From: Lentimicrobium saccharophilum
GTDB taxonomy: Bacteria > Bacteroidota > Bacteroidia > Bacteroidales > Lentimicrobiaceae
NCBI RefSeq assembly: GCF_001192835.1
Contig: NZ_DF968182.1
Span: 566,349-630,348 of the forward strand
Length of the DNA: 64,000 nucleotides
Reading direction: 5' to 3'
Below are positions 1-64,000 of the stretch, piece after piece (position 1 is the first letter of the stretch; each line of letters starts with the position of its first letter). The translations under genes and the position numbers were made by a program. The notes below the pieces were generated by a model, which saw only the letters and a program-made list of their open reading frames with translations, was not told where the DNA came from and did no database searches.

Positions 1-479
1 ACCCTGTTCCAGACGCCCGGGGCCAGGTTGCTGCACCAGGCGGAAAAACTGTGTTTGGTGGTTTTAACATTGCTGACATCCTCCATGAAAACGCGCGGAA
101 GATTACTGCTGTTCAAACCTTCAACCGATCTGAGCCAGAAAATCAGTGTATCGGTGTTTGTCAGATTTTTATCCGTCCAGTTTAATCCTGCAGCAATGGC
201 TATCCAATCACCACCGGCAACGGATTTCCATTTAAGCCGCAGGCAGTTGGTCCCCTGAACAGCAGGAGTATTAACCTCAACCGGAAACCGTCTCAGTTCA
301 CTGCCCATTCGCTCAAGTTCGCTTGGGGCGGTTAACTCCATCCAACTGAATTCATAATAGTCCCCTGAAGGGCTGTCCTGAAAATACAGATATGTCTGGG
401 CAGTGGCAGAATTGCAGAAAAGCCCCGTCATCAGCAGGAGGGTAAATGATATAAGTTTCCGGTTGAGGGTGTGTTTCAT
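1..479 (-). CDS. Secreted protein, 3' end outside window (partial)
   Basis: The reading frame starts at the ATG whose complement is at 477-479 and stays open to the window edge, giving about 159 residues. The first 28 residues form a signal peptide ending in SATAQ. The mature part is rich in Trp and Tyr, with segments such as LRLKWKSVAGGDW and TDTLIFWLRS, which look like a beta-sandwich carbohydrate-binding or galactose-binding-like fold. That is inferred from composition; I do not recognise a named family. It starts 15 nt after the stop of the sugar transporter and is probably cotranscribed with it, which suggests a role in glycan or sugar handling outside the cell. The C-terminal part, perhaps a sorting domain or an enzyme, is not visible. 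Confidence 0.7.
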   Translation of the reverse strand, partial: MKHTLNRKLISFTLLLMTGLFCNSATAQTYLYFQDSPSGDYYEFSWMELTAPSELERMGSELRRFPVEVNTPAVQGTNCLRLKWKSVAGGDWIAIAAGLNWTDKNLTNTDTLIFWLRSVEGLNSSNLPRVFMEDVSNVKTTKHSFSAWCSNLAPGVWNR

Positions 480-494
480 AGCTGCATGTTTTGA

Positions 495-1841
495 TTATTT
501 TCTGATTTGTGCGCCTCTGATGGCATAGAAGAAGATATACAGGTAACAGATGGCCGGGACAATAAATGCCCAGGTGTAGCCAAAATTGTCAGCCACGCCT
601 CCCATAATGGGCGGAATAATAGCTCCGCCAAGGATGAGCGAGTTGATCAGACCTGAAGCGCTGCTGAGTTCTGCATTATCAAGGTCTTTAACCGCCAGCG
701 AGAAAATATTGGGAAACATAATTGAATTGAAAAGACCGATTGAAATTATGGTCCACAGCGCGACATTCCCTGTGGTAAAAGTGGTAAGCAGGTCGAGTGC
801 TGCGGCAACCAATGCAAAAATGGCCAGGGTTTTTGCAGCTTTACCTGTTCCGATCTGCATGATCAGGAAGTTGGCAAAGGCAACCCCAAGAAAAACGCCT
901 CCGATATTCCAGTTCCATCCGGTGACAAATGCGCCGGAAACAAGTGCGAGTATCAGAACAGGGATGGCATAAGTGATTTTCTTTGAAACGCTGATGCCTG
1001 AGAACATAAATGAGCCAAAGAATCGGCCAACCATGGCTCCGCCCCAATAGATGGCGGCATAGGTTGAGGCTTCTTCACCGGTCATCATCAGGGATTTCTT
1101 GAGATAATTCACGATCAGACCTGCATTTCCTACTTCAGCACCAACGTAGGTAAAAATGGCCAGAGCGCCCAGCACAACATGGGGATATTTGAGAATGCTT
1201 TTCTTTTCTTTCTTTTCAGCGGCAATCACCGGGAGTTTGATCGACATCAGAATTACGGCCACGAGGATAACGCCGATTCCCATGATGATAAATGGCAACG
1301 GTACTTTTTCAGCGGCTTCCAATGCATAGTCAGGACTCAAAGGGTTTAATCCCCTGAAAATTGCCACGGAGATCAGCCAGGGGGCGATCATGGTGGCGAT
1401 GGAATTCAATGCCTGGGTGAGGTTGAGGCGGCTTGAAGCCGATTTTTCAGGGCCGATCGCAGTGACATAAGGATTTGCAGCAACCTGCAGAAAAACAACT
1501 CCTGTAGCCAATACAAAAGTGCCTAGCAGAAAAATAGGGAACGATGGGAGCCTGGATGCAGGTATGTAAATAAAACTACCCAGTGCCATCAGGACCAATC
1601 CGGCAATGACCGTTGACTTGTACCCGATCCGGTCTATCAGTTTACCCGTGGGGATTGACATAATCGGATAAGCAATAAAAAAAGCGGAAGCAAGTAGCTG
1701 GGCCCCGAACTCCGAGAGGCCGAAGATTTCCTTGATGGGGGCTGACAACGTAACAATAAATGTTGTTGCAAATCCAAAAATGAAAAAAATGGCTCCAAAG
1801 GCAGACATTCCTACTCTGAAACTGTTGTCCTGTTTACTCAT
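495..1841 (-). CDS. Sugar MFS transporter, FucP/GluP type
   Basis: 448 residues with about 12 predicted membrane helices. It belongs to the FucP/GluP/NagP branch of the major facilitator superfamily, proton-coupled importers of monosaccharides in the inner membrane. Visible marks are the N-terminal helix FGFATTFIVTLSAPIK, the loop PTGKLIDRIGYKS after helix 2, and the conserved segment LQVAANPYVTAIGP in helix 4. The length is normal for the family. The substrate (fucose, glucose, N-acetylhexosamine or other) cannot be read from sequence. It lies upstream of and close to the truncated secreted protein. A 437-bp upstream gap carries an inverted-repeat element nearly identical to one in front of the SusCD locus at 54.4 kb, so the transporter may import the sugar released by that locus. 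Confidence 0.9.
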   Translation of the reverse strand: MSKQDNSFRVGMSAFGAIFFIFGFATTFIVTLSAPIKEIFGLSEFGAQLLASAFFIAYPIMSIPTGKLIDRIGYKSTVIAGLVLMALGSFIYIPASRLPSFPIFLLGTFVLATGVVFLQVAANPYVTAIGPEKSASSRLNLTQALNSIATMIAPWLISVAIFRGLNPLSPDYALEAAEKVPLPFIIMGIGVILVAVILMSIKLPVIAAEKKEKKSILKYPHVVLGALAIFTYVGAEVGNAGLIVNYLKKSLMMTGEEASTYAAIYWGGAMVGRFFGSFMFSGISVSKKITYAIPVLILALVSGAFVTGWNWNIGGVFLGVAFANFLIMQIGTGKAAKTLAIFALVAAALDLLTTFTTGNVALWTIISIGLFNSIMFPNIFSLAVKDLDNAELSSASGLINSLILGGAIIPPIMGGVADNFGYTWAFIVPAICYLYIFFYAIRGAQIRK

Positions 1842-2066
1842 AAAAATTTAGTTTTAGGTGAATTTGAATCTGTATGCTGAAACACCTGTGCCGAATACAG
1901 ATGCCAGGCGGTAAATTCATAAAGTTAATACAATTTCCCGAACGGGAGTTTCCGATCCATTTTTTCTCTTTTGAAATTGCATAGGGGCAAATTCATTGAC
2001 AAATTAACAGATCTGCTTTTATGATGAATTAAATTTAGTAACCCGAGCTTTGTAAAGGGTAAGCTT

Positions 2067-2110
2067 TGTTTGTGTATTTGGTACACTAAGCAAGAGTGTA
2101 AAAATACATC
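2067..2110 (-). promoter_or_regulatory. Candidate operator upstream of sugar transporter (matches PUL element)
   Basis: A 15-bp inverted repeat GTGTATTTGGTACAC lies at 2072-2086 (arms GTGTA/TACAC). A weaker copy, GTGTA-N4-TACAT, lies at 2096-2109, about two helical turns away. Read on the minus strand, 2067-2090 matches 54431-54454 at 22 of 24 positions by eye. The sites sit about 240 and 262 bp upstream of the transporter start. The shared sequence and spacing are seen directly. Binding by a common regulator is inferred. Confidence 0.6.
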
Positions 2111-2222
2111 AAGAAATAATTATTTGCAATGCTTTTAAAAGAATTATAAAGTTATATACAAAAGTCCGTCGTAAAAAATTTGCAGTCAGGCGGATGGGCT
2201 ATTCATTTGGATAAGGTGGAAT

Positions 2223-2259
2223 AAAAAATAAGCCGGATACAAATGATGCACCCGGCTTA
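2223..2259 (-). terminator. Rho-independent terminator of sulfur operon
   Basis: Stem TAAGCCGG (2229-2236) pairs with CCGGCTTA (2252-2259). On the minus strand it is followed by a T-rich run (complement of 2223-2228). It lies 20 nt after the stop of the last rhodanese gene, as expected for the end of the six-gene transcript. Confidence 0.75.
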
Positions 2260-2278
2260 GTTATAATCAAGGGAACAG

Positions 2279-3130
2279 CTATTTTTCGAGTTTATTCGAT
2301 GATGTTGCAGCCCATTCGTTTACACCTCCTTCATAAATCTTTACATTGGGATAGCCAAGTATAGATTTGAGTGCAAAGTAACCTTTCCCTGCTCTGACAC
2401 CGGTTGGGCATACAAGGATAATTGTTTTGTCTTTGGTTGCTCCTGCAGCACTGAAGATTTTTTCGAGTTCAGCCTTTGATTTATAGGTACTGGCGGCCGT
2501 CATAAGGGTGGTGTGATCTACATTCACTGAGCCGGGGATTCTTCCTTTATTGTTCTTGGGATCTTTGCCGCTGAATTCAACATTTTCACGAAGGTCAACA
2601 AGGATTACTTTAGAGTTTCCGGAAGCGCCCTGCACCTCTTTCATATCAGCATAAATGGCTTTATTTACTGCCGGAGTGAAAGTTGCCGGTTTTACCGTTG
2701 TTGGATTTTTAGTTACAGGTTTCCGGCCGGCTTTCCAGGCTGACATTCCGCCATCCAGGACTTTTACATCCGGAGCTCCCAGGTATTTCAGCACCCAGTA
2801 AAGTCTTGAGGCATACTTACCTGCACCTTCATCATATACAACAATGGTTTTCTTTTCAGTGACACCTTTGGCACCAAGGATCTTGGCAAGTTCAGCCGGT
2901 GTGTTAAGAAGGCCTTCGATTCCTCCGGATTTTTCGAGGCTTTTGTAAGAAACATTTACGGCATTATTGATGTGAACCTTGGCATATTCAGTTTCAACTT
3001 CTGCCGAAACCACGATGTAGTTGGCATCTTTCAGTTTGGAGCTCAGTTCGGCAACGGTCATAAGGTCCTGGGCCAATACAGCCGTGCCCGTTAAAATCAG
3101 CGCGATTGTCGCAAATAGGAATTTTTTCAT
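2279..3130 (-). CDS. Periplasmic two-domain rhodanese (thiosulfate sulfurtransferase family)
   Basis: 283 residues with a signal peptide (1-20, ending AVLA). It has two rhodanese domains, about 24-137 and 155-280. The C-terminal domain has the active loop VCPTGVRAG with Cys241, the residue that carries the persulfide. The N-terminal domain has Asp100 in the equivalent place, which is normal for tandem rhodaneses where only the second half is catalytic. The family moves sulfane sulfur from thiosulfate or mercaptopyruvate-like donors to acceptors. The protein is probably periplasmic. It is the last gene of the sulfur module, 12 nt after the porin gene and just before a terminator. The actual sulfur donor is not known from sequence. 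Confidence 0.88.
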   Translation of the reverse strand: MKKFLFATIALILTGTAVLAQDLMTVAELSSKLKDANYIVVSAEVETEYAKVHINNAVNVSYKSLEKSGGIEGLLNTPAELAKILGAKGVTEKKTIVVYDEGAGKYASRLYWVLKYLGAPDVKVLDGGMSAWKAGRKPVTKNPTTVKPATFTPAVNKAIYADMKEVQGASGNSKVILVDLRENVEFSGKDPKNNKGRIPGSVNVDHTTLMTAASTYKSKAELEKIFSAAGATKDKTIILVCPTGVRAGKGYFALKSILGYPNVKIYEGGVNEWAATSSNKLEK

Positions 3131-3142
3131 TGATCTTCTATA

Positions 3143-4153
3143 TTAAAATTTAACCTGTAATTGAACAACGATTTCGTCGGTCGGAATTTCAACCGGTGAT
3201 TCGGCACGGTAAACATAATTTACCTGCAGGCGGGTCCAGTCGTTGAAGAAATAGTTAACCCCGAAAGTCATGTTACTTTCCTCATATCCTGTTGCGTTGC
3301 CTGAATCGAAGAAATCGTACATAAACACCGGCTCAATATTCCATTTTGTCATATAAGCAAGGGTAACGTATCCACCGCTTCTTTCTTTCCCCAATTCGAT
3401 CAGGTTTCCGCTGCATCCGCCACCGAGGTCGCGGTTGTAATCTCCTTCATCCATGATATATTCACCCAACAGGGTAAATCCGCGGTATTTGAGTTTCAGC
3501 TCACCGCCGAGGGTGGTTCGGCTGTCCTTATCATTCTGATATGATGGATAACCGTAGCGGAAACTTCCGCCGACATACAGGAAATCCCATGGGTGAAACA
3601 CAACCCGTCCGACAATATCTTTTTTCTTGTTGTTGTCGAATTTAAGCAATCCGCCGCCATTCATCAGCCCCAGCTGATAGGATACAAAAGTGGTATCGTT
3701 TCCGCCAAGGAGCATTGCGCCCATATCGCGGAAGGGAGCAACCATCTGCAGGGTGGCGGTTGAACGGTATACAGTCATCAGGCCATTGCAGGCGGTGTTT
3801 GTTTCCAACCCGAAAGGGGTTTTGAATGCGCCGACTGAAAGCCTGGCCATATTAAACCTGTCATAGGTGATAAAAGCATCAAGCAGGTACGGATTAGCGG
3901 AGATAAACGGGCTGAGTTCTGCAACCACATAATAGGAGAAGTCATAGGGAATTTTTCCCATTGCACCTATGCGCGCCCTTTCAAATGTAAAACTGTTTTT
4001 TGAAGGTTCGGTAAAGTGATGTTCATATTGAGATTGAAGGAAACCGAACATCTTCAGTCCTTCATCTGATGGAGCGCCGCCGCAGCCCTGTGCAGATACC
4101 CGGGTGATCGCAAATGCACCGATTATTGTTATAATGAAAAGTATCTTTTTCAT
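3143..4153 (-). CDS. Outer-membrane porin-like beta-barrel protein
   Basis: 336 residues with a signal peptide (about 1-21, ending RVSAQ). The rest alternates amphipathic strands with aromatic girdles and ends in VVQLQVKF, a C-terminal Phe typical of outer-membrane barrels. The pattern (FTFERARIGAMG, VSVGAFKTPFGLE, LLGGNDTTFVSYQLG) resembles the OprO/OprP phosphate-selective porin-like group that Bacteroidota use as general anion porins. It lies between two rhodanese genes with 14-nt and 12-nt gaps. The context suggests it lets oxidised sulfur anions such as tetrathionate or thiosulfate into the periplasm. That substrate is inference only. Confidence 0.8.
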   Translation of the reverse strand: MKKILFIITIIGAFAITRVSAQGCGGAPSDEGLKMFGFLQSQYEHHFTEPSKNSFTFERARIGAMGKIPYDFSYYVVAELSPFISANPYLLDAFITYDRFNMARLSVGAFKTPFGLETNTACNGLMTVYRSTATLQMVAPFRDMGAMLLGGNDTTFVSYQLGLMNGGGLLKFDNNKKKDIVGRVVFHPWDFLYVGGSFRYGYPSYQNDKDSRTTLGGELKLKYRGFTLLGEYIMDEGDYNRDLGGGCSGNLIELGKERSGGYVTLAYMTKWNIEPVFMYDFFDSGNATGYEESNMTFGVNYFFNDWTRLQVNYVYRAESPVEIPTDEIVVQLQVKF

Positions 4154-4167
4154 GATTTAAGTTTGGT

Positions 4168-5127
4168 TTAATTACCGGTAACGATTGGAAGGTTCTTCGA
4201 CATGGTGGGTTTCCACTTGTTGACCGATTCGCCCCAGGCGTTGCTTGCGTTGTTAAATTTGTTCATCCCCCACATGATGCTTTTTGCATTGTACCCGATC
4301 ACCCTGAGGTATGCGGTAATGGCTGCAGAGGTCTGGCCTGTGTAGCAATAAGTAAGTACTTCTTTAGAAGAGTCAAGATAATTGACCTGGCCTTCTCCCA
4401 CGAGCAGGGGATTAATTCTGTAGGCTCCGGTTACATGACCAAAACCTGCATAATCAGTTTCGCTGAAATAATTGTTGATAAAGTAATTGCCCGGGTTGGC
4501 AAGCACATCGGCCGGCTGAACAGTTTTGAACCCTTCTTCAAGTACCGCATTTACACGGGCCCTGAGAATATTGGCAGGAATGGTATCAGCGCTTGTGAAT
4601 TTCGGGCTCCCGAAGGTAAGATTGGTAGGAGCTGCAGTGCTTACCCAGTTGGTATTTCCTTCTGCAATACTTCCTATGTTGTTGCTCCAGATGTCAAGGG
4701 TGGAGTTCCATCCGCTCATTCCCCATTTCAGGGCCTGGGCATCGGGATAACCCGAAAGGCGGAGCAGGGCAACAGCATGCGTTGCTGTCTGACCCGATTT
4801 GCAAACAACGAGGATAGGTTTATCCGCTTTTGCAGCTTCGGTGAGGATGTCCTTCAGGTCTGCCCTGTGCGCATTTACGATATGTCCTTGCGCAAACTCG
4901 TCGGCTGTGCGGATATCAATTACATATTTTGCGGATACATCTCCATCAGCAGGAGCGCCCATTACAAATCCGCCAATAATGGTGTTGATGTCAAGGTTAT
5001 TGGCAACAAGATAGTTTGTAAGCGCTTTTTGAGCATCAAAATTTTCTTCATTTTCCTTTTTGCAGCTGGAGAGAAAAATCGCCGGTACAATGGCCAGAAT
5101 CAGGAATAATCTCATCATTTTTTTCAT
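4168..5127 (-). CDS. Lipoprotein with two rhodanese domains
   Basis: 319 residues. The lipobox is LSSC with Cys22 as the lipidated residue, followed by KKENEEN. The first rhodanese domain (about 45-142) has IDIRTADEF and the active loop VCKSGQTA with Cys109. The second (about 200-310) has loop YCYTGQTS with Cys261. Unlike ordinary tandem rhodaneses, both halves keep a cysteine in the active position. The second domain has lost the usual IDVR strand motif. The product should be anchored to the inner or outer membrane, facing the periplasm or the surface. It belongs to the octaheme operon, 52 nt after the preceding rhodanese gene. A role in carrying or releasing sulfane sulfur is likely; the partner is unknown. 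Confidence 0.87.
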   Translation of the reverse strand: MKKMMRLFLILAIVPAIFLSSCKKENEENFDAQKALTNYLVANNLDINTIIGGFVMGAPADGDVSAKYVIDIRTADEFAQGHIVNAHRADLKDILTEAAKADKPILVVCKSGQTATHAVALLRLSGYPDAQALKWGMSGWNSTLDIWSNNIGSIAEGNTNWVSTAAPTNLTFGSPKFTSADTIPANILRARVNAVLEEGFKTVQPADVLANPGNYFINNYFSETDYAGFGHVTGAYRINPLLVGEGQVNYLDSSKEVLTYCYTGQTSAAITAYLRVIGYNAKSIMWGMNKFNNASNAWGESVNKWKPTMSKNLPIVTGN

Positions 5128-5179
5128 TTCGTTGGTTTTTAGAGTTTGTTATTGATTGATTTCCGAATTATTAATTGCA

Positions 5180-5692
5180 TCAGCAACCTCCACCCGATTT
5201 AGGAGCTTCATGGTTGCCTCCGCCAAGCTTTTCAAGACTTTTTTCATAAATGTCAGGATAGGTCAGTTCCCATCTTTTCCACCCTTCTTTCAATGCCAGA
5301 ACGTTCTGATATCCCAGTTTCCGGAGAGTTTGGGCTGCCAGAATTCCTCTCTTGCCTTTCTGGTCATAAACCACGATTTTTTCCTCCTGGAGCGGCATAT
5401 ACAGGCCCACATTTTCCCAGAAAGACGAGTCGGCAATGTTGAATTCAAGGCTGCCCCGGGGAATGTTGATAGAACCCGGGATGTATCCGGGATAATGCTC
5501 TTCGGGCTGCCTGACGTCGATGAGGGTATAAACTTCTTCACCGTTCATCAGTTCATAAAGTTCGTCTGCCGTAATCAGTTTAACTTCTTTCAGCGCATTC
5601 TCCACCATTTCGTCGGCTGATGCATATTTTTCCTGTCTGCTGCAGGCGGCAAGCGCGAAAATGATCGTCAGTGCAAATACTGTTTGTTTCAT
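5180..5692 (-). CDS. Single-domain rhodanese-like lipoprotein, catalytic Cys replaced
   Basis: 170 residues, lipobox LAAC with Cys17. A single rhodanese domain (about 38-150) shows LIDVRQPEEH and GSINIPRG. The active loop reads VVYDQKGKRG: Asp110 stands where the persulfide cysteine should be. The protein ends in a Gly-rich tail with a terminal cysteine, SGGGC. Without the loop cysteine the domain cannot work as a normal sulfurtransferase. It may bind sulfur compounds, or the tail cysteine may take part; both are guesses. It lies 11 nt after the cytochrome b gene and is cotranscribed with it. Confidence 0.85.
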   Translation of the reverse strand: MKQTVFALTIIFALAACSRQEKYASADEMVENALKEVKLITADELYELMNGEEVYTLIDVRQPEEHYPGYIPGSINIPRGSLEFNIADSSFWENVGLYMPLQEEKIVVYDQKGKRGILAAQTLRKLGYQNVLALKEGWKRWELTYPDIYEKSLEKLGGGNHEAPKSGGGC

Positions 5693-5703
5693 GTTTTCAG
5701 TTG

Positions 5704-6327
5704 TTAAGCAGGTTGATTTTTTGTTTCAGTTTCTTCCTCAGGTTCATCTTCATAGCCTGAAATCATCGCCTTGATGTCGGTTGTGATGCGATGTCCGGTT
5801 GTGGTCATATACACATGTACGATCAAAAAGGCAACCATCAGAAAAGCCCCCATGGTATGGGTTATGACAGCGATCCACAGGCCACCGGCATCAATGGGGT
5901 TCTGAGGGTAGTGATAATACATATAGAGCAGGCCGGTGATGGTTTGAACGGGGAATATCAGGATAAGTAATCCAAAGTAGGTGAACCGCTGCAGCGGATT
6001 CATTTTATTGGACATGGTTCTTTTTACCGGATGCGCGTCGCCCTTGAACATCCCATAGGTATAATACCTAATTTGCTTTGTGAAGTTCCTGCGGGTTGGG
6101 ATAAAGTTTTTGTATTGTCCGGTTACAAACAGCCAGAAAATGGTGAAGATCCCAAGCAGAATAAATGTGATGGCAAATGCATTGTGAAGGCGCACAGCGG
6201 CTTCAAATCCGAAAATGGTGTAGTTCCCGTGAATTTCAAAACCGGTGAGGGTAAGAAGTATCACAATTGCCATCTGTGTCCAGTGCCAGAAGCGTTCGAA
6301 GCGGGAAAATATTTTGACTTTTTGCAT
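5704..6327 (-). CDS. Membrane cytochrome b (thiosulfate-reductase/cytochrome b561 type)
   Basis: 207 residues with four predicted membrane helices and His residues placed for two b hemes. These include RFERFWHWTQ in helix 1, RLHNAFAI in helix 2, and THTMGAFL plus FLIVHVYMTTTGH in helix 4. This matches the family of cytochrome b subunits that pass electrons from menaquinol to periplasmic c cytochromes or molybdenum reductases (PhsC-like, DUF4405/b561 group). The C-terminus is acidic and lies in the cytoplasm or at its edge. It starts 19 nt after the octaheme cytochrome, which is its likely electron partner. No molybdopterin subunit is present nearby. Confidence 0.85.
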   Translation of the reverse strand: MQKVKIFSRFERFWHWTQMAIVILLTLTGFEIHGNYTIFGFEAAVRLHNAFAITFILLGIFTIFWLFVTGQYKNFIPTRRNFTKQIRYYTYGMFKGDAHPVKRTMSNKMNPLQRFTYFGLLILIFPVQTITGLLYMYYHYPQNPIDAGGLWIAVITHTMGAFLMVAFLIVHVYMTTTGHRITTDIKAMISGYEDEPEEETETKNQPA

Positions 6328-6346
6328 GTGTTTTATGGTTTAAGGG

Positions 6347-7942
6347 TTAACCTTTTTTATAAAAGAGCCTCATCAGACTGTGAACAACCACTCCGGTTAT
6401 GGAAATGATGATCAGGATAAACCCTGTATAGTCCACGCCTTTGGCATAATCTCTTCCGGGAAGATAGAATCCTGCCAGGTTAGCCAAACGGCCTTCTTCG
6501 CTTCGCGTATGACAGTCAATGCATTTCAGGGTTTGTTCCTTTGGAGAAACCTGGTGGTTCAGGGGCCAGTACATTTCTGTGGAAACAAAATCATGCTGAC
6601 CGCTGTAATACCTTCCTGCATACTCCATTCCAAGCTGAATTGCGGTATCCCATTTAAGGTCTTCCCAGAAAGCGCCTTCACCTTTCTTTTCGGCAAAAAC
6701 CTTGACATTAACTATTTCTTTTGTAACAACATCATAGGCTTGTTTACCACGGTGCACCTTTACCGGCCAGATTTTGGCATCAGATTCTTCATATTTACCC
6801 ATAAGGGTATTGATTTTAACCGGTATTTCCGAAATCGTATCACCGTACAGGTAGTGATCAGCGGTACCATTGAACCAAAAGTATTCCGGCTTAACATGGT
6901 CATCCCATACAAACCGGCCTTTAATAGAGAGGTAGCTGTATTTATGATTGACATCGTATTCAGTGATCGGATTGCCGTTTTCATCCGTACGTCCCGCAAC
7001 AGACCAATCCCAATACATAACAGTGGGATTAACCTTGGCATACACCGGGATATGGCAAGTCTGACAGGCTACCTTATGATTGTGAAGGTCGATTACCTTA
7101 TCATTGTGAGGTGTACTGGTGTGGCAATGTTCGCAGGTTGCCCGGTTGTTATTTTCGGATGAAACACTGTAAGCCCTTCCGGTAATGTTGTGGCGCTCGG
7201 TCAGGTGACAATCGTTGCACGACATGTCCTGCCCTGCTTTTGCCATATGCACGTCCACCTCGCGCGAACAGTCAAGCATGGCCTCTTCCAGGTCACCGTG
7301 CTTTACATTATTACCACCTCCGCCATGGAAATGGCAGAATCCGCAATTCTCCTTCAGGGGCTTACCCACATTTTGGGCGATGTAATTATAATCCGGAACC
7401 GGAAACTCTGCGGTTGCGTTTTCATGGGTTGATGGCATACCAGCACCACCTTTACGTTTCTTATAAGTATTGGTATTGTCATGGCATACCAGACAGTCAA
7501 GGTTTGTCGGGTCCTCGAAGTCAAAGGTTTTGTCCTTCCATCCATATCCGATATGGCAACGCATACAGGATCCATTATTGCTTTCAGCGGAAGCACAGTA
7601 GTTATTGATCAGGTTTTTCTTTCCAATGCTTACCGTTCCTCTGCCGTTTGGGAGCTCCGATTCTCGTTCCCACCTCCAGTGTGCCGATGCCATCAGTTCA
7701 TCGTCACGTTTGTTATGACAGGAGAGGCAGGCGGCCGTAAGGTCCTGCGGGCGTTCAAAGTCCTGTTGCAGAATTTCGAATTGCGAATGGTCAACTTTTT
7801 TTTCAATATCCGCCCTGTTTTGATAAACAAACTTTTCCGGATTGCCCCGCCGGTTGCCGAAATGGACTGTGGCAAAGATTACCAGGGCTGGTAAAACCAA
7901 AACGACCAGGAGCGTTGTGAGTTTTTGCAGAAAATTATTCAT
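6347..7942 (-). CDS. Octaheme c-type cytochrome, tetrathionate reductase family (OTR)
   Basis: 531 residues with exactly eight CXXCH heme sites, starting at Cys72, 126, 150, 200, 242, 270, 293 and 474. It has an N-terminal signal/anchor helix (about 8-26) and a C-terminal membrane helix (about 506-527, then RLFYKKG), so the heme domain lies in the periplasm tethered at both ends or at the C-terminus. The heme spacing and the long heme-free stretch between sites 7 and 8 fit the OTR family. That family can reduce tetrathionate, and in vitro also nitrite and hydroxylamine, so the physiological substrate is not certain. A non-heme Cys116 lies shortly before heme 2. It is the first gene of a six-gene minus-strand operon, divergent from a Crp/Fnr gene. 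Confidence 0.92.
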   Translation of the reverse strand: MNNFLQKLTTLLVVLVLPALVIFATVHFGNRRGNPEKFVYQNRADIEKKVDHSQFEILQQDFERPQDLTAACLSCHNKRDDELMASAHWRWERESELPNGRGTVSIGKKNLINNYCASAESNNGSCMRCHIGYGWKDKTFDFEDPTNLDCLVCHDNTNTYKKRKGGAGMPSTHENATAEFPVPDYNYIAQNVGKPLKENCGFCHFHGGGGNNVKHGDLEEAMLDCSREVDVHMAKAGQDMSCNDCHLTERHNITGRAYSVSSENNNRATCEHCHTSTPHNDKVIDLHNHKVACQTCHIPVYAKVNPTVMYWDWSVAGRTDENGNPITEYDVNHKYSYLSIKGRFVWDDHVKPEYFWFNGTADHYLYGDTISEIPVKINTLMGKYEESDAKIWPVKVHRGKQAYDVVTKEIVNVKVFAEKKGEGAFWEDLKWDTAIQLGMEYAGRYYSGQHDFVSTEMYWPLNHQVSPKEQTLKCIDCHTRSEEGRLANLAGFYLPGRDYAKGVDYTGFILIIISITGVVVHSLMRLFYKKG

Positions 7943-7946
7943 AGCA

Positions 7947-7968
7947 CATTGTTAATTAATTAACAATG
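7947..7968 (-). promoter_or_regulatory. Perfect 22-bp palindrome at the 5' end of the octaheme gene
   Basis: The 22 bases are an exact palindrome with half-site CATTGTTAATT, beginning 4 nt upstream of the octaheme ATG. The core TTGTTAA/TTAACAA resembles Crp/Fnr-family half-sites (TTGT..ACAA). In RNA it would form an 8-9 bp hairpin covering the ribosome-entry region. It may be an operator, a translational switch, or both. The palindrome is seen; its function is inferred. Confidence 0.6.
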
Positions 7969-8053
7969 CGAAAGTAGGCTCTAGAAAGGTCAGGGTTTGC
8001 TTTCCAGACCCCAACCTGAACATGGATTTATGCCAACCTTAACGGATAAATAT

Positions 8054-8067
8054 TTGATACAGATCAA
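8054..8067. promoter_or_regulatory. FNR-type box TTGATACAGATCAA
   Basis: An exact match to the FNR consensus TTGAT-N4-ATCAA, located between the divergent octaheme operon and the Crp/Fnr gene. It is 58 bp upstream of the regulator start and about 112 bp upstream of the octaheme start. The regulator's recognition helix ESVAR matches the FNR ETISR pattern at the key Glu and Arg positions. Oxygen- or redox-controlled transcription of both units, including autoregulation, is a likely reading. The box also overlaps a possible -33 TTTG (8053-8056) for the regulator, with TTTCTTTG at 8079-8086 as a weak -7 element. Confidence 0.75.
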
Positions 8068-8124
8068 GTTTTTTTTTGTTTCTTTGCACAAAAGGCAAAG
8101 ATCTAACTAGAGAGATATTTGTAA

Positions 8125-8829
8125 ATGACAGATAATCAAACCTCTAAACAACACAGTTGCGCTATTGGTTCAAGTTCAACATCGTGTATGGAGTTGCTGA
8201 CCAGTCAGGAACTTGAACTGCTTGATTCAAAAATGGTGGAGGTAAGCTACCGGAAAGGTGAGATTATATGCAAACAGGGAGCACCAGCCACCCAATTGAT
8301 GATTGTAAGGGATGGGCTTGTAAAAATCTATATGGAGAACAATTCCGGCGAAAACCTTGTTCTGCACATTATGCCTGAAATGAACATTATCGGGTTGTCT
8401 TCACTTTTTGAGGGAAACAATATCTATCAGTTTTCAGCCCAGGCATATCTTGATACCCGGGTTCAGGTAATTGATATGTCAACTTTTAAACAGCTGATTC
8501 GCTCGAACTCTTCATTTTCACTGAAAGTAATCAGCCTGCTGGCTGAATACAATACAATAATCAGCGGCCGGTTTTATTGTCTCACTCAAAAGCAGACCTA
8601 CGGACGTTTTGCTGATGTTCTGCTCTGCCTTGCCAACAGGATTTACAAGCAGCAGAAGTTCCCCCTGCAGCTTTCGCGAAAAGAACTTGCTGAAATCGCA
8701 GGCATGTCGGTTGAAAGCGTGGCGCGGATACTGACGCGATTCAAAGAAGAGGAACTGATTGAACTTGAGTGCAAGCATCTGAACATACTGGACTATAACA
8801 GGATGTTTGATATAAGCCAGAAAGGGTAA
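8125..8829 (+). CDS. Crp/Fnr-family transcriptional regulator
   Basis: 234 residues: cyclic-nucleotide-binding-like beta-roll (about 25-145), dimer helix, and C-terminal winged helix (about 185-225) with LSRKELAEIAGMSVESVARI. The recognition helix carries E-x-x-x-R as in FNR. Cysteines at 12, 21 and 49 could bind an Fe-S cluster, but their spacing is not the classic FNR arrangement, so the sensed signal (oxygen, NO, sulfur species) is open. The gene is divergent from the sulfur operon, with an FNR box and a 22-bp palindrome in the 182-bp gap. It is therefore the most likely regulator of that operon. Confidence 0.9.
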   Translation: MTDNQTSKQHSCAIGSSSTSCMELLTSQELELLDSKMVEVSYRKGEIICKQGAPATQLMIVRDGLVKIYMENNSGENLVLHIMPEMNIIGLSSLFEGNNIYQFSAQAYLDTRVQVIDMSTFKQLIRSNSSFSLKVISLLAEYNTIISGRFYCLTQKQTYGRFADVLLCLANRIYKQQKFPLQLSRKELAEIAGMSVESVARILTRFKEEELIELECKHLNILDYNRMFDISQKG

Positions 8830-8866
8830 CATCAGGAGAAATAGAAGTTAAGCCTTATATTAATGG

Positions 8867-10666
8867 TCAGAATTGTTGTCCGGGTGGGGCTGAGATTCTA
8901 CGCAGCCGGGTTAATTCCTGGCTATCGGTTATTTTCCCGACCGGATATTTCAGAAATTGTTGATCCCAGTAAGGGGTTTTACTATAAAACCAGTTCAGCA
9001 TGGTCCACTGGTTGCCGGTAAAACCGGGCTCTGATTTCTTTGCTTCAAATTCGCGTCTGAGTTCCGGGCTTTTTTCCAGCATCTCTCTGGCCATTTTTTC
9101 CATTACATAGGTTTCGCTGTATTCCTTCTGTTCAAAAACAGCGTTAAAGAAACCCCATTCCACATAGGATCCGGAAGCGGCAGGTTCAAGAATGGCTGCA
9201 ATCACCCTGGCAGTGCGCTGGCTGGTTGCCACAATGGCTGATCCGGCCGGGAATATCCTTTTTTCTTCCGATTCGGTAAGACCTGTGCTCACCATATGTC
9301 TGCCTTCATTCGGCGTTTTCCGGAATTCATAATCTTTGAATTTATAAGACTTAACCGTGATTTCAGCCGGTTCGGAAAGGATGTCCATTTTTATTCCGTG
9401 CAACTTCATTCTGTTGATCACTTCAGTCCACTCAGCAGGAATAATGTATGCTTCGGGAAGGAGTACCGTTGTTTCAGGTACGGATTTATTGAAAAAAGGA
9501 AGTTTCATCACTATGGGTCTGGCATTGTCGTAAACAAACCAATCTCCGCCTGTGAGATCGCTTTTCAGCACCTGATAATCGAAGCCGTAAAAATCTACCA
9601 TGGTGCTGTCGATTGTGCTGGTTTTCCACGAAACCGGGTGTGGCTGTTTCCGGAACGCGGGAGCAGCCGTTGACTTGTCGGCCATTTCAATCAGGGTTTT
9701 GAGGTTGTCGGCCTGGTGATTGATGATAAACAGGGTGTGGATGAGCATCTGAATGGTGGCATTAACCCTGGTTTTGTAGTCTTTGAGCATATGGGTTTCT
9801 ATCAGCAGCGCCGGCCGGTTTTGCAGGGCGGCATATCCCTGTGAAATCATGGGTGGGGCAGCGCCTGTTCTTAGCCCGCTCCGGGGGTCGTGCCAGTTGC
9901 GGAACTGCACATACGGGAAGATAGGAAACCCGTTTTCCTTCATTTTTGCAGTGATCCTTGCTTCATAGATATTAGAAAGCCAGCGAGTAATACCAGAATC
10001 AAGGTTCCCGTATACTTCGATGTCGTAAGTAAGGGCATATTGAAAATCTGCGCCATCTGTGGTGTGTATGTCAATGAAGAAATCGGGAAGCCAGTTGCTG
10101 TACATTCTCAGCCAATGCTGCATTTCAACTGCATCCGCTTTCAGGAAATCCCTGTTAAGGTTGAGGTTATGAGCATTGGTCCGCCATCCCATTTCCTCAG
10201 GGCCATTCTGGTTGATTCGGTTGTAAGGGCCAAAACGTTCATGGCCGTCAACATTAAGGATAGGGATAAACAGAATGCTTGTCTTATCAAGCAACTCCCT
10301 GTGCTTTTTGCTGATCAGCATATCTCTCAAAAGAACAAGGGCGGCATCTTTTCCGTCAGGCTCACCAGGATGTATGCAGGCCTGAATCAGGGTAATTACC
10401 CTTCCTTTACTCCTGATAGCCAGGGGGTCCTTCAATCCGTCCCTGTCAATAATCATCATGGGGATTTCTCTGCCCTGCGGACTTTTGCCTAATATTATTG
10501 TTGCGGCCATGGGGGAGGCTGCATCCAACCGGTTGAAATAATCAAGGGTTTCAGTATAAGAGGAAGTTTTTTTGAAATCAGACTGTTCATAATGGGTTTT
10601 CCAGTCCTGTGCATGAATGTTGATAAATAATTGGAGGAGGAAAATGATAAGCAGCAGGTTCTTCAT
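8867..10666 (-). CDS. Secreted M14-family zinc carboxypeptidase
   Basis: 599 residues with a signal peptide (1-19, ending NIHAQ). The zinc ligands are visible as His99 and Glu102 (IHPGEPDG) and His201 (IDIHTTDG). The catalytic Glu is probably Glu290 (LLIETHML). The first 320 residues are the peptidase domain. The rest is an extension common in Bacteroidota M14 proteins, with repeated beta segments of unknown role. It should act in the periplasm or outside on peptides. A Bacteroidota -7 element (CAAAGTTA, complement of TAACTTTG) lies at 10692-10699. The gene is divergent from a TonB-type receptor, and the shared gap contains a long inverted repeat. Confidence 0.88.
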   Translation of the reverse strand: MKNLLLIIFLLQLFINIHAQDWKTHYEQSDFKKTSSYTETLDYFNRLDAASPMAATIILGKSPQGREIPMMIIDRDGLKDPLAIRSKGRVITLIQACIHPGEPDGKDAALVLLRDMLISKKHRELLDKTSILFIPILNVDGHERFGPYNRINQNGPEEMGWRTNAHNLNLNRDFLKADAVEMQHWLRMYSNWLPDFFIDIHTTDGADFQYALTYDIEVYGNLDSGITRWLSNIYEARITAKMKENGFPIFPYVQFRNWHDPRSGLRTGAAPPMISQGYAALQNRPALLIETHMLKDYKTRVNATIQMLIHTLFIINHQADNLKTLIEMADKSTAAPAFRKQPHPVSWKTSTIDSTMVDFYGFDYQVLKSDLTGGDWFVYDNARPIVMKLPFFNKSVPETTVLLPEAYIIPAEWTEVINRMKLHGIKMDILSEPAEITVKSYKFKDYEFRKTPNEGRHMVSTGLTESEEKRIFPAGSAIVATSQRTARVIAAILEPAASGSYVEWGFFNAVFEQKEYSETYVMEKMAREMLEKSPELRREFEAKKSEPGFTGNQWTMLNWFYSKTPYWDQQFLKYPVGKITDSQELTRLRRISAPPGQQF

Positions 10667-10691
10667 CTGATATGAATTTAAATTGTGATTG

Positions 10692-10699
10692 CAAAGTTA
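10692..10699 (-). promoter_or_regulatory. Candidate -7 promoter element for the M14 peptidase gene
   Basis: The minus strand reads TAACTTTG, an exact TAnnTTTG match, about 26 nt upstream of the start codon. No clear -33 TTTG was found at the expected spacing. Confidence 0.4.
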
Positions 10700-10750
10700 G
10701 CGAAAATGGCCTGGCATTCATGTGCACCGGCTTTTCAGGGCAATTGTTAA

Positions 10751-10784
10751 ATTTAGTTAAAAAGCGAAGGGTTTTTAACTAAAT
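10751..10784. repeat. Perfect 13-bp inverted repeat in divergent promoter region
   Basis: Arm ATTTAGTTAAAAA (10751-10763) is exactly complementary to TTTTTAACTAAAT (10772-10784), with an 8-nt centre (gcgaaggg). It lies between the divergent M14 peptidase and TonB-type receptor genes, about 60 nt upstream of the receptor's -7 element. It could be an operator for a dimeric regulator or a hairpin in RNA. It is not at a gene end, so a terminator is less likely. Confidence 0.65.
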
Positions 10785-10844
10785 CGTGTCGAATTTTAAA
10801 CTGCACTGATTCTGAATTGTTTCAATGTCAGTCTGGAAAAACTT

Positions 10845-10852
10845 TACTTTTG
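10845..10852 (+). promoter_or_regulatory. Candidate -7 promoter element for the TonB-type receptor
   Basis: TACTTTTG matches TAnnTTTG exactly and is 24 nt upstream of the chosen ATG at 10877. A leader this short argues against starts upstream of 10877. Confidence 0.5.
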
Positions 10853-10876
10853 CACCCGCTGTTTAACAAATTTTTT

Positions 10877-13363
10877 ATGAAGCTTAACTTGAAAATCTCC
10901 TTTACTACTTTTTTTCTTGTTTCTACACTGTTTTTGGCTGAATTATCCGCTCAGGGAAGGCCTCAGGGACAACAGTCCGAAATGCCCCCGCCGGCTATTG
11001 GAATTATTAAAGGCAGGATTCTGGATGAAATTACGGGGAAGCCGATAGAATACGGAACTGTTGCACTTATTCGAGTGCGTGATTCTGTTCTGGCAGGGGG
11101 TACGATTTCTGATCCTCAGGGGCATTTCAGGATTGAGCAGCTTCGGCCGGGGAGGTATTTTGCCAGGGTTCAATTTATGGGCTTTGAAACGAAAACATTA
11201 AAGGATATTGCGATTAAGCCATCCGAGCCCGAAATAAACCTGGGGATTATAAAATTAAAACCGTCAGCCGCCAGTCTTGCAGGTGTTGAGATCACCGCAG
11301 AACGTGAGATGATGGTGAATAATCTGGATAAAAAGATCATCAATGTTGATAAGAGCATTGCTTCTATCGGCGGATCGGCTGTTGATGTAATGCAGAACAT
11401 TCCTTCAGTAACGGTTGATGTAGATGGCAATGTCAGTTTGCGTGGAAATAGTAACATCACCATTCTGGTTGACGGTAAGCCAACCGGACTGGCTGAAATC
11501 AGCAGCGGGGATTTATTGCAGCAGATACCTGCAACCTCTATTGAAACCATCGAAGTTATAACCAATCCATCGGTAAGGTATGATGCTGAGGGCACATCGG
11601 GAATTATCAACATTGTTCTGAAGAAGCGCAGCCTGCAGGGATTGAACGGAATGTTCTCGGTGACCGCCGGTACCGGTGACCGCTATAATACTTCTGTGAA
11701 TCTTAACTACCGGAAAAATAAAGTAAACCTGTTTGCCGGCTATGATAACAGGCTGGGAAAATTTAACTCAACCGGAAACACTGAAAGAAGAACATTTAAT
11801 GATGAGATGAATTCGGTGTTGTTTCAGGATCAGGTGATGCGAAACAACAGGGACATGCACAGTTTCAATGCGGGGATCGACTATAGCCTGGACGACTTCA
11901 ATACCCTGACTTTCAACTATCAGCTAAGGAGAATGTCGTTTGGTAACCGGGGCGACAACGCTTCGCTGACCATGAACGAACTGAACGACACCATGCGTTA
12001 TTTTAACCGCTACAGCGAAAGTGCCCGCAATATAAGTTCCAACAATTACACATTGTCGTACAAGCGTACTTTCAGTAAAAAGGGCAAAGAACTGACTGCA
12101 GATTTCATTGTAAATGACAATGAGATGACAGGAGACCAGAATATCACGCAAACTGAATTTACCAGGGGTTTTGATCCCCTGAAGCCTGCGCTGCAGTTTT
12201 CTTCTTCGAGGAATACCAATATGATGTATGTTGCACAGGCCAATTTTGTGAATCCGCTGTCAAATGGCGGACGCGTAGAAACCGGATTTAAAAGTACGCT
12301 CAAGAATCTGTCAATGAGGAATGATATGTCGGAATTCAGCTATCCGATCAATGACTGGATTCTGAACGATAATGCCTTGAACAACTTCGATTATTTAGAG
12401 CAGATCCATGCCGTTTATGGAATCTATTCCGGCAGTTATAAAAAGTTTAAATATCAGGCGGGTCTGAGGGCGGAGCAATTGATTTCGGAATCAGATATCA
12501 TTAATGCCAGTGATAATTTTGATTTGTCCTATCTGAGCTTGTTTCCCTCGGTACACACACTTTATGAAATTACTGAAAAGCAGCAGATGTCAGTCAGTTA
12601 CAGCAGGAGGATCCGGCGGCCGCACAACCATCAACTGAATCCTTATGTTGATTATTCCGATTCACTCAATATCCGTTATGGTAATCCTAAACTCAAGCCT
12701 GAATTCATCAATTCATTCGAACTGGGGTATTCCAACTTCTGGGGTAAAAACTCGATCAACTCAACCCTGTTCTACAGGTATACCACCGGAGTAATTGACC
12801 GTATTGTTTATCTGCTCGATGGGGGGGTAACGGCCACCACTTACGAAAACCTGGCCAGCAGCAAGGCTTATGGACTTGAACTGATCGGGAACCGGGAGTT
12901 TTCAGCCATGTTGAAGGCAAATGCCAATTTGTCTTTCTTCAGAAGTATCATTGATGGCAGTGAGGTGACGGGGCTGGAAGCAGCAAAAGGGAATATGTGG
13001 ACGGCAAAGGTCAACCTGACGATCATTCCCGTAAAAAATGCATCGATTATGATTGCTGGGAACTACAGGTCCCCTGAAATTGAAGCGCAGGAACGCGATG
13101 AAGCGGTATATTTTGCCGATATCGCATTCAGATACGATTTCTGGGAAAACAAGGCTTCGGTAAACCTTAGAGTCAGTGATGTTTTTGATTCGCGCCGTTT
13201 TGATGGAGAAACCTGGGGTGAAGGATTCAACATCAGATCGAGCCGCAAAATGGAATCCAGGGTGCTATACCTTGGATTTTCATACAGGCTGAATAATTAT
13301 AAACGTCAGCGTGAGCGGGAGCGGGACAATCAGAATAGTGAAATTGAGATGGAGGAGTTTTAA
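10877..13363 (+). CDS. Outer-membrane TonB-dependent receptor-like protein with CarboxypepD_reg domain
   Basis: 828 residues from the ATG at 10877, which opens a proper signal peptide (1-24, ending ELSAQ). A longer frame from a TTG at 10817 would spoil it. After the signal come a carboxypeptidase-regulatory-like beta-sandwich (about 33-110, IKGRILDEITGKPIEYG), a plug domain (about 120-240, with NIPSVTVDVDGNVSLRGNSNITILVDGKP), and a beta-barrel to the end. It fits the outer membrane beta-barrel (OMP_b-brl_3) group, not SusC. The C-terminus RERERDNQNSEIEMEEF is charged and extends past the barrel. The substrate is unknown. It is divergent from a secreted carboxypeptidase, so uptake of peptide-related ligands is possible but unproven. 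Confidence 0.87.
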   Translation: MKLNLKISFTTFFLVSTLFLAELSAQGRPQGQQSEMPPPAIGIIKGRILDEITGKPIEYGTVALIRVRDSVLAGGTISDPQGHFRIEQLRPGRYFARVQFMGFETKTLKDIAIKPSEPEINLGIIKLKPSAASLAGVEITAEREMMVNNLDKKIINVDKSIASIGGSAVDVMQNIPSVTVDVDGNVSLRGNSNITILVDGKPTGLAEISSGDLLQQIPATSIETIEVITNPSVRYDAEGTSGIINIVLKKRSLQGLNGMFSVTAGTGDRYNTSVNLNYRKNKVNLFAGYDNRLGKFNSTGNTERRTFNDEMNSVLFQDQVMRNNRDMHSFNAGIDYSLDDFNTLTFNYQLRRMSFGNRGDNASLTMNELNDTMRYFNRYSESARNISSNNYTLSYKRTFSKKGKELTADFIVNDNEMTGDQNITQTEFTRGFDPLKPALQFSSSRNTNMMYVAQANFVNPLSNGGRVETGFKSTLKNLSMRNDMSEFSYPINDWILNDNALNNFDYLEQIHAVYGIYSGSYKKFKYQAGLRAEQLISESDIINASDNFDLSYLSLFPSVHTLYEITEKQQMSVSYSRRIRRPHNHQLNPYVDYSDSLNIRYGNPKLKPEFINSFELGYSNFWGKNSINSTLFYRYTTGVIDRIVYLLDGGVTATTYENLASSKAYGLELIGNREFSAMLKANANLSFFRSIIDGSEVTGLEAAKGNMWTAKVNLTIIPVKNASIMIAGNYRSPEIEAQERDEAVYFADIAFRYDFWENKASVNLRVSDVFDSRRFDGETWGEGFNIRSSRKMESRVLYLGFSYRLNNYKRQRERERDNQNSEIEMEEF

Positions 13364-13465
13364 CACATATAATGTAGCACCCTGTGTTTTTCAAATTATT
13401 TGTGAATTAAATCAGGCATTTCGCAAGAATTTATAAGGTAGTTCAACCGGCATTTTTTTTATTAA

Positions 13466-13473
13466 TATATTTG
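13466..13473 (+). promoter_or_regulatory. Candidate -7 promoter element for the sensor kinase
   Basis: TATATTTG is an exact TAnnTTTG match 83 nt upstream of the kinase start. The leader between them contains the self-complementary segment AGCGC (13499-13503) and GCGCT (13518-13522). Confidence 0.45.
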
Positions 13474-13556
13474 TCTGAATGATCCTGCTGGGATCTGGAG
13501 CGCTGCTTATCGGAGCTGCGCTTCCGTTAGTATAAGATCTATTATAAACAACCTAA

Positions 13557-16538
13557 ATGACCAGAATTTTCCGGTTCATCTTTCTGACTTTCTTATTCCT
13601 TGTTACCTCTGTTGTTGCAGGTCAGCATCCTGTATTCAGGCATTATTCGGTTGATGATGGGTTGCCCAGTTCTGAAGTTTATCATGTTTTTCAGGATTCA
13701 AAGAGTTATATCTGGCTGGCGACCAATATGGGGGTAAGCCGTTTTGATGGCAGGGAATTCAGGAATTTTGATGTGCAGGATGGTTTGCCCGAAAATACAG
13801 TTTTTGAGATATATGAGGATGAAGCCGGACGGGTGTGGTTTGTTGGATTTCCTTTTCAGTTATCCTATTTTGAAGGAGATTCGATTTATAAGTATAAATA
13901 TAATGAAGTTTTAAGAAGTCTCACCGGCAAGGGTCATGTGCCTGTAAAAAAGTCATTTAAAGTTGACAGGAATGGGGGAGTTTATTTTACATTATTGAGG
14001 AAGCATTCAGTAATTAATATTATGCCTTCAGGCAAAGTTAATTATATAAATGGAAAAAATAAGGATTTTAAAGGGGTCAGTATTTTGGAAATCGAAGATC
14101 ATCTTTTTATTTATCAATTCAGTGAGAATTTGGATGATTTATTGAAAGTAGAAGTCTATACAAACGAGATTTCAAAAGAGATAGAAATCATTCGTTCGCG
14201 GACTTATTCGTTTGGAAATCTGTTGGTTTTGAAGGGGGAAAAAGGTGAGGTATATTTTACTTACAATGACATTCTTGTTAAACTTTGGCCCGATGGTAAT
14301 TATGTTATGGTGAATTCTGATGACAGGGTATTTTGGATGAACCTGGATGAGAATGGGAATTTATGGGTAGGAAAAGATAAGTCTGGAATTTCCGTTTATG
14401 AAGATGGAAATATTCAAAGTGAGCCTTTGGTTAAATATTTGGAAGGCTTATCCATTTCATCCATGGTTATTGATAACGAAGGAGGCAGGTGGTTTACAAC
14501 TCTTGAAGATGGGGTGTTTTATCTTGCTTCGGAAAGTTTTTACAGTTTTCAGGTGTCTGATGGATTAAGCAGTAATAAAATTAATTGTCTTGCAATCGCC
14601 GGGGGCAAAATTGTGGCCGGAATGAACGATCCCTATATTAACATTTTGCAGGGAAATGTGATAACCAAGGTTAAGATTTCTGAAACCCCCAATGGGGTAA
14701 TATATGCTCTTGAAGAGGAAACTAATGAAAAGTTGTGGATAGGAACAAATGATTATTTATATTCATACGATTGGATGAAGGTGACAAAACATGAAAATAA
14801 TCATAAATATTACAGGACTTCTAATATAAATAGCAGAAAAGTTTTTAATATTAAAGATCTTTTTTTCGATGGGAATGGAAAACTTTATCTCGGAGAAGCC
14901 GCAGGTCTTACTATAGCAGAGGATGGGCAAGTCATTTATAACTCCTTATTAGATGATGATATTGAACTCAGGGTCGAAACGATTACACGGTATGGGAAAT
15001 CTAAGCTTTTGCTTGGAACAACGAGCGGATTGTGGCAATTCACAGATGGGAAATTTGAATATATAGGCGCACTAGATCCCATGCTGAAAAACCGGATTAC
15101 AAGTATAGTAACCACTAGTAATGATGAAATTAAAGTATTCGGAACCAAAGGCTTTGGTGTTCTTGTACATACTAATGATACTACCATTTATCTAAACAGT
15201 TCTCATGGCCTTACCAGTAATTCTGTTACTTCGCTCCTGATTACCGGTAACCTTCTTTGGATTGCCACCAATAATGGTTTAAATTGTCTGGATCTTACGA
15301 AAGTGGGTACAGATGAAATGAAAATTGTCATTTTCTCTAAACAACATGGCCTTATCTCTAATGAAATTAATCAAATAGCGGGGAATCAGGAATTGATTTA
15401 TATTGCTACAAATGAAGGTCTTACAGTTTTTAACTATAAGGATTATAAACCTGTCACGGAACCGCCCCCCATATTTATAAATGGATTCAGCGTAATAGAA
15501 GAGGATATGCCCGTAAAGTCAGGTTATTTCTTCAGGCATAACCAGAATTTTATTTCCATCAGATTTACTGGTATTTCTTTCCGTGACGCAGGTAATCTGG
15601 TCTATAAATACAGATTAAAGGGGCTGGGCGAAGACTGGATAAGCACATCCAATTCACAGGTTGAGTATGCTTTTCTTCCTCCAGGAGAGTACCAGTTTGA
15701 AGTCATAGCAGTCAATTCAGATAGTTTACAAAGCAGCGGGCCCGCCATCATCAGCTTTGTAATTTTACCGCCTTTCTGGAGAACCTGGTGGTTTATTACT
15801 TTAATAGTTCTGGTAGGTTCCGGACTTGCCCTTCTTTTTTATTCATACAGAATTAAGCAGATAAGACGTGAAGCCGTACTCAGGAATGATATAAGCTGGT
15901 ATCGTCAGCAGGCGCTTGCAAGGCAAATGGATCCACATTTTGTATTCAATACCCTCAATAGCATACAATCTTATATTATTAAAAATGACCGGCTTTCGTC
16001 TTCCCAATATCTTACCAAATTCTCCAGACTTATGAGACTCATGCTGAATAATTCACAATCGCATGCAGTTTCGCTTAATGATGAAGTTTCAGCCCTGAAT
16101 ATATACCTTGAACTTGAATCAATCAGGTTTCAGGAGAAATTTGATTTTCATTTGAATATTGACCCTGTCATTGAACCTGAAGTTTGTTATATCCCCGCCT
16201 TTCTGATTCAGCCATTCATTGAAAATTCCATCTGGCATGGCATTATGGGGATTGACAGGCCAGGCTGTATCCGTGTTGACCTGAAACTGAATGAAACCGG
16301 TAATCAGATAATCTGCACCGTTGAGGACAATGGGAAAGGGAGGGCACAATCCATGGCGGAGAATTCACAGAACGATAGGAACCGTAAATCCCTGGGTATT
16401 TCTATCGTGGAGTCCAGGCTAAGCCTTCTGAATAGCCTTTATGGAATAGAAATGAAAATTATTTACACTGATTTATACGATAATCAGGGCAAACCGGCTG
16501 GAACCCGCGTCCGCATTAACCTGCCGATTATATTATAA
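13557..16538 (+). CDS. Propeller-domain sensor histidine kinase (LytS-type kinase core)
   Basis: 993 residues. Signal peptide 1-22. A periplasmic sensor of two-component-regulator propeller repeats (about 25-640, e.g. DDGLPSSEVYHVFQDSKSYIW and repeated GLSSNKIN, GLTSNSVT, GLISNEIN). A Y_Y_Y domain (about 655-735). One membrane helix (WWFITLIVLVGSGLALLFYSY). Then a His_kinase core with RQMDPHFVFNTLNS (His near 792), the N-box FIENSIWHG and the G-box DNGKGR. This kinase type usually pairs with a LytTR response regulator, but none lies beside it, so it is orphan here. The DNA is visibly more AT-rich than its neighbours through the sensor part. The ligand is not known. The upstream neighbour is a TonB-type receptor. 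Confidence 0.9.
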   Translation: MTRIFRFIFLTFLFLVTSVVAGQHPVFRHYSVDDGLPSSEVYHVFQDSKSYIWLATNMGVSRFDGREFRNFDVQDGLPENTVFEIYEDEAGRVWFVGFPFQLSYFEGDSIYKYKYNEVLRSLTGKGHVPVKKSFKVDRNGGVYFTLLRKHSVINIMPSGKVNYINGKNKDFKGVSILEIEDHLFIYQFSENLDDLLKVEVYTNEISKEIEIIRSRTYSFGNLLVLKGEKGEVYFTYNDILVKLWPDGNYVMVNSDDRVFWMNLDENGNLWVGKDKSGISVYEDGNIQSEPLVKYLEGLSISSMVIDNEGGRWFTTLEDGVFYLASESFYSFQVSDGLSSNKINCLAIAGGKIVAGMNDPYINILQGNVITKVKISETPNGVIYALEEETNEKLWIGTNDYLYSYDWMKVTKHENNHKYYRTSNINSRKVFNIKDLFFDGNGKLYLGEAAGLTIAEDGQVIYNSLLDDDIELRVETITRYGKSKLLLGTTSGLWQFTDGKFEYIGALDPMLKNRITSIVTTSNDEIKVFGTKGFGVLVHTNDTTIYLNSSHGLTSNSVTSLLITGNLLWIATNNGLNCLDLTKVGTDEMKIVIFSKQHGLISNEINQIAGNQELIYIATNEGLTVFNYKDYKPVTEPPPIFINGFSVIEEDMPVKSGYFFRHNQNFISIRFTGISFRDAGNLVYKYRLKGLGEDWISTSNSQVEYAFLPPGEYQFEVIAVNSDSLQSSGPAIISFVILPPFWRTWWFITLIVLVGSGLALLFYSYRIKQIRREAVLRNDISWYRQQALARQMDPHFVFNTLNSIQSYIIKNDRLSSSQYLTKFSRLMRLMLNNSQSHAVSLNDEVSALNIYLELESIRFQEKFDFHLNIDPVIEPEVCYIPAFLIQPFIENSIWHGIMGIDRPGCIRVDLKLNETGNQIICTVEDNGKGRAQSMAENSQNDRNRKSLGISIVESRLSLLNSLYGIEMKIIYTDLYDNQGKPAGTRVRINLPIIL

Positions 16539-16543
16539 TCCGG

Positions 16544-17773
16544 TTATACATTCAGCTTTTCGCCTTCTGATTTGGCAATCACTGCAGCTGCACAGGTGTC
16601 TCCATAAACATTTACAGCTGTACGGAACATATCGAGTATCCTGTCAACTGCCAGAACCAGGCCAATCCCCTCAAGCGGCAGGCCAACGGCTTTAAGGACA
16701 ATGGCCATCATTACAAGGCCGGCCATGGGAATACCTGCCGAACCAACAGCTGCCAGCAACGCGGTGATCACAACAATAAATTGTTGCCCTATTGTAAGAT
16801 CAATTCCATAAGCCTGAGCAATAAAAATGGCAGCTATACACTCATAAAGCGCGGTTCCGTTCATATTGATCGTGGCTCCCAAAGGCAGTGTAAAGCTTGA
16901 AATTCTCGGTGATACCCCATCTTTATGCTCCACAGCTTCCATAGTCAGGGGCAGTGTTGCACTCGATGAAGAAGTTGAAAAGGCAGTTAGTAAAGGGATT
17001 GACATATTTTTAAAATGCCTGAGTGGGTTAATGCGGTTGATTATCCAAATCACAAGGTGTAGTGTGAAAAAGGCATGAATGAATAAAGCCAGCAGCACGG
17101 TGAGCATATACAAACCCATTCTTGAGAAAATCTGTGTAAGGGAGTTTGCATCCCCGGAATATTTCGAAATCACAGTGGCAATGATGGCAAAAACACCCAG
17201 AGGAGTGAGCTTGATAACTGCCATAGTAATCTTCATCATAACTTCAAAAACTGAATTAAAAAACCGGTGAATAACCTGCTGATGAGCGTTTGAGGTCAGA
17301 TTTGCAAAATAACCAAACAACATGGAAAAGAAGATAATAGGCAACATATTTCCCTCTGCCAGGGATTTAAATATATTTTCGGGCACTGACCCGATAAGCA
17401 ACTGCCCGAGCGATTGATCGGCAGCAGGTAGTGTCTCCATTGTTTCCGCAAAGGACAAATCAGCCCCAACTCCGGGCTTAATGAGATTCACCAGGGTCAG
17501 CCCAAGAATAATCGCAAGAAAACTTGTGAAAAAGTAAAACCCGATGGTTTTTAACCCCAGCCTTCCCAGGCTCTCCGGAGTTCCGATTCCGGCGATACCT
17601 GTAATTATAGAGCTGACAATCAGCGGAATGATAACCATCTTGAGCAGCTTCAGGAAGAGATCCCCCATCCAGCTGATCCACACAGTCTGATCAGGAAGAT
17701 ATACTGCAAAAAGTGTCCCGGCAATCAAAGCAATTAAAATCTGCCAGTGCATTTCAGGTTTTTTTATTTTCAT
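16544..17773 (-). CDS. Dicarboxylate/amino acid:cation symporter (DAACS family)
   Basis: 409 residues, eight membrane helices plus two re-entrant hairpins. Family signatures are the Ser-rich hairpin STSSSSATLP, the NMNGTALYE segment and the C-terminal DRILDMFRTAVNVYGD. It imports glutamate, aspartate or C4-dicarboxylates with Na+ or H+ across the inner membrane; which one cannot be told. The stop codon lies only 5 nt from the stop of the convergent sensor kinase, with no obvious hairpin between. A -7-like element (minus strand TATGTTTG, 17831-17838) lies about 58 nt upstream. Confidence 0.93.
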   Translation of the reverse strand: MKIKKPEMHWQILIALIAGTLFAVYLPDQTVWISWMGDLFLKLLKMVIIPLIVSSIITGIAGIGTPESLGRLGLKTIGFYFFTSFLAIILGLTLVNLIKPGVGADLSFAETMETLPAADQSLGQLLIGSVPENIFKSLAEGNMLPIIFFSMLFGYFANLTSNAHQQVIHRFFNSVFEVMMKITMAVIKLTPLGVFAIIATVISKYSGDANSLTQIFSRMGLYMLTVLLALFIHAFFTLHLVIWIINRINPLRHFKNMSIPLLTAFSTSSSSATLPLTMEAVEHKDGVSPRISSFTLPLGATINMNGTALYECIAAIFIAQAYGIDLTIGQQFIVVITALLAAVGSAGIPMAGLVMMAIVLKAVGLPLEGIGLVLAVDRILDMFRTAVNVYGDTCAAAVIAKSEGEKLNV

Positions 17774-17881
17774 GGCTCAGTGCTTTTGCTGAAGTTGGCT
17801 CACAGATTTGGCCTCAAAGGTTTTATTTTGCAAACATACACAACCCTGAAGGTTTTTGATGCAGTATGTATAATTTCTGAC

Positions 17882-17889
17882 TAATTTTG
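17882..17889 (+). promoter_or_regulatory. Candidate -7 promoter element for the BNR-repeat protein
   Basis: TAATTTTG matches TAnnTTTG, with a TTTG at 17855-17858 23 nt upstream. The start codon follows 20 nt later. Confidence 0.45.
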
Positions 17890-17909
17890 AATCAGGCAAA
17901 TACAGAATC

Positions 17910-19472
17910 ATGATCAACCGGAATTTCTTATTTCTTGCTTTTATTTTAAGCTGGTTATACGGGGCTGCCCAACACCAGAATATTCTATTGGGCAATTTCA
18001 GGGATCCCAACGAGCCATCTATATATATTGATCCGAAGAATCCCGACCGCATGATGGTCGGCGTCAATATTGATACCTATTATATTTCTGATGACGGTGG
18101 ATATACATGGAGTGAAGGCCGGTTGTTTTCCTCAACCCTGGGTGTTTGGGGAGATCCATGTATTGTAATTGACACCCTGGGAAATTATTACTTTTTTCAC
18201 CTTTCAAATCCTCCGGGACCCGCATGGATTGATCAGATTGTATGCCAGAAAAGTTCTGATTACGGAGCAACCTGGAACAATGATAAAGGCATTGGCCTCG
18301 ATGGCAGTAAAGCTCAGGACAAGGAATGGGCTGCAGTTAACCCGTTAACCAATGAAATCTGCCTTACCTGGACACAGTTTGATGAATATGGCAGCCTGAA
18401 CCCCAACGACAGCAGCATCATCAGGTTTTCCAAATCCATTGATCAGGGCGAAACCTGGAGCAATCCGGTCAGGCTGAACCGGGTGGCAGGAGATTGCATT
18501 GATGGCGACAATACTGTTGAAGGGGCGGTTCCGGCTTATGGCCCTGATGGCGAAATCTATGTTGCCTGGGCAGGCCCGGGGGGCATCATGTTTGACCGGT
18601 CAACAGATGGCGGAAATACCTGGCTTGACCGGGATATTTTTGTCAGCGATCAGCCCGGTGGCTGGAATTACAGTATCCCCGGCATATACCGTGCAAATGG
18701 CCTGCCCGTGACCTGTTGCGATGTCAGTAACGGACCTGACCGCGGGGCAATTTATATAAACTGGTCAGATCAGCGGAACGGATTCAATGATACGGATATC
18801 TGGCTGGCAAAATCTACTGACGGAGGATTTACGTGGAGTGCGCCCATACGGGTTAACGACGATGAACCCGGGAAACACCAGTTCTTTACCTGGATGACCA
18901 TTGATCAATCCAACGGTAATCTCTGGTTTGTTTTTTATGACAGAAGGAGTTATCAGGACGAGAATACGGATGTGTACCTGGCAGTTTCCGAAGATGGTGG
19001 TGAATCATTTCTGAACTTCAGGGTCAGCGAATCGCCATTTATCCCGAATCAGAATATTTTTTTCGGGGATTATACCAATATTGCAGTTCAAAATGGTGTT
19101 ATCAGGCCGGTCTGGACCCGTTTGCACGATAATCAGCTGAGCATACTGACGGCCATTGTGGATGATGAAATTGTCGGAATTTCAGCAGAAGAATCTCTCA
19201 GGCCTGCTGCTTCCATGACGGCGTCTCCCAATCCTTTCAGCCGTACTTCAGCCATTTCCTTCCGTTTAAAGGATAATTCCCGGGTAAGCCTGACGCTCTG
19301 CGACCTCTTTGGCCGTAAATTGCTCAACATAATGGAGAATCAAATGCTCCCGGCCGGAAAATACCTCGAGCATCTTGATCCCGGCAGTGGAGCCCTCCGG
19401 CCTGGTGTTTACCTGTTGCGACTCAGCACAGGAACATCCTCTTCCGTATTTAAGATTGTTTATTCGCCTTGA
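17910..19472 (+). CDS. Secreted BNR/Asp-box repeat protein with T9SS type A sorting domain
   Basis: 520 residues, signal peptide 1-21. Sialidase-type Asp-boxes (S-x-D-x-G-x-T-W) recur: SDDGGYTWSEG, SSDYGATWNN, SIDQGETWSNP, STDGGNTWLD, STDGGFTWSAP and SEDGGESF. These form a six-bladed propeller (about 30-420). The last 80 residues (ASPNPFSRTSAISF onward, ending RLSTGTSSSVFKIVYSP) are a type IX secretion C-terminal signal. No FRIP motif or sialidase Arg triad could be confirmed, so enzymatic sialidase activity is doubtful. It may instead be a surface-bound adhesin or another propeller protein. It is probably exported through the outer membrane and surface-anchored. Confidence 0.87.
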   Translation: MINRNFLFLAFILSWLYGAAQHQNILLGNFRDPNEPSIYIDPKNPDRMMVGVNIDTYYISDDGGYTWSEGRLFSSTLGVWGDPCIVIDTLGNYYFFHLSNPPGPAWIDQIVCQKSSDYGATWNNDKGIGLDGSKAQDKEWAAVNPLTNEICLTWTQFDEYGSLNPNDSSIIRFSKSIDQGETWSNPVRLNRVAGDCIDGDNTVEGAVPAYGPDGEIYVAWAGPGGIMFDRSTDGGNTWLDRDIFVSDQPGGWNYSIPGIYRANGLPVTCCDVSNGPDRGAIYINWSDQRNGFNDTDIWLAKSTDGGFTWSAPIRVNDDEPGKHQFFTWMTIDQSNGNLWFVFYDRRSYQDENTDVYLAVSEDGGESFLNFRVSESPFIPNQNIFFGDYTNIAVQNGVIRPVWTRLHDNQLSILTAIVDDEIVGISAEESLRPAASMTASPNPFSRTSAISFRLKDNSRVSLTLCDLFGRKLLNIMENQMLPAGKYLEHLDPGSGALRPGVYLLRLSTGTSSSVFKIVYSP

Positions 19473-19546
19473 TTCGGTCTGTTTTGGCTGATGATAATTT
19501 TTGTATTTTCGCAGACAGCCGACCCCAAAAAGTTGCCTTATTATTG

Positions 19547-20164
19547 ATGGAAGAAAACTTACACCAAATCTTGTCCGGAGTCAGGGAATTATCGCTGAAA
19601 ACAGGCGTAAAGCAATTAAATCTGGATCAGGTAAGTAAACATCTTGGAATTGATCGCAATGAGCTGAGCCTTTATTTTAGCGACGAACCCAGTCTGATAG
19701 AGAAATTGCTTGAATATGAGCGGAATTCGTTCAGATCTATTTTTGATGAGAATAATTTTGAAGAAACCAATGCCATCGAGATATTGATGATTGTTAGTCA
19801 GGTTATGAGCAGCCGGTTTCTTGAACTTACACCCAGCGTAACCCACGACCTTAAAGCACTTTATCCGGAAATATACCGGTATCACATCGAACAACGGGTT
19901 GATTTTATTTTCGAAAAAATGAAGGTCAACATCGAGAAAGGGATCCGCCAGGGAATGTACCGCGAAGACCTGAGTATTGAATTGCTTGCCCGTTTATACA
20001 TCAGCCGGCTTCTGGATCTTCATAATCCGGATTTTTTTCCGCCCGAGAAATTCTCATTCAGGATTCTTTACGATGTCATGATCGACAATTTTATTCGTGG
20101 TATTGCCAATGAGGATGGCCTGCGCCACTATAAAAAACTCAGGAAAGCCTATAAGGTCTGCTAG
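19547..20164 (+). CDS. TetR/AcrR-like transcriptional regulator
   Basis: 205 residues from the ATG at 19547. An upstream TTG frame would overlap the previous gene, and a promoter-like TATTTTCG (19504-19511) lies in between. The N-terminal helix-turn-helix is LNLDQVSKHLGIDRNELSLYF (about 21-41), and the rest is all-helical, as in TetR ligand domains. The ligand is unknown. It starts 74 nt after the BNR-repeat gene and lies just before dus; neither neighbour suggests a clear target. Confidence 0.75.
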   Translation: MEENLHQILSGVRELSLKTGVKQLNLDQVSKHLGIDRNELSLYFSDEPSLIEKLLEYERNSFRSIFDENNFEETNAIEILMIVSQVMSSRFLELTPSVTHDLKALYPEIYRYHIEQRVDFIFEKMKVNIEKGIRQGMYREDLSIELLARLYISRLLDLHNPDFFPPEKFSFRILYDVMIDNFIRGIANEDGLRHYKKLRKAYKVC

Positions 20165-20214
20165 GCTCTCGTACCTGCGGAAGTTGAACATTCACTACCT
20201 GCCTTTGTTTAAGG

Positions 20215-21222
20215 TTGCTGAAATGCATCCCTGACTTGACTGACTTCTGGAAAACCCTTAAAGGGCCCTTTTTTGTGCTGGCTCCCATGGAAGACGTTAC
20301 TGATACCGTTTTCAGGGAGGTGGTGCTTTCTGTTTCTTCGCCCGAACGGCTGCGTGTACTGGTTACCGAGTTCACTTCGGTTGACGGTCTTTGTCATCCT
20401 AAAGGGCGGGATGCGGTTGTTCACAGGTTAATGGTAAATTCTTCAGAAAGGGAATTGCTCGAAAAGTCAGGGGTTTTCCTGTTGGCTCAGATCTGGGGCA
20501 GCGATCCTGAAAAGTTCTATCAGGCCTCGCGTTTTATTGCAGACAACTATCATTTCGATGGAATCGATATCAACATGGGATGCCCGGCCGATAAAATAGT
20601 AAAACAGGGCGCCTGTGCTGCATTGATCGGACAGAACACGCTGGCAGCAGAAATCATTGAAGCGACCCGAAAAGGTTCCTCACTTCCGGTAAGTGTAAAA
20701 ACAAGGACCGGAATCCGTGAGCACATCACCGGATCATGGATTTCGCACCTGCTTTCCTGCAAGGTTTCAGCCATTACCCTTCATGCGCGCACCAGGCAGA
20801 TGATGTCGCTGAAAGCGGCCGATTGGGAGCAGGTGAAGATTGCAGCAGAAATAAGGGACAGCATAGATCCGGGAATTAGGATCATTGGTAATGGTGATGT
20901 AGAAAATTACCGGCAAGGCATTCTTCTGAGTGAACATACCGGGGCTGACGGAATTATGGTTGGAAGGGGAATCTTTGCCAATCCCTGGTTCTTTTCCGCC
21001 GAACCGGATGAGCATAGGGTTTCCGCAAAACTAAATCTGCTGGAAAAGCACATCCTTTTATATGCATCAACATGGAAAGATACCCGCAATTACAATATCC
21101 TGAAGAGATTTTTCAAGATTTATGTCCATGGCTTTGATGGTGCAGCAAGTTTGCGCGCCCGTTTGATGGAGTCAGTTTCTGCCGGCGAAGCAATGGCGGC
21201 CATCCATCATTTTCGTAGTTAA
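20215..21222 (+). CDS. tRNA-dihydrouridine synthase family protein
   Basis: 335 residues if started at TTG 20215. FMN-dependent TIM-barrel enzyme that reduces uridine to dihydrouridine in tRNA. Visible are the N-terminal FVLAPMEDVTD, the catalytic cysteine loop INMGCPADKIVKQGACA (Cys123), KTRTG, HARTR and GNGDVENY, then GIMVGRGIFANPW. The conserved FVLAP segment lies before the first in-frame ATG, so the gene must start at a non-ATG codon (TTG at 20215 or 20236 are the candidates). This is unusual among the genes here. The C-terminal helical domain is present. It converges on the NTF2-like gene with a 22-nt gap. Confidence 0.88.
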   Translation: MLKCIPDLTDFWKTLKGPFFVLAPMEDVTDTVFREVVLSVSSPERLRVLVTEFTSVDGLCHPKGRDAVVHRLMVNSSERELLEKSGVFLLAQIWGSDPEKFYQASRFIADNYHFDGIDINMGCPADKIVKQGACAALIGQNTLAAEIIEATRKGSSLPVSVKTRTGIREHITGSWISHLLSCKVSAITLHARTRQMMSLKAADWEQVKIAAEIRDSIDPGIRIIGNGDVENYRQGILLSEHTGADGIMVGRGIFANPWFFSAEPDEHRVSAKLNLLEKHILLYASTWKDTRNYNILKRFFKIYVHGFDGAASLRARLMESVSAGEAMAAIHHFRS

Positions 21223-21244
21223 ATTGCCTGATGGCAGCGATATT

Positions 21245-21685
21245 TTAATGCTGCTGATAAATCTTGCTGACGATTCTCCAGCCCTCATTGAATTTGTACA
21301 ACGAAAGATAGTCCGTAAACAAAAGTTTGTCTTCCCTGTATAGTTCAATCTTTGAGACGGCTGCATTCCCGGTGATGTCATTGAACAGAAACTTAACGCT
21401 GATTTTATGCTCCGGTCCGGCGGGTTGCTCAGCTTTGCGGTGCAACACAGATTCAAGCCAGGTGTATATAGGTAGTTTGGAAAGGCTGTTGTTCCGGAGG
21501 ATCAGCAGATCAAAACCCGGATGAAATCCACGGTTTATGTCATCAACACTTCCAAGGTTATGAATGCCTTCGATGTAGGCAGATTCAATCACCTTTCTGA
21601 TCTGAGCTTCATCGTTGCTCTCCTGAGCCGGCAATCCCATGCCGCATAATAGGATGAAAGCAATAAACGAAATGGTTTTTCTCAT
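21245..21685 (-). CDS. Secreted NTF2-like/lumazine-binding-like protein
   Basis: 146 residues, signal peptide 1-20 (ending GLPAQ). The pattern EAQIRKVIESAYIEGIHNLGSVDDINRGFHPGF, then beta strands ending in YLSLYKFNEGWRIVSKIYQQ, is the cystatin-like cone fold of the SnoaL/NTF2 superfamily (Lumazine_bd_2 group). Proteins of this group are common in Bacteroidota with unclear function. The protein is probably periplasmic. It lies 36 nt upstream of the first of two FtsX-like permease genes on the same strand order, so cotranscription from further upstream is possible. Confidence 0.75.
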   Translation of the reverse strand: MRKTISFIAFILLCGMGLPAQESNDEAQIRKVIESAYIEGIHNLGSVDDINRGFHPGFDLLILRNNSLSKLPIYTWLESVLHRKAEQPAGPEHKISVKFLFNDITGNAAVSKIELYREDKLLFTDYLSLYKFNEGWRIVSKIYQQH

Positions 21686-21721
21686 GATATTAAATTTATT
21701 AATAAAACAAAAATGACCGGG

Positions 21722-24142
21722 TTATTCATATTTAATGGCATTCACAGGGTTGGCTGAAGCTGCCTTTAAAGAATGAAAACTGACAGAGAGGATCGTAATG
21801 ATCAGGGCAATAAAACCTGAAATAATGAAAGTAATCCACCCCAGATTTATATGATAAGCGAAATTGCCCAGCCATTGATCAAGAAAATACCATGAAAGGG
21901 GCGATGCGATTAAAAGTGCTATAAAGACAAGGATAACAGACTCCTTGTAGAACATACCGACGATATTCTGAACCGAAGCTCCGAGTACCTTGCGGATGCC
22001 AATCTCCTTGGTTCTTTGCATGGCTGAAAAAGATGCAAGGCCGATAAGGCCAAGTAATGCAATAAAAATTGAAAGGGCCGCAAAGATGGTAAATACTTTT
22101 CCAAGATTAGACTCGGCCAGATATTTGTCCTCATAATCTTTATCAAGAAAGTAATAATCGAAAGGGCGATTGGCACCGTATTCCTGCCATTTTTCCCTGA
22201 TATAATCGATGGTTGCCGATCCTGCTTCCGGTTTTAACCTGATGGTGAGCAGGTTCATCGGGAACTCGGGTATAAACAGAACAATTGGTTCAATTTTATT
22301 GTGAAGAGAGGTGAAATGAAAATCTTTCACCACGCCGATTACTTTCATCATCCTGCCTCCGGTACCATCAAGCTCAAAATTGTGATGAATCTTTTTCCCA
22401 AGTGCATCATCGTTCCATCCCAGGGCTTTTGCAACGGTTTCGTTGATGATAACAGCTTCCAGTTTATCTGATCCCATTTCACGGCTGAAATTTCTTCCTT
22501 TTACCAGTTCCAGCTTTAAAAGGTCAATAAAGTCATAATCGCAGGGGATCAGGTTCATGGCATATTCCTGCATCTTTTCTTCTTTTTCCACACGCATTAC
22601 CTGAATGCCATGCCGTCCTCCGGGTACGCCAAATGACATACTTGCGTTGAGAATTCCAGGGTTCTGTAACAACTCTTTCCTGAAAACATCGGTCCTTTTT
22701 CTGAAGGCCGTATCCTGAACCTCCACGACCATAACGTTTTCCTTGTCGAAACCAACATCTGCATCCTTCATGTAATTAAGTTGTTTATATATTACAAGCG
22801 TGCCTGTAATCATAGAAACCGAAATCAGCAACTGGAATGTAACAAGTCCTTTGCGGAGCCATGAACCCTTGTTTCCTGTGTGAAGTTTTCCTTTCAGCAC
22901 TTTAGCCGGTTGGAAAGATGAAAGAAAGAGTGCAGGATAAGCACCGCTTAGCAGTCCGGTAAATAATGCAATGCCGAGCATCCCTGCAAAAACATCCGGA
23001 TTTTCATAGAAACTGAAGGAAAGTTGTTTCCCGGATATTTCATTGAAGAGCGGTAGCAGCAACTGCATAATGCCCAAAGAAATGATGAATGATGCAACGG
23101 CCAGTATCAGGCTTTCACTCATGAATTGCCACGCAAGCTGTGTTCTGTTTGCACCCACAACTTTACGAAGCCCCACTTCACGTGCACGGGCTGAGGCCCG
23201 CGCCGTTGCCAGGTTCATATAATTGATTGCTGCCAGCAATAAAATAAAAATTGCTACAATCCCGAAAACGTAAATATAAGCCTTGTTCCCTACCGGAAGA
23301 TCGGCTGACAGCTTTGAAGTATGATGAACTTTGTCGATTCTGGTGGCCAGCATTGTGAATGAAGCATTGATCTGATCGCCGATCTCTTTCATGTATTTAT
23401 CATAAAGTGCGGGAAACTTTTCCAGAACCTGATTGATGCCGGCATTTTCTGACAAAAGGATATAGGTGTAGCTGTTAACATTCCAGAAGGCACCTGGCTC
23501 CAGACTCCTGAACCGCTCTGCCCCGAACAGGGTAGCCAATGTTTCCATGGAGAGCAAAATGTCAAATTTCATATGCGTATTTGCAGGCAAATCCTCAAAT
23601 ACCCCGGTAACCTTATAACTCCGGCCATTTCCTGTAATAATTGTTTTGCCATAGGCTTCTTCATCCCCAAAATATTTTTTTGCCTGTGATTTACTCATGA
23701 TTATCGTAAATGGCTCAGTAAGCGCATTTTCCGGAGTTCCTTCAACAAAGTCAAGCGTGAACATGACAGGAGCTGTTGAATCAGCAAAATAGGATTGTTT
23801 TTCTATAAATTCTTTTTCTTGGTAACGTATAATAAGATTGTCGTTGCCGTTAAATCTGCAGTACATTTCTATTTCAGGCATCTCAATTTTCAGTGCAGGA
23901 CCGATGGCCATTGAACTCACGGCGAAACGGTCATGCTTGTTGTTGATCATGAAATCGCCCTCAACCCTGTAGAGCCTGTCATACAATCGGAAATGCTTGT
24001 CATATCCCAACTCATCATTAATATAAAGCAGGATAAATATGGTTGCTGTAATCCCCAGAGACAGGCCCAAAATGTTTATCAGCGAGTAACCTTTGTTCCG
24101 GTTAAAATTACGCAATGCGCTCCTGAAGTAATTGCTGATCAT
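21722..24142 (-). CDS. FtsX/MacB-like ABC transporter permease
   Basis: 806 residues. N-terminal helix (about 20-42) with FRSALRNFNRNKGYSLINI, a MacB periplasmic core domain (about 50-270), three helices, a second periplasmic domain (about 440-660), and a final FtsX domain with four-helix topology. It contains two copies of the conserved GLRKVVGA/GIRKVLGA coupling motif, one per half, and ends in NPVNAIKYE. Such permeases work with a MacB/LolD-type ATPase in export of peptides, lipids or toxins, or in signalling. No ATPase gene is adjacent. It lies 75 nt after a paralogue of the same architecture. Confidence 0.9.
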   Translation of the reverse strand: MISNYFRSALRNFNRNKGYSLINILGLSLGITATIFILLYINDELGYDKHFRLYDRLYRVEGDFMINNKHDRFAVSSMAIGPALKIEMPEIEMYCRFNGNDNLIIRYQEKEFIEKQSYFADSTAPVMFTLDFVEGTPENALTEPFTIIMSKSQAKKYFGDEEAYGKTIITGNGRSYKVTGVFEDLPANTHMKFDILLSMETLATLFGAERFRSLEPGAFWNVNSYTYILLSENAGINQVLEKFPALYDKYMKEIGDQINASFTMLATRIDKVHHTSKLSADLPVGNKAYIYVFGIVAIFILLLAAINYMNLATARASARAREVGLRKVVGANRTQLAWQFMSESLILAVASFIISLGIMQLLLPLFNEISGKQLSFSFYENPDVFAGMLGIALFTGLLSGAYPALFLSSFQPAKVLKGKLHTGNKGSWLRKGLVTFQLLISVSMITGTLVIYKQLNYMKDADVGFDKENVMVVEVQDTAFRKRTDVFRKELLQNPGILNASMSFGVPGGRHGIQVMRVEKEEKMQEYAMNLIPCDYDFIDLLKLELVKGRNFSREMGSDKLEAVIINETVAKALGWNDDALGKKIHHNFELDGTGGRMMKVIGVVKDFHFTSLHNKIEPIVLFIPEFPMNLLTIRLKPEAGSATIDYIREKWQEYGANRPFDYYFLDKDYEDKYLAESNLGKVFTIFAALSIFIALLGLIGLASFSAMQRTKEIGIRKVLGASVQNIVGMFYKESVILVFIALLIASPLSWYFLDQWLGNFAYHINLGWITFIISGFIALIITILSVSFHSLKAASANPVNAIKYE

Positions 24143-24217
24143 AAATGGTTATTTTGATGATGAAGACTTGGTTTTCCGGTAAGTTTGTTTTATTTGACAA
24201 CTTAACCTGTCAAAAGG

Positions 24218-26632
24218 TTACTCATATTTAAGGGTTATTGCCGGATTTATTTCTGATGATCTCCAGGCCTTGATTCCGGTGATGGCAGCGGTAAGCAACA
24301 GTGACAGGACTCCGGCCAGGAAAAAGTATCCCCATTTCATGTCTGCACGGTAGGCAAAATGATCAAACCACCTGTCAATGACAAAATACGACAAAGGCCA
24401 GGCAATTATAATACTTATCCCTACAAGTTTGATGTAACCTGAAGTCAGCAGCATAACAAGGTCTGATGTTGAAGCTCCGAGCACTTTCCTGATTCCGATC
24501 TCATTTATTTTCTGGGTAGCCATGAACGACACCAGTCCGAAAAGCCCGATTGCAGCAATCAGGATGGTAAGAACCGCCAGAACAGCTGAAACCTGGCTCA
24601 GGTATTCCTCTTCGTTATACAACTTGTCAAGCTCATTACTCAGGAATGTATAGCTGAATGGGCGACCCGGTGCATACAATTCCCACATTTTTCTTATACT
24701 CTCAAGCGCTTCCCGGCTTTGCCCCTTCGCTGCACGCACCGCAATGAAGTTTGTAAATGCATTGACCTCCCAGGGTTCTTCCTTTACGTTGAGCACCAGG
24801 GGGCCGGCTTTGGAATGAAGTGAACTGGCGTTGAAGTTGCGGAAAACGCCGGTTACCTTTTCTTTGCCGACGCGGCTGTGAAAACGTTTGCCCAAAGCCT
24901 CTTCATTCGATTTCCACCCGAGGTGTTTTACCATAGCTTCATTGATCAGGATGGCTTCCATCGGGTCAGTTTTACTTCCCTTAATATAGTCCCTGCCGGC
25001 AACCAGTTCTATGTCAAAAACTTTACAGAAATCATCCCGGACAACCAAAGCAGGGTAAAACTGCCATTTATTCTGTGGATAGCCTTCCGGTCTGAACTCG
25101 TGGTTATTATGGTCAGTTCCGATTATGTAATCCACGGCTGTCACCCCTGCTATCCCTGGTCTGGAAGAGAGTTCATTGCGGAATGTCTCGTACTTGCCTG
25201 CCACGGGTGAACGCATCACCGGAACCATAATGATGTTATCCTTTCTGAACCCCAGCTCTGCTTCCCTTAGGTAGGAAATCTGATCGAAGGCCATCATGCT
25301 TGAAGTTATCAGCGTGATTGAAAGTGTAAATTGAGTTACCACAAGGGCTTTGCGCGCAAATCCACTGCTGTTCCGGGTTGAACGTCCTTTTAACACCTGA
25401 AGGGTTTTGAAACCGGATTGGAAAATGGCCGGATATAAACCTGAAAGCAAGCCGGTACAAAGCCATAATAAAAGTACCTTCGGGAGAAAGCCGGCGGTGT
25501 AAATCACTGATGAACTGATTTCTTTTCCGGCAAACCGGTTGAAAAATGGCAGGATTGCCTCAATTACAGCCAAAGACAGAACAAGCGCGATAAAAGTCAG
25601 TAAAAGGGATTCGCCCAGGTGCTGAACGATCAGTTGTTGTCTCGAAGCCCCGGCTACCTTGCGGATGGCTGTCTCGCGCGAACGCCGGATGGCAAAAGCG
25701 GTCGAAAGGTTAATATAATTGATTACCGCAATGATCAGGATAAATACTGCCACAATCACCAATATCCTAACATAACTGATTTTCCCGTTTGGCTCAATCT
25801 CATAGTCCAGATCTGAGCGTAAATGAATATCTGTAAGCGGTTGTAACGATAAAGTAATATGATCTTTTTCTGCGTCATAAAAATATTTTCTGGTAAAAGC
25901 AGGCAATTGCGCTGCGAGCAGGGGTGCCTTACTTTTGTCATGCAGCCTCAGGTAAGTCCAGAATGGATTGTAAACCCAGGTTTCGGGCATTTTCCCGCCC
26001 CAAAGCACCCTCAGGGTCGACATGGATGCCAGAAAGTCATAACTAAAATGAGAATGCGGCGGGGTATCCGCAATAACTCCTGTTATCGTAATATTAATGC
26101 GCCCCTCGAACTTTATCGTTTTACCAAGCGGATCTTCATTGCCGAAATATCTTTCAGCAGTTGTTTTTGTAATAAGCGCTGTAAATGGCTTGCTAAGGGC
26201 GTCGCCTGGATTACCCTCCAAAAAATGCAGATCAAATACATCGTTGAATGTGGAGTCGACAAAAAAGAACCGCTTTTCCCTGAAGCCGGAATTTTCATAT
26301 TCGATATAGTATTCTGTTGACCAGTCATTGTATATCCGGGTCATACCGGCGATCAGGTGGGGATACTCCAGAAGAATTGCAGGACCCAGCGGCGCTGGGC
26401 AGCTTACCGACCGCTCAGCAACCCCTTCGAAATCGGAAGTACTCAGCACCCTGACGATTTCATCCGCATGGGTGTGGTATCTGTCATAGGCCATTTCATC
26501 GCTGACATAAAGCATTATTATGATAAATCCCGCGAACCCGATCGTCAGGCCGGTAATGTTAACAATGGCATGAACCCTGAGCCGGGCAATATTCCTCAAT
26601 GCAGATTTAAGATAGTTTAACAGCAATGTCAT
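24218..26632 (-). CDS. FtsX/MacB-like ABC transporter permease (tandem paralogue)
   Basis: 804 residues from the ATG at 26632. A further in-frame ATG lies at 26668, but the N-terminus LLNYLKSALRNIARLRVH aligns with its paralogues best from 26632. It has the same two-half layout as the downstream gene: MacB core domain, helices, coupling motifs AIRKVAGA and GIRKVLGA, and C-terminal INPAITLKYE. It differs strongly in sequence from the neighbour, so the duplication is not recent. With no ATPase or adaptor gene here, it must use a partner encoded elsewhere or have another role. Confidence 0.9.
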   Translation of the reverse strand: MTLLLNYLKSALRNIARLRVHAIVNITGLTIGFAGFIIIMLYVSDEMAYDRYHTHADEIVRVLSTSDFEGVAERSVSCPAPLGPAILLEYPHLIAGMTRIYNDWSTEYYIEYENSGFREKRFFFVDSTFNDVFDLHFLEGNPGDALSKPFTALITKTTAERYFGNEDPLGKTIKFEGRINITITGVIADTPPHSHFSYDFLASMSTLRVLWGGKMPETWVYNPFWTYLRLHDKSKAPLLAAQLPAFTRKYFYDAEKDHITLSLQPLTDIHLRSDLDYEIEPNGKISYVRILVIVAVFILIIAVINYINLSTAFAIRRSRETAIRKVAGASRQQLIVQHLGESLLLTFIALVLSLAVIEAILPFFNRFAGKEISSSVIYTAGFLPKVLLLWLCTGLLSGLYPAIFQSGFKTLQVLKGRSTRNSSGFARKALVVTQFTLSITLITSSMMAFDQISYLREAELGFRKDNIIMVPVMRSPVAGKYETFRNELSSRPGIAGVTAVDYIIGTDHNNHEFRPEGYPQNKWQFYPALVVRDDFCKVFDIELVAGRDYIKGSKTDPMEAILINEAMVKHLGWKSNEEALGKRFHSRVGKEKVTGVFRNFNASSLHSKAGPLVLNVKEEPWEVNAFTNFIAVRAAKGQSREALESIRKMWELYAPGRPFSYTFLSNELDKLYNEEEYLSQVSAVLAVLTILIAAIGLFGLVSFMATQKINEIGIRKVLGASTSDLVMLLTSGYIKLVGISIIIAWPLSYFVIDRWFDHFAYRADMKWGYFFLAGVLSLLLTAAITGIKAWRSSEINPAITLKYE

Positions 26633-26915
26633 GGTACAGGAATATAAATGATACTTATTGATTTTCATGAATCATGCCACAAAATGTAAATTACTTAAAA
26701 TCAGAATTATATCGGTAATTTATTTTTTAAATTTTTGGTATATGTTCGCTTTCGCCAATACCGGTGTTCACTCGCGGACAGTAATAACTGCTAATGTGGC
26801 AGGATATTGATTGCTGCATGATTTTTGGTACATTCACACAGAATATGATCCGGCTGAAAATATAAATCGTTGATTTCGATTGAAATTTTATTAAACGGAT
26901 CAAATATCCTGAAAG

Positions 26916-29147
26916 ATGAATTACCGGGAAATAGAAGATTGGTACAATAACGTCTGCAAATTGCTCGGACAGCAAAGAGTGCTTGATGCCCTGGATAAAA
27001 TTGCTGCGATTGCTGTGCAAAAGGGCAATACAGGCCATCTTGCAAGAATGGATGAACTGCGGTTCACCTATGGCAATATGCTGAGCTATACGGTGAAAGG
27101 GATAGCTGATCCGCAAAGAGAGCTGATATATAACCGCTTGCTGGTTTCGGTTTATGAACTGGCAGATAATCTGAGGATGGATCTGATCTCAAGAACATCA
27201 TTGAGGACTATTGGCATGAAGCATGAACTGGAGCGTGAGATGCGCCGGTCGAGTGAAGATATGGCTGAGAGCCTGCTGGGGCTTTCGTTCGACCATGAAT
27301 TGGAAGAGATGTTGCGGAGCACAGTGTTGTTTGATGATGAAACCGAAAGTGAAACAGCCGTTCAGCACCGGAATGCCATCATCAGGGCATTTCAGTTGCT
27401 CTGGCTTACCCATAAGCTGACAGAGGACGATGCTGTCAGGGTGTTAATGATTTTTGACAGTACATCCATCCCATGGTATGAGAAATCGATGCTGGTAAGC
27501 GCCCTGACCCTGGGCATGCTGCGGTGTTTTGATTACCGTAAGCTGGAACTGCTTATCCGGCTTTATGATGAGGAGGATTGCAGAATCTCGCAGCGGGCAC
27601 TTGTCGGATTAATCATTACCATCAGTATATACAAGAACCGTATACTTCTTTATCCTGCCATAATGGAGCGGCTTTTCCTGCTCCGGGGAAATGAACGGTT
27701 TGCAACTGAGGCTGAATCGGTGATGATTCAGCTGATCCGCTCGAAGGATACTGAAAAAATTACCAGGAGGTTCCGGGAGGAAATAATTCCTGATGTAATA
27801 AAATTTAACGAGGATCTCAGCGAAAAACTCAACCTTGATAAACTGATGTCGCCCGAGGAGTTTCAGGATAAGAACCCTGATTGGGAAAAGTATTTCGACA
27901 ATCAGCCCGGGCTTGTGCGGAAACTGGAAGAACTGACCAATATGCAGATGGAGGGTGCCGATGTTTTCCTTGGTGCTTTTGCCATGCTTAAATCATTCCC
28001 GTTCTTTTCGGAGCTTCCCAACTGGTTTATGCCTTTTTATAAGGAACATTATGCTATCGTGAATGCCCTGAAAGGTGAAGATGAGCCATTTAAAAATATC
28101 CTGGCCGGAGGCATAGAAAGATCTGTTTTCATGTGCAATTCGGATAAGTTCTCATTTATCCTGAATATAGCCAATATGCCTGATGCTCAGAAGGGTTTGA
28201 TCGGGCAGATGTTTTCGGCGGAAGCCGAACAGTATGAGGAATTGCTGAGTGAAGAGGTAAATGATTCTTCACTTCGCAGTAAACGTGTTGTGATTCAGTA
28301 TATTCAGGATCTTTACCGTTTTTTCAGGCTCCATCCGCTCAGGAACGAGATAGGCGATATCTTTTCCCTTCCGCTTGAATTTCATCTTACTTCGATTTTT
28401 GATCTCCTGATTGATGATACGGCCAGACTAAAGGCCGTTACATCGTTTTATTTTGACAATGATCATTATGATGAGGCGCTCAGGATTTACCAACTGCTTG
28501 AGAAGAAAGGTGAAAGCTATGCAGAATTATTTGAGAAATCTGGGTATTGCTGTCAGCAAAAGGGAAACTATCAGGATGCCATTGACTGTTACCGCAAGGC
28601 CGATCTTTTTGATACAAACCGTATCTGGTTGCTGGGAAAGATCGCGCAATGTCATCTGAAATTGTCTGACACACGGGCAGCGCTTGAAACTTATCTGGAA
28701 CTCGACGGCCTCGAAACTGATAATCTGAAAACGGCTGCAGCCATCGGTACCTGTTATCTCAATCTGAACGAACCGGGAAAAGCACTTGATTACTTCTACC
28801 GGATTGAATTTGCCGACCAGGGTTCCGCGCGTGCCATGCGTCCGGTGGCCTGGTGCCTGCTGGTGCTGGGCAGGACTGATGAAGCCGCTCCCTATTATCA
28901 GCAGTTGCTGGCCCTTGAACCGAATGCCTATGATTACATAAATGCGGGACATCTGGCTTTTTGCAGGGGCGACAAGCAACAAGCCGCTGAATATTATATC
29001 AGCAGCATCAGGAAACGTGACGGCGATCTCCGTTCTTTTCTGAAAGGATTTTTTGCCGACAGTAATGTGCTTATCCGGAATGGGGTAGATAAGGATGAAC
29101 TACCATTAATGGTGGATTACATACGTTTCAGTGCGGGATCAGAATAA
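26916..29147 (+). CDS. Large helical protein with C-terminal TPR repeats
   Basis: 743 residues, no signal peptide, no membrane helix. The N-terminal 450 residues are all-helical and acidic, without a family I recognise. From about 515 to 715 there are TPR-type units, for example YDEALRIYQLLEKKGESYAELFEKSGYC, YQDAIDCYRKADLF, ALETYLELDGLE and KALDYFYRIEFAD. The protein is probably a cytoplasmic scaffold. Such proteins are widespread in Bacteroidales with no assigned function. It stands alone, convergent with the GH3 gene. Confidence 0.8.
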   Translation: MNYREIEDWYNNVCKLLGQQRVLDALDKIAAIAVQKGNTGHLARMDELRFTYGNMLSYTVKGIADPQRELIYNRLLVSVYELADNLRMDLISRTSLRTIGMKHELEREMRRSSEDMAESLLGLSFDHELEEMLRSTVLFDDETESETAVQHRNAIIRAFQLLWLTHKLTEDDAVRVLMIFDSTSIPWYEKSMLVSALTLGMLRCFDYRKLELLIRLYDEEDCRISQRALVGLIITISIYKNRILLYPAIMERLFLLRGNERFATEAESVMIQLIRSKDTEKITRRFREEIIPDVIKFNEDLSEKLNLDKLMSPEEFQDKNPDWEKYFDNQPGLVRKLEELTNMQMEGADVFLGAFAMLKSFPFFSELPNWFMPFYKEHYAIVNALKGEDEPFKNILAGGIERSVFMCNSDKFSFILNIANMPDAQKGLIGQMFSAEAEQYEELLSEEVNDSSLRSKRVVIQYIQDLYRFFRLHPLRNEIGDIFSLPLEFHLTSIFDLLIDDTARLKAVTSFYFDNDHYDEALRIYQLLEKKGESYAELFEKSGYCCQQKGNYQDAIDCYRKADLFDTNRIWLLGKIAQCHLKLSDTRAALETYLELDGLETDNLKTAAAIGTCYLNLNEPGKALDYFYRIEFADQGSARAMRPVAWCLLVLGRTDEAAPYYQQLLALEPNAYDYINAGHLAFCRGDKQQAAEYYISSIRKRDGDLRSFLKGFFADSNVLIRNGVDKDELPLMVDYIRFSAGSE

Positions 29148-29206
29148 TCAGTTTCCTGTTGTTTCAATGAGCTTCCGGCAAATCAGGCGAAGTTTTTAAT
29201 GGCTGT

Positions 29207-31864
29207 TTATTCTATGCTGAGTACTTCCTTTAATCTGATATCCTTTGAGGATGCTCCTATCATTATGTTGAAATCTCCGGGTTCGATCACAGGTTTCAAA
29301 TTGATATCAAGCATCTGAAGCATTTCAGGAGTGATGGTAAATTCGACCTGCCGCGATTCTCCCTGAGCCAGGTGAAGGCGGCTGAACCCTTTCAGCTCCA
29401 TTACAGGTCTGGCAACGGAGGCAAGCCTGTCACGGATATATAATTGTACCACTTCTTCGCCGGCGATAGTCCCCGTATTTGTAAGGGTAAATGTTGCGCG
29501 GAAATGCCTTTCTTCGGTTAAGGGAGAGATTACAAGGTTTTTATAGGAGAACTGCGAATAACTGAGTCCAAATCCGAAAGGAAAAAGCGGCTGACCGGTC
29601 AGGTTAAGGTAATCGTCGCCCCGGCCTGTCGGCTTGTGATTATATACCAGTGGCAACTGGCCCTCATGTAGGGGGAATGTGATGGGTAACCTTCCTGCAG
29701 GATTGTATTTCCCAAACAATACTTCCGCAACTGCGATTCCTCCTGCTTCTCCCGGATACCAGGCATAAAGAATAGCGCCGGCTTTATCAATCCAGTGCTG
29801 CATGGTGATCGCGCTGCCGCCCGTCAGCACAACGATGACGGGTTTTCCTGTTTCTGCCAGCCGGAGCAACAACTCCTCCTGATTTCCGGGAAGACCAAGT
29901 AATGCCCGGTCACGGAATTCTCCTTCTTCTATTCCGGCTGCAAAAACAACAATGTCACTTTGTTGGGCAAGATCGACAGCTTCCTGCATTTGCCGGGCAT
30001 AATGGTCAGGAATGCCGTATGTCCATACCAGCCTGAACCAGGCATTGCCGGCAGGCTCAGCATACTCGATGCGGATATCGTATTCTTTTCCTTCAATAAA
30101 GTCAAAGTCTGCCAGCGTAGTGTTTTTTCCATTGTATATACTTTTGTCAATCAACAACTTTTTGTCAATAAAAATCCGGTAACCGTCATTTCCATCGATA
30201 CCTAACTGAATTCTTCCGTTTGCCGGTCCCCTGATTTTTCCTTCCCAGATGACGGCATAAAATCCGTTGTCGGGCAAAGCGGGATCCGGCGGAAAAAGTG
30301 TCCACCTGAAGTTTATTTCTTTGTCAATCCTGCTGAAGAGAGGCTCCCCTGAGAAATCAATACCGGTAAAATAATGGCCGGTGAGCCCCTCGTTCATCTT
30401 CCCGTCATATTTTGTCGAAAGATTGCTGGCCGGAATGGTATTATATTGCTCCAGTTCCCTTTCGCTTCCCCGTGCATACTGAACCAAGGCACCTGCAGGG
30501 GCGATTTGCCTGATTCCTTCCAGTATGGAGATTTTGTTATTTCCCGGCCCGCTGTAGCCTCCGGTCCGGGCTTCAACGGCGTCAGGGCCGATTACAGCAA
30601 TCTTTTTAACGCCTTCTCCGAGCGGGAGGAGTTGTTGCCGGTTTTTTAGCAAGACCATAGATTTTCTTGCTGCTTCTATCGATACCTCCCTGTGTTCGGG
30701 TGCGCCGTTTATTTTTCCGGCTTCAACGGGGTCAGCATAAGGGTGGTCAAAGAGCCCGAGCTCAAATTTGGCGCGAAGCACCCGGGCTACCGCGCTGTCG
30801 ATTACTGCCGGGGCTATTTCTCCTGACCGGAAGGCTTCAATAAAAAGCGGATAATGTTCGAATGCAGTCTGAAAGATAACATCCAACCCGTTACTGATCG
30901 ATTTTTCTGCCGATCCCCGGTAATCTGCGGCCGTAAAATGCAATACATTGGCTCCTCCGGTGGCCCCGGCGTCAGAAATTACAAATCCCCGGAAGCCCCA
31001 TTCCTTTTTCAACAGGGTGTTGAGCAGCCAGTTGTTGGCAGTGCACGGGCTGCCATCGAGGGAATTGTAAGCAGTCATGACGGATCTTGCACCGGCCTTT
31101 TTAAATGCGGCTTCAAAGGGCGGCAGTTCAATTTCCCGCAGGTACCGTTCATTATAATGAACCGGATAACTGTCGCGGCCTCCTGCCCCGTAATTGGAAA
31201 TGAAATGTTTGGGTGTGGCGATGATGTTTCGCTTTTCAAATTCAGAGATAAAGGCAATTCCCATCAATGAAGATAAAAAGGGATCTTCCCCGTAAGTTTC
31301 TTCAACCCTGCCCCAACGTACATCGCCGGCAATATTAATAACCGGTGACAGCACTTGCCTGATTCCCCTGCTCCTGCTCTCTTCCGCGATACAGGCTGCA
31401 ACGCGGTGCATCAGGGAGGTGTCGAAACTTGCAGCCAGCCCTATTGACTGAGGAAAAACCGTTGCCCCTGGCCGGACAAGGCCATGAAGGGCTTCATCAA
31501 ACGGGATGATCGGGATGCCCAGACGGGTGTTTTCAACAAAGTGCCTCTGCGCTTTATTGATCAGCCTGACCATTTCGGAAGCCCTTTCACCGCTTGCTGT
31601 CTCAATCATCTGACCGGCAGTGTTGGCAGCATCGTTGGCAACCCCTCCTTCGAATCCGAATGCCCCGTCCTTATACCTGCTTTTGTCAGGATTCCAATCT
31701 TCAACCAGCATGAAAAGCTGCCAGAATTTCTCTTCAGGGGTCATGCGGCTCAACAGATCGTTTACCCTTAAAGGAACCGGAGCATCCGGGTTTTTATAAA
31801 TCTGGCCCGGAGCTTTCACACTAAACAATGAAAGCAAAATGGCAGCTGTGAGAATTCTTGTCAT
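29207..31864 (-). CDS. Glycoside hydrolase family 3 protein with PA14 insert
   Basis: 885 residues, signal peptide 1-20. Domains: GH3 N-terminal barrel (about 30-370) with the nucleophile Asp298 in FRGFVISDAG and substrate residues KHFISNYGA; GH3 C-terminal domain (about 400-790) interrupted by a PA14 module (about 468-615, GLTGHYFTGIDFSGEPLFSR); then a fibronectin-III-like domain (about 810-880). It removes terminal beta-linked sugars (usually beta-glucosidase or beta-xylosidase). PA14 modules shape the active-site rim and often favour small or branched oligosaccharides. It lies 25 kb from the SusCD/GH30 locus but could finish the same glycan; its upstream region lacks the operator shared by that locus. 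Confidence 0.93.
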   Translation of the reverse strand: MTRILTAAILLSLFSVKAPGQIYKNPDAPVPLRVNDLLSRMTPEEKFWQLFMLVEDWNPDKSRYKDGAFGFEGGVANDAANTAGQMIETASGERASEMVRLINKAQRHFVENTRLGIPIIPFDEALHGLVRPGATVFPQSIGLAASFDTSLMHRVAACIAEESRSRGIRQVLSPVINIAGDVRWGRVEETYGEDPFLSSLMGIAFISEFEKRNIIATPKHFISNYGAGGRDSYPVHYNERYLREIELPPFEAAFKKAGARSVMTAYNSLDGSPCTANNWLLNTLLKKEWGFRGFVISDAGATGGANVLHFTAADYRGSAEKSISNGLDVIFQTAFEHYPLFIEAFRSGEIAPAVIDSAVARVLRAKFELGLFDHPYADPVEAGKINGAPEHREVSIEAARKSMVLLKNRQQLLPLGEGVKKIAVIGPDAVEARTGGYSGPGNNKISILEGIRQIAPAGALVQYARGSERELEQYNTIPASNLSTKYDGKMNEGLTGHYFTGIDFSGEPLFSRIDKEINFRWTLFPPDPALPDNGFYAVIWEGKIRGPANGRIQLGIDGNDGYRIFIDKKLLIDKSIYNGKNTTLADFDFIEGKEYDIRIEYAEPAGNAWFRLVWTYGIPDHYARQMQEAVDLAQQSDIVVFAAGIEEGEFRDRALLGLPGNQEELLLRLAETGKPVIVVLTGGSAITMQHWIDKAGAILYAWYPGEAGGIAVAEVLFGKYNPAGRLPITFPLHEGQLPLVYNHKPTGRGDDYLNLTGQPLFPFGFGLSYSQFSYKNLVISPLTEERHFRATFTLTNTGTIAGEEVVQLYIRDRLASVARPVMELKGFSRLHLAQGESRQVEFTITPEMLQMLDINLKPVIEPGDFNIMIGASSKDIRLKEVLSIE

Positions 31865-31897
31865 CCTTGTGAATTTTCAGGAAATCTTATTATTAAT

Positions 31898-31929
31898 CAA
31901 ACATACATGAATTATAGGTTAGTCACAAA
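31898..31929 (-). promoter_or_regulatory. Promoter of the GH3 gene (Bacteroidota -33/-7)
   Basis: On the minus strand TTTG (complement of 31926-31929) is followed after 20 nt by TATGTTTG (complement of 31898-31905). This fits TTTG-N19-21-TAnnTTTG fully. The start codon lies 34 nt downstream of the -7 box. Confidence 0.65.
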
Positions 31930-32161
31930 AGTGCTGAAATATTTTTGAGCTTTTTTTGTCTGTGCTGATGTACAAAAGATACAATCCAAGCATTTTATTC
32001 TCACGGATTGATCAGGTGGAAGCCCGGCAGGCCTGAACCATTGATTTTGCAATGATAACCCCGATTTACGGCTTGTTCAGTTTTTGACCGGACGACCTGA
32101 TATTGAAGTGCCTCTTTGATACCCCGGCAACAGTGGCCTTACATTTTGTTACTGTTAAAGT

Positions 32162-32191
32162 ATTGACTTTCAATATTTATTTTTAATTTTG
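32162..32191 (+). promoter_or_regulatory. Promoter of the symporter-racemase unit
   Basis: TAATTTTG (32184-32191) is an exact -7 match. ATTG (32162-32165) lies 18 nt upstream as a possible -33. Transcription from here would give a leader of nearly 200 nt before the symporter ATG. Confidence 0.5.
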
Positions 32192-32196
32192 TTTTC

Positions 32197-32392
32197 ATAA
32201 AATTTGATTTTCAGCGTCAGGACTCCGGAGGAGCTCCTGATATTTTCAGGAGGCATGTTTCGGTAACATGCACGTTTTCAATTCTTTATCTCCTGAATCG
32301 CAAAGCCTTAAAGGTTTTTTGGGCGCACCGGCAAAGTGTTTACAGCCGGAGGTGGCTTTCTAACCCTTATTGCGTATCCTAAAGGAATTGCC
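32197..32392 (+). promoter_or_regulatory. Structured 5' leader with two tandem hairpins
   Basis: Two adjacent hairpins, each a perfect 7-bp stem with a 5-nt loop, occur without a gap: CTCCTGA/TCAGGAG (32234-32240 with 32246-32252) and GCATGTT/AACATGC (32253-32259 with 32265-32271). Just before them lies the palindrome CTCCGGAG (32223-32230), which shares CTCC/GGAG segments and could pair in another way. Further down, AAAGCC...GGTTTTTT (about 32299-32318) could form a weak terminator-like hairpin. This looks like a regulated leader; I do not recognise a known riboswitch class. Confidence 0.4.
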
Positions 32393-33859
32393 ATGGCGAC
32401 AATTGATTTACTGATTTTTATCGTGTATATGCTTGGGATGCTGGGTGTGGGATATTATTTCCATATCCGCAATACCGGAGTTGAGGATTATTATGTTGGT
32501 GGCCGTGGAATGGGGAAATGGCACATTGGCCTTTCGGTGGTTGCAACGGATGTAGGAGGTGGTTTTTCAATCGGGCTGGGCGGCCTGGGCTTTTTGATCG
32601 GTATTTCCGGATCCTGGATGCTGTTTACCGGCTTACTGGGCGCCTGGATCAGCGGGATATTCTTGATTCCGAAGATTAAAAGATTATCCGACAAACACCG
32701 GTTTTTTACTTTTCCAGAAGTTTTTCTGCATTTTTTCGGATCCAGGGCTGCGCTCCTGGCAGGCCTGATTTCCGGTATAGGCTATCTGGGATTTACCAGT
32801 TCCCAGCTTCTGGCAGGGGCAAAGCTTGCATCGGCAGCATTCATCAGCCTCGACCTGACCACTGCATTGGTGGTTATGGGATTTGTGGCAGTAGGTTATA
32901 CGGTGATGGGAGGGATAAAGGCAGTGATCTACACCGACACCGTTCAATGGATTTTATTGATGTCCGGGCTTATTTTTCTGGCAATTCCGATGGCCTGGGT
33001 TGCGGTGGGAGGATGGGAGAATATTTCAGCTTCACTACCTCCCGAGTTCTTCTCTTTCACCAATCTCACCTGGCAACAGTTTCTGAACTGGATGGTAACC
33101 ATACTCCCGATCTGGTTCGTAGGGATGACGCTCTATCAGCGGATTTATGCCAGCAAGTCAGCAACAGAAGCCAGAAAGGCATGGTACATTGCCGGTTTAT
33201 TTGAATGGCCTGTCATGGCATTTATGGGTGTGGGGCTGGGGCTGCTTTCCAGGGTGGCGTTTCAGGATGGGATGTTTGCGCCGCTGGGGTTTTCACCTGA
33301 AGGCCAGATTGACGCTGAAATGGGCTTGCCACTGCTCTTACGTACCATTATGCCCGCCGGATTGCTGGGATTGATGTTGTCGGCTTATTTTTCCGCCATC
33401 CTTTCCACGGCCGACAGTTGCCTGATGGCATCTTCCTCAAATCTGCTTCACGATCTGATTCAGAGGCTTTTTCCTTATGCCATTAGCCAAAAGTCAGCGA
33501 TGAAATGGTCGAAACTGCTGACACTGTTGCTGGGAATCATTGCAGTTTTCATTGCCCTGAATCTATCGGAAGTTTTGTCCCTGATGCTGTATTCCTATGC
33601 TTTTATGGTAAGCGGTTTGCTGGTTCCGCTGATCGCTGCCGTATTTGCGGGTCAGCGCAGCGAAACAGCAGCAATACTCTCGATGTTCGCCGGTGGCGGG
33701 ACCACCCTTGGACTGATCATTTCAGGTGCTGAGCTCCCGTTCGGTCTTGATGCCAATGTATTTGGAATTACGGCATCATTATTTACTTTCCTGATCTGCA
33801 TTTACATATCCGGATCTGCAAACAAACTGATAAAGAATGAGAACACCCACAGAAATTGA
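32393..33859 (+). CDS. Sodium:solute symporter (SSS family)
   Basis: 488 residues from the ATG at 32393. A GTG at 32336 would add 19 residues that do not look like a helix start. About 13 membrane helices of the LeuT-fold SSS family, with VEDYYVGGRGMGKWHIGLSVVATDVGGG (residue 32 on) and the Na+-site segment AYFSAILSTADSCLMASSSNLLHDL. Substrate could be a sugar, amino acid or carboxylate. Its end overlaps the start of the alanine racemase gene by 23 nt, so the two are coupled. Import of an amino acid that the racemase then converts is a reasonable guess, not shown. Confidence 0.88.
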   Translation: MATIDLLIFIVYMLGMLGVGYYFHIRNTGVEDYYVGGRGMGKWHIGLSVVATDVGGGFSIGLGGLGFLIGISGSWMLFTGLLGAWISGIFLIPKIKRLSDKHRFFTFPEVFLHFFGSRAALLAGLISGIGYLGFTSSQLLAGAKLASAAFISLDLTTALVVMGFVAVGYTVMGGIKAVIYTDTVQWILLMSGLIFLAIPMAWVAVGGWENISASLPPEFFSFTNLTWQQFLNWMVTILPIWFVGMTLYQRIYASKSATEARKAWYIAGLFEWPVMAFMGVGLGLLSRVAFQDGMFAPLGFSPEGQIDAEMGLPLLLRTIMPAGLLGLMLSAYFSAILSTADSCLMASSSNLLHDLIQRLFPYAISQKSAMKWSKLLTLLLGIIAVFIALNLSEVLSLMLYSYAFMVSGLLVPLIAAVFAGQRSETAAILSMFAGGGTTLGLIISGAELPFGLDANVFGITASLFTFLICIYISGSANKLIKNENTHRN

Positions 33860-34988
33860 AATCAGCCTGAATGCATTGGAACACAATATCCGCTTTATAA
33901 AGCGGCTGGTTAAGAAAAATGTAAGAATTTCATCGGTAGTTAAAGGTAACGCATATGGTCATGGAATCGAACAATACGTCCCTGCTGCTGAGAGTTTTGG
34001 GATTGATCACTTTTCGGTTTTCAGTGTGGATGAAGCCTGCCGGGTGATGAAGGTAAAACAGCCCGGATCAGCCATTATGATTATGGGTTGGATTCCGAAG
34101 GATCAACTTTCATGGGTCATCAGAAATGAGATTGAATGCTGGATATTTGATCTGGAAAGGCTGCGGTTATGTATAAAAGAAGCCATGAAACAAAAGAAGA
34201 AGGCGCGCATACATATTGAGTTTGAAACCGGCATGAACCGGATGGGTTTAAATGCTGCCGATGCCGCAAAGGCAATCAGCCTGATCAGGTCAAAACCTGA
34301 GACACTTGATCTTGTCGGACTTTGTACCCATCTGGCCGGAGCCGAAAGCATCGCCAATCATGTCAGGATTCACCGCCAGATCAAACAGTTTAAACGCCTT
34401 GCCTCACTCTTTGAGCAGAACGGCCTCCGGCCATCTGTGCTACATGCAGCCAGTTCAGCAGCAACAATTACTTATCCTGCTTTCCGTTTCAATATGGTTC
34501 GCATAGGCATACTTCAGTATGGTTACTGGCCGAGCCTGGAAACACTGATTCAATATATAGGGCGCAGAAAAGATAAAAAAGATCCCCTGCACCGGATTAT
34601 ACGCTGGAAAAGCAGCATCATGGCCCTGAAGGATGTTAAGCAGGGCGAATTTATCAGTTACGGAACCACATTCCAGGCGTCAGCGCACAAAAAGATCGCG
34701 GTAATACCCGCCGGTTATGCGCATGGCTACAGCCGTTCGCTCAGTAATTCGGGATCGGTGCTTATCCGGGAACAACGCCTGCCCATCATTGGTATGATCA
34801 ATATGAATATGCTGATTGCAGACGTTACAGCGATTCCGGATGTGAGTACCGGTGATGAAGTAATTTTAATCGGAGATCAGGGAGAGCTCAGCATCAGTGT
34901 GGCCTCCTTCAGTGAACTCAGCAATCAGTTGAATTATGAATTATTGTCAAGGCTTCCAGCCGGAATTTCCCGCCGTGTTGTTCAGTAA
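33837..34988 (+). CDS. alr: Alanine racemase
   Basis: 383 residues, full length. PLP-dependent fold-type III enzyme. The Schiff-base lysine is Lys36 in ISSVVKGNAYGHG (usual: VVKADAYGHG). The opposing catalytic tyrosine is in FISYGTTFQA near 280. Further motifs are THLAGAES, FNMVRIGILQYG and PAGYAHGYSRSLSN. It normally makes D-alanine for peptidoglycan in the cytoplasm. The ATG at 33837 lies inside the end of the symporter gene, which points to translational coupling. The coupling to a transporter leaves open a catabolic role or another amino-acid substrate. Confidence 0.88.
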   Translation: MRTPTEIEISLNALEHNIRFIKRLVKKNVRISSVVKGNAYGHGIEQYVPAAESFGIDHFSVFSVDEACRVMKVKQPGSAIMIMGWIPKDQLSWVIRNEIECWIFDLERLRLCIKEAMKQKKKARIHIEFETGMNRMGLNAADAAKAISLIRSKPETLDLVGLCTHLAGAESIANHVRIHRQIKQFKRLASLFEQNGLRPSVLHAASSAATITYPAFRFNMVRIGILQYGYWPSLETLIQYIGRRKDKKDPLHRIIRWKSSIMALKDVKQGEFISYGTTFQASAHKKIAVIPAGYAHGYSRSLSNSGSVLIREQRLPIIGMINMNMLIADVTAIPDVSTGDEVILIGDQGELSISVASFSELSNQLNYELLSRLPAGISRRVVQ

Positions 34989-35090
34989 GGTAATGTGACG
35001 ATATTCCCGCAAAGGGTTTTACATTCCTTAATATTATAGATAGAAGAACAAGGAAAAATACGGAACCTGAGCAGCATGCGTGCTTTAAGC

Positions 35091-35120
35091 AAAAAGCCCC
35101 GGCGACCTGGCCCCGGGGCT
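35091..35120 (-). terminator. Rho-independent terminator of pgk
   Basis: Stem AGCCCCGG (35095-35102) pairs with CCGGGGCT (35113-35120). On the minus strand it is followed by TTTTT (complement of 35091-35095). It lies 24 nt after the pgk stop codon. Confidence 0.85.
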
Positions 35121-35143
35121 GATATTACAACATTTTTAAAAGA

Positions 35144-36400
35144 TTATTCCTCAATGGCTGCTACACCGGGGAGGATTTTCCCTTCGATAAACTCAAGCAT
35201 GGCACCTCCGCCGGTGCTGACGTAACTCACTTTATCAGCAAGCTTGAATTTATTGACAGCAGCAACAGAGTCTCCTCCGCCAACCAGCGAAAAGGCGCCC
35301 TTCTGGGTCGCATTGGCGATGGATTTGGCTACCTGAATGGTACCTTCGGCAAATGCCGGCATTTCGAAAACGCCCATGGGCCCGTTCCAGAGAATGGTTG
35401 ACGAGTTCATCAGGATTTTATCGAACAGCGCAACGGATTCAGGTCCGATATCGAGGCCCATCCATCCGTCGGGAATTTCGCCTGATTTAACCAGTTTAGT
35501 ATCGGCATCATTGGCAAATGCATTGGCTGCAACCGCATCTACAGGGAGAATAATGTTGACGCCGTGCATTTTTGCGCCTTCCAGGGTGTTGATTGCCAGT
35601 TCGAGCAGGTCTTCTTCAACCAGAGATTTGCCTACGTTACCGCCCTGCGCCTTGATAAAGGTAAACATCATGCCGCCTCCGATAATGAGGTTATCCACCT
35701 TATCCAGCAGATGGTTGATGATTTGTATTTTGCCGGAAACTTTGGCGCCACCTAGTACAGCAGTAAATGGTTTTTTGCCTTCTCTCAGCACTTTATTGAG
35801 GCTGCCGACTTCAGCATTCATCAGGTAACCGAATAGTTTATCTTCGGGGAAGTATTTTGCTACCAGCGCGGTAGAAGCATGGGCCCTGTGCGCAGTGCCG
35901 AATGCGTCATTGATGTAGCAATCGGCATAAGTTGAAAGCTGTTTGGTGAAATCTTTCTGTTTTTCCTTTGTGGCGGCTTTGGCAGCTTTTTTCTCCTCTT
36001 CGGTCGCTGTTTCGGGCAAACGGGGTTTTCCTTCTTCCTCTTCGTAGTAACGGAGGTTTTCGAGCAGCAGCACTTCGCCCGGCTTTAGCCCGGCACTCAG
36101 GGTTCTGGCCGATTCACCCATGCAATCATCGGCGAATTTAACCTCCTGACCCAGTACATGGCTCAGGTAAGGAACGATATGTTTGAGTGACAACTTATTT
36201 TCGAAATTCTTTTTAGGCCTGCCCAGGTGCGACATAAGGATCACTGAACCGCCTCCGGCAAGCACCTTCCTGATTGAAGGGAGCGCCGCGTCAATACGGG
36301 TGGTATCGGTGATTTTCAGCTCATCATCCAGGGGTACGTTAAAATCAACGCGGATAAGCGCGCGTTTGCCTGTAAATTCGTATGAATCAATGTGTTTCAT
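35144..36400 (-). CDS. pgk: Phosphoglycerate kinase
   Basis: 418 residues, full length. Glycolytic enzyme that transfers phosphate from 1,3-bisphosphoglycerate to ADP. Signatures are the N-terminal [14 protein letters not shown], the substrate site [20 protein letters not shown], the central [11 protein letters not shown], and the nucleotide site [11 protein letters not shown] and [13 protein letters not shown] charged insert rich in Lys and Glu (about residues 125-150, [20 protein letters not shown]) is longer than in most bacterial enzymes but is common in Bacteroidota. A -7 element (minus strand TATCTTTG, 36427-36434) lies 27 nt upstream, and a strong terminator follows. Confidence 0.97.
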
Positions 36401-36486
36401 ATATTTCTGTTTGATTTTTAACTGTACAAAGATACTGAATTTCCTGATTGCCTGAAAGCCGGTAACCGGATGCCGTGAACAGCAAT

Positions 36487-36840
36487 CTACTTTTTATCCC
36501 GCACAACCAGCATATAAAAATCGTTTTCCAGCGGCAGATATCCGTATTCATAAACAAAGCGGTAGGTGGATCCTTTCTGCGTTGTGTAAAGGTGGGTATG
36601 GTAATTAAAATTGAAGCCCAGGTTGGATAGCTTTTCCTTGCTTACCGTCGTTTTGTCGTTGGGATTGAGTTCTGCCAGGATGCGCCGGTTCTTCCGGAGG
36701 ATGTTATTAACCTGACGCATAAATGCGGTGATATCACTGTTCAGCTTGTTATTGTAATTGTTGCGGCACTGATCGCTGCAAAATTTCTTATCTGCCCGCC
36801 CAACCAATGGTTCGCCACAGTCAAGACATGTTTTCTGCAT
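36487..36840 (-). CDS. Small zinc-ribbon protein of unknown function
   Basis: 117 residues. The N-terminal 30 residues hold a treble-clef-like zinc ribbon: CLDCGEPL then [12 protein letters not shown] (Cys5, Cys8 and the second pair near 21 and 25). The remainder has two helical segments and a beta-rich end ([26 protein letters not shown]). Similar short proteins occur in many Bacteroidota as hypothetical proteins. Binding of nucleic acid is possible given the ribbon. It lies downstream of pgk on the same strand order but has its own gap. Confidence 0.72.
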
Positions 36841-36996
36841 AATCCTGAAAATTATTTTTCTATAAAATATTGATGAGTATTGGTTTATTTAGAGTATGTA
36901 ATCGTCGGAATCGTAAGAGAATAGTAATAAACATGATGTAAACATGCAGCATGTTTACAGCATAGAAAAAAGATCAATAACGAAGAAACTGATTGC

Positions 36997-37095
36997 CTAC
37001 TTATTCTTTTTTTCTTTTTTCTCGGCGCGCTTTTCTTTCAGGCTTTTGGTAGGCGCTTTCTTCGTTTCCTTTTTGGCATCCATGCTTTTTGCCAT
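36997..37095 (-). CDS. Lysine-rich 32-residue peptide
   Basis: The minus-strand frame from ATG 37095 to TAG 36997 encodes MAKSMDAKKETKKAPTKSL followed by a run rich in Lys and Glu that ends KKEKKNK. It is too short for routine gene calling. Support comes from an exact -7 element on the same strand (37157-37164) at a suitable distance, and from my impression that similar short basic Lys-rich proteins recur in Bacteroidota genomes. Likely a cytoplasmic basic peptide, perhaps nucleic-acid or ribosome associated. The opposite strand has a 60-residue open frame that I judge to be a shadow. Confidence 0.6.
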   Translation of the reverse strand: MAKSMDAKKETKKAPTKSLKEKRAEKKEKKNK

Positions 37096-37156
37096 AGCTT
37101 TGGGTTTTTGGTTAGAAAATGATTAAATCAATGATTGATAAAAATATTTCTTTATA

Positions 37157-37164
37157 CAAAAATA
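37157..37164 (-). promoter_or_regulatory. Candidate -7 promoter element for the lysine-rich peptide
   Basis: The minus strand reads TATTTTTG, an exact TAnnTTTG match, 62 nt upstream of the peptide start. CTTG (complement of 37187-37190) is a weak -33 after 22 nt. Confidence 0.45.
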
Positions 37165-37282
37165 AAGCATAAAATCAGAAATGTGACAAGGGCATTTCAT
37201 TTTTTCTTTTGCCCTGAATTTTCCTGTCAAATGGCTGATCGGTTCTGTTCAGCAATGGCAGCGCAAACCCGATATCCATATT

Positions 37283-37300
37283 AAGCGTTTACAAACGCTT
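37283..37300. promoter_or_regulatory. 18-bp inverted repeat upstream of ssb cluster
   Basis: AAGCGTTT (37283-37290) and AAACGCTT (37293-37300) form a perfect inverted repeat with a 2-bp centre. It is followed by a partial direct copy of TTACAAA. It lies 60 bp upstream of the ssb -7 element and between the divergent lysine-rich peptide and ssb genes. It has the form of an operator for a dimeric HTH regulator; the regulator is unknown. Confidence 0.5.
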
Positions 37301-37359
37301 ACAAATGTTTTTATCCGTAAGTAAATGATTAATAACCGAATCAGGTGAACAGGCCGTTA

Positions 37360-37367
37360 TACTTTTG
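37360..37367 (+). promoter_or_regulatory. Candidate -7 promoter element for the ssb cluster
   Basis: TACTTTTG is an exact TAnnTTTG match 89 nt upstream of the first ssb ATG. No good -33 was found. Confidence 0.45.
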
Positions 37368-37456
37368 CTTCATCGTTCAACCGGACTGAGTATAGGTTGG
37401 AAAAGGTTAAGTTAATAAATGTTGAACAAGCCCTCACGGGCGCAAAACAAAAAACA

Positions 37457-37801
37457 ATGAAAGCATTAAAAAATCATGTTCAGCTGATCGGCCACCTGGG
37501 TGCGGATCCTGAAGTAAAAACGTTTGAAAACGGCCGTATGATGGCCCGTCTTTCGCTGGCAACCAATGAGCCTGCCAGGGGTAAAAACGGGGAGAAGTCT
37601 ATCCGCACCCACTGGCATACACTGGTTGTTTGGGGTAAACTGGCTGAAATATGCGCAAAGTATCTCCAAAAAGGGAGGGAGATTGCAGTGGAAGGCCGTA
37701 TTTCATACCGCACCTACACGGATAGTGAGGGAAACAGCCGCTTAAGCACTGAGATAACCGTAAATGACCTGTTGATGATCAGCGGGAAAAGGGCCGGATA
37801 G
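37457..37801 (+). CDS. Short single-stranded DNA-binding protein, copy 1
   Basis: 114 residues from the ATG at 37457. A TTG frame from 37397 would add 20 residues before the conserved OB-fold start. Core motifs: VQLIGHLGADPEVKTFENG, ARLSLATNE, HWHTLVVWGKLAEICAKYL, GREIAVEGRISYRTY. The protein stops right after the OB fold (LLMISGKRAG) and has no acidic DDDIPF-type tail, the part that recruits replication and repair proteins in housekeeping SSB. It is first of three same-length paralogues. Confidence 0.9.
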   Translation: MKALKNHVQLIGHLGADPEVKTFENGRMMARLSLATNEPARGKNGEKSIRTHWHTLVVWGKLAEICAKYLQKGREIAVEGRISYRTYTDSEGNSRLSTEITVNDLLMISGKRAG

Positions 37802-37853
37802 TTCCGGGTACTTCAGGAAACCAATCAATGCTAAACCTTAAAAAACGAAAGTC

Positions 37854-38198
37854 ATGAATAACCTTAATAACACAGTACAATTAATCGGTCGTCTGGGCGC
37901 TGACCCCGAGGTAAGGACCCTTAAGGGGGATCGTCGCTACGCCCGTCTCCGGCTTGCTACCAGCGATACCTATTTCAATAAAGCCGGCGAGAAGGTGCAG
38001 GAAACCCAATGGCACAATCTGGTGGCCTGGGGCGGACTTGCGGATGTATGTGCAAACCATCTTTCCAAAGGGCAGGAGATTGCCGTTGAAGGAAAGCTTG
38101 GCTACCGGATCTATACAGATAAGGACAACAATAAGCAGTTTATAACGGAGGTTACCATCCATGACCTGCTGATGATCAGCGGTCGCAAGGCAGGATAA
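37854..38198 (+). CDS. Short single-stranded DNA-binding protein, copy 2
   Basis: 114 residues, ATG 37854, 52 nt after copy 1. OB fold with VQLIGRLGADPEVRTLKGD, ARLRLATSDTYFN, QWHNLVAWGGLADVCANHL, GQEIAVEGKLGYRIYTD; ends LLMISGRKAG. It is the most diverged of the three (GG in place of GK/GR in the central loop). It also lacks the acidic C-terminal tail. Binds single-stranded DNA by family. Confidence 0.9.
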   Translation: MNNLNNTVQLIGRLGADPEVRTLKGDRRYARLRLATSDTYFNKAGEKVQETQWHNLVAWGGLADVCANHLSKGQEIAVEGKLGYRIYTDKDNNKQFITEVTIHDLLMISGRKAG

Positions 38199-38254
38199 AT
38201 ACTTATTCTTATTCATACAAAAGCGATTTTCATTAACCCTTAAATTTGATCAAC

Positions 38255-38599
38255 ATGAATTCACTGAGAAACCGCGTACAACTGATTGGCCACCTGGGCG
38301 CCGATCCTGAAGTAAAAACCTTTGAAAATAACCGGAAGGTTGCCAGGTTATCATTGGCCACCAATGATGAGTATACTGACAAGGAAGGTCAGAAAGTAAA
38401 ACAAACCCAGTGGCACCAGCTGGTAGTATGGGGAAGGCTGGCCGACACCTGTGAGAAATATCTTGCAAAAGGCAAGGAAGTCGCCATTGAAGGCAAACTG
38501 ACTTACCGCACCTGGAACGACAAGGACGGGAAAAGCCACAACATTACCGAGATCATGGTAAATGAACTGCTTATGATGGGTGGTAAGGAGAAGAAATGA
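38255..38599 (+). CDS. Short single-stranded DNA-binding protein, copy 3
   Basis: 114 residues from the ATG at 38255 (an upstream TTG at 38246 is less likely), 56 nt after copy 2. Motifs VQLIGHLGADPEVKTFENN, ARLSLATND, QWHQLVVWGRLADTCEKYL, GKEVAIEGKLTYRTW; ends LLMMGGKEKK without an acidic tail. It is closest to copy 1. A terminator follows 25 nt after the stop, so the three form one transcript. Confidence 0.9.
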   Translation: MNSLRNRVQLIGHLGADPEVKTFENNRKVARLSLATNDEYTDKEGQKVKQTQWHQLVVWGRLADTCEKYLAKGKEVAIEGKLTYRTWNDKDGKSHNITEIMVNELLMMGGKEKK

Positions 38600-38624
38600 T
38601 CCCGGTCCTTCATTGAATCTCATG

Positions 38625-38653
38625 GCTGTCAGCAAAACTGGCAGCTTTTTTTT
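38625..38653 (+). terminator. Rho-independent terminator of ssb cluster
   Basis: Stem GCTGTCAG (38625-38632) pairs with CTGGCAGC (38638-38645), one G-T wobble, 5-nt loop, followed by eight T (38646-38653). Confidence 0.9.
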
Positions 38654-38894
38654 GTGACCAATGGTTAAACATGCAGTCTATCGGTGAAATTTCCGGGTTT
38701 TGAGGGCAGGGAACTAATTTTTCAACAAGCTCCGGATCAGAAGCTCTTAACCGGAGCTGATAATTGTTGATAAATTTTGTAAAACATAGATATACAGTGA
38801 TTTATATCCAGATTCTATTGTTACTTAATAATTGAAATTCCGTAGATCTTACGGGGTGTTTATGATTAAATTTACCTCAGAGATGAATATTTCT

Positions 38895-39419
38895 ATGAAA
38901 TTCAGCGCGATGATCACTTTGGCCGGAATCTTTCTGCTGGGTTGCAGGGCTCAGGACAGAACACCAACTGCAGTTGGAAGTGTTGACCTGGAAAAGTATG
39001 CCGGTTTGTGGTATGATATTGCATCATTTCCACAGCGTTTTCAAAAAGGATGCCACTGTACTGTTGCTGAGTATGGTTTAAATGCCGATGGAACTGTCAG
39101 TGTTACGAACCGTTGTCGCAAGGGAGGTTATCAGGAGAAGGAAAGCAGTGTGACAGGAAAGGCTTTCATAGTTAAGGGCAGCAACAATACCAAGCTCAGG
39201 GTTCAGTTTTTCTGGCCTTTTCGGGGAGATTACTGGATCGTGATGCTTGAACCCGGATACCGGTGGGCTGTGGTTTCTTCACCAAAGAAGGATTATTTAT
39301 GGATTTTAAGCCGGACCCCTTCCATGGATGAGAATGAATACAACGCTATCGTTAACAAGCTCGCGACAGAGGGATACGATACCGGCAAACTGGTCCGAAC
39401 GCTGCAGGAGTGCCAATAA
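38895..39419 (+). CDS. Lipocalin-family outer-membrane lipoprotein (Blc-like)
   Basis: 174 residues from the ATG at 38895; in-frame ATGs at 38862 and 38883 are alternatives. The signal peptide ends at lipobox LLGC (Cys16). The lipocalin motif is LEKYAGLWYDIASFPQRFQKGC, then TVSVTNRCRKGG, and the third motif VVSSPKKDYLWILSRTPSM. It belongs to the bacterial lipocalin group that binds fatty acids or lysophospholipids at the outer membrane and is often stress induced. It lies 25 nt before the PIN-PhoH gene. Confidence 0.9.
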   Translation: MKFSAMITLAGIFLLGCRAQDRTPTAVGSVDLEKYAGLWYDIASFPQRFQKGCHCTVAEYGLNADGTVSVTNRCRKGGYQEKESSVTGKAFIVKGSNNTKLRVQFFWPFRGDYWIVMLEPGYRWAVVSSPKKDYLWILSRTPSMDENEYNAIVNKLATEGYDTGKLVRTLQECQ

Positions 39420-39444
39420 TTTTAACAGTAGAAAAACTCGTACT

Positions 39445-41118
39445 ATGGCTAAAAAGAAACTTAAAGCAGATGAAGGAAACGGGAATCCGGAATCAAAAAA
39501 GAAAACCACTTCAAAAACCAGGCAGGCTAGAGTAATCAAACCATTTGAAACGATCCGCCCGGGAAAGAAGGGGATCAGCCATAAACCATCCGATGTACTT
39601 CCCATCTCTTTGAGTGATGTAAAACCTTTTCATGACGCGGGTGCTGCTGAAAAAAACGGGCAGGAGACGCCTCACAGGTCTGAATTTATTCAAATGGAAG
39701 AATTTCCGGCAAAACACGGCTCAACGGATTATTCCCCGGCACATAAGCCTGCCGTGAAGAAAGCCCCGGTGAAGACAACAAAGGTGAAACGTGACAGCAA
39801 AAAGAAAAAAATTTTCGTACTCGACACTTCAGTAATTCTGTATAATCACGACTCAATCAACAACTTTGAGGACAACGATGTTGCGATTCCCATTACGGTG
39901 CTTGAGGAACTTGATAATTTCAAAAAAGGGAACGATACCAAGAATTTTGAAGCAAGGGAGTTTATCCGGATCATCGACAGCCTTTCGGATAATGCCACCC
40001 TCACCGACTGGATTCCACTGGTAAAGTCAAAAGGGGGCATGTTCAAGGTGGTAATGAACGAGCGCAGCGACCTTGATGCCCGTCAGATTTTTGATGATAA
40101 TAAGCCTGATCACCGTATCCTGAATGCAGCCCTGAGCCTGGTGCAGGAGTATCCCGACCGCAAAGTGATCCTGGTCAGCAAGGACATTAATCTCAGGCTG
40201 AAAGCCAAGTCGCTCAATCTTACGGCCGAGGATTTTCTTACCGGTAAAATTAAGGATGTTGAAGGACTATACACCGGCATTTCCACAATTAACAATCTCA
40301 GCAGCCGGATCATTGACAAACTCTATCAGAGCGGGTATTGCCTCCCGCGCGACATCGGGGTGAAAAATCCGGTTCCTAACCATTATTACATTCTACGTAA
40401 TACGAACACTTCCGCCCTTGCATGCTATAATGCACTGACCAGGCGGATTGAACGGCTCGAGAAACGTTCTGCCTTCCGCATTACCCCGCGTAATGCCGAG
40501 CAGGTATTTGCCATGCACGCCATTCTTAACCCGGATGTGAAGCTGGTTACTTTGCAGGGCGTTGCAGGAACCGGTAAAACGCTCCTCGCCCTGGCTGCCG
40601 CGCTCGAACAAAAGAGGAATTTCAAGCAGGTATTCCTTGCCAGGCCTATTGTTCCGCTGAGCAACAAGGATATCGGATATCTGCCGGGCGATATCAAGTC
40701 AAAGATTAATCCCTACATGGAGCCGCTGTACGATAACCTGAAGTTTATCCAGAGCCAGTACAGTGAAAAGGACAAGGAGTATAAAAACATTACCGATTCT
40801 CTTGAGAATGAAAAGCTTGTTATTCAGCCGCTTGCCTATATCAGGGGAAGAAGTATTTCAAATGTCTGCTTTATCATTGATGAAGCCCAGAACCTGACGC
40901 CGCACGAGGTGAAGACCATCATTACCAGGGCGGGGCAGGGTACCAAGATTATCTTCACAGGGGATATCTACCAGATTGATACTCCTTACCTGGATGCGCA
41001 GAGTAATGGTCTTTCCTACCTGATAGACAAGGTAAAGCACCACTCCATTTATGCACATGTAAGGCTGGAAAAGGGAGAGCGTTCGGAACTGGCAAATCTG
41101 GCCAATGATCTGCTTTAG
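39445..41118 (+). CDS. PIN-PhoH family protein (PhoH2-like)
   Basis: 557 residues from the ATG at 39445. The N-terminal 120 residues are Lys-rich and low in complexity. Then a PIN nuclease domain (about 123-260) with FVLDTSVILYNHD and VLEELDNFKKG, and a PhoH ATPase domain (about 340-557) with Walker A GVAGTGKTLLAL near 372 and Walker B VCFIIDEAQNLTP near 473. PIN-PhoH proteins act on RNA, combining endonuclease and helicase functions in the cytoplasm. The basic N-terminal extension is not part of the core family and may bind RNA. Convergent with the RibD-like gene, 5 nt apart. Confidence 0.9.
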   Translation: MAKKKLKADEGNGNPESKKKTTSKTRQARVIKPFETIRPGKKGISHKPSDVLPISLSDVKPFHDAGAAEKNGQETPHRSEFIQMEEFPAKHGSTDYSPAHKPAVKKAPVKTTKVKRDSKKKKIFVLDTSVILYNHDSINNFEDNDVAIPITVLEELDNFKKGNDTKNFEAREFIRIIDSLSDNATLTDWIPLVKSKGGMFKVVMNERSDLDARQIFDDNKPDHRILNAALSLVQEYPDRKVILVSKDINLRLKAKSLNLTAEDFLTGKIKDVEGLYTGISTINNLSSRIIDKLYQSGYCLPRDIGVKNPVPNHYYILRNTNTSALACYNALTRRIERLEKRSAFRITPRNAEQVFAMHAILNPDVKLVTLQGVAGTGKTLLALAAALEQKRNFKQVFLARPIVPLSNKDIGYLPGDIKSKINPYMEPLYDNLKFIQSQYSEKDKEYKNITDSLENEKLVIQPLAYIRGRSISNVCFIIDEAQNLTPHEVKTIITRAGQGTKIIFTGDIYQIDTPYLDAQSNGLSYLIDKVKHHSIYAHVRLEKGERSELANLANDLL

Positions 41119-41123
41119 CAGGT

Positions 41124-41657
41124 TCAATAAATGACGTTGTATTCCGTCTGAACAAGTCCGGAAGAGAAGCCTTTAACCTGAAGGAGCTCCAGTTTCAATG
41201 GATATAATCCTTCCCTGAAAAGGGGGATTCCATTACCCAGGAGCACAGGAATTGTTGAAATACAGATGCTGTCGAGCAGACGACTGTTTAACAGTTCACC
41301 GATCATTTGCGGTCCTCCCTCAATCTGTATGTCCTTTCCGGCCAATGATTTCAGCTCTCTGATAAGTTGTGTCAGGTTTCCGCTGTAAAATACAACCGGT
41401 CCGGACTCCGGATTTCCGGAGGAAGATATCACATAAACCTGTTTTTCCTTAAACGGAGAAGTGACACCATCCGAACTGACTTTTTCCCAGGTGCTGCGGC
41501 CGATAACGACAGTATCGGTTTCGCCGGCGTAGGCTGCATAACCATAATCTTCCCCAGCCCGTTCCACCGTCTGCAGAAAGCTCAGGTCATGATCCGGTCC
41601 GGCAATGTATCCATCGAGGCTGGTGGCAACGAACAGCCTTACTTTACGGGGTTGCAT
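41124..41657 (-). CDS. Dihydrofolate-reductase-like (RibD C-terminal) protein
   Basis: 177 residues. RibD C-terminal domain fold: RLFVATSLDGYIAG at the start, GETDTVVIGRSTWEKV, IQIEGGPQMIGELLNSRLLDSI, and PVLLGNGIPLFRE. Enzymes of this group reduce pteridine or flavin precursors with NADPH, and many are unassigned. Its start lies 2 nt after the M28 peptidase stop, so the two are cotranscribed. No riboflavin genes are nearby, so the role in that pathway is unlikely. Confidence 0.85.
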   Translation of the reverse strand: MQPRKVRLFVATSLDGYIAGPDHDLSFLQTVERAGEDYGYAAYAGETDTVVIGRSTWEKVSSDGVTSPFKEKQVYVISSSGNPESGPVVFYSGNLTQLIRELKSLAGKDIQIEGGPQMIGELLNSRLLDSICISTIPVLLGNGIPLFREGLYPLKLELLQVKGFSSGLVQTEYNVIY

Positions 41658-41659
41658 AT

Positions 41660-42664
41660 TTACTTTGTTTCGTAAACAACAGTAATTACGGTGTGTCCGA
41701 CCACCCTCAGCGTTTCCCTGCTGATGTGGTTCATATCATCATTTACGGTATGCCACTGGTCAAAAAAGCCCTTTTCACGGTCGGGATCGTAATCGATGAT
41801 ATCGATGGTCGGAATCCGGATGATCTCATTGATGTAGAGGTGGTCGTCTGTGATGCCGCCGGTTTTACGGGTCAGGAAATAATTCTGGTATCCCAGGCGG
41901 TGGGCAGTATTCCATACCTTACGCATGATGTCGGGCGCGTAATACATCGAGGTTCCTTCCATGGTAAAAGCGGGACTGGCGGCGCCCACCATATCGAGCA
42001 ATATGCCGAAACGGGCGGAATAGCCCGGCACATGTGGATTTCTGGCCCAATACTGTGATCCCAGCGCCCATGAGTCAGTATTATTCCCGGGCCCTTCTTC
42101 GTGGTCGCCGTAATCTTCGGCATCGAACAGCACAATATCAACACCGATCCCGGGATTATAAAGGCTCATTTGCCGGGCAATTTCAAGCAGCACACCTACG
42201 CCGCTTGCGCCGTCATTGGCTCCGGGGATGGGTTCACGGCGCCTTGATGGATCGGGATCATGATCGGCCCAGGGCCTGGAGTCCCAATGGGCGCATAGCA
42301 GCACCCTTGAACGGTTCTCCGGATTAAAGGAAGCTATGATGTTTCTGGCATCAAGCATGGTACCGTCAGAAGCCCTGAGCCTAGTTTGCTGCACAATCAC
42401 TTCGGGTGTAAATCGTTTCAGCGTATTTTCAAGCCAGGCGGCACAGGCTTTATGGGCAGCGGTATTGGGCACCCTCGGTCCGAATGAGACCTGCTTTTCA
42501 ACATAATGGTAGGCCGAATCGGCATTGAATTGAGGGACAAATACAGCAACAGGCTCTTTCCCTTTCACATCGGGTTCCGCCTTTTTATTTTTCCGGTCTC
42601 CGCATGAAATCAAAAGCAAAAGTATAATTCCAAAAATTATATGGTGGTGGATGTTAATTTTCAT
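41660..42664 (-). CDS. M28-family zinc peptidase lipoprotein (glutaminyl cyclase-like)
   Basis: 334 residues with lipobox LLISC (Cys21). The metal-binding motifs are CAHWDSRPWAD (His and Asp), PGANDGASGVGVLLEIAR, DAEDYGDHEEGP and the late His in DDHLYINE. The WDSRPW and GANDGASG signatures match the glutaminyl-peptide cyclotransferase branch of M28. That branch forms pyroglutamate on exported proteins in Bacteroidota, where many mature proteins begin with Gln after signal cleavage. That role is likely but not proven. It faces the periplasm, tethered by lipid. Confidence 0.87.
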   Translation of the reverse strand: MKINIHHHIIFGIILLLLISCGDRKNKKAEPDVKGKEPVAVFVPQFNADSAYHYVEKQVSFGPRVPNTAAHKACAAWLENTLKRFTPEVIVQQTRLRASDGTMLDARNIIASFNPENRSRVLLCAHWDSRPWADHDPDPSRRREPIPGANDGASGVGVLLEIARQMSLYNPGIGVDIVLFDAEDYGDHEEGPGNNTDSWALGSQYWARNPHVPGYSARFGILLDMVGAASPAFTMEGTSMYYAPDIMRKVWNTAHRLGYQNYFLTRKTGGITDDHLYINEIIRIPTIDIIDYDPDREKGFFDQWHTVNDDMNHISRETLRVVGHTVITVVYETK

Positions 42665-42682
42665 TTAAGTCTGGTTTAATCA

Positions 42683-43279
42683 TCAGAAAATAGAAGAAGG
42701 TGTATTGAATTTGCTGCTGAAGACTGAATCTTTGGCCTTCCGTCTTTCTCTGGGAGAAGTTTCTGATGCCACTAGATTTTTATGCAGGGATTCAGGTTTA
42801 CCGATGTATCCCACTGCAACCACAGTCATCGCTTCGTGTGTGTCAGGGATTCCGAATATGGTTTTGGCCAGCAACGGGTCAAATCCACCCATCTGATGCA
42901 CATACAATCCTTCTTCCATAGCCTGAAAGGTAAGATGCGCCACAGCCTGACCGAGATCGTATTGGGCAGTCGGATTGATTTCACCCTTTTTACCGATTTT
43001 ATTGGCAACAGCCACAAAAAGCAAAGGCGCGCTGGTGGCCCAGAGCAGGTTAAATTCAACCAGTGTTCCGGTAATTTGTTCATAGGTGTCGTCGCCCTTC
43101 AGCCCTACGATAAAATACCATGGCTGAATATTGGAAGCCGACGGTGCCCAGCGGGCGGCTTCGAAAAGGCTGCGGATCTTGTCCGGTTCAATAAACCGGT
43201 TGTTAAAAGCCCTTGGCGACCATCTCTCTTTTAATAAAGGATGAATCGGGAAGTCGTTTGAAGCAGTTTTTATATTCAT
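42683..43279 (-). CDS. Nitroreductase-family flavoprotein
   Basis: 198 residues. FMN-binding fold with the N-terminal RWSPRAFNNRFI, the loop RWAPSASNIQPWYFIV, and the C-terminal GYIGKPESL. It reduces nitro, quinone or enone compounds with NAD(P)H in the cytoplasm; the natural substrate is unknown. It lies 18 nt upstream of the M28 peptidase gene in the same direction. Confidence 0.9.
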   Translation of the reverse strand: MNIKTASNDFPIHPLLKERWSPRAFNNRFIEPDKIRSLFEAARWAPSASNIQPWYFIVGLKGDDTYEQITGTLVEFNLLWATSAPLLFVAVANKIGKKGEINPTAQYDLGQAVAHLTFQAMEEGLYVHQMGGFDPLLAKTIFGIPDTHEAMTVVAVGYIGKPESLHKNLVASETSPRERRKAKDSVFSSKFNTPSSIF

Positions 43280-43329
43280 TTTGTTTCGTTTGTCCTGATC
43301 GTTAATATTTGACAGATTAAAAATTTATC

Positions 43330-44685
43330 TCAGAAGGTAACCGTAAACACTGTTCCCTCTCCGGGGGATGATTTCACAGTGACCGTGCCTTTGTGCAGAT
43401 GCATGATCTGGCGCGAAAGACTCAATCCGATCCCCGATCCGTCCTTTTTCGATGTGAAGAATGGCATAAAAATCTTATCGAGGATATCAGGTTTGATTCC
43501 ATGTCCGTTGTCCGAAAAGTCAATACTTACCCTGCCGTTGCTGTTTGGTGAGGCTGTCACTGATATCCGGGGTTCCGTTTTTTCTTTTACGGCATCGATG
43601 GCGTTAAGCAACAGGTTGATAAATACCTGGTCGATAAGGTCCGGATCAGCGGTGATCATAAGGTCTTCGGGAAATACCCGGGGAACGCAGACAATGCCGA
43701 GTTTTTCCATTTTTGGTTTCAGCAGGGTATGGGCCCGGTCAAATAGCTCTTTTACAGCGAAATACCTGAAATTTGGCCGGGGTATACGAGTCAGGTTGCG
43801 GTAAGTTTCAACAAAATTAAGCAATCCTTCGCTCCGGCTCTGAATGGTAATCAGTGCCTGGTGGATGCTATCCAGATCGTCTTCGTCAAGCGTATGGATC
43901 TGCACGCTGTTTTCACTTTCATCCAGCAGCATTTCGCGCACTGTTGATGCCAGCGATGATATCGGTGTGATTGAATTCATGATTTCATGCGTGAGCACCC
44001 TGATCAGTTTCTGCCAGGATTCAATTTCTTTTTCTTCCAGTTCCGAACTGATGTTTTGTAAGGAAACCAGCAGAAATTCCTCCCCGCGCATCCTGAATTC
44101 AGTTGCATAAACCGATATCTGAAGAAGCTCATTGTCAACTACCAGTTTGATCAGTTGCCTGTCACCGGCATTCATGCTGAGCAGCATCTCAGGCAGGGAT
44201 GATTTGATCACGCCCAGGTCTCTGATGTGTTTAAGGTTCGAGATTTTCAACAGACGCTTGATGGCATTGTTGAAGATATCCACCTTACCGTCTTTTCTGA
44301 AAGCAATGATACCGATGCTGACATGCTGAACCACCGTGAGCAGGTAATTGTAGTGCTCTTCTTTTTCGGCCCTGTTTTTCCGGAATTCACTGATAACTTC
44401 ATTGAAAGCGCGGTTGAGACCTTCGAAACTTCTTCCCAGGTCTCTGTCGAAGAAGGAAGTGCTGAAATCGGAATGCCTGATGCTTTCAAGGAATTGGGTA
44501 AGTTTCCGGTTGGTACGTTCAATATACCGGATAAGCACAGCGACCTGAATTACAGCCAGTAATCCGGTAATCAGTGCCGTTACTTCCTGTTGTTCATTGC
44601 GTGAAAGGATTACCAGCAACAAGAGGTTGGCTGTAATCAGCAATACCCTGACAATGACATTAATCCGGAATTTTTTAAAGCCCAT
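43330..44685 (-). CDS. Sensor histidine kinase (NtrY-like)
   Basis: 451 residues. Two N-terminal membrane helices (about 10-50) with almost no periplasmic loop, HAMP-like linker, a PAS domain (about 105-215, LLTVVQHVSIGIIAFRKDGKVDIFN), the H-box THEIMNSITPISSLA (His near 234), the N-box NLLLNAIDAV, and G-boxes DNGHGI and GSGIGLSLSRQIM. The short sensor region suggests it senses a cytoplasmic or in-membrane signal. Its start overlaps the end of the response regulator gene by 11 nt. In Bacteroidota such pairs often sit beside MacB-like exporters, as here. Confidence 0.92.
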   Translation of the reverse strand: MGFKKFRINVIVRVLLITANLLLLVILSRNEQQEVTALITGLLAVIQVAVLIRYIERTNRKLTQFLESIRHSDFSTSFFDRDLGRSFEGLNRAFNEVISEFRKNRAEKEEHYNYLLTVVQHVSIGIIAFRKDGKVDIFNNAIKRLLKISNLKHIRDLGVIKSSLPEMLLSMNAGDRQLIKLVVDNELLQISVYATEFRMRGEEFLLVSLQNISSELEEKEIESWQKLIRVLTHEIMNSITPISSLASTVREMLLDESENSVQIHTLDEDDLDSIHQALITIQSRSEGLLNFVETYRNLTRIPRPNFRYFAVKELFDRAHTLLKPKMEKLGIVCVPRVFPEDLMITADPDLIDQVFINLLLNAIDAVKEKTEPRISVTASPNSNGRVSIDFSDNGHGIKPDILDKIFMPFFTSKKDGSGIGLSLSRQIMHLHKGTVTVKSSPGEGTVFTVTF

Positions 44686-46057
44686 GTTTCTCTATTCTGC
44701 GATAAAGTGAGGCCCTGGTAAGCCCGAGTTCTTTTGCAGCTTTGCTGATGTTTCCCCCGTGCTTGTCAATCACCCGGCGGATCAGCAGTTTTTCCCTTTC
44801 TTCGAGGTTGGTGATATCATCCGATTCATCGGACTGACCACCATCTTCTATCTGCGAGAGGAAGAAGTCCTGCGGCTGAAGGATATTGCTCTCACTGAGG
44901 ATTACCGCTCTTTCCACAGCATGCTGAAGTTCCCTGATATTGCCCGGCCAGCTGTGTTTTTCCAGCCTTCTGATGGTTGTCGGGTTGATTCTTTTGAGCG
45001 GCATTTTATATTTTTTACAGTAGATCACCAGAAAGTGCTCCACCAGTTGCTGGATGTCCTCCAGTCTTTCGCGCAGGGGAGGCAGTAGAATTTCCACGGT
45101 ATTGATGCGGTACAGCAGGTCCTGACGGAATTTGTTTTCATTCACCATCTGATATAACGGCATATTTGTGGCGCATATCAGCCTTACATCAATCGGTATC
45201 TCGCGGTTGGTCCCCAGCCTTACCACTTTCCTGTTCTGAAGCACGCTCAGCAACTTCGACTGCAGGTTAAAGGAAAGGTTTCCGATTTCATCAAGAAAAA
45301 CAGTCCCTTTATTGGCAGCTTCAAAACGGCCGGCCCGGTCTTCCTTGGCGTCGGTGAAGGCGCCTTTCTTGAATCCGAACAGCTCGCTTTCGAACAGCGT
45401 TTCACTGATTGCACCCAGATCAACACTGATAAAAACCTCATCGCGGCGCGATGATGCTTTGTGAATGGCCCGGGCAATCAGTTCCTTGCCTGTTCCGTTT
45501 TCTCCGAGAATCAGTACATTGGCTTCTGTTTTGGCCACTTTCTCAACCGTGGCCATCACCTTCTGCATGGCAGGCGATTGGCCGATCAGGTTACCATAAG
45601 CCTGATCCTGGTTGGCAATCAGCACTTTTTGTTTGCTCTTCAGGTCTTCAATTTCTTCCTTGTTGTGCCTAACTTTCAGGTTGGCCGTAATGGTGGCCAG
45701 CAGTTTTTTATTGTCCCAGGGTTTCAGGATAAAGTTGGTAGCTCCTTCTTTTATGCCCTGCACGGCCAGCTCAATATCACCGTATCCGGTAATAAAAATA
45801 ACCACCGCCAGGGGGTCAATTTCAATAATTTTATTCAGCCAGTGAAATCCCTCCTTACCACTGGTGGCATCCCTGGAGAAATTCATATCCAGCAGGATAA
45901 GATCATAGCTCTCATTCTTCATGATGGCTGGTATGTTCTCCGGATTTTTCTCCGTATGTATAATATTGAAGTGTTGCTTAAGAAAAAGCCTTGCTGCCAG
46001 CAGTACATCCTGATCATCATCAACAATCAGGATTTTAGCGTCAATCTTACTCATCAA
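44675..46057 (-). CDS. Sigma-54-dependent response regulator (NtrC family)
   Basis: 460 residues. Receiver domain (1-125) with ILIVDDDQD and phosphoacceptor Asp57 (LILLDMNF). AAA+ domain (about 150-385) with Walker A GENGTGKELIARAIH and ESELFGFKKGAFTDA. C-terminal Fis-type helix-turn-helix (about 425-460, GNISKAAKELGLTRASLYRR). The sigma-54 contact motif is GAFTDA instead of GAFTGA, a variation that occurs in Bacteroidota members of this family; its effect is unclear. It is first in the operon and divergent from the exporter genes, which are its probable targets. I did not find a clear -24/-12 sigma-54 promoter in the 356-bp gap. Confidence 0.92.
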   Translation of the reverse strand: MMSKIDAKILIVDDDQDVLLAARLFLKQHFNIIHTEKNPENIPAIMKNESYDLILLDMNFSRDATSGKEGFHWLNKIIEIDPLAVVIFITGYGDIELAVQGIKEGATNFILKPWDNKKLLATITANLKVRHNKEEIEDLKSKQKVLIANQDQAYGNLIGQSPAMQKVMATVEKVAKTEANVLILGENGTGKELIARAIHKASSRRDEVFISVDLGAISETLFESELFGFKKGAFTDAKEDRAGRFEAANKGTVFLDEIGNLSFNLQSKLLSVLQNRKVVRLGTNREIPIDVRLICATNMPLYQMVNENKFRQDLLYRINTVEILLPPLRERLEDIQQLVEHFLVIYCKKYKMPLKRINPTTIRRLEKHSWPGNIRELQHAVERAVILSESNILQPQDFFLSQIEDGGQSDESDDITNLEEREKLLIRRVIDKHGGNISKAAKELGLTRASLYRRIEKHGL

Positions 46058-46413
46058 TTGTTTTTTTTTAGTTCTTTGCTTTGGTTATTCCGGCTTTTGA
46101 AGAGGAAAGTCCGGTGAAAAACTTCCATTAGAAATTTTGAGCAGGATCGCTTCCCAAACCGGCATGTTACAACAACTGATCCTGATATATTCTGGCGAAA
46201 CGCAACCGGCAGTTGTCTCGGTTCCTGAATGGCCTGAAACTGACCCGGCAGGTTGCTAAGGTATAAAATGTTCGGAAACGTACATTCAAAAGAACGGCTT
46301 TGAACAACAATAAATTGTTAAAATTTTCATAAAATTTTTATTTTACTGATAAATAGTGTGTTATAATTAGTGGCATGGAATTAGTAACACCGGTTTCAGC
46401 ATAAATGTAATTT

Positions 46414-47667
46414 ATGGACAGGATCATAGAAAAGAAGCGATGGACTCCCGGAAGGATTGCCGCAATAGCGGGAATAGTCATGTTGGTGATACTGGTTTTG
46501 TGGGTATTTGTTTTCAGGGACAACCGCAGCAGGCTTTATGTGGAATATAACCAACTCAGTATAGCTGCAGTTGAAAAGAGCAGATTTCAGGAGTTTATCC
46601 CTGTTGACGGCATTGTTTTCCCGCGGAATACGGTTTATATTGATGCCGTTCAGGGTGGGATTGTTGAAGAGATTTATGTTGAAGACGGCGCCATTCTTAA
46701 GAGAGGGGATCCCATATTAAAGCTCTCTAATGCAAATATGGAGCTGAGTTATATGGATCAGGAAACGCGGATGTATGATGCCATCAACAACCTGGCCAAT
46801 ACCAGGATCAGCCTGGAGCAGTTGAAATACGTCAGACAGAAAGAAATTACTCAGCTTAACTATGATATTGACAGGCTCAAGACGGATTTCAGCCGTAAAG
46901 AGCAATTCTATAAGGATAAACTGATTTCCGATAAGGAATTTGAGGATGCCCGCCGCGACTACCAGTATTCACTAAAGCAGCTGGAGATCGCGCTGAACCT
47001 GAAAAGGCTTGACTCGATTTCAGGTGTTTCGCAGGGCAGGCAGATTTCTTTGTCGATGGAAAGGATGAATAATAATCTGGCCCTGCTGAAAAAGAATATG
47101 GATAATATGACCATTAAATCACCTGTTGATGGTAAGCTTTCATCATTCCTTGTAGAAATAGGGCAAACCAAAGTTTCCGGAGAGCACCTTGGCCAGATTG
47201 ATATGATGGACGGCATCAAGCTTCGTGCAAACATTGATGAAAGGTATATCTCCCGTGTTTTTACCGGTCAGGAGGCATCCTGTGATATCGGGAACAAAAC
47301 ATACGAGCTTGAAATATCGAAGATCTATACAAATGTTACCGGTGGTACTTTTCAGGTGGATCTTTTGTTTACAGATGAAGAGCCTGTTAAAGTCAAGCGG
47401 GGGCAGACCATTCAACTGAAGGTGAAATTTTCAGGAGCCTCCGATGCCCTTATCCTGCGCAGGGGTGGATTTTTTCAGGAAACAGGCGGTAACTGGATTT
47501 ATGTGCTGGATCCCTCAGAAGAATACGCGGTGAAGCGCAGCATCCGGATAGGCAGGCAGAATGCATCCCATTATGAGGTGCTTGAAGGACTTGAAGCCGG
47601 TGAAAAAGTTATTGTTTCGTCATACGATAACTTTAACGCGAAGGAGAAACTAATTTTCAGAAAATAA
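46414..47667 (+). CDS. Periplasmic adaptor (HlyD/MacA-like) of ABC exporter
   Basis: 417 residues. One N-terminal membrane helix (about 13-32, IAAIAGIVMLVILVLWVFVF). Barrel-sandwich lipoyl-like segments (VEEIYVEDGAILKRGDPILKL and MTIKSPVDGKLSSFLVEIGQT) flank a long coiled-coil hairpin (about 110-210). A beta-barrel and a C-terminal membrane-proximal domain follow. It links the inner-membrane permease to an outer-membrane channel. It is the first of three plus-strand genes (adaptor, ATPase, permease) with short gaps; no TolC-like gene is beside it. Confidence 0.9.
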   Translation: MDRIIEKKRWTPGRIAAIAGIVMLVILVLWVFVFRDNRSRLYVEYNQLSIAAVEKSRFQEFIPVDGIVFPRNTVYIDAVQGGIVEEIYVEDGAILKRGDPILKLSNANMELSYMDQETRMYDAINNLANTRISLEQLKYVRQKEITQLNYDIDRLKTDFSRKEQFYKDKLISDKEFEDARRDYQYSLKQLEIALNLKRLDSISGVSQGRQISLSMERMNNNLALLKKNMDNMTIKSPVDGKLSSFLVEIGQTKVSGEHLGQIDMMDGIKLRANIDERYISRVFTGQEASCDIGNKTYELEISKIYTNVTGGTFQVDLLFTDEEPVKVKRGQTIQLKVKFSGASDALILRRGGFFQETGGNWIYVLDPSEEYAVKRSIRIGRQNASHYEVLEGLEAGEKVIVSSYDNFNAKEKLIFRK

Positions 47668-47701
47668 AATCAGTCAGCAAACGCTCTAAAATTCAAATAC
47701 T

Positions 47702-48403
47702 ATGCTCAAAACGGTAAATCTCTCCAAAATTTTCAGGACAGACGAAGTAGAAACCACTGCATTGAATAAAGTTTCTTTTGAAATCAAAAAAGGTGAGTTT
47801 GTCGCCATCATGGGGCCTTCGGGTTGCGGGAAGTCAACATTGCTTAATATTCTGGGGTTGCTGGATAATCCGACAGAAGGTGAGTATTATTTTCTGGGGA
47901 ATGAGGTTTCAGGTTTTACCGAGAAGCAGCGTGCCAATACCCGCAAACAGAACATCGGTTTTGTATTTCAGAATTTTAATCTGATCGACGAACTGAATGT
48001 ATATGAAAATGTTGAATTGCCGTTGATATATCTTGGTCTGAGTTCCTCAGAGCGCAAGCGCAGGGTTGAATCGGCCCTTGAACAGATGCAGATTATGCAC
48101 CGCCGCAAACATTTCCCGCTTCAATTATCGGGTGGTCAGCAGCAGCGCGTGGCTGTCGCCAGGGCCGTGGTGGCCAATCCGCACCTTATCCTGGCCGATG
48201 AGCCTACCGGTAACCTTGATTCGGCGCACGGCGAAGAGGTGATGAACCTGCTGGCCTCGCTCAACCAGAACGGAACTACCATCATAATGGTTACACACTC
48301 TCAGCGTGATGCCGAGTATGCGCAGCGCATCATCAGGCTGTTTGACGGACAGGTGATCAATGAGAATATCAAAGCCGGTAGGGTTGAATCCGGAAATTTT
48401 TAA
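47702..48403 (+). CDS. ABC transporter ATP-binding protein (MacB/LolD type)
   Basis: 233 residues, a single ATPase domain. Walker [16 protein letters not shown]-loop [14 protein letters not shown], signature [14 protein letters not shown], Walker [14 protein letters not shown], and H-loop VTHSQRD. The [15 protein letters not shown] stretch is typical of MacB/LolD ATPases. It powers the FtsX-like permease encoded 51 nt downstream. Confidence 0.96.
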
Positions 48404-48454
48404 AGGCTTTTACTTTAAATTTTGATTTCCCGGCAATCCCTAAATACCTGAACC

Positions 48455-50863
48455 ATGTTTGCCAATTACCTGAAGACTGCTTTGCGCAGCCTGATGCGCC
48501 AGAAGAATTACGCCCTGATTAATCTTGCCGGGCTCTCGTTCGGGATTGCAGCTTTTATCCTTATCATGCTGTATGTGCAGCATGAATTGAAATTCGACCA
48601 TCACCTGAGTAAGCGTGACCGGATTTTCAGGGTGGTTGAAATTCAGAATGAGCCGGGTGTTGGTGAGCAGCATGTAGCCATTACCATGGGCCCGCTTGCC
48701 CAGGCAATGCTCAACGATTTTCCCCAGGTAAAGAACGCAGTCAGGCTGATGAGTGCTTTTAATGTGACTGCTGTCAGTCATGGTGAAAAGTCATTCAGGG
48801 AAGACCACCTGTATTATGCCGATCCCTCAGTAATCGACATGTTCGATATTTCTTTCATATACGGAGATCCGGCCACCGCGCTGAAGGAGCCACGAAGCGT
48901 GATTTTATCAAAAAAAGCTGCGGAAAAGTACTTCGGTGATGCCGCGAAAGCCACAGGAAGTAATCTTTTATTTGACAAGACAGGTTTTACGGTTACCGGG
49001 GTTATGGAAGATCAGCCTGAGACTACCCACTTCTTTTTCGATATGCTGATGCCCATCGCCACTGCCGAGGCATTGCCCGGATTTGAATGGATGAAGGGCT
49101 GGGGTTCCAATTCGCTGGTTACCTATGTGGAGCTGGACAGGACTTCATCGGCCGAGGAGGTTAACAAGGGATTTGATGATTTTCTGAAGCGGCATGTCTT
49201 TAGCCAGGAAGACGGCTGGCAGTACCTCGAAATGTATCTTCAGCCGCTGAACGAAGTGTATTTGAAATCAGGCCATATTAAGTTTCAGAATGTTTCAGCC
49301 ATGGGCGATGCTTCCATGGTAAATGTTTTTATCGTGATTTCGGTGCTTATCCTGCTGATAGCCTGTGTGAATTTTATCAATATTGCCATTGCGCGTTCCG
49401 TTAAGCGCTCACGGGAAGTAGGTATGCGTAAAGTGCTGGGTGCGGGCAGAGGCAGTCTTATCGTTCAGTTTATCAGCGAGTCAGCCATTATTACCCTCAC
49501 CTCGGTATTGATTGCCATTGGAATCGTTGAACTGGCCCTTCCTGAATTAAATAAAATGCTTGGCACTTCCTTCAGCATAGATTTCATTTCGAATCCCCTG
49601 TTTAACGTTGGTTTGCTGTTTCTTCTCGTGCTGATCAGCCTGGTCTCGGGTTCATATCCGGCATTCTACCTTTCGCGCCTGCATCCGATCGCTGTGCTGA
49701 GGGGCATTTCGGGGAAGTCAGGTCCGGGCAGCGGTTTACTGAGTAAGATTCTGGTAGTTTTTCAGTTTATTATTTCTGTCGGGCTGTTGCTTGCCGTATT
49801 TGTTATTCACGATCAGGTAAATTTTATCAGAAACAAGGATCTGGGCATTCAGTATGTTAACAGATTGTATGTGGACTTTGGCGAAACAGGGTATGAAAAA
49901 ATCCGGGTTATCAAGCAGGAACTCATGCAGCATCCGGCCATACAACAGGTTTCAGGATGTTCTTATGTGAATGGTGTGGCCGGGAGCCAGGGGCCGGTAT
50001 TCGTTGATGATTCAGCCAATACCAAGCTTTATGTAAGATATGGCTTTGTGGACGATGATTTTTTCGGCACTATGGACGTTCAGTTTGCCGATGGCCGCAA
50101 TTTCAATGGTTTACAGTCAGGAGATATCAACAGGGCGGTAATCGTGAACCAGGCTACCATAAACGCGTTGGGGTGGGATAACGCCCTGGGGCGGAAGTTT
50201 GTGTTCCCCCAGTCTGCCGATTCTTCAGGGAAGGCTGAAATTATCGGCGTGGTGAAAGATTATCATTATTATTCATTGCGCAGCCCCATAGAACCTGCCG
50301 TATGGATATGGCAGCCGGAGCGCTTCAAGGGTGTTGTTATTAAATATGCAGGCAGTGGCAACAAGGATGAAATCAGAAGTTTTATTGAATCGAAGTGGGC
50401 TTCCGTTTATCCCGGGTTGCCGGTGCAGATTATGGAGGCCCCCAATTATCTGACACAGAATTACAAAGGCGACCAAACCACCTTTACCCTTTTCATTTAT
50501 TTTACCCTGGTTTCCTTGCTGCTTTCCTGCCTTGGTCTGTTTGGCCTCACTTCATTGCTGATTGAACAGAGAACCAGGGTGATCGGCATCAGAAAGGTGA
50601 TGGGCGGAACTGTTACCCAGATTACCGTTCATCTGGTTAAAGATTATCTGTTACTTGTATTAACTGCAGGGATTATCGCTTTGCCTGCCGGTTATTTACT
50701 ACTTCAGAAACAATTGGATGAGTTCGCCTACCATATCTCCATCAATGTGATCCATTTGATAGTGCCTGTTATACTGGCATTGCTGATCGCTTTCCTGACC
50801 ATTGTTTTCAAAGCGTATAAGGCAGCAAATGCCAATCCGGTTATAGCCCTGAAGTACGAATAG
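48455..50863 (+). CDS. FtsX/MacB-like ABC transporter permease
   Basis: 802 residues. Same two-half architecture as the pair at 21.7-26.6 kb: N-terminal helix after YLKTALRSLMRQKNYALINL, MacB core domain, helices, coupling motifs GMRKVLGAG and GIRKVMGG, and C-terminal NPVIALKYE. Here the gene has its own ATPase and adaptor upstream. Together with the divergent NtrY/NtrC pair this looks like a stress-induced exporter of peptides, lipids or drugs. Confidence 0.93.
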   Translation: MFANYLKTALRSLMRQKNYALINLAGLSFGIAAFILIMLYVQHELKFDHHLSKRDRIFRVVEIQNEPGVGEQHVAITMGPLAQAMLNDFPQVKNAVRLMSAFNVTAVSHGEKSFREDHLYYADPSVIDMFDISFIYGDPATALKEPRSVILSKKAAEKYFGDAAKATGSNLLFDKTGFTVTGVMEDQPETTHFFFDMLMPIATAEALPGFEWMKGWGSNSLVTYVELDRTSSAEEVNKGFDDFLKRHVFSQEDGWQYLEMYLQPLNEVYLKSGHIKFQNVSAMGDASMVNVFIVISVLILLIACVNFINIAIARSVKRSREVGMRKVLGAGRGSLIVQFISESAIITLTSVLIAIGIVELALPELNKMLGTSFSIDFISNPLFNVGLLFLLVLISLVSGSYPAFYLSRLHPIAVLRGISGKSGPGSGLLSKILVVFQFIISVGLLLAVFVIHDQVNFIRNKDLGIQYVNRLYVDFGETGYEKIRVIKQELMQHPAIQQVSGCSYVNGVAGSQGPVFVDDSANTKLYVRYGFVDDDFFGTMDVQFADGRNFNGLQSGDINRAVIVNQATINALGWDNALGRKFVFPQSADSSGKAEIIGVVKDYHYYSLRSPIEPAVWIWQPERFKGVVIKYAGSGNKDEIRSFIESKWASVYPGLPVQIMEAPNYLTQNYKGDQTTFTLFIYFTLVSLLLSCLGLFGLTSLLIEQRTRVIGIRKVMGGTVTQITVHLVKDYLLLVLTAGIIALPAGYLLLQKQLDEFAYHISINVIHLIVPVILALLIAFLTIVFKAYKAANANPVIALKYE

Positions 50864-51466
50864 TGCACACAGGAAGCTCCTGTATTATTTCACCGGTTGG
50901 ATGACCGGATGATTTCTGTCTGTCATCATTCATATACATCATTCTGAGCAGGTTAATCTATTTCGGATAGAGTGGTCCTTCTTTTTTATTCAGATCCCGG
51001 ATCACTAGATTATTGCCGGTTCCAGATAAATTATTTATACAATCTGCTTAAGCATAACACTTATCAATCGATTTGCCAGTGTTGATTCTGAACCCTTCTC
51101 CTTTCCCGGGTTATAAACTGATCAGCATTTTGGGTGTTGTGTTTGCGATAATGATCAGCATTAATACGTCAGGTATTCTCGTTAGCTATCTGCTTTAATG
51201 AATAATATTTTTCCTGAATATCATAATTATAATTAATCCGGATAATGCAGAATGTAATAATTCTGATGATCCGGAATGCCCGGATGGTGAAAAGAATTTG
51301 CATCGATTGCTTATTTGGATTATTAAATAACATGAAATCAGGATGATAGAAAATTTTCATCGCCGAATGAATACAAATTCCGGCTTGGCCGGATTTATTT
51401 TAATCAGTCAATGTAATATAGATGCATTTCATTAGAAAATCTTATCCGGTAGCTTGAAAAATAGTT
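50864..51466. other. Intergenic stretch, no gene seen
   Basis: About 600 bp of AT-rich sequence. A small hairpin ACAGGA-agc-TCCTGT (50869-50883) right after the permease stop may act as a weak terminator. No convincing frame or RNA gene was seen in the rest. Confidence 0.4.
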
Positions 51467-51474
51467 TATTTTTG
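51467..51474 (+). promoter_or_regulatory. Candidate -7 promoter element for the arginine decarboxylase
   Basis: TATTTTTG is an exact TAnnTTTG match 33 nt upstream of the start codon. No clear -33 at the usual spacing. Confidence 0.5.
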
Positions 51475-51507
51475 CATTCCTTATTCATTTAATTATTCTC
51501 TCAGGCG

Positions 51508-52899
51508 ATGAAAAACAAATACATTGATCTCATTGAGCAAACATTCGACTTTCCCCAGGAAGAATTCCGGGTTGAAGACAATGAGCTGTATTTTCACAAT
51601 ATTCCTTTGATGGATATCATCAAACAATATGGTACACCACTAAAGATATCCTATCTGCCGAAGATCAGCCAGCAGATTCAGAAGGCCAAGAAATTGTTCA
51701 ATGTTGCCATTGCGCGGAGCGATTACCAGGGGGATTATCATTATTGTTATTGTACGAAGAGTTCCCATTTTTCATTTGTACTGGAGGAAGTGCTTAAGAA
51801 TGATGTACACCTTGAAACCTCTTCCGCATTTGATATTTTTTTGCTGGAGACCCTGCATGAACAGGGGCTGATTGACAAGGAGACCTACATTATCTGTAAC
51901 GGGTTTAAACGGCCGCAGTACATTGAGAACATTGCCAAGCTGATCAATGAAGAGTTTGTGAATACCATCCCCATCCTCGACAACAAGTTTGAACTGGATC
52001 AGCTTGACCGGAACATCACCCGCAAGTGCAAGATCGGTATGCGGATTGCCGCTGAGGAGGAGCCGAAATTTGAGTTTTACACTTCAAGGCTGGGAATCCG
52101 TTACAACGACATCATTCCCTATTATGAAGAGAAGATCAAGAACAATCCGAAATTTGAACTGAAGATGCTGCACTTCTTTATCAACACAGGGATCAGGGAT
52201 TCAGCCTATTATTGGAATGAGCTTTCGAAATGCGTCAATCTGTATTGTCAGTTGAAACATATTTGTCCTGAACTTGATTCATTGAATATTGGCGGTGGTT
52301 TCCCCATCAAGAATTCGCTTTCGTTTGACTACGATTACGAATATATGGCCGAGGAGATCATTGCACAGATCAAGATGATCTGTGACAGGAACAACACTCC
52401 GGAACCACATATTTTCACTGAGTTCGGCTCATATACCGTTGGAGAAAGCGGCGCCGTGCTCTATTCAATCATTGACCAGAAACAGCAGAATGACCGGGAG
52501 TTGTGGGATATGATCGATTCATCATTTATGACCACGCTGCCTGATACCTGGGCCTTGAACCAGCGTTTTATTTTACTGGGCATTAACAAATGGGATTCGG
52601 AATACGAAAGGGTGTTTCTGGGCGGGCTTACCTGCGACAGTGAAGATTATTACAATGCAGAGGCACACGCCAACGCGATATTTCTTCCCAAGCTTGACAA
52701 CGAAGAGCCGCTGTACATCGGTTTGTTCCATACCGGTGCTTATCAGGAATCCATCGGGGGTTACGGAGGGATTCAGCATTGCCTGATTCCTGCGCCCAAG
52801 CATATTATTATTGATCTGGACGAAGAAGGCGAATATACCACCAAGCTTTTTGCCAAAGAACAATCGCACAAATCAATGCTTCGCATTCTTGGTTACTGA
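51508..52899 (+). CDS. Arginine decarboxylase-like PLP enzyme (fold type III)
   Basis: 463 residues. Alanine-racemase-fold decarboxylase. The PLP lysine is Lys84 in YHYCYCTKSSHF. Other landmarks are RLGIRY, LNIGGGFPI (PLP phosphate loop), EFGSYTVGESG, and GLTCDSEDYYN, where the Cys and Asp form the second half of the dimer active site. It is shorter than E. coli SpeA but matches the compact form found in Bacteroidota, where it makes agmatine, the first step to putrescine and spermidine. An agmatinase homologue follows 328 bp downstream with its own promoter-like element. Substrate specificity (arginine over other diamino acids) is from family and context. Confidence 0.83.
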   Translation: MKNKYIDLIEQTFDFPQEEFRVEDNELYFHNIPLMDIIKQYGTPLKISYLPKISQQIQKAKKLFNVAIARSDYQGDYHYCYCTKSSHFSFVLEEVLKNDVHLETSSAFDIFLLETLHEQGLIDKETYIICNGFKRPQYIENIAKLINEEFVNTIPILDNKFELDQLDRNITRKCKIGMRIAAEEEPKFEFYTSRLGIRYNDIIPYYEEKIKNNPKFELKMLHFFINTGIRDSAYYWNELSKCVNLYCQLKHICPELDSLNIGGGFPIKNSLSFDYDYEYMAEEIIAQIKMICDRNNTPEPHIFTEFGSYTVGESGAVLYSIIDQKQQNDRELWDMIDSSFMTTLPDTWALNQRFILLGINKWDSEYERVFLGGLTCDSEDYYNAEAHANAIFLPKLDNEEPLYIGLFHTGAYQESIGGYGGIQHCLIPAPKHIIIDLDEEGEYTTKLFAKEQSHKSMLRILGY

Positions 52900-53227
52900 G
52901 GCCTTTTGCAGCAGTCAAATTTTATAATTTATAGTCAGATTCCTGTACAGGTGTGTCCATGCCAGATGTATTTTTATGTGCAGGTCGAACCGGTGATTCA
53001 GTTGCCTTGTTCTGCCATGATGCGTGTTGGCAGGTTATACCCGTTGTTCCACTGCATACCCCTTACCTGATCTCTTTTTCCGGCCATGAAAATAACGGAA
53101 TATTATCTTTCCGGTGATGGTTTTTCTTAAAGCTTGTTTAACTTTGTAGTCAGGGTTACTGATTCCCGAAGGGATTATTTTTTTATTTATCCGGTTTTCA
53201 AACACGCAGTAAAAAATTAACCTGACC
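52900..53227. promoter_or_regulatory. Gap between decarboxylase and agmatinase homologue, with -7 element
   Basis: No frame seen. TAACTTTG at 53139-53146 is an exact TAnnTTTG match 81 nt upstream of the agmatinase-family start, so that gene probably has its own promoter. Confidence 0.4.
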
Positions 53228-54097
53228 ATGAAACAGAAACAATTCGGATCACTTCCTGTCCAGCTTACGAACTTTGAGAATGCAAAATTTGTAATCCTTC
53301 CGGTTCCGTTCGAAGGTCCCGGCCATGTTTTCAAAGGCTCGGACAAGGGTCCCGAAGCCCTGATTGATGCTTCTGCTTCCATCGACCTGTATGATATTCA
53401 TTCCGATTCAGAAGCCTATAAGGCCGGCATACACACAGCAGAGGCTGTCAGGGAGCGGTCACCCGAAAAAATGGTGAAAGAGGTGCAAGCCAGGACCCTG
53501 CAACTGCTTAAGAAAAAGAAATTTCCGGTTATTGTTGGCGGGGAACATACCGTTGCCATCGGGGCATTCAGGGCTTTTGCCGACTATTACAAGGATAAGG
53601 ATCTTACCATTCTGCAGTTTGATGCCCATGCGGCGGGAAGTGCTGAAGCAGGGGGTACTGCTTACCATCACCATTGTGTAATGAAGCATGCAGCTGTTCA
53701 TGCACCAGTACTTCAGGCAGGAATCAGGAGCATGAGTCTTGCTGAGCGCGAGGATGTGGAGCCGGGCAGAATGTTTTACGCCGGAAGCATGCTCGACGGA
53801 TCCAATAAGACCTGGATGTATGATTTTCTGAATAAATTAACAAGGAATGTTTTTATCACCATTGACCTGGATGTACTCGATCCATCACTGATGCCGGCGG
53901 TAGCAACGCCGGAGCCGGGAGGACTTCAATGGTCCGGATTTATTGAAATACTCACCAAGGTCAGCGAAAAATCGAACATTGCCGGAGTGTGTATTGCCGG
54001 ACTTGTCCCGATCAAATATAACAAAGCGCCCAATTTTATCGCCGCCAGGCTTTTGAACACCATTCTAACCCTCAGATATACTTCTGCATTGAAATAG
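53228..54097 (+). CDS. Agmatinase-family (ureohydrolase) protein with a lost metal ligand
   Basis: 289 residues, full length. Ureohydrolase fold: GGEHTVAIGA (His107), FDAHAAGSAEAGG (Asp132, His134), and TIDLDVLDPS (Asp213, Asp215), then TPEPGGLQW. In active agmatinases and arginases the second motif is DAHxD. Here position 136 is Ala, and the following residues that usually shape the substrate pocket are replaced by a Gly/Ala stretch. One of the six manganese ligands is therefore missing. The protein may be inactive, altered in specificity, or regulatory. The codons are GAT GCC CAT GCG GCG, so a change of at least two bases separates the last codon from Asp. Context next to arginine decarboxylase argues for an ancestral agmatinase role. 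Confidence 0.85.
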   Translation: MKQKQFGSLPVQLTNFENAKFVILPVPFEGPGHVFKGSDKGPEALIDASASIDLYDIHSDSEAYKAGIHTAEAVRERSPEKMVKEVQARTLQLLKKKKFPVIVGGEHTVAIGAFRAFADYYKDKDLTILQFDAHAAGSAEAGGTAYHHHCVMKHAAVHAPVLQAGIRSMSLAEREDVEPGRMFYAGSMLDGSNKTWMYDFLNKLTRNVFITIDLDVLDPSLMPAVATPEPGGLQWSGFIEILTKVSEKSNIAGVCIAGLVPIKYNKAPNFIAARLLNTILTLRYTSALK

Positions 54098-54706
54098 TTT
54101 ACCTGATTTTCCGAACTGATAGCGGATTTTTCGCGTAAGGGCATGGCTGCGGGTGGAAGGTCTGTAAGGGCAGTACCTTTCTTTACGTTTGTTTACGGGG
54201 GGCTCTGAACCGGATTGAGCATCTGATAATGCTTAAACGATTAAGTGTTTATGGTCTGCCCGATATTACCTGCGCAAAACCAACACCAGACCGGAGTCTC
54301 CTCAGAAAATCAAAAGTTCAGCCCGTTCAGGCTTTCTGTTGATTAAGCCGGGTTTATTTTTTCTGACAACCTGTAAATGCAATTGTTTTTTTCTTGTTTA
54401 TTAGAAAAAGTTCACTTAGTTTTACTGCCACTTAGTGTATTAAATACACAAACATAGTGTATTAAGTACACATAAGAAAAGGTTTAATGTAATCTCCGGA
54501 AATAATTAGTCTATAGAGTTCATAAACATTGAGTTACCGATGTGAGTGACTGAAACGGAAAAAGCCGGAGGAGAAATGATTTTTAAATTGTTGTATAAAG
54601 GATATACTTTGAATGCAGGCAATTTTGGGCAGGGCTGAATTTTAAAGGTGTTTAATGAACAGATTACAGGCAAAACCAAATACAAACCAAACCAAACCAA
54701 TCAAAA
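54098..54706. other. Upstream region of the polysaccharide-utilisation locus
   Basis: No gene seen. It holds two operator-like inverted repeats (separate entries). A further dyad CTTAA-ACGA-TTAAG is at 54232-54245. A possible promoter TATACTTTG ends near 54619. A leader ends with several CAAACC/CAAAC units (about 54669-54700) just before the lipoprotein ATG. Confidence 0.5.
54431..54471 (+). promoter_or_regulatory. Tandem inverted-repeat operator upstream of the SusCD locus
   Basis: Two 15-bp inverted repeats, GTGTATTAAATACAC (54435-54449) and GTGTATTAAGTACAC (54457-54471), lie 22 bp apart centre to centre, i.e. on the same face of the helix. They are about 265 and 243 bp upstream of the first PUL gene. 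54431-54454 matches the sugar-transporter upstream region (2067-2090, other strand) at 22 of 24 positions. Binding of two dimers of one regulator is likely; the regulator is not encoded next to either site. Confidence 0.7.
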
Positions 54707-56470
54707 ATGAAACAATTTTTCAGAATCCAATGGGCCATGCTGCTGTTGCTGGCAATCAGCCAGCTTACGGCATGCAAAAAGGACAAAGAGGATGATGTGA
54801 TTGCCAGTTTTACCTATAAGGTTGACGAGGCTGACTTCCGTAAAGTTGCGTTCAAAAGTTATGCGAACGCGATCAATGAAGCACCGGAAATCACCTGGGA
54901 TTTTGGCGATAATACCACTTTGCCGGGCGAAACTGAACCTGTTCATACGTATCAGGCTGAGGGCGTGTATACTGTAACGCTGACAGCTACCGCTTCGAAC
55001 GGGGCAAAAGATGTGTACACAGTGCAGGTTGTAATTGCCGATCCGGATGTTGAACTCGCCAAGCTGGTGGGAGCCACGGAGAAAACATGGAAACTGCTGC
55101 GTGATGTAAGTACGGGAAGGTATCCGCTTGAGGTGGGGCCTGCAAATTTCTCCTCCATCTGGTGGGCAATGGGTCGTCAGAACGATGAGCTGGCCAACCG
55201 TCCCTGTATGCTGAACGATGAATGGATATTCAGGCGCGGCGGTGAGATGGAGTTTGACTCCAAGGGCGATTACTGGGCAGAAGGCGGTATATTTTTCCCT
55301 TCGAATATCTGTGCCTCCACCGACCAGATGGTCGGCCTGAGTGGTGAGGATCTTTCGGCCTGGGGCAGTGGTGTCCACAGTTTTGAGCTCACATCGGGAG
55401 ATCAGCCTACCCTGAAAGTGATCGGCCTTGGCGCCTTTATCGGTCTGTCGAAGGTAGCAACGGATGCTGAAGTACGTGTACCTCAGCAGTCGGTTACCTA
55501 TAGTATCATCAAACTCACTGACGGACCTGTGGATACCCTGATCCTTCAGACCTCCTATATGACTGGCGGAACAGCGCCCCAGCCAGCCTACTGGCGTTTT
55601 GTACTGGTGCATTATGACAATCCGCTTGATGAGCCGCCCATACCCGGCCCTGCACCCACGGCTGAGTTCTCGTTTACAGCTAGCGGGCGCACCATCACTG
55701 TTACCAACACTTCTACCCTCGCCGATTCCTATTTGTGGGAGTTCGGCGACGGACAGACCTCAACCGAGAACAATCCGGTGCATAACTATGCTACTGACGG
55801 TGCCTTCAACATCAAACTTACGGCCACCAATGCCAATGGTTTCAGTACGGCAATGAAATTCCATTTTATTTCAAAGGAAGGTATTGTGGCAACAGATATT
55901 CAGGGTGGCGCGTGGAAGGTCAGGCTGGATGAGAAATCCATTTTTGTCGGGCCTGACATGGCCAGCGACGGATGGTGGAGTTTGCCGCTCTCGTATCTCG
56001 ACGGATCATCGACCGGTACAGATGACTGGTCGTGTATTGCCAATGATGAGTTTATTTTCAGCGCCGGCAGTGTTTACGAGTACAAGACCAACGGCGATGC
56101 CCGCAACGACGGATATTTCGGCGGAACAAACGGATGTATTTCGGATGATGAGATTGCTGCCAGCGGCAACGGGGCAGCTTTCGGCAGTGGCGTTCATACC
56201 TGGGCGTTCACCCCTGCCTCGGGCAGCGACAGGGCAAAGATTACCCTGACCAACGGGGCCAACAGAGCCGCCTTTATAGGATTTTATAAAGGTTATTTTG
56301 GCGGTGAAAACCTGAATGCTTCCGACCCGCCTAACGGAGGCAATTCCACAAACACTTACGAGGTGGTGGGATATGCCAGCACAGGTTCAAAGGAATATCT
56401 CTTTGTGACTGTGGATGTTTCGGCCGCGCATGATGGAAGTTCCTCGTGGTCGGCTGTGCTTGAGCGTTAG
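54707..56470 (+). CDS. PKD-domain lipoprotein, probable surface glycan-binding protein
   Basis: 587 residues, lipobox LTAC (Cys23), then KKDKEDD. It is built as a duplicated unit. Each half has a PKD domain (about 32-112 with WDFGDNTT; about 318-392 with WEFGDGQTS) followed by a module of about 180 residues with matching landmarks: a CMLNDEWIF/CIANDEFIF strand, a Gly-rich segment, and GSGVHSFELTSG/GSGVHTWAFTPASG. The second module recurs in Bacteroidota lipoproteins beside SusCD pairs. It probably binds the glycan at the cell surface and feeds SusCD. It is first in the locus, 40 nt upstream of susC. Confidence 0.83.
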   Translation: MKQFFRIQWAMLLLLAISQLTACKKDKEDDVIASFTYKVDEADFRKVAFKSYANAINEAPEITWDFGDNTTLPGETEPVHTYQAEGVYTVTLTATASNGAKDVYTVQVVIADPDVELAKLVGATEKTWKLLRDVSTGRYPLEVGPANFSSIWWAMGRQNDELANRPCMLNDEWIFRRGGEMEFDSKGDYWAEGGIFFPSNICASTDQMVGLSGEDLSAWGSGVHSFELTSGDQPTLKVIGLGAFIGLSKVATDAEVRVPQQSVTYSIIKLTDGPVDTLILQTSYMTGGTAPQPAYWRFVLVHYDNPLDEPPIPGPAPTAEFSFTASGRTITVTNTSTLADSYLWEFGDGQTSTENNPVHNYATDGAFNIKLTATNANGFSTAMKFHFISKEGIVATDIQGGAWKVRLDEKSIFVGPDMASDGWWSLPLSYLDGSSTGTDDWSCIANDEFIFSAGSVYEYKTNGDARNDGYFGGTNGCISDDEIAASGNGAAFGSGVHTWAFTPASGSDRAKITLTNGANRAAFIGFYKGYFGGENLNASDPPNGGNSTNTYEVVGYASTGSKEYLFVTVDVSAAHDGSSSWSAVLER

Positions 56471-56510
56471 GGTCAGGATAACCTCTTAAAAATCTGAAAA
56501 AAACAAATTC

Positions 56511-59468
56511 ATGAAGTTAAAAGAAAAGGTTATGAATAAGCTACTGCTGATTATATCATTTACCCTTGCCTCGTTGTTTGCATTTTCGCAAGGCAGGCCT
56601 TTGACAGGGAAAGTTACCGATGCCGGCGGGCAGGGACTGCCGGGTGTTACCGTTCTGATTAAAGGGACGGCTACAGGCACAACTACTGATATCAATGGTA
56701 ATTACAGCCTGAATGTGGAGAACGGCAAGACCCTTGTATTCAGTTTTATGGGTTTTGTCAGTCAGGAAATTATCTATTCCGGACAGGGAGTCATCAACAT
56801 CACGCTTGCCGAGGACAGCAAATTGCTAGACGAGGTGGTGGTAGTAGGATACGGTGTTCAGCGAAAGAAAGACATTACCACGGCTGTGGCGGTGGTGGAT
56901 GACAAGGCGCTGAAAGACCGTCCCATTGTCACGGTGGCCCAGGCATTGCAGGGAAAAGCTGCCGGTGTGCAGGTCACCCAGCCTTCGGGGAAGCCGGGCA
57001 GCGGACTGGCCGTGCGTGTACGCGGCGCCACTTCGGTACTGGCAGGCAATGAGCCGGCCTATATTGTTGACGGTATCCGTACAACGGATATCAACGGGCT
57101 GAATCCCAACGACATTGAGTCGATGACCATTCTGAAAGATGCCTCCGCGGCAGCCATCTACGGTGCCGCCGCCGCCAACGGCGTGGTGCTGATCACCACC
57201 AAAAGGGGAAGTGCCGACAAGCCGGTGATTTCGTTTAATACTTACTTCGGATTCTCAACACTCCGGAAAAACATAGATGTACTCAATACCCGGCAATACA
57301 GGGATCTGATGAATGACATCGGTATTGCCTATGATCCGACATGGACCCGGTTCGGCGACTGGACCGATGAGACCTTCGGAACCGGATATCAGCAGTCGTA
57401 CCAGGCTTCTTTTTCGGGCGGAAATGAAAAGAGCCGCTATTTTGTATCAGGAGGTTATCTGACCGAGCAGGGGATGGTAAAACCGGCCCGTTTCGACCGT
57501 TATACCTTCAGGATGAACCTCGACAACGAAATCAGGTCATGGTTCAAGTTGAAGACCAGCCTTTCGGCCTGGACGATTGACTCCAAAGACACGCCCGACA
57601 ATGCCAGCTCGGGAAGGGGCGGGGTGATAATGAGTGCCCTGAATACGCCTCCTTTTCTGAATGTTTACAAGCAGGACGGCAGTGGCTGGTTCGACCCGAA
57701 TCCTTTCCAGCCCTCATGGGAAAACCCTGTTGCCTACATGCAGGGGCCTGATCAGCTGACCCGCGACAATAAGGTGCTGGGTACGGTGGAGGCCGAAATA
57801 AATCTGGCCAAGGGCCTTAAGTTCCGTTCAAGCGCAGGTGCCGATATCACCAGCCACCGCTGGGATTATTACCTGGATCCGCTGCGCACGAATTACGGTA
57901 GGCAGAACAATGGAATAGGGCAGTCGGACAACTCTAACCATATGGTGATTCAGATCGAGAACCTTTTTGACTATACCGTGAAAACCGGTGAGCATACTAT
58001 CTCAGCCCTTGTCGGAAATACGCTTATAAAATACGAAGGCCGGGGAACCTACATAGAAGGGAAAGATTTCCCGGAAGACACCAATGTGAAAGACCTCTGG
58101 GCTGCCAATCAAATCAGTACCGGCGGTACCTGGCATAATGCAAATTCAAGTGTTTCGTTCTTTGGAAGGCTGAATTACGATTTCGGCGGCAGGTATTATG
58201 CTACCTTCTCGTTTCGGCGCGACGGAAGTTCCAAGCTGGTGAACAAATGGAGGACTATGCCGGGTGTTTCAGCAGGTTACCGGCTCTCTTCTGCTCCCTT
58301 TATGCAGAAATTCACCTTTATAGATGACCTTAAAATCCGCGGGGGATACGGGGTTACCGGAAATTTCCAGGGTTTGAGCGATCAGGCGGCTTTTGCCCTT
58401 TGGTCATATTACCGCCGCGATCCAACGGATCCTCTGTCAGGCCCCGGTATCTACCAGTTGAGCTACGGAAACCCCGACCTGAAATGGGAAACCACGCGAC
58501 AGACAAATCTCGGACTTGACCTGACCATGTTTGATGGAAAGGTATTGTTCACATTTGATGCATATCATAAACAGACGGTGGATGTTTTGCTGAATGTACA
58601 ACTCACCAGCTCACTTCCGGTTTCTTCCATCCTGACCAATGCCGGAGAGATTATCAATAAAGGTCTTGAATTCAGTCTGAATACAGTCAACATCGACAAC
58701 CGCGAACTCAACTGGACCACCGAGTTTAACCTTTCCTTCAACAAAAATGAAGTTGCGAATCTCAAATATACGCCAGTCTATTATTTTGGAAGTATATACA
58801 GCAACAATGAGTTTGCTTCAAGGGTGAAAGTGGGTGATCCGCTGGGAACATTTTACGGTTATGTTTCAGAGGGGGTGAATCCTGAAACAGGAGATATTAT
58901 GTACAAGGATGTGAACAACAACGGGATCTTTGATCCCGGCGACCGTACCGTAATTGGTTATGGAATGCCTAAGGTAACGTTTGGATTCACAAATAATCTG
59001 GTTTATAAGGATTTCAGTCTGAATCTCTTCTTCCAGGGTTCGTACGGGAATGACATTTTCAATGCTACCCGTATCGATCTTGAGGGGATGTTCGACAGCA
59101 AAAACCAGTCGGTGGCCGTGCTCGACCGCTGGACACCGGAGAACCCAAATACCGATATCCCCAGGGCAGTTGGCGGAGGAAACGTAGATAACGTCAGGAA
59201 CTCCACCCGTTTTATTGAGGATGGTTCCTATCTCAGGCTGAAATCGGCTACCCTGTCATACAATGTGCTGAAAAATAATGCCAAAGTCAGTTTTGTGAAA
59301 AACCTGGCAATCTATGTTACTGCACAGAACCTTTTCACCATCACCAATTATTCAGGATTTGACCCTGAGGTGAATGCATACGGAAACAGCGCCGTGGAAG
59401 TAGGAATTGACTATGGCACCTATCCGCAGTCGCGCACCTTTGTTTTTGGCGTAAATGTTGAATTTTAA
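56511..59468 (+). CDS. SusC/RagA-family TonB-linked outer-membrane protein
   Basis: 985 residues (ATG 56511; a second ATG at 56532 is also possible). Signal peptide ending FAFSQ. CarboxypepD_reg-like domain (about 28-105, LTGKVTDAGGQGLPGVTVLI). TonB box DEVVVVGYG near 111. Plug domain (about 120-230) with VRVRGATSVLAGNEPAYIVDGI and KDASAAAIYGAAAANGVVLI. The 22-strand barrel ends in TFVFGVNVEF. It imports oligosaccharides through the outer membrane with energy from TonB. SusD follows 11 nt later. Confidence 0.97.
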   Translation: MKLKEKVMNKLLLIISFTLASLFAFSQGRPLTGKVTDAGGQGLPGVTVLIKGTATGTTTDINGNYSLNVENGKTLVFSFMGFVSQEIIYSGQGVINITLAEDSKLLDEVVVVGYGVQRKKDITTAVAVVDDKALKDRPIVTVAQALQGKAAGVQVTQPSGKPGSGLAVRVRGATSVLAGNEPAYIVDGIRTTDINGLNPNDIESMTILKDASAAAIYGAAAANGVVLITTKRGSADKPVISFNTYFGFSTLRKNIDVLNTRQYRDLMNDIGIAYDPTWTRFGDWTDETFGTGYQQSYQASFSGGNEKSRYFVSGGYLTEQGMVKPARFDRYTFRMNLDNEIRSWFKLKTSLSAWTIDSKDTPDNASSGRGGVIMSALNTPPFLNVYKQDGSGWFDPNPFQPSWENPVAYMQGPDQLTRDNKVLGTVEAEINLAKGLKFRSSAGADITSHRWDYYLDPLRTNYGRQNNGIGQSDNSNHMVIQIENLFDYTVKTGEHTISALVGNTLIKYEGRGTYIEGKDFPEDTNVKDLWAANQISTGGTWHNANSSVSFFGRLNYDFGGRYYATFSFRRDGSSKLVNKWRTMPGVSAGYRLSSAPFMQKFTFIDDLKIRGGYGVTGNFQGLSDQAAFALWSYYRRDPTDPLSGPGIYQLSYGNPDLKWETTRQTNLGLDLTMFDGKVLFTFDAYHKQTVDVLLNVQLTSSLPVSSILTNAGEIINKGLEFSLNTVNIDNRELNWTTEFNLSFNKNEVANLKYTPVYYFGSIYSNNEFASRVKVGDPLGTFYGYVSEGVNPETGDIMYKDVNNNGIFDPGDRTVIGYGMPKVTFGFTNNLVYKDFSLNLFFQGSYGNDIFNATRIDLEGMFDSKNQSVAVLDRWTPENPNTDIPRAVGGGNVDNVRNSTRFIEDGSYLRLKSATLSYNVLKNNAKVSFVKNLAIYVTAQNLFTITNYSGFDPEVNAYGNSAVEVGIDYGTYPQSRTFVFGVNVEF

Positions 59469-59479
59469 AACGTTGAATT

Positions 59480-60940
59480 ATGAAAAACATATTTAAATAC
59501 AGCCTGTTTCTGTCGTTTGCCCTGGCTCTGGCATCCTGCGAAAAGTTTCTGGATATTGAACCCACAGGCAATTCCATTTTTATTGAAGAGCGGGGCGACA
59601 CCATCTTCAGGACCGCCAATGAGGCGGAAGCTGCGCTTAGTGCTGTTTACGGCGATTTTCAGAATGAATACTGGCAGCTCGACTGGCTGGTCAACGGCGA
59701 TGCGCAATCGGACGACGCTTATGCCGGAGCTGATAACCCTTCCAATTTCCAGATTGATGATTACCGGATTGTGGCCACCAATTCCAATGTAAGCCGCGAC
59801 TGGGCTTATTTGTATCAAACCATCGGGAAGGCCAATCTGCTCATCAACAATGTTGAAGTAACGCCCGATGCCTCTTTCAGCGAACAGCGCAAAAAGGAAA
59901 TAAAGGGTGAAGCATCTTTTGTCAGGGCGGTGATGTACTTTGAAGCCGTTCAGCTCTGGGGCGATGTTCCGCTGCAATTGAAAGAGGTTACCAGTGTGAG
60001 TGCCGCGGAGCTGGATGAAATTTATCCCCAGCTTTATCCCGAGCGCAAACCCATGGCCGAAGTATATGAGCAGATTATTGCTGACCTGGAATATGCCCTG
60101 GCCAATGTTAAAACAACCCAGCCCCACAAGGGCTTTGCGACCAAAGGTGCGGCCAATGCCTACCTGGCGAAAGTCTACGCCACCATTGAACCGAAAGATT
60201 ACAACAAAGTAGTGGAATATTGCGATGCGGTGATTGCCGGGGGCTATTCGCTGCTGCCCGAATTCGACATGCTCTGGAATAATGAGAATGAGAACTCCCC
60301 GGAATCCATCTTTGAGGTGAATTATGCAGGTACCGCCAGCGATGCCAACTGGGGTTCCAGCATGTTCAGGGGCACCGACTGGAAGAAGTTCAATATTCCA
60401 TCCAATGATCTGGTGAAGGCTTTTGACGATGAGAATGATATGATCCGCAAAAATGCTTCAATATCATTTGAAGATGTAACCGGTAAGTGGTCGGATGCCA
60501 ACTGGCCGGCCAATAGTTATCCGTTTATGAACAAATACCGGATCATCACCTGGCCGAGTCCTCAGAATTATATCCTGGTAAGACTGGCGGATATTATACT
60601 GCTAAAGGCTGAAGCGCTGAATGAACTGGGCGATGTGAACGGCGCTGCCCAACTGGTAAATCAGATCCGTGGCCGTGCAGACCTGCCGGATACCCAGGCT
60701 TCGACTCAAGAGGCGATGCGGTTGGCTATAGAGAAGGAACGCCGCCTGGAGCTGGCTTTTGAAGGCAAGCGCTGGTTTGACCTGAAACGCACCGGAAGGG
60801 CCATAGAGGTGATCAACAACGCCATCGGACCCGACGGGAATAAGTTCGGATACAACCTGACGCAAAACGGCCTGTTGTGGCCCATCCCGCAATCGGAACT
60901 GGATAAGAATGAACTGCTGACCCAGAACCCGGGTTACTGA
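59480..60940 (+). CDS. SusD/RagB-family glycan-binding lipoprotein
   Basis: 486 residues, lipobox LASC (Cys20) and the usual EKFLDIEPTG start. Helical TPR-like core and the SusD C-terminal signature LVNQIRGRADLPD, RLAIEKERRLELAFEGKRWFDLKRTGRA and LWPIPQSELDKN. It forms the lid over SusC at the cell surface. Confidence 0.97.
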   Translation: MKNIFKYSLFLSFALALASCEKFLDIEPTGNSIFIEERGDTIFRTANEAEAALSAVYGDFQNEYWQLDWLVNGDAQSDDAYAGADNPSNFQIDDYRIVATNSNVSRDWAYLYQTIGKANLLINNVEVTPDASFSEQRKKEIKGEASFVRAVMYFEAVQLWGDVPLQLKEVTSVSAAELDEIYPQLYPERKPMAEVYEQIIADLEYALANVKTTQPHKGFATKGAANAYLAKVYATIEPKDYNKVVEYCDAVIAGGYSLLPEFDMLWNNENENSPESIFEVNYAGTASDANWGSSMFRGTDWKKFNIPSNDLVKAFDDENDMIRKNASISFEDVTGKWSDANWPANSYPFMNKYRIITWPSPQNYILVRLADIILLKAEALNELGDVNGAAQLVNQIRGRADLPDTQASTQEAMRLAIEKERRLELAFEGKRWFDLKRTGRAIEVINNAIGPDGNKFGYNLTQNGLLWPIPQSELDKNELLTQNPGY

Positions 60941-60945
60941 TCTGA

Positions 60946-61020
60946 GATCCGGATTTTTGCCGGATCATCCAGGCTCAAATAACAACCACGCCGGGGCGCG
61001 TCTTTTACCGGATGCGCCCC
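60946..61020 (+). terminator. Two hairpins between susD and the GH30 gene
   Basis: GATCCGG/CCGGATC (60946-60952 with 60960-60966, loop atttttg) and GGGGCGC/GCGCCCC (60993-60999 with 61014-61020, extendable to 10 bp with one wobble). Neither has a following T-run, so they may lower downstream transcription or protect the susCD message rather than stop transcription fully. Confidence 0.45.
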
Positions 61021-61101
61021 TGTTTACGGTTGCCCGGTGGTTGCCGGGAACGCATGATTTCCTGTGAATTGTCGTTTAACTGTTGTTTAAAGATTACTGA
61101 G

Positions 61102-62565
61102 ATGAAATCTGAAAGAAGCAAACTGCCGGTAATACTGATTTTAGTTATCCTGCTTTCGACGGGAGTGACCGCCTGCACCAAGAAGGATAAACCCAAACCT
61201 GAAGAACCCGGGCCGGGAAACAGCGTAAAATCATGGGTAACCACCGGCGACCGTGCGCAATTGCTGGCAGCAGGCAGGGAGATTTCCTTTATCAGCAGCG
61301 TCCCTGCCGGGCAGGCTGTGCTCAGGATCGACACCGCCATTACCTATCAGGAAGTGGAAGGCTACGGCGCCGCACTCACGGGTTCTTCGGCCTGGCTGAT
61401 CAACCGCAAGTTAACGCCACAGACAAGACAGGCACTGTTGAATGAACTGTTTGACCCTGAAGCCGGGATTGGTATTTCTTACCTCCGGCTGACTATGGGC
61501 GCTTCCGATTTTTCGCTTTCCGACTTTACCTACAATGATTTGCCGGCCGGTCAGACGGATTTCGGATTGAATAATTTTTCGCTTTCCCAGGACAGGGATG
61601 ATGTGATTCCGGTGATGAAAGAGATCCTTCAAATATCTCCGGATCTCAGCATACTGGGATCTCCCTGGAGTCCGCCGGCATGGATGAAAACCAACGGCAA
61701 GCTGGCGGGCGGAAAGCTGAAGACAGATTGTTACCCTGTATATGCCGAATATTTTGTCAGGTATATCCGGGCGATGGCGGAAGAAGGCATTACAATTGAC
61801 GCGGTGACGATACAGAATGAGCCCCTGCATTTTACGGCCAATTATCCGTGTATGCAGATGCAGGCGGGAGAGCAGCTTCAGTTTATTAAAAACAACCTGG
61901 GACCGGTGTTTGCCGCTGAGGGTATATCCACAAGAATCATCACTTACGACCATAACTGGGACCGGCCCGATTATCCCATTACCATTCTGGATGATCCTGA
62001 CGCCAGGCAATATGTGGCAGGTTCGGCCTTTCACGCTTATGCCGGGGATGTGTCGGCCATGGGAACGGTACATCAGGCCCATCCCGACAAGGCGCTGTAT
62101 TTTACAGAAATTTCCGGTGGTGCCTGGGCTACCGATTTTGCCGGCAACCTGATGTGGAATATGCGAAACATCTTTATCGGAACCGCCCGTAACTGGTCGA
62201 AGAACGCGCTGCTCTGGAACCTGGCCCTGGATGAAAATTACGGGCCGCAGAACAACGGGTGCAACAACTGCCGGGGTGTGATTACCATCAATTCGGTAAC
62301 GGGAGAAATCACCCGGAATGAGGAGTATTATGCCATCGCCCATTTTTCGAAATTCGTTCGTCCCGGAGCGCGCAGAATCAGCGGGAATCTGCCGCAATCG
62401 GCGGGTGATGCCGGGGTGGTAGCGTTTCAGAACGCCGATGGCTCGAAGGTGCTGATTGCCGCAAATTACAGCGGCGATGCCGTGGGGTTTGCCGTAGAAC
62501 AGGGGCCGCAGATCTTCACCGTGAACCTGCCGGCAACTTCGGTTACCAGTTTTGTGTGGAAATAA
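61102..62565 (+). CDS. Glycoside hydrolase family 30 lipoprotein
   Basis: 487 residues from the ATG at 61102, which gives a proper lipoprotein signal (lipobox VTAC, Cys25). A longer frame from 61012 begins in the hairpin. GH30 barrel with VEGYGAALTGSSAWLI, YLRLTMGASDFS, SPWSPPAWMKTN, acid/base Glu240 (TIQNEPLHF) and nucleophile Glu336 (YFTEISGG), plus the side beta-domain to the end. This arrangement matches GH30 glucosylceramidase/endo-beta-1,6-glucanase groups (subfamilies 1 and 3). With SusCD and a lipoprotein, a beta-1,6-glucan target is a reasonable guess. The lipid anchor places it on the cell surface or in the periplasm. Confidence 0.9.
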   Translation: MKSERSKLPVILILVILLSTGVTACTKKDKPKPEEPGPGNSVKSWVTTGDRAQLLAAGREISFISSVPAGQAVLRIDTAITYQEVEGYGAALTGSSAWLINRKLTPQTRQALLNELFDPEAGIGISYLRLTMGASDFSLSDFTYNDLPAGQTDFGLNNFSLSQDRDDVIPVMKEILQISPDLSILGSPWSPPAWMKTNGKLAGGKLKTDCYPVYAEYFVRYIRAMAEEGITIDAVTIQNEPLHFTANYPCMQMQAGEQLQFIKNNLGPVFAAEGISTRIITYDHNWDRPDYPITILDDPDARQYVAGSAFHAYAGDVSAMGTVHQAHPDKALYFTEISGGAWATDFAGNLMWNMRNIFIGTARNWSKNALLWNLALDENYGPQNNGCNNCRGVITINSVTGEITRNEEYYAIAHFSKFVRPGARRISGNLPQSAGDAGVVAFQNADGSKVLIAANYSGDAVGFAVEQGPQIFTVNLPATSVTSFVWK

Positions 62566-62595
62566 TTAACCCCGGAAGTTCATCCCGGGGTTAAT
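62565..62595. terminator. Bidirectional hairpin between GH30 and DHS-like genes
   Basis: ATTAACCCCGG (62565-62575) pairs perfectly with CCGGGGTTAAT (62585-62595) around a 9-nt loop. It lies between convergent stop codons. T-runs are weak, but position and stem suit a shared terminator. Confidence 0.7.
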
Positions 62596-62633
62596 CCATT
62601 AATTATCAGTTAAATTGGCTGAAACGTCGAAAA

Positions 62634-63608
<975 letters not shown>

Positions 63609-63625
63609 GACAATGATTTTTTTTG

Positions 63626-63659
63626 CAAAGATAGGAAATGAAGTGAGAAGTGAGTCAAA
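63626..63659 (-). promoter_or_regulatory. Candidate promoter of the DHS-like gene
   Basis: The minus strand reads TTTG (complement of 63656-63659), 22 nt, then TATCTTTG (complement of 63626-63633), an exact -7 match 18 nt upstream of the start codon. Confidence 0.5.
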
Positions 63660-64000
63660 TCGGAGACAGGGGAGAAAAGGGCACGGAAGGGACGACCGTG
63701 CCAGCCTGGTAGAGAGTGAAGGGGAGAGGGAGGGAAGTAAGAAGTAAGAAGTATGAAGTAAGAAGTAGGTAGCAGGTAGTAAAAAGTAGGTGGAAAGTTG
63801 CAGGATTCACATGCAGGATGAAAAAATGAGAGGTTAAATGGAGGTTAGTAATTTATCACGGTTGCCGTTCAGCCGATGAGGGCTGGGTAAGTTGCTTCTA
63901 ACGGACATGAGCACTTGAACATCTTAACACCTTAATACCTGAACACGCTGGACGGGACGTTCCTGCCAGCCCGGTATTTGAAATTATGAAACGTAAAGTG
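63641..64000. repeat. Degenerate short-repeat region
   Basis: 63641-63800 holds many imperfect copies of GAAGTAAGAAGT and GTAGGTAGCAGGTAG. A second element appears twice: GACCGTGCCAGCCTGGTA (63694-63711) and GTTCCTGCCAGCCCGGTA (63959-63976). Between them lies CTTAACACCTTAATACCTGA. This is intergenic repeat material of the kind scattered in Bacteroidales genomes. A frame opening with MKRKV at 63986 may be the next gene's start but cannot be judged. Confidence 0.5.

Follow-up and report, generated by a model that had tools for sequence, protein, structure and literature searches.

An operator-like element ahead of a SusCD operon in Lentimicrobium saccharophilum has a near copy ahead of a sugar importer operon, and in the window, the 64,000-nucleotide stretch of DNA analysed here, neither copy adjoins a regulator gene. 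Do the two elements belong to one regulon, and which protein would read them? An initial annotation proposed a single, undescribed regulon for a surface glycan system and its monosaccharide importer.

Predicted operators and genes in the window

A re-count confirmed that 54431-54454 and the complement of 2067-2090 share 22 of 24 bases. Exact GTGTA-N5-TACAC was found by pattern scan at 2072-2086, 54435-54449 and 54457-54471, and beyond these three the window held no GTGTA-N5-TACAC match even at one mismatch or fewer. One hundred shuffled windows, also scanned at up to one mismatch, gave a mean of 0.61 matches, with three matches reached in 3 of the 100. A weight matrix trained on sites of the genus, including the first two window sites and a copy of the GluP site, scored the three sites at 27.0, 25.5 and 21.6; after these the window's highest score was 3.9. 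The features of the two loci are as follows.

Mostly beyond position 1: secreted PF10091 "glycoamylase" protein, next after the importer (PF10091 and Por_Secre_tail)
495..1841, minus strand: GluP-type sugar MFS importer, first gene of its target operon (gluP TIGR01272, NCBIfam, 243.9 bits, cut-off 202.55)
2069..2089, minus strand: importer-operon operator, minus-strand reading TTAGTGTACCAAATACACAAA (pattern scans, conservation)
2099..2106, minus strand: -7-like box of the importer operon, TATTTTTA
2127..2129, minus strand: TTG at -33 of the importer operon, 20 bases ahead of the -7 box
54394..54396, plus strand: TTG at -33 of the SusCD operon, 20 bases ahead of the -7 box
54417..54424, plus strand: -7-like box of the SusCD operon, TAGTTTTA
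54432..54452, plus strand: SusCD-operon operator 1, TTAGTGTATTAAATACACAAA (pattern scans, conservation)
54454..54474, plus strand: SusCD-operon operator 2, in tandem 22 bp downstream, ATAGTGTATTAAGTACACATA (kept in genomes G004 and G013)
54707..56470, plus strand: PKD-domain protein with a lipoprotein-like signal (by eye), gene 1 of the SusCD operon (Pfam PKD)
56511..59468, plus strand: SusC-type TonB-dependent transporter (TIGR04056, 879 bits)
59480..60940, plus strand: SusD-type protein (PF07980 and PF14322)
61012..62565, plus strand: GH30 enzyme (PF02055; NF053856, 435.6 bits, cut-off 700)

The NCBIfam model nearest to the GH30 enzyme is that of endo-1,6-beta-glucanase BT3312 (NF053856), at a score below the model's cut-off. 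From its place in the operon, the PKD-domain protein is perhaps a surface glycan-binding protein.

Both elements had been said to carry a second, spaced copy. That holds for the SusCD site, where the copy lies at 54457-54471, 22 bp on, and fails for the importer site. The supposed importer copy at 2096-2109 (GTGTAAAAATACAT) was rejected as an operator: its spacer is 4 bases, it overlaps the minus-strand -7-like box, and no 21-mer starting at 2086-2120 scored above -12 by the matrix. The box itself is kept in orthologues that lack the palindrome, e.g., those of G005, G014 and G016. A tandem second site at +22 accompanies 8 of the 67 sites examined; one other stands at +69. Within GTGT/ACAC, the first G was present in 50 of 52 distinct sites with three mismatches or fewer and the remaining seven positions in all 52, a count that the choice of sites by mismatch favours.

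A scan of the whole genome, as the initial annotation had suggested, gave a divided answer. The bare 10-base pattern GTGTA-N5-TACAC occurred 6 times vs 4.8 expected from base composition (1 in a reversed control), i.e., at about chance frequency, and counting it is uninformative as evidence. The extended 21-mer, TTWGTGTA-N5-TACACWAA, was well above chance, with three exact occurrences vs 0.007-0.018 expected. The 21-mer scan at three mismatches or fewer showed no excess (48 matches vs 95 in the reversed control) and was set aside as noise.

Position of the predicted operators relative to promoter-like boxes

The -7 box consensus, TAnnTTTG, was taken from PMC7366714 (excerpt). In the importer and SusCD groups, 21 of 24 sites have the operator behind a -7-like box at near-constant spacing, and the distance from operator to start codon varies from 84 to 445 bp. 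Across the four main target groups (importer, SusCD, GH30 and ROK), a -7-like box begins 8-22 bases ahead of the site in 46 of 50 cases vs 8.4% in shuffles, and TTG lies 18-22 bases above the -7 box in 36 of 50 vs 1.2% in shuffles. The upstream -7 box was found at none of the 13 sites of the GH5 and PF10091-GH3 groups.

Distances of this length had been taken as more typical of activation than of simple repression. An activator bound far upstream would suit the window start codons, which stand about 250 and 275 bp downstream of the operators, and the GH5 group, where, judged by eye, the site precedes the best -7 box and covers the -33 region. That position is also used by some activators. The geometry speaks against this proposal, as the site stays behind the -7 box at any leader length in all four main groups. 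Since the operator keeps a fixed spacing from the -7 box, the 240-275 bp are better read as mRNA leader, and the operator position would fit a repressor site where a long 5' leader begins, repression being likelier than activation. Moreover, the arabinose repressor BtAraR, considered below, lets go of DNA once arabinose is bound (PMC4666351, excerpt). Long-range activation was rejected on promoter geometry, and we regard a far-upstream activator as unlikely.

Members of the proposed regulon and conservation across the genus

Further sites in the genome stand ahead of another GH30 gene, a ROK sugar kinase gene, a GH5 gene and a PF10091-GH3 operon. The proposal of one regulon for the surface glycan system and the importer was supported, with a wider membership. 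None of the strong sites read in this genome stood at a pentose gene. Two sites are without obvious glucan link: C2:794515, flanked by a gene for a branched-chain aminotransferase and a hypothetical gene, and one on contig C1 near 555,194.

The exact 21-mer is present in 13 of 19 genomes of the genus and in none of 22 other genomes of the order. Upstream regions of orthologues bore out the conservation looked for, with the motif kept before four gene groups across the genus. Among genomes positive for the regulator described below, the site was found ahead of the importer in 11/11 genomes where the gene was found (one mismatch or fewer), ahead of PKD-SusCD in 11/11 (two or fewer) and, at three or fewer, ahead of GH30 in 12/12 and ROK in 12/13, G018 having a ROK gene without a site. 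At three or fewer, just 6/12 had the GH5 site and 6/10 the PF10091-GH3 site. In regulator-negative genomes except G001, sites with fewer than four mismatches were absent ahead of the importer (0/5), PKD (0/2), GH30 (0/2), ROK (0/4) and PF10091-GH3 (0/2) genes. The regulator-negative genomes sit on three separate branches in the ROK and importer trees.

All entries for the importer (17), ROK (18) and GH5 (12) were used in these counts. The PKD set was 22 entries minus seven paralogues (37-39% identity) and one G003 fragment. From 34 GH30 entries, one G007 fragment and the 18 with identity no higher than 39% were dropped. Of 36 PF10091 entries 13 were kept, namely the longer of the G009 pieces and 12 with an identity of at least 76%. 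Among these 13, the matches of G001, G008, G009 and G012 contain a stop.

A candidate regulator

The sole NrtR-family protein found in the L. saccharophilum genome, of 249 residues, is encoded on contig C1 near 1,225,218-1,225,967, about 600 kb from the window loci. It has the family architecture of an N-terminal Nudix-like domain and a C-terminal winged helix (PF21906, 92.9 bits, cut-off 27; AraR_C PF19368, 40.7, cut-off 23.8; NUDIX PF00293, 36.4, cut-off 21.1). The REUXEEXGU stretch of the Nudix signature GX5EX7REUXEEXGU reads RVLKELTGL in alignment A1, with two of three Glu replaced; an impaired catalytic signature is typical of the NrtR family (PMC4666351, excerpt). For a predicted model of the near-identical L094 protein, the best structural matches were AraR entries 5bs6, 5dd4 and 5deq; NrtR also matched.

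The protein is 39% identical to BtAraR, and the recognition helix D-K-R-N-F-R-K is identical, including the BtAraR DNA-contact residues K179, R180, N181 and K184; the wing residues K204 and R205 are replaced by H and K. BtAraR sugar residues R34 and H131 align with R35 and H151, and R86 with R90 or R96 depending on the program; R35, R90, R96 and H151 are all invariant in A1. Positions of the hydrophobic pocket are changed, with M or F in place of F36, D in place of G48 and L in place of F49, and an insertion of about 15 residues surrounds the arginine aligned with R86. In the tree, regulators of this type form a clade separate from AraR and from a Bacteroidaceae group; with glucan rather than arabinose targets, they fall outside the AraR orthologue group. 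The operators are of AraR type: 21-bp semipalindromes with GTGT half-sites, some in tandem. The 35 NrtR_WHD matches reduced to 30 loci; L063, L068 and L087, whose Nudix start was not recovered, are absent from the tree, and of a set of 29 regulator loci the tree includes 13 and alignment A2 includes 20.

NrtR_WHD was found in 13 of the 19 genus genomes. Motif and regulator were both present in 12 and both absent in 5; G001 had sites only and G003 the regulator only (Fisher p 0.003, uncorrected for kinship). The search detected no regulator in G001, perhaps because its assembly is 79% complete in 590 contigs. Among the five genomes with neither, G002, G007, G010 and G017 have Nudix-like ORFs of 153-178 residues without winged helix, and G008 gave no Nudix-like or NrtR match. 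Elsewhere in the order, NrtR_WHD proteins occur in 12 of the 22 genomes, all 12 lacking the exact 21-mer, so the domain alone is no predictor of the motif. In G005 and G012 the regulator gene has perfect sites of its own upstream; in 7 of the 13 regulator-bearing genus genomes, that of L. saccharophilum included, the best match there has 3-6 mismatches.

That the sites lack an adjoining regulator gene is true of the window but not of four other Bacteroidales genomes (loci L105-L108), where a regulator 68-72% identical and the orthologues of PKD, SusC, SusD and GH30 (52-67% identical) are divergently oriented. In these 20-kb loci the sole strong matrix sites, all outside the training set, lie between regulator and SusCD and score 15.8-21.1, the next best 1.4-2.2. 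Exact matches occur at this region in all four genomes, and a one-mismatch scan for dispersed sites found them no commoner than in a reversed control. G044 has one additional exact match, inside an ORF at the end of a contig (L254) that resembles part of a GH3 gene.

We conclude, with a probability of roughly 0.85, that both window elements are operators of one dispersed beta-glucan/glucose regulon whose regulator belongs to the NrtR family; the single family member of this genome is most likely that regulator. Chance likeness of two AT-rich palindromes can be all but dismissed: the bare pattern is about as common as chance would have it, but the 21-mer excess and the conservation ahead of four orthologous gene groups contradict it. 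Many regulator families use palindromes of this sort, and a LacI, GntR, Crp-like or other protein might bind the sites while the NrtR protein is merely co-distributed; the co-occurrence comes from 19 genomes of one genus, with NrtR alone among regulator families scored. Evidence for the NrtR protein instead comes from the operator, which matches that of BtAraR, from the recognition helix, identical in the two proteins, from the sites that G005 and G012 carry ahead of the regulator gene, and from the divergent regulator at the orthologous locus in L105-L108; another family is improbable.

It is slightly less probable still that the protein is a true arabinose or xylose regulator (AraR/XylR) with the glucan genes as side targets. 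Its nearest named relatives are AraR and the Bacteroidaceae proteins that adjoin an FGGY kinase gene, as published for XylR, and it has the Arg and His alignable with the BtAraR residues R34, R86 and H131 that hydrogen-bond sugar. Against this stand its separate clade, the insertion near the R86-aligned arginine, and a target set made up of glucan enzymes, a sugar kinase and an importer of the glucose/galactose type.

Relation to known systems

The closest known system is that of BtAraR (BT0354; PDB 5bs6, 5dd4, 5ddg and 5deq), an NrtR-family arabinose repressor of Bacteroides that likewise joins a Nudix sensor to a winged helix. Its motif spans 21 bp, 3 bp separate its tandem sites, crystal contacts define GTGT, and the operator oligonucleotide of BT0356 contains GTGTATTTGATACAC (PMC4666351, excerpt). 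Thus the recognition helix, GTGTA-N5-TACAC within a 21-bp operator and tandem operators are shared, as is control of SusCD and glycosidase genes along with uptake genes (PMC4666351, excerpt). The systems differ in targets, arabinan genes for BtAraR and glucan genes here, and in tandem period, 24 bp vs 22 bp. The regulon had been called undescribed: no description was found in the literature searched, and the main text of PMC12596196 does not mention NrtR, AraR or XylR, but motif and regulator family are those known from BtAraR since 2015, and the glucan regulon is an addition to a known kind of system.

XylR (BT0791), the Bacteroides xylose regulator, is of the same family and differs in its separate clade and pentose genes. 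The FGGY-adjoining Bacteroidaceae proteins, 42-46% identical to the L. saccharophilum regulator, are probably XylR by synteny, the kinase having been scanned in L110 only; L110, L111 and L115, the three loci of Bacteroidaceae that were scored, had no matrix site above 13 bits. Shewanella NrtR and Agrobacterium NadQ have the fold family in common with the present regulator and, unlike it, are without glycan genes. NadQ is a regulator of NAD metabolism. Shewanella NrtR binds ADP-ribose and also regulates NAD metabolism (PMC4666351, excerpt). The B. thetaiotaomicron 1,6-beta-glucan locus BT3309-BT3314, for fungal-type beta-glucan, likewise has a SusCD pair with GH30 and GH3 (PMC5481569, excerpt); its in-locus regulator BT3309 is of SusR type, with predicted direct-repeat sites, and not NrtR (PMC3878776, excerpt).

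Proposed mechanism and significance

The sites, their conservation, the promoter-like geometry, the regulator family, its co-occurrence and synteny are read from the sequences; physical binding, repression, the inducer and the exact glycan we infer. A dimer would read two GTGT half-sites, as with BtAraR, and is predicted to sit immediately past the -7 box, where it would cover the transcription start and block transcription. With operators 22 bp apart, two dimers could occupy one DNA face. The inducer would be a cytoplasmic sugar, for which free glucose and short gluco-oligosaccharides are the likeliest candidates; its binding to the Nudix domain would shift the winged helices and release the promoters. 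Release would switch on, in concert, the glucanases, the SusCD transporter, the importer of the inner membrane and the sugar kinase.

More tentatively, at somewhat less than even odds, these proteins form a third sugar-sensing NrtR branch, in which free glucose or a gluco-oligosaccharide switches on, rather than represses, genes for beta-1,6- and other beta-glucans. The branch would have started as a local SusCD-GH30 regulator, as it still is in the four other Bacteroidales genomes, and gone genome-wide in Lentimicrobium by operator spread to the importer, the kinase and stray glucanases; the L105-L108 comparison suggests such a route from local to dispersed regulator.

In sum, a SusCD locus without an adjoining regulator gains a candidate regulator, and extracellular breakdown, import and phosphorylation are joined under one proposed switch, whose action at a distance has a precedent in Bacteroides AraR. 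If the inducer is glucose, the glycan's end product would induce the glycan's own breakdown, and, if the proposal is true, the known targets of sugar-sensing Nudix regulators would widen from pentoses to glucans.

Putative operator sites in the window and the genome

The initial annotation proposed that one operator-like element stands in front of both a sugar importer gene and a SusCD operon 52 kb away. Direct comparison confirmed the two elements at their positions, with 22 of 24 bases alike.

Operator sites and genes in the window
495..1841 (-): GluP-type MFS importer
2069-2089 (-): site 1, 21-bp operator of the importer
54432-54452: site 2, operator of the SusCD operon
54454-54474: tandem copy of site 2
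54707 onward (+): PKD, SusC, SusD and GH30 operon (PKD-SusCD)

The exact 15-base palindrome GTGTA-N5-TACAC occurs three times in the window. In the genome assembly, G000 (4.51 Mb, two contigs C1 and C2, 97% complete, with the window at C1 566,349-630,348), the bare palindrome is not rare, with 6 observed versus 4.8 expected from composition. Asking whether the motif lies at random positions at similar frequency, a check suggested with the original claim, is therefore ambiguous when done with the bare pattern; the signal is carried by the palindrome's flanks. TTWGTGTA-N5-TACACWAA has three exact matches in G000 versus about 0.01 expected, plus two sites with one mismatch. At ≤3 mismatches the G000 scan gave no excess (48 for the 21-mer versus 95 for the reversed control), so that only near-perfect sites are meaningful in a genome scan. 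A weight matrix built from genus sites, whose training set included the first two window sites and a copy of the GluP site, scored the three window sites 27.0, 25.5 and 21.6, the next position scoring 3.9. Tandem operators with a period of +22 were found at 8 of 67 sites; this period, about two helical turns, is near the 24 of AraR.

A candidate NrtR-family regulator

By its sequence, the motif corresponds to the operator published for BtAraR (BT0354), the arabinose repressor of Bacteroides. In PMC4666351, the BT0356 promoter oligonucleotide has GTGTATTTGATACAC followed by a second site, BtAraR sites are 21 bp long and 3 bp apart, GTGT is defined by crystal contacts, and BtAraR is assigned to the NrtR family. 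The single NrtR winged-helix match in G000, at C1:1,225,731, falls in a protein of 249 residues with Nudix and winged-helix domains; it shares 39% identity with BtAraR, whose recognition helix D-K-R-N-F-R-K it retains. Some 600 kb separate its gene from the SusCD operon of the window. Among named records, those nearest to the regulator alignment were a Lentimicrobium sp. assembly (97%) and a Bacteroidales assembly (98% protein identity), in line with a host of the Lentimicrobium group (Lentimicrobiaceae, Bacteroidales). A predicted model of the protein from locus L094, the first row of alignment A2, had a mean pLDDT of 84.8, and its best matches were AraR structures.

The exact 21-mer was found in 13 of 41 genomes, i.e., 13/19 of the genus and 0/22 of the others of the order, and its reversed control in none of the 41. 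NrtR_WHD was found in 13/19 genus genomes and 12/22 of the others. Among the 19 genus genomes, 12 had both regulator and sites and five had neither; G001 had sites without the regulator, and G003 the regulator without the exact 21-mer. In G003, sites with one and two mismatches were later identified upstream of ROK and PKD. In G001 (79% complete), a full-length alignment search found no regulator fragment. The co-occurrence gave a Fisher p of 0.003, a value that ignores kinship. In the ROK and importer trees, where support is weak at many forks, G010, G017 and G007/G008, all regulator-negative, occupy three separate branches; G002 joins G007/G008 in the importer tree.

Proposed regulon members

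Further targets in G000 were read from site neighbourhoods, protein scans and measured distances.

Further G000 targets
C1:543,371: second GH30; site starts 62 bases upstream of the gene
C1:460,907: ROK-family sugar kinase; site 68 bases upstream of the gene
C2:1,158,445: T9SS-tailed GH5 with CBM6/CBM35 modules; site 136 bases upstream
C2:541,214: PF10091 protein and BglX-type GH3 beta-glucosidase; site upstream of both

PF10091, the Pfam 'Glycoamylase' family, includes GH144 beta-1,2-glucanases. The window importer is a gluP-type MFS protein, and its operon partner likewise carries PF10091. The ROK kinase matched the ROK glucokinase model weakly (67 bits versus a cut-off of 260). Glucan or glucose functions plausibly fit all these targets. 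For two more G000 sites, at C2:794,515 and near C1:555,194, a connection with glucan is not evident. The first (C2:794515-794535; L024:9516) scored 20.6 with the matrix and separates a branched-chain aminotransferase gene from a hypothetical one; the second (L026:3194) scored 16.2. Locus L026 also includes a SusC-like gene and a second, truncated N-terminal copy (4406-12282; C1 ~556-564 kb, narrowly outside the window), near an IS256 transposase gene and another transposase-like frame.

The best match was then taken in the 500 bases upstream of orthologous genes. Absence of the motif from such regions had been named as grounds for rejecting the claim; the operator was instead present upstream of four gene groups in regulator-positive genomes.

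Operator footprints (regulator-positive genomes; best match in regulator-negative genomes without G001; mismatches in G001)
Importer: 11/11 (≤1 mismatch); 5-6 mismatches (5/5); 0
PKD-SusCD: 11/11 (≤2); 4 (2/2); 0
Second GH30: 12/12 (≤3); 4 (2/2); 1
ROK: 12/13 (≤3); 5-6 (4/4); 3
PF10091-GH3 operon: 6/10 (≤3), 9/10 (≤4); 5-6 (2/2); 3
GH5: 6/12 (≤3); no orthologue found in regulator-negative genomes

GH5 and the PF10091-GH3 operon are weaker members of the proposed regulon. The importer and kinase genes of G010 and G017 lack operators, and neither genome gave a match for PKD or GH30.

Promoter geometry, proposed mechanism and inducer

PMC7366714 gives the promoter box consensus TAnnTTTG. A similar box starts 8-22 bases before the operator at 46/50 sites of four groups (importer, SusCD, GH30 and ROK); the corresponding rate was 8.4% in Markov shuffles and 8.9% elsewhere in these sequences. 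Box plus TTG 18-22 bases further up was found at 36/50 sites (3/13 in the GH30 group), against 1.2% in shuffles and 0.9% at other positions. All 12 sites of the importer group have the box 15-17 bases upstream of the operator, whereas the distance from operator to start codon ranges between 163 and 445; with near-constant spacing on one side only, the operator probably sits on the first bases transcribed, at the head of a long leader. The upstream-box test, 8-22 bases before the site, gave 0/6 for the GH5 group and 0/7 for the PF10091-GH3 group; by eye, the GH5 sites lie upstream of a TAnnTTTG box, over the -33 region.

Sites, conservation, geometry and regulator family are established at the level of sequence. 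As proposed for BtAraR, a regulator dimer would repress by sitting on the transcription start. According to PMC4666351, L-arabinose makes BtAraR unfit for DNA binding. Of the three residues with which BtAraR hydrogen-bonds its sugar, two have clear equivalents in the present regulator (R35 and H151); for the third, R86, the aligned residue is R90 or R96 according to the program used, and both of these are invariant in the genus. The present regulator differs from BtAraR in an insertion of about 15 residues around the R86-aligned arginine, and F36, G48 and F49 are replaced by M or F, D and L. Insertion and pocket changes make it plausible that the inducer differs from BtAraR's sugar. Because the proposed regulon contains a ROK kinase and a glucose/galactose-type importer, our best guess for the inducer, at slightly better than even odds, is free glucose or a gluco-oligosaccharide.

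The candidate regulator gene and its relatives

The regulator gene itself is preceded by perfect sites in G012 and G005 and by sites with one or two mismatches in G003, G009, G011 and G015; the best match in the remaining seven genomes of the genus, including G000, has three to six. In four loci (L105-L108) of uncultured Bacteroidales, outside the 19 genus genomes compared, a regulator 68-72% identical to that of G000 is encoded divergently from an orthologue of the PKD, SusC, SusD, GH30 operon (52-67% identity). A GH16 gene follows PKD in L105 (by Pfam) and in L106 and L108 (by eye); L107 is without GH16, and its operon ends in a GH5 49% identical to the dispersed G000 GH5. Per 20-kb locus, L105, L106 and L107 have one strong matrix site each and L108 two, all between the divergent genes. 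Pattern scans of the four genomes gave exact matches between the divergent genes and one elsewhere, in G044. In the tree, these regulators and the present ones form one clade of 17 rows (support 99/95), apart from AraR and from a Bacteroidaceae group beside an FGGY kinase. The dispersed arrangement may derive from the local regulator-SusCD one, a direction that we infer, the tree leaving undecided whether L105-L108 branch inside or outside the genus.

Loci L088, L090 and L092 (G012, G005, G011) hold a second NrtR paralogue, which belongs to a different clade and is flanked by a SusC-like gene (by eye) and the gene of an MFS-type transporter (MFS_2 by Pfam in L088), with upstream sites of up to 25 bits; cross-talk of the two paralogues is possible in these genomes. 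Among loci of genus members, L075 (downstream of 1737), L052, L059, L096, L099 and L102 share a conserved open frame of about 189 residues after the regulator gene. In the Flavobacteriales loci L118 and L120 (~11593-12840), an NrtR gene with 43% identity has in its vicinity a BadF-like gene, which scored below the Pfam cut-off, and a GAPDH gene. The latter is flanked by three strong sites (29.1, 20.6 and 19.8 bits in L118), among them a perfect TTAGTGTAAAAAATACACTAA. A glycolytic gene would be an unusual target.

Neighbouring genes and relation to known systems

Directly upstream of the importer promoter, window positions 2279-7942 (-) encode two rhodanese-like proteins, an ExtI-like porin and an octaheme cytochrome of the tetrathionate-reductase family; rhodanese and porin genes occupy the same place in G004, G012, G013, G014 and G016. 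From translations read, the SusCD operon is flanked by arginine-decarboxylase-like and agmatinase-like genes (51508-54097) and, on its other side, a deoxyhypusine-synthase-like gene (62634-63608). The agmatinase-like gene also precedes the operon in G004, G012, G013 and G018.

The protein family, the operator type and the control of SusCD genes by such a protein have already been described for AraR. The counterpart locus in Bacteroides, BT3309-BT3314, differs in having a SusR-type regulator, according to PMC5481569. The literature searched, with RegPrecise and the 2008 family paper outside the search, yielded no description of a glucan or glucose regulon governed by an NrtR-type protein. The proposed regulon is thus of a known type, with an unusual target set.
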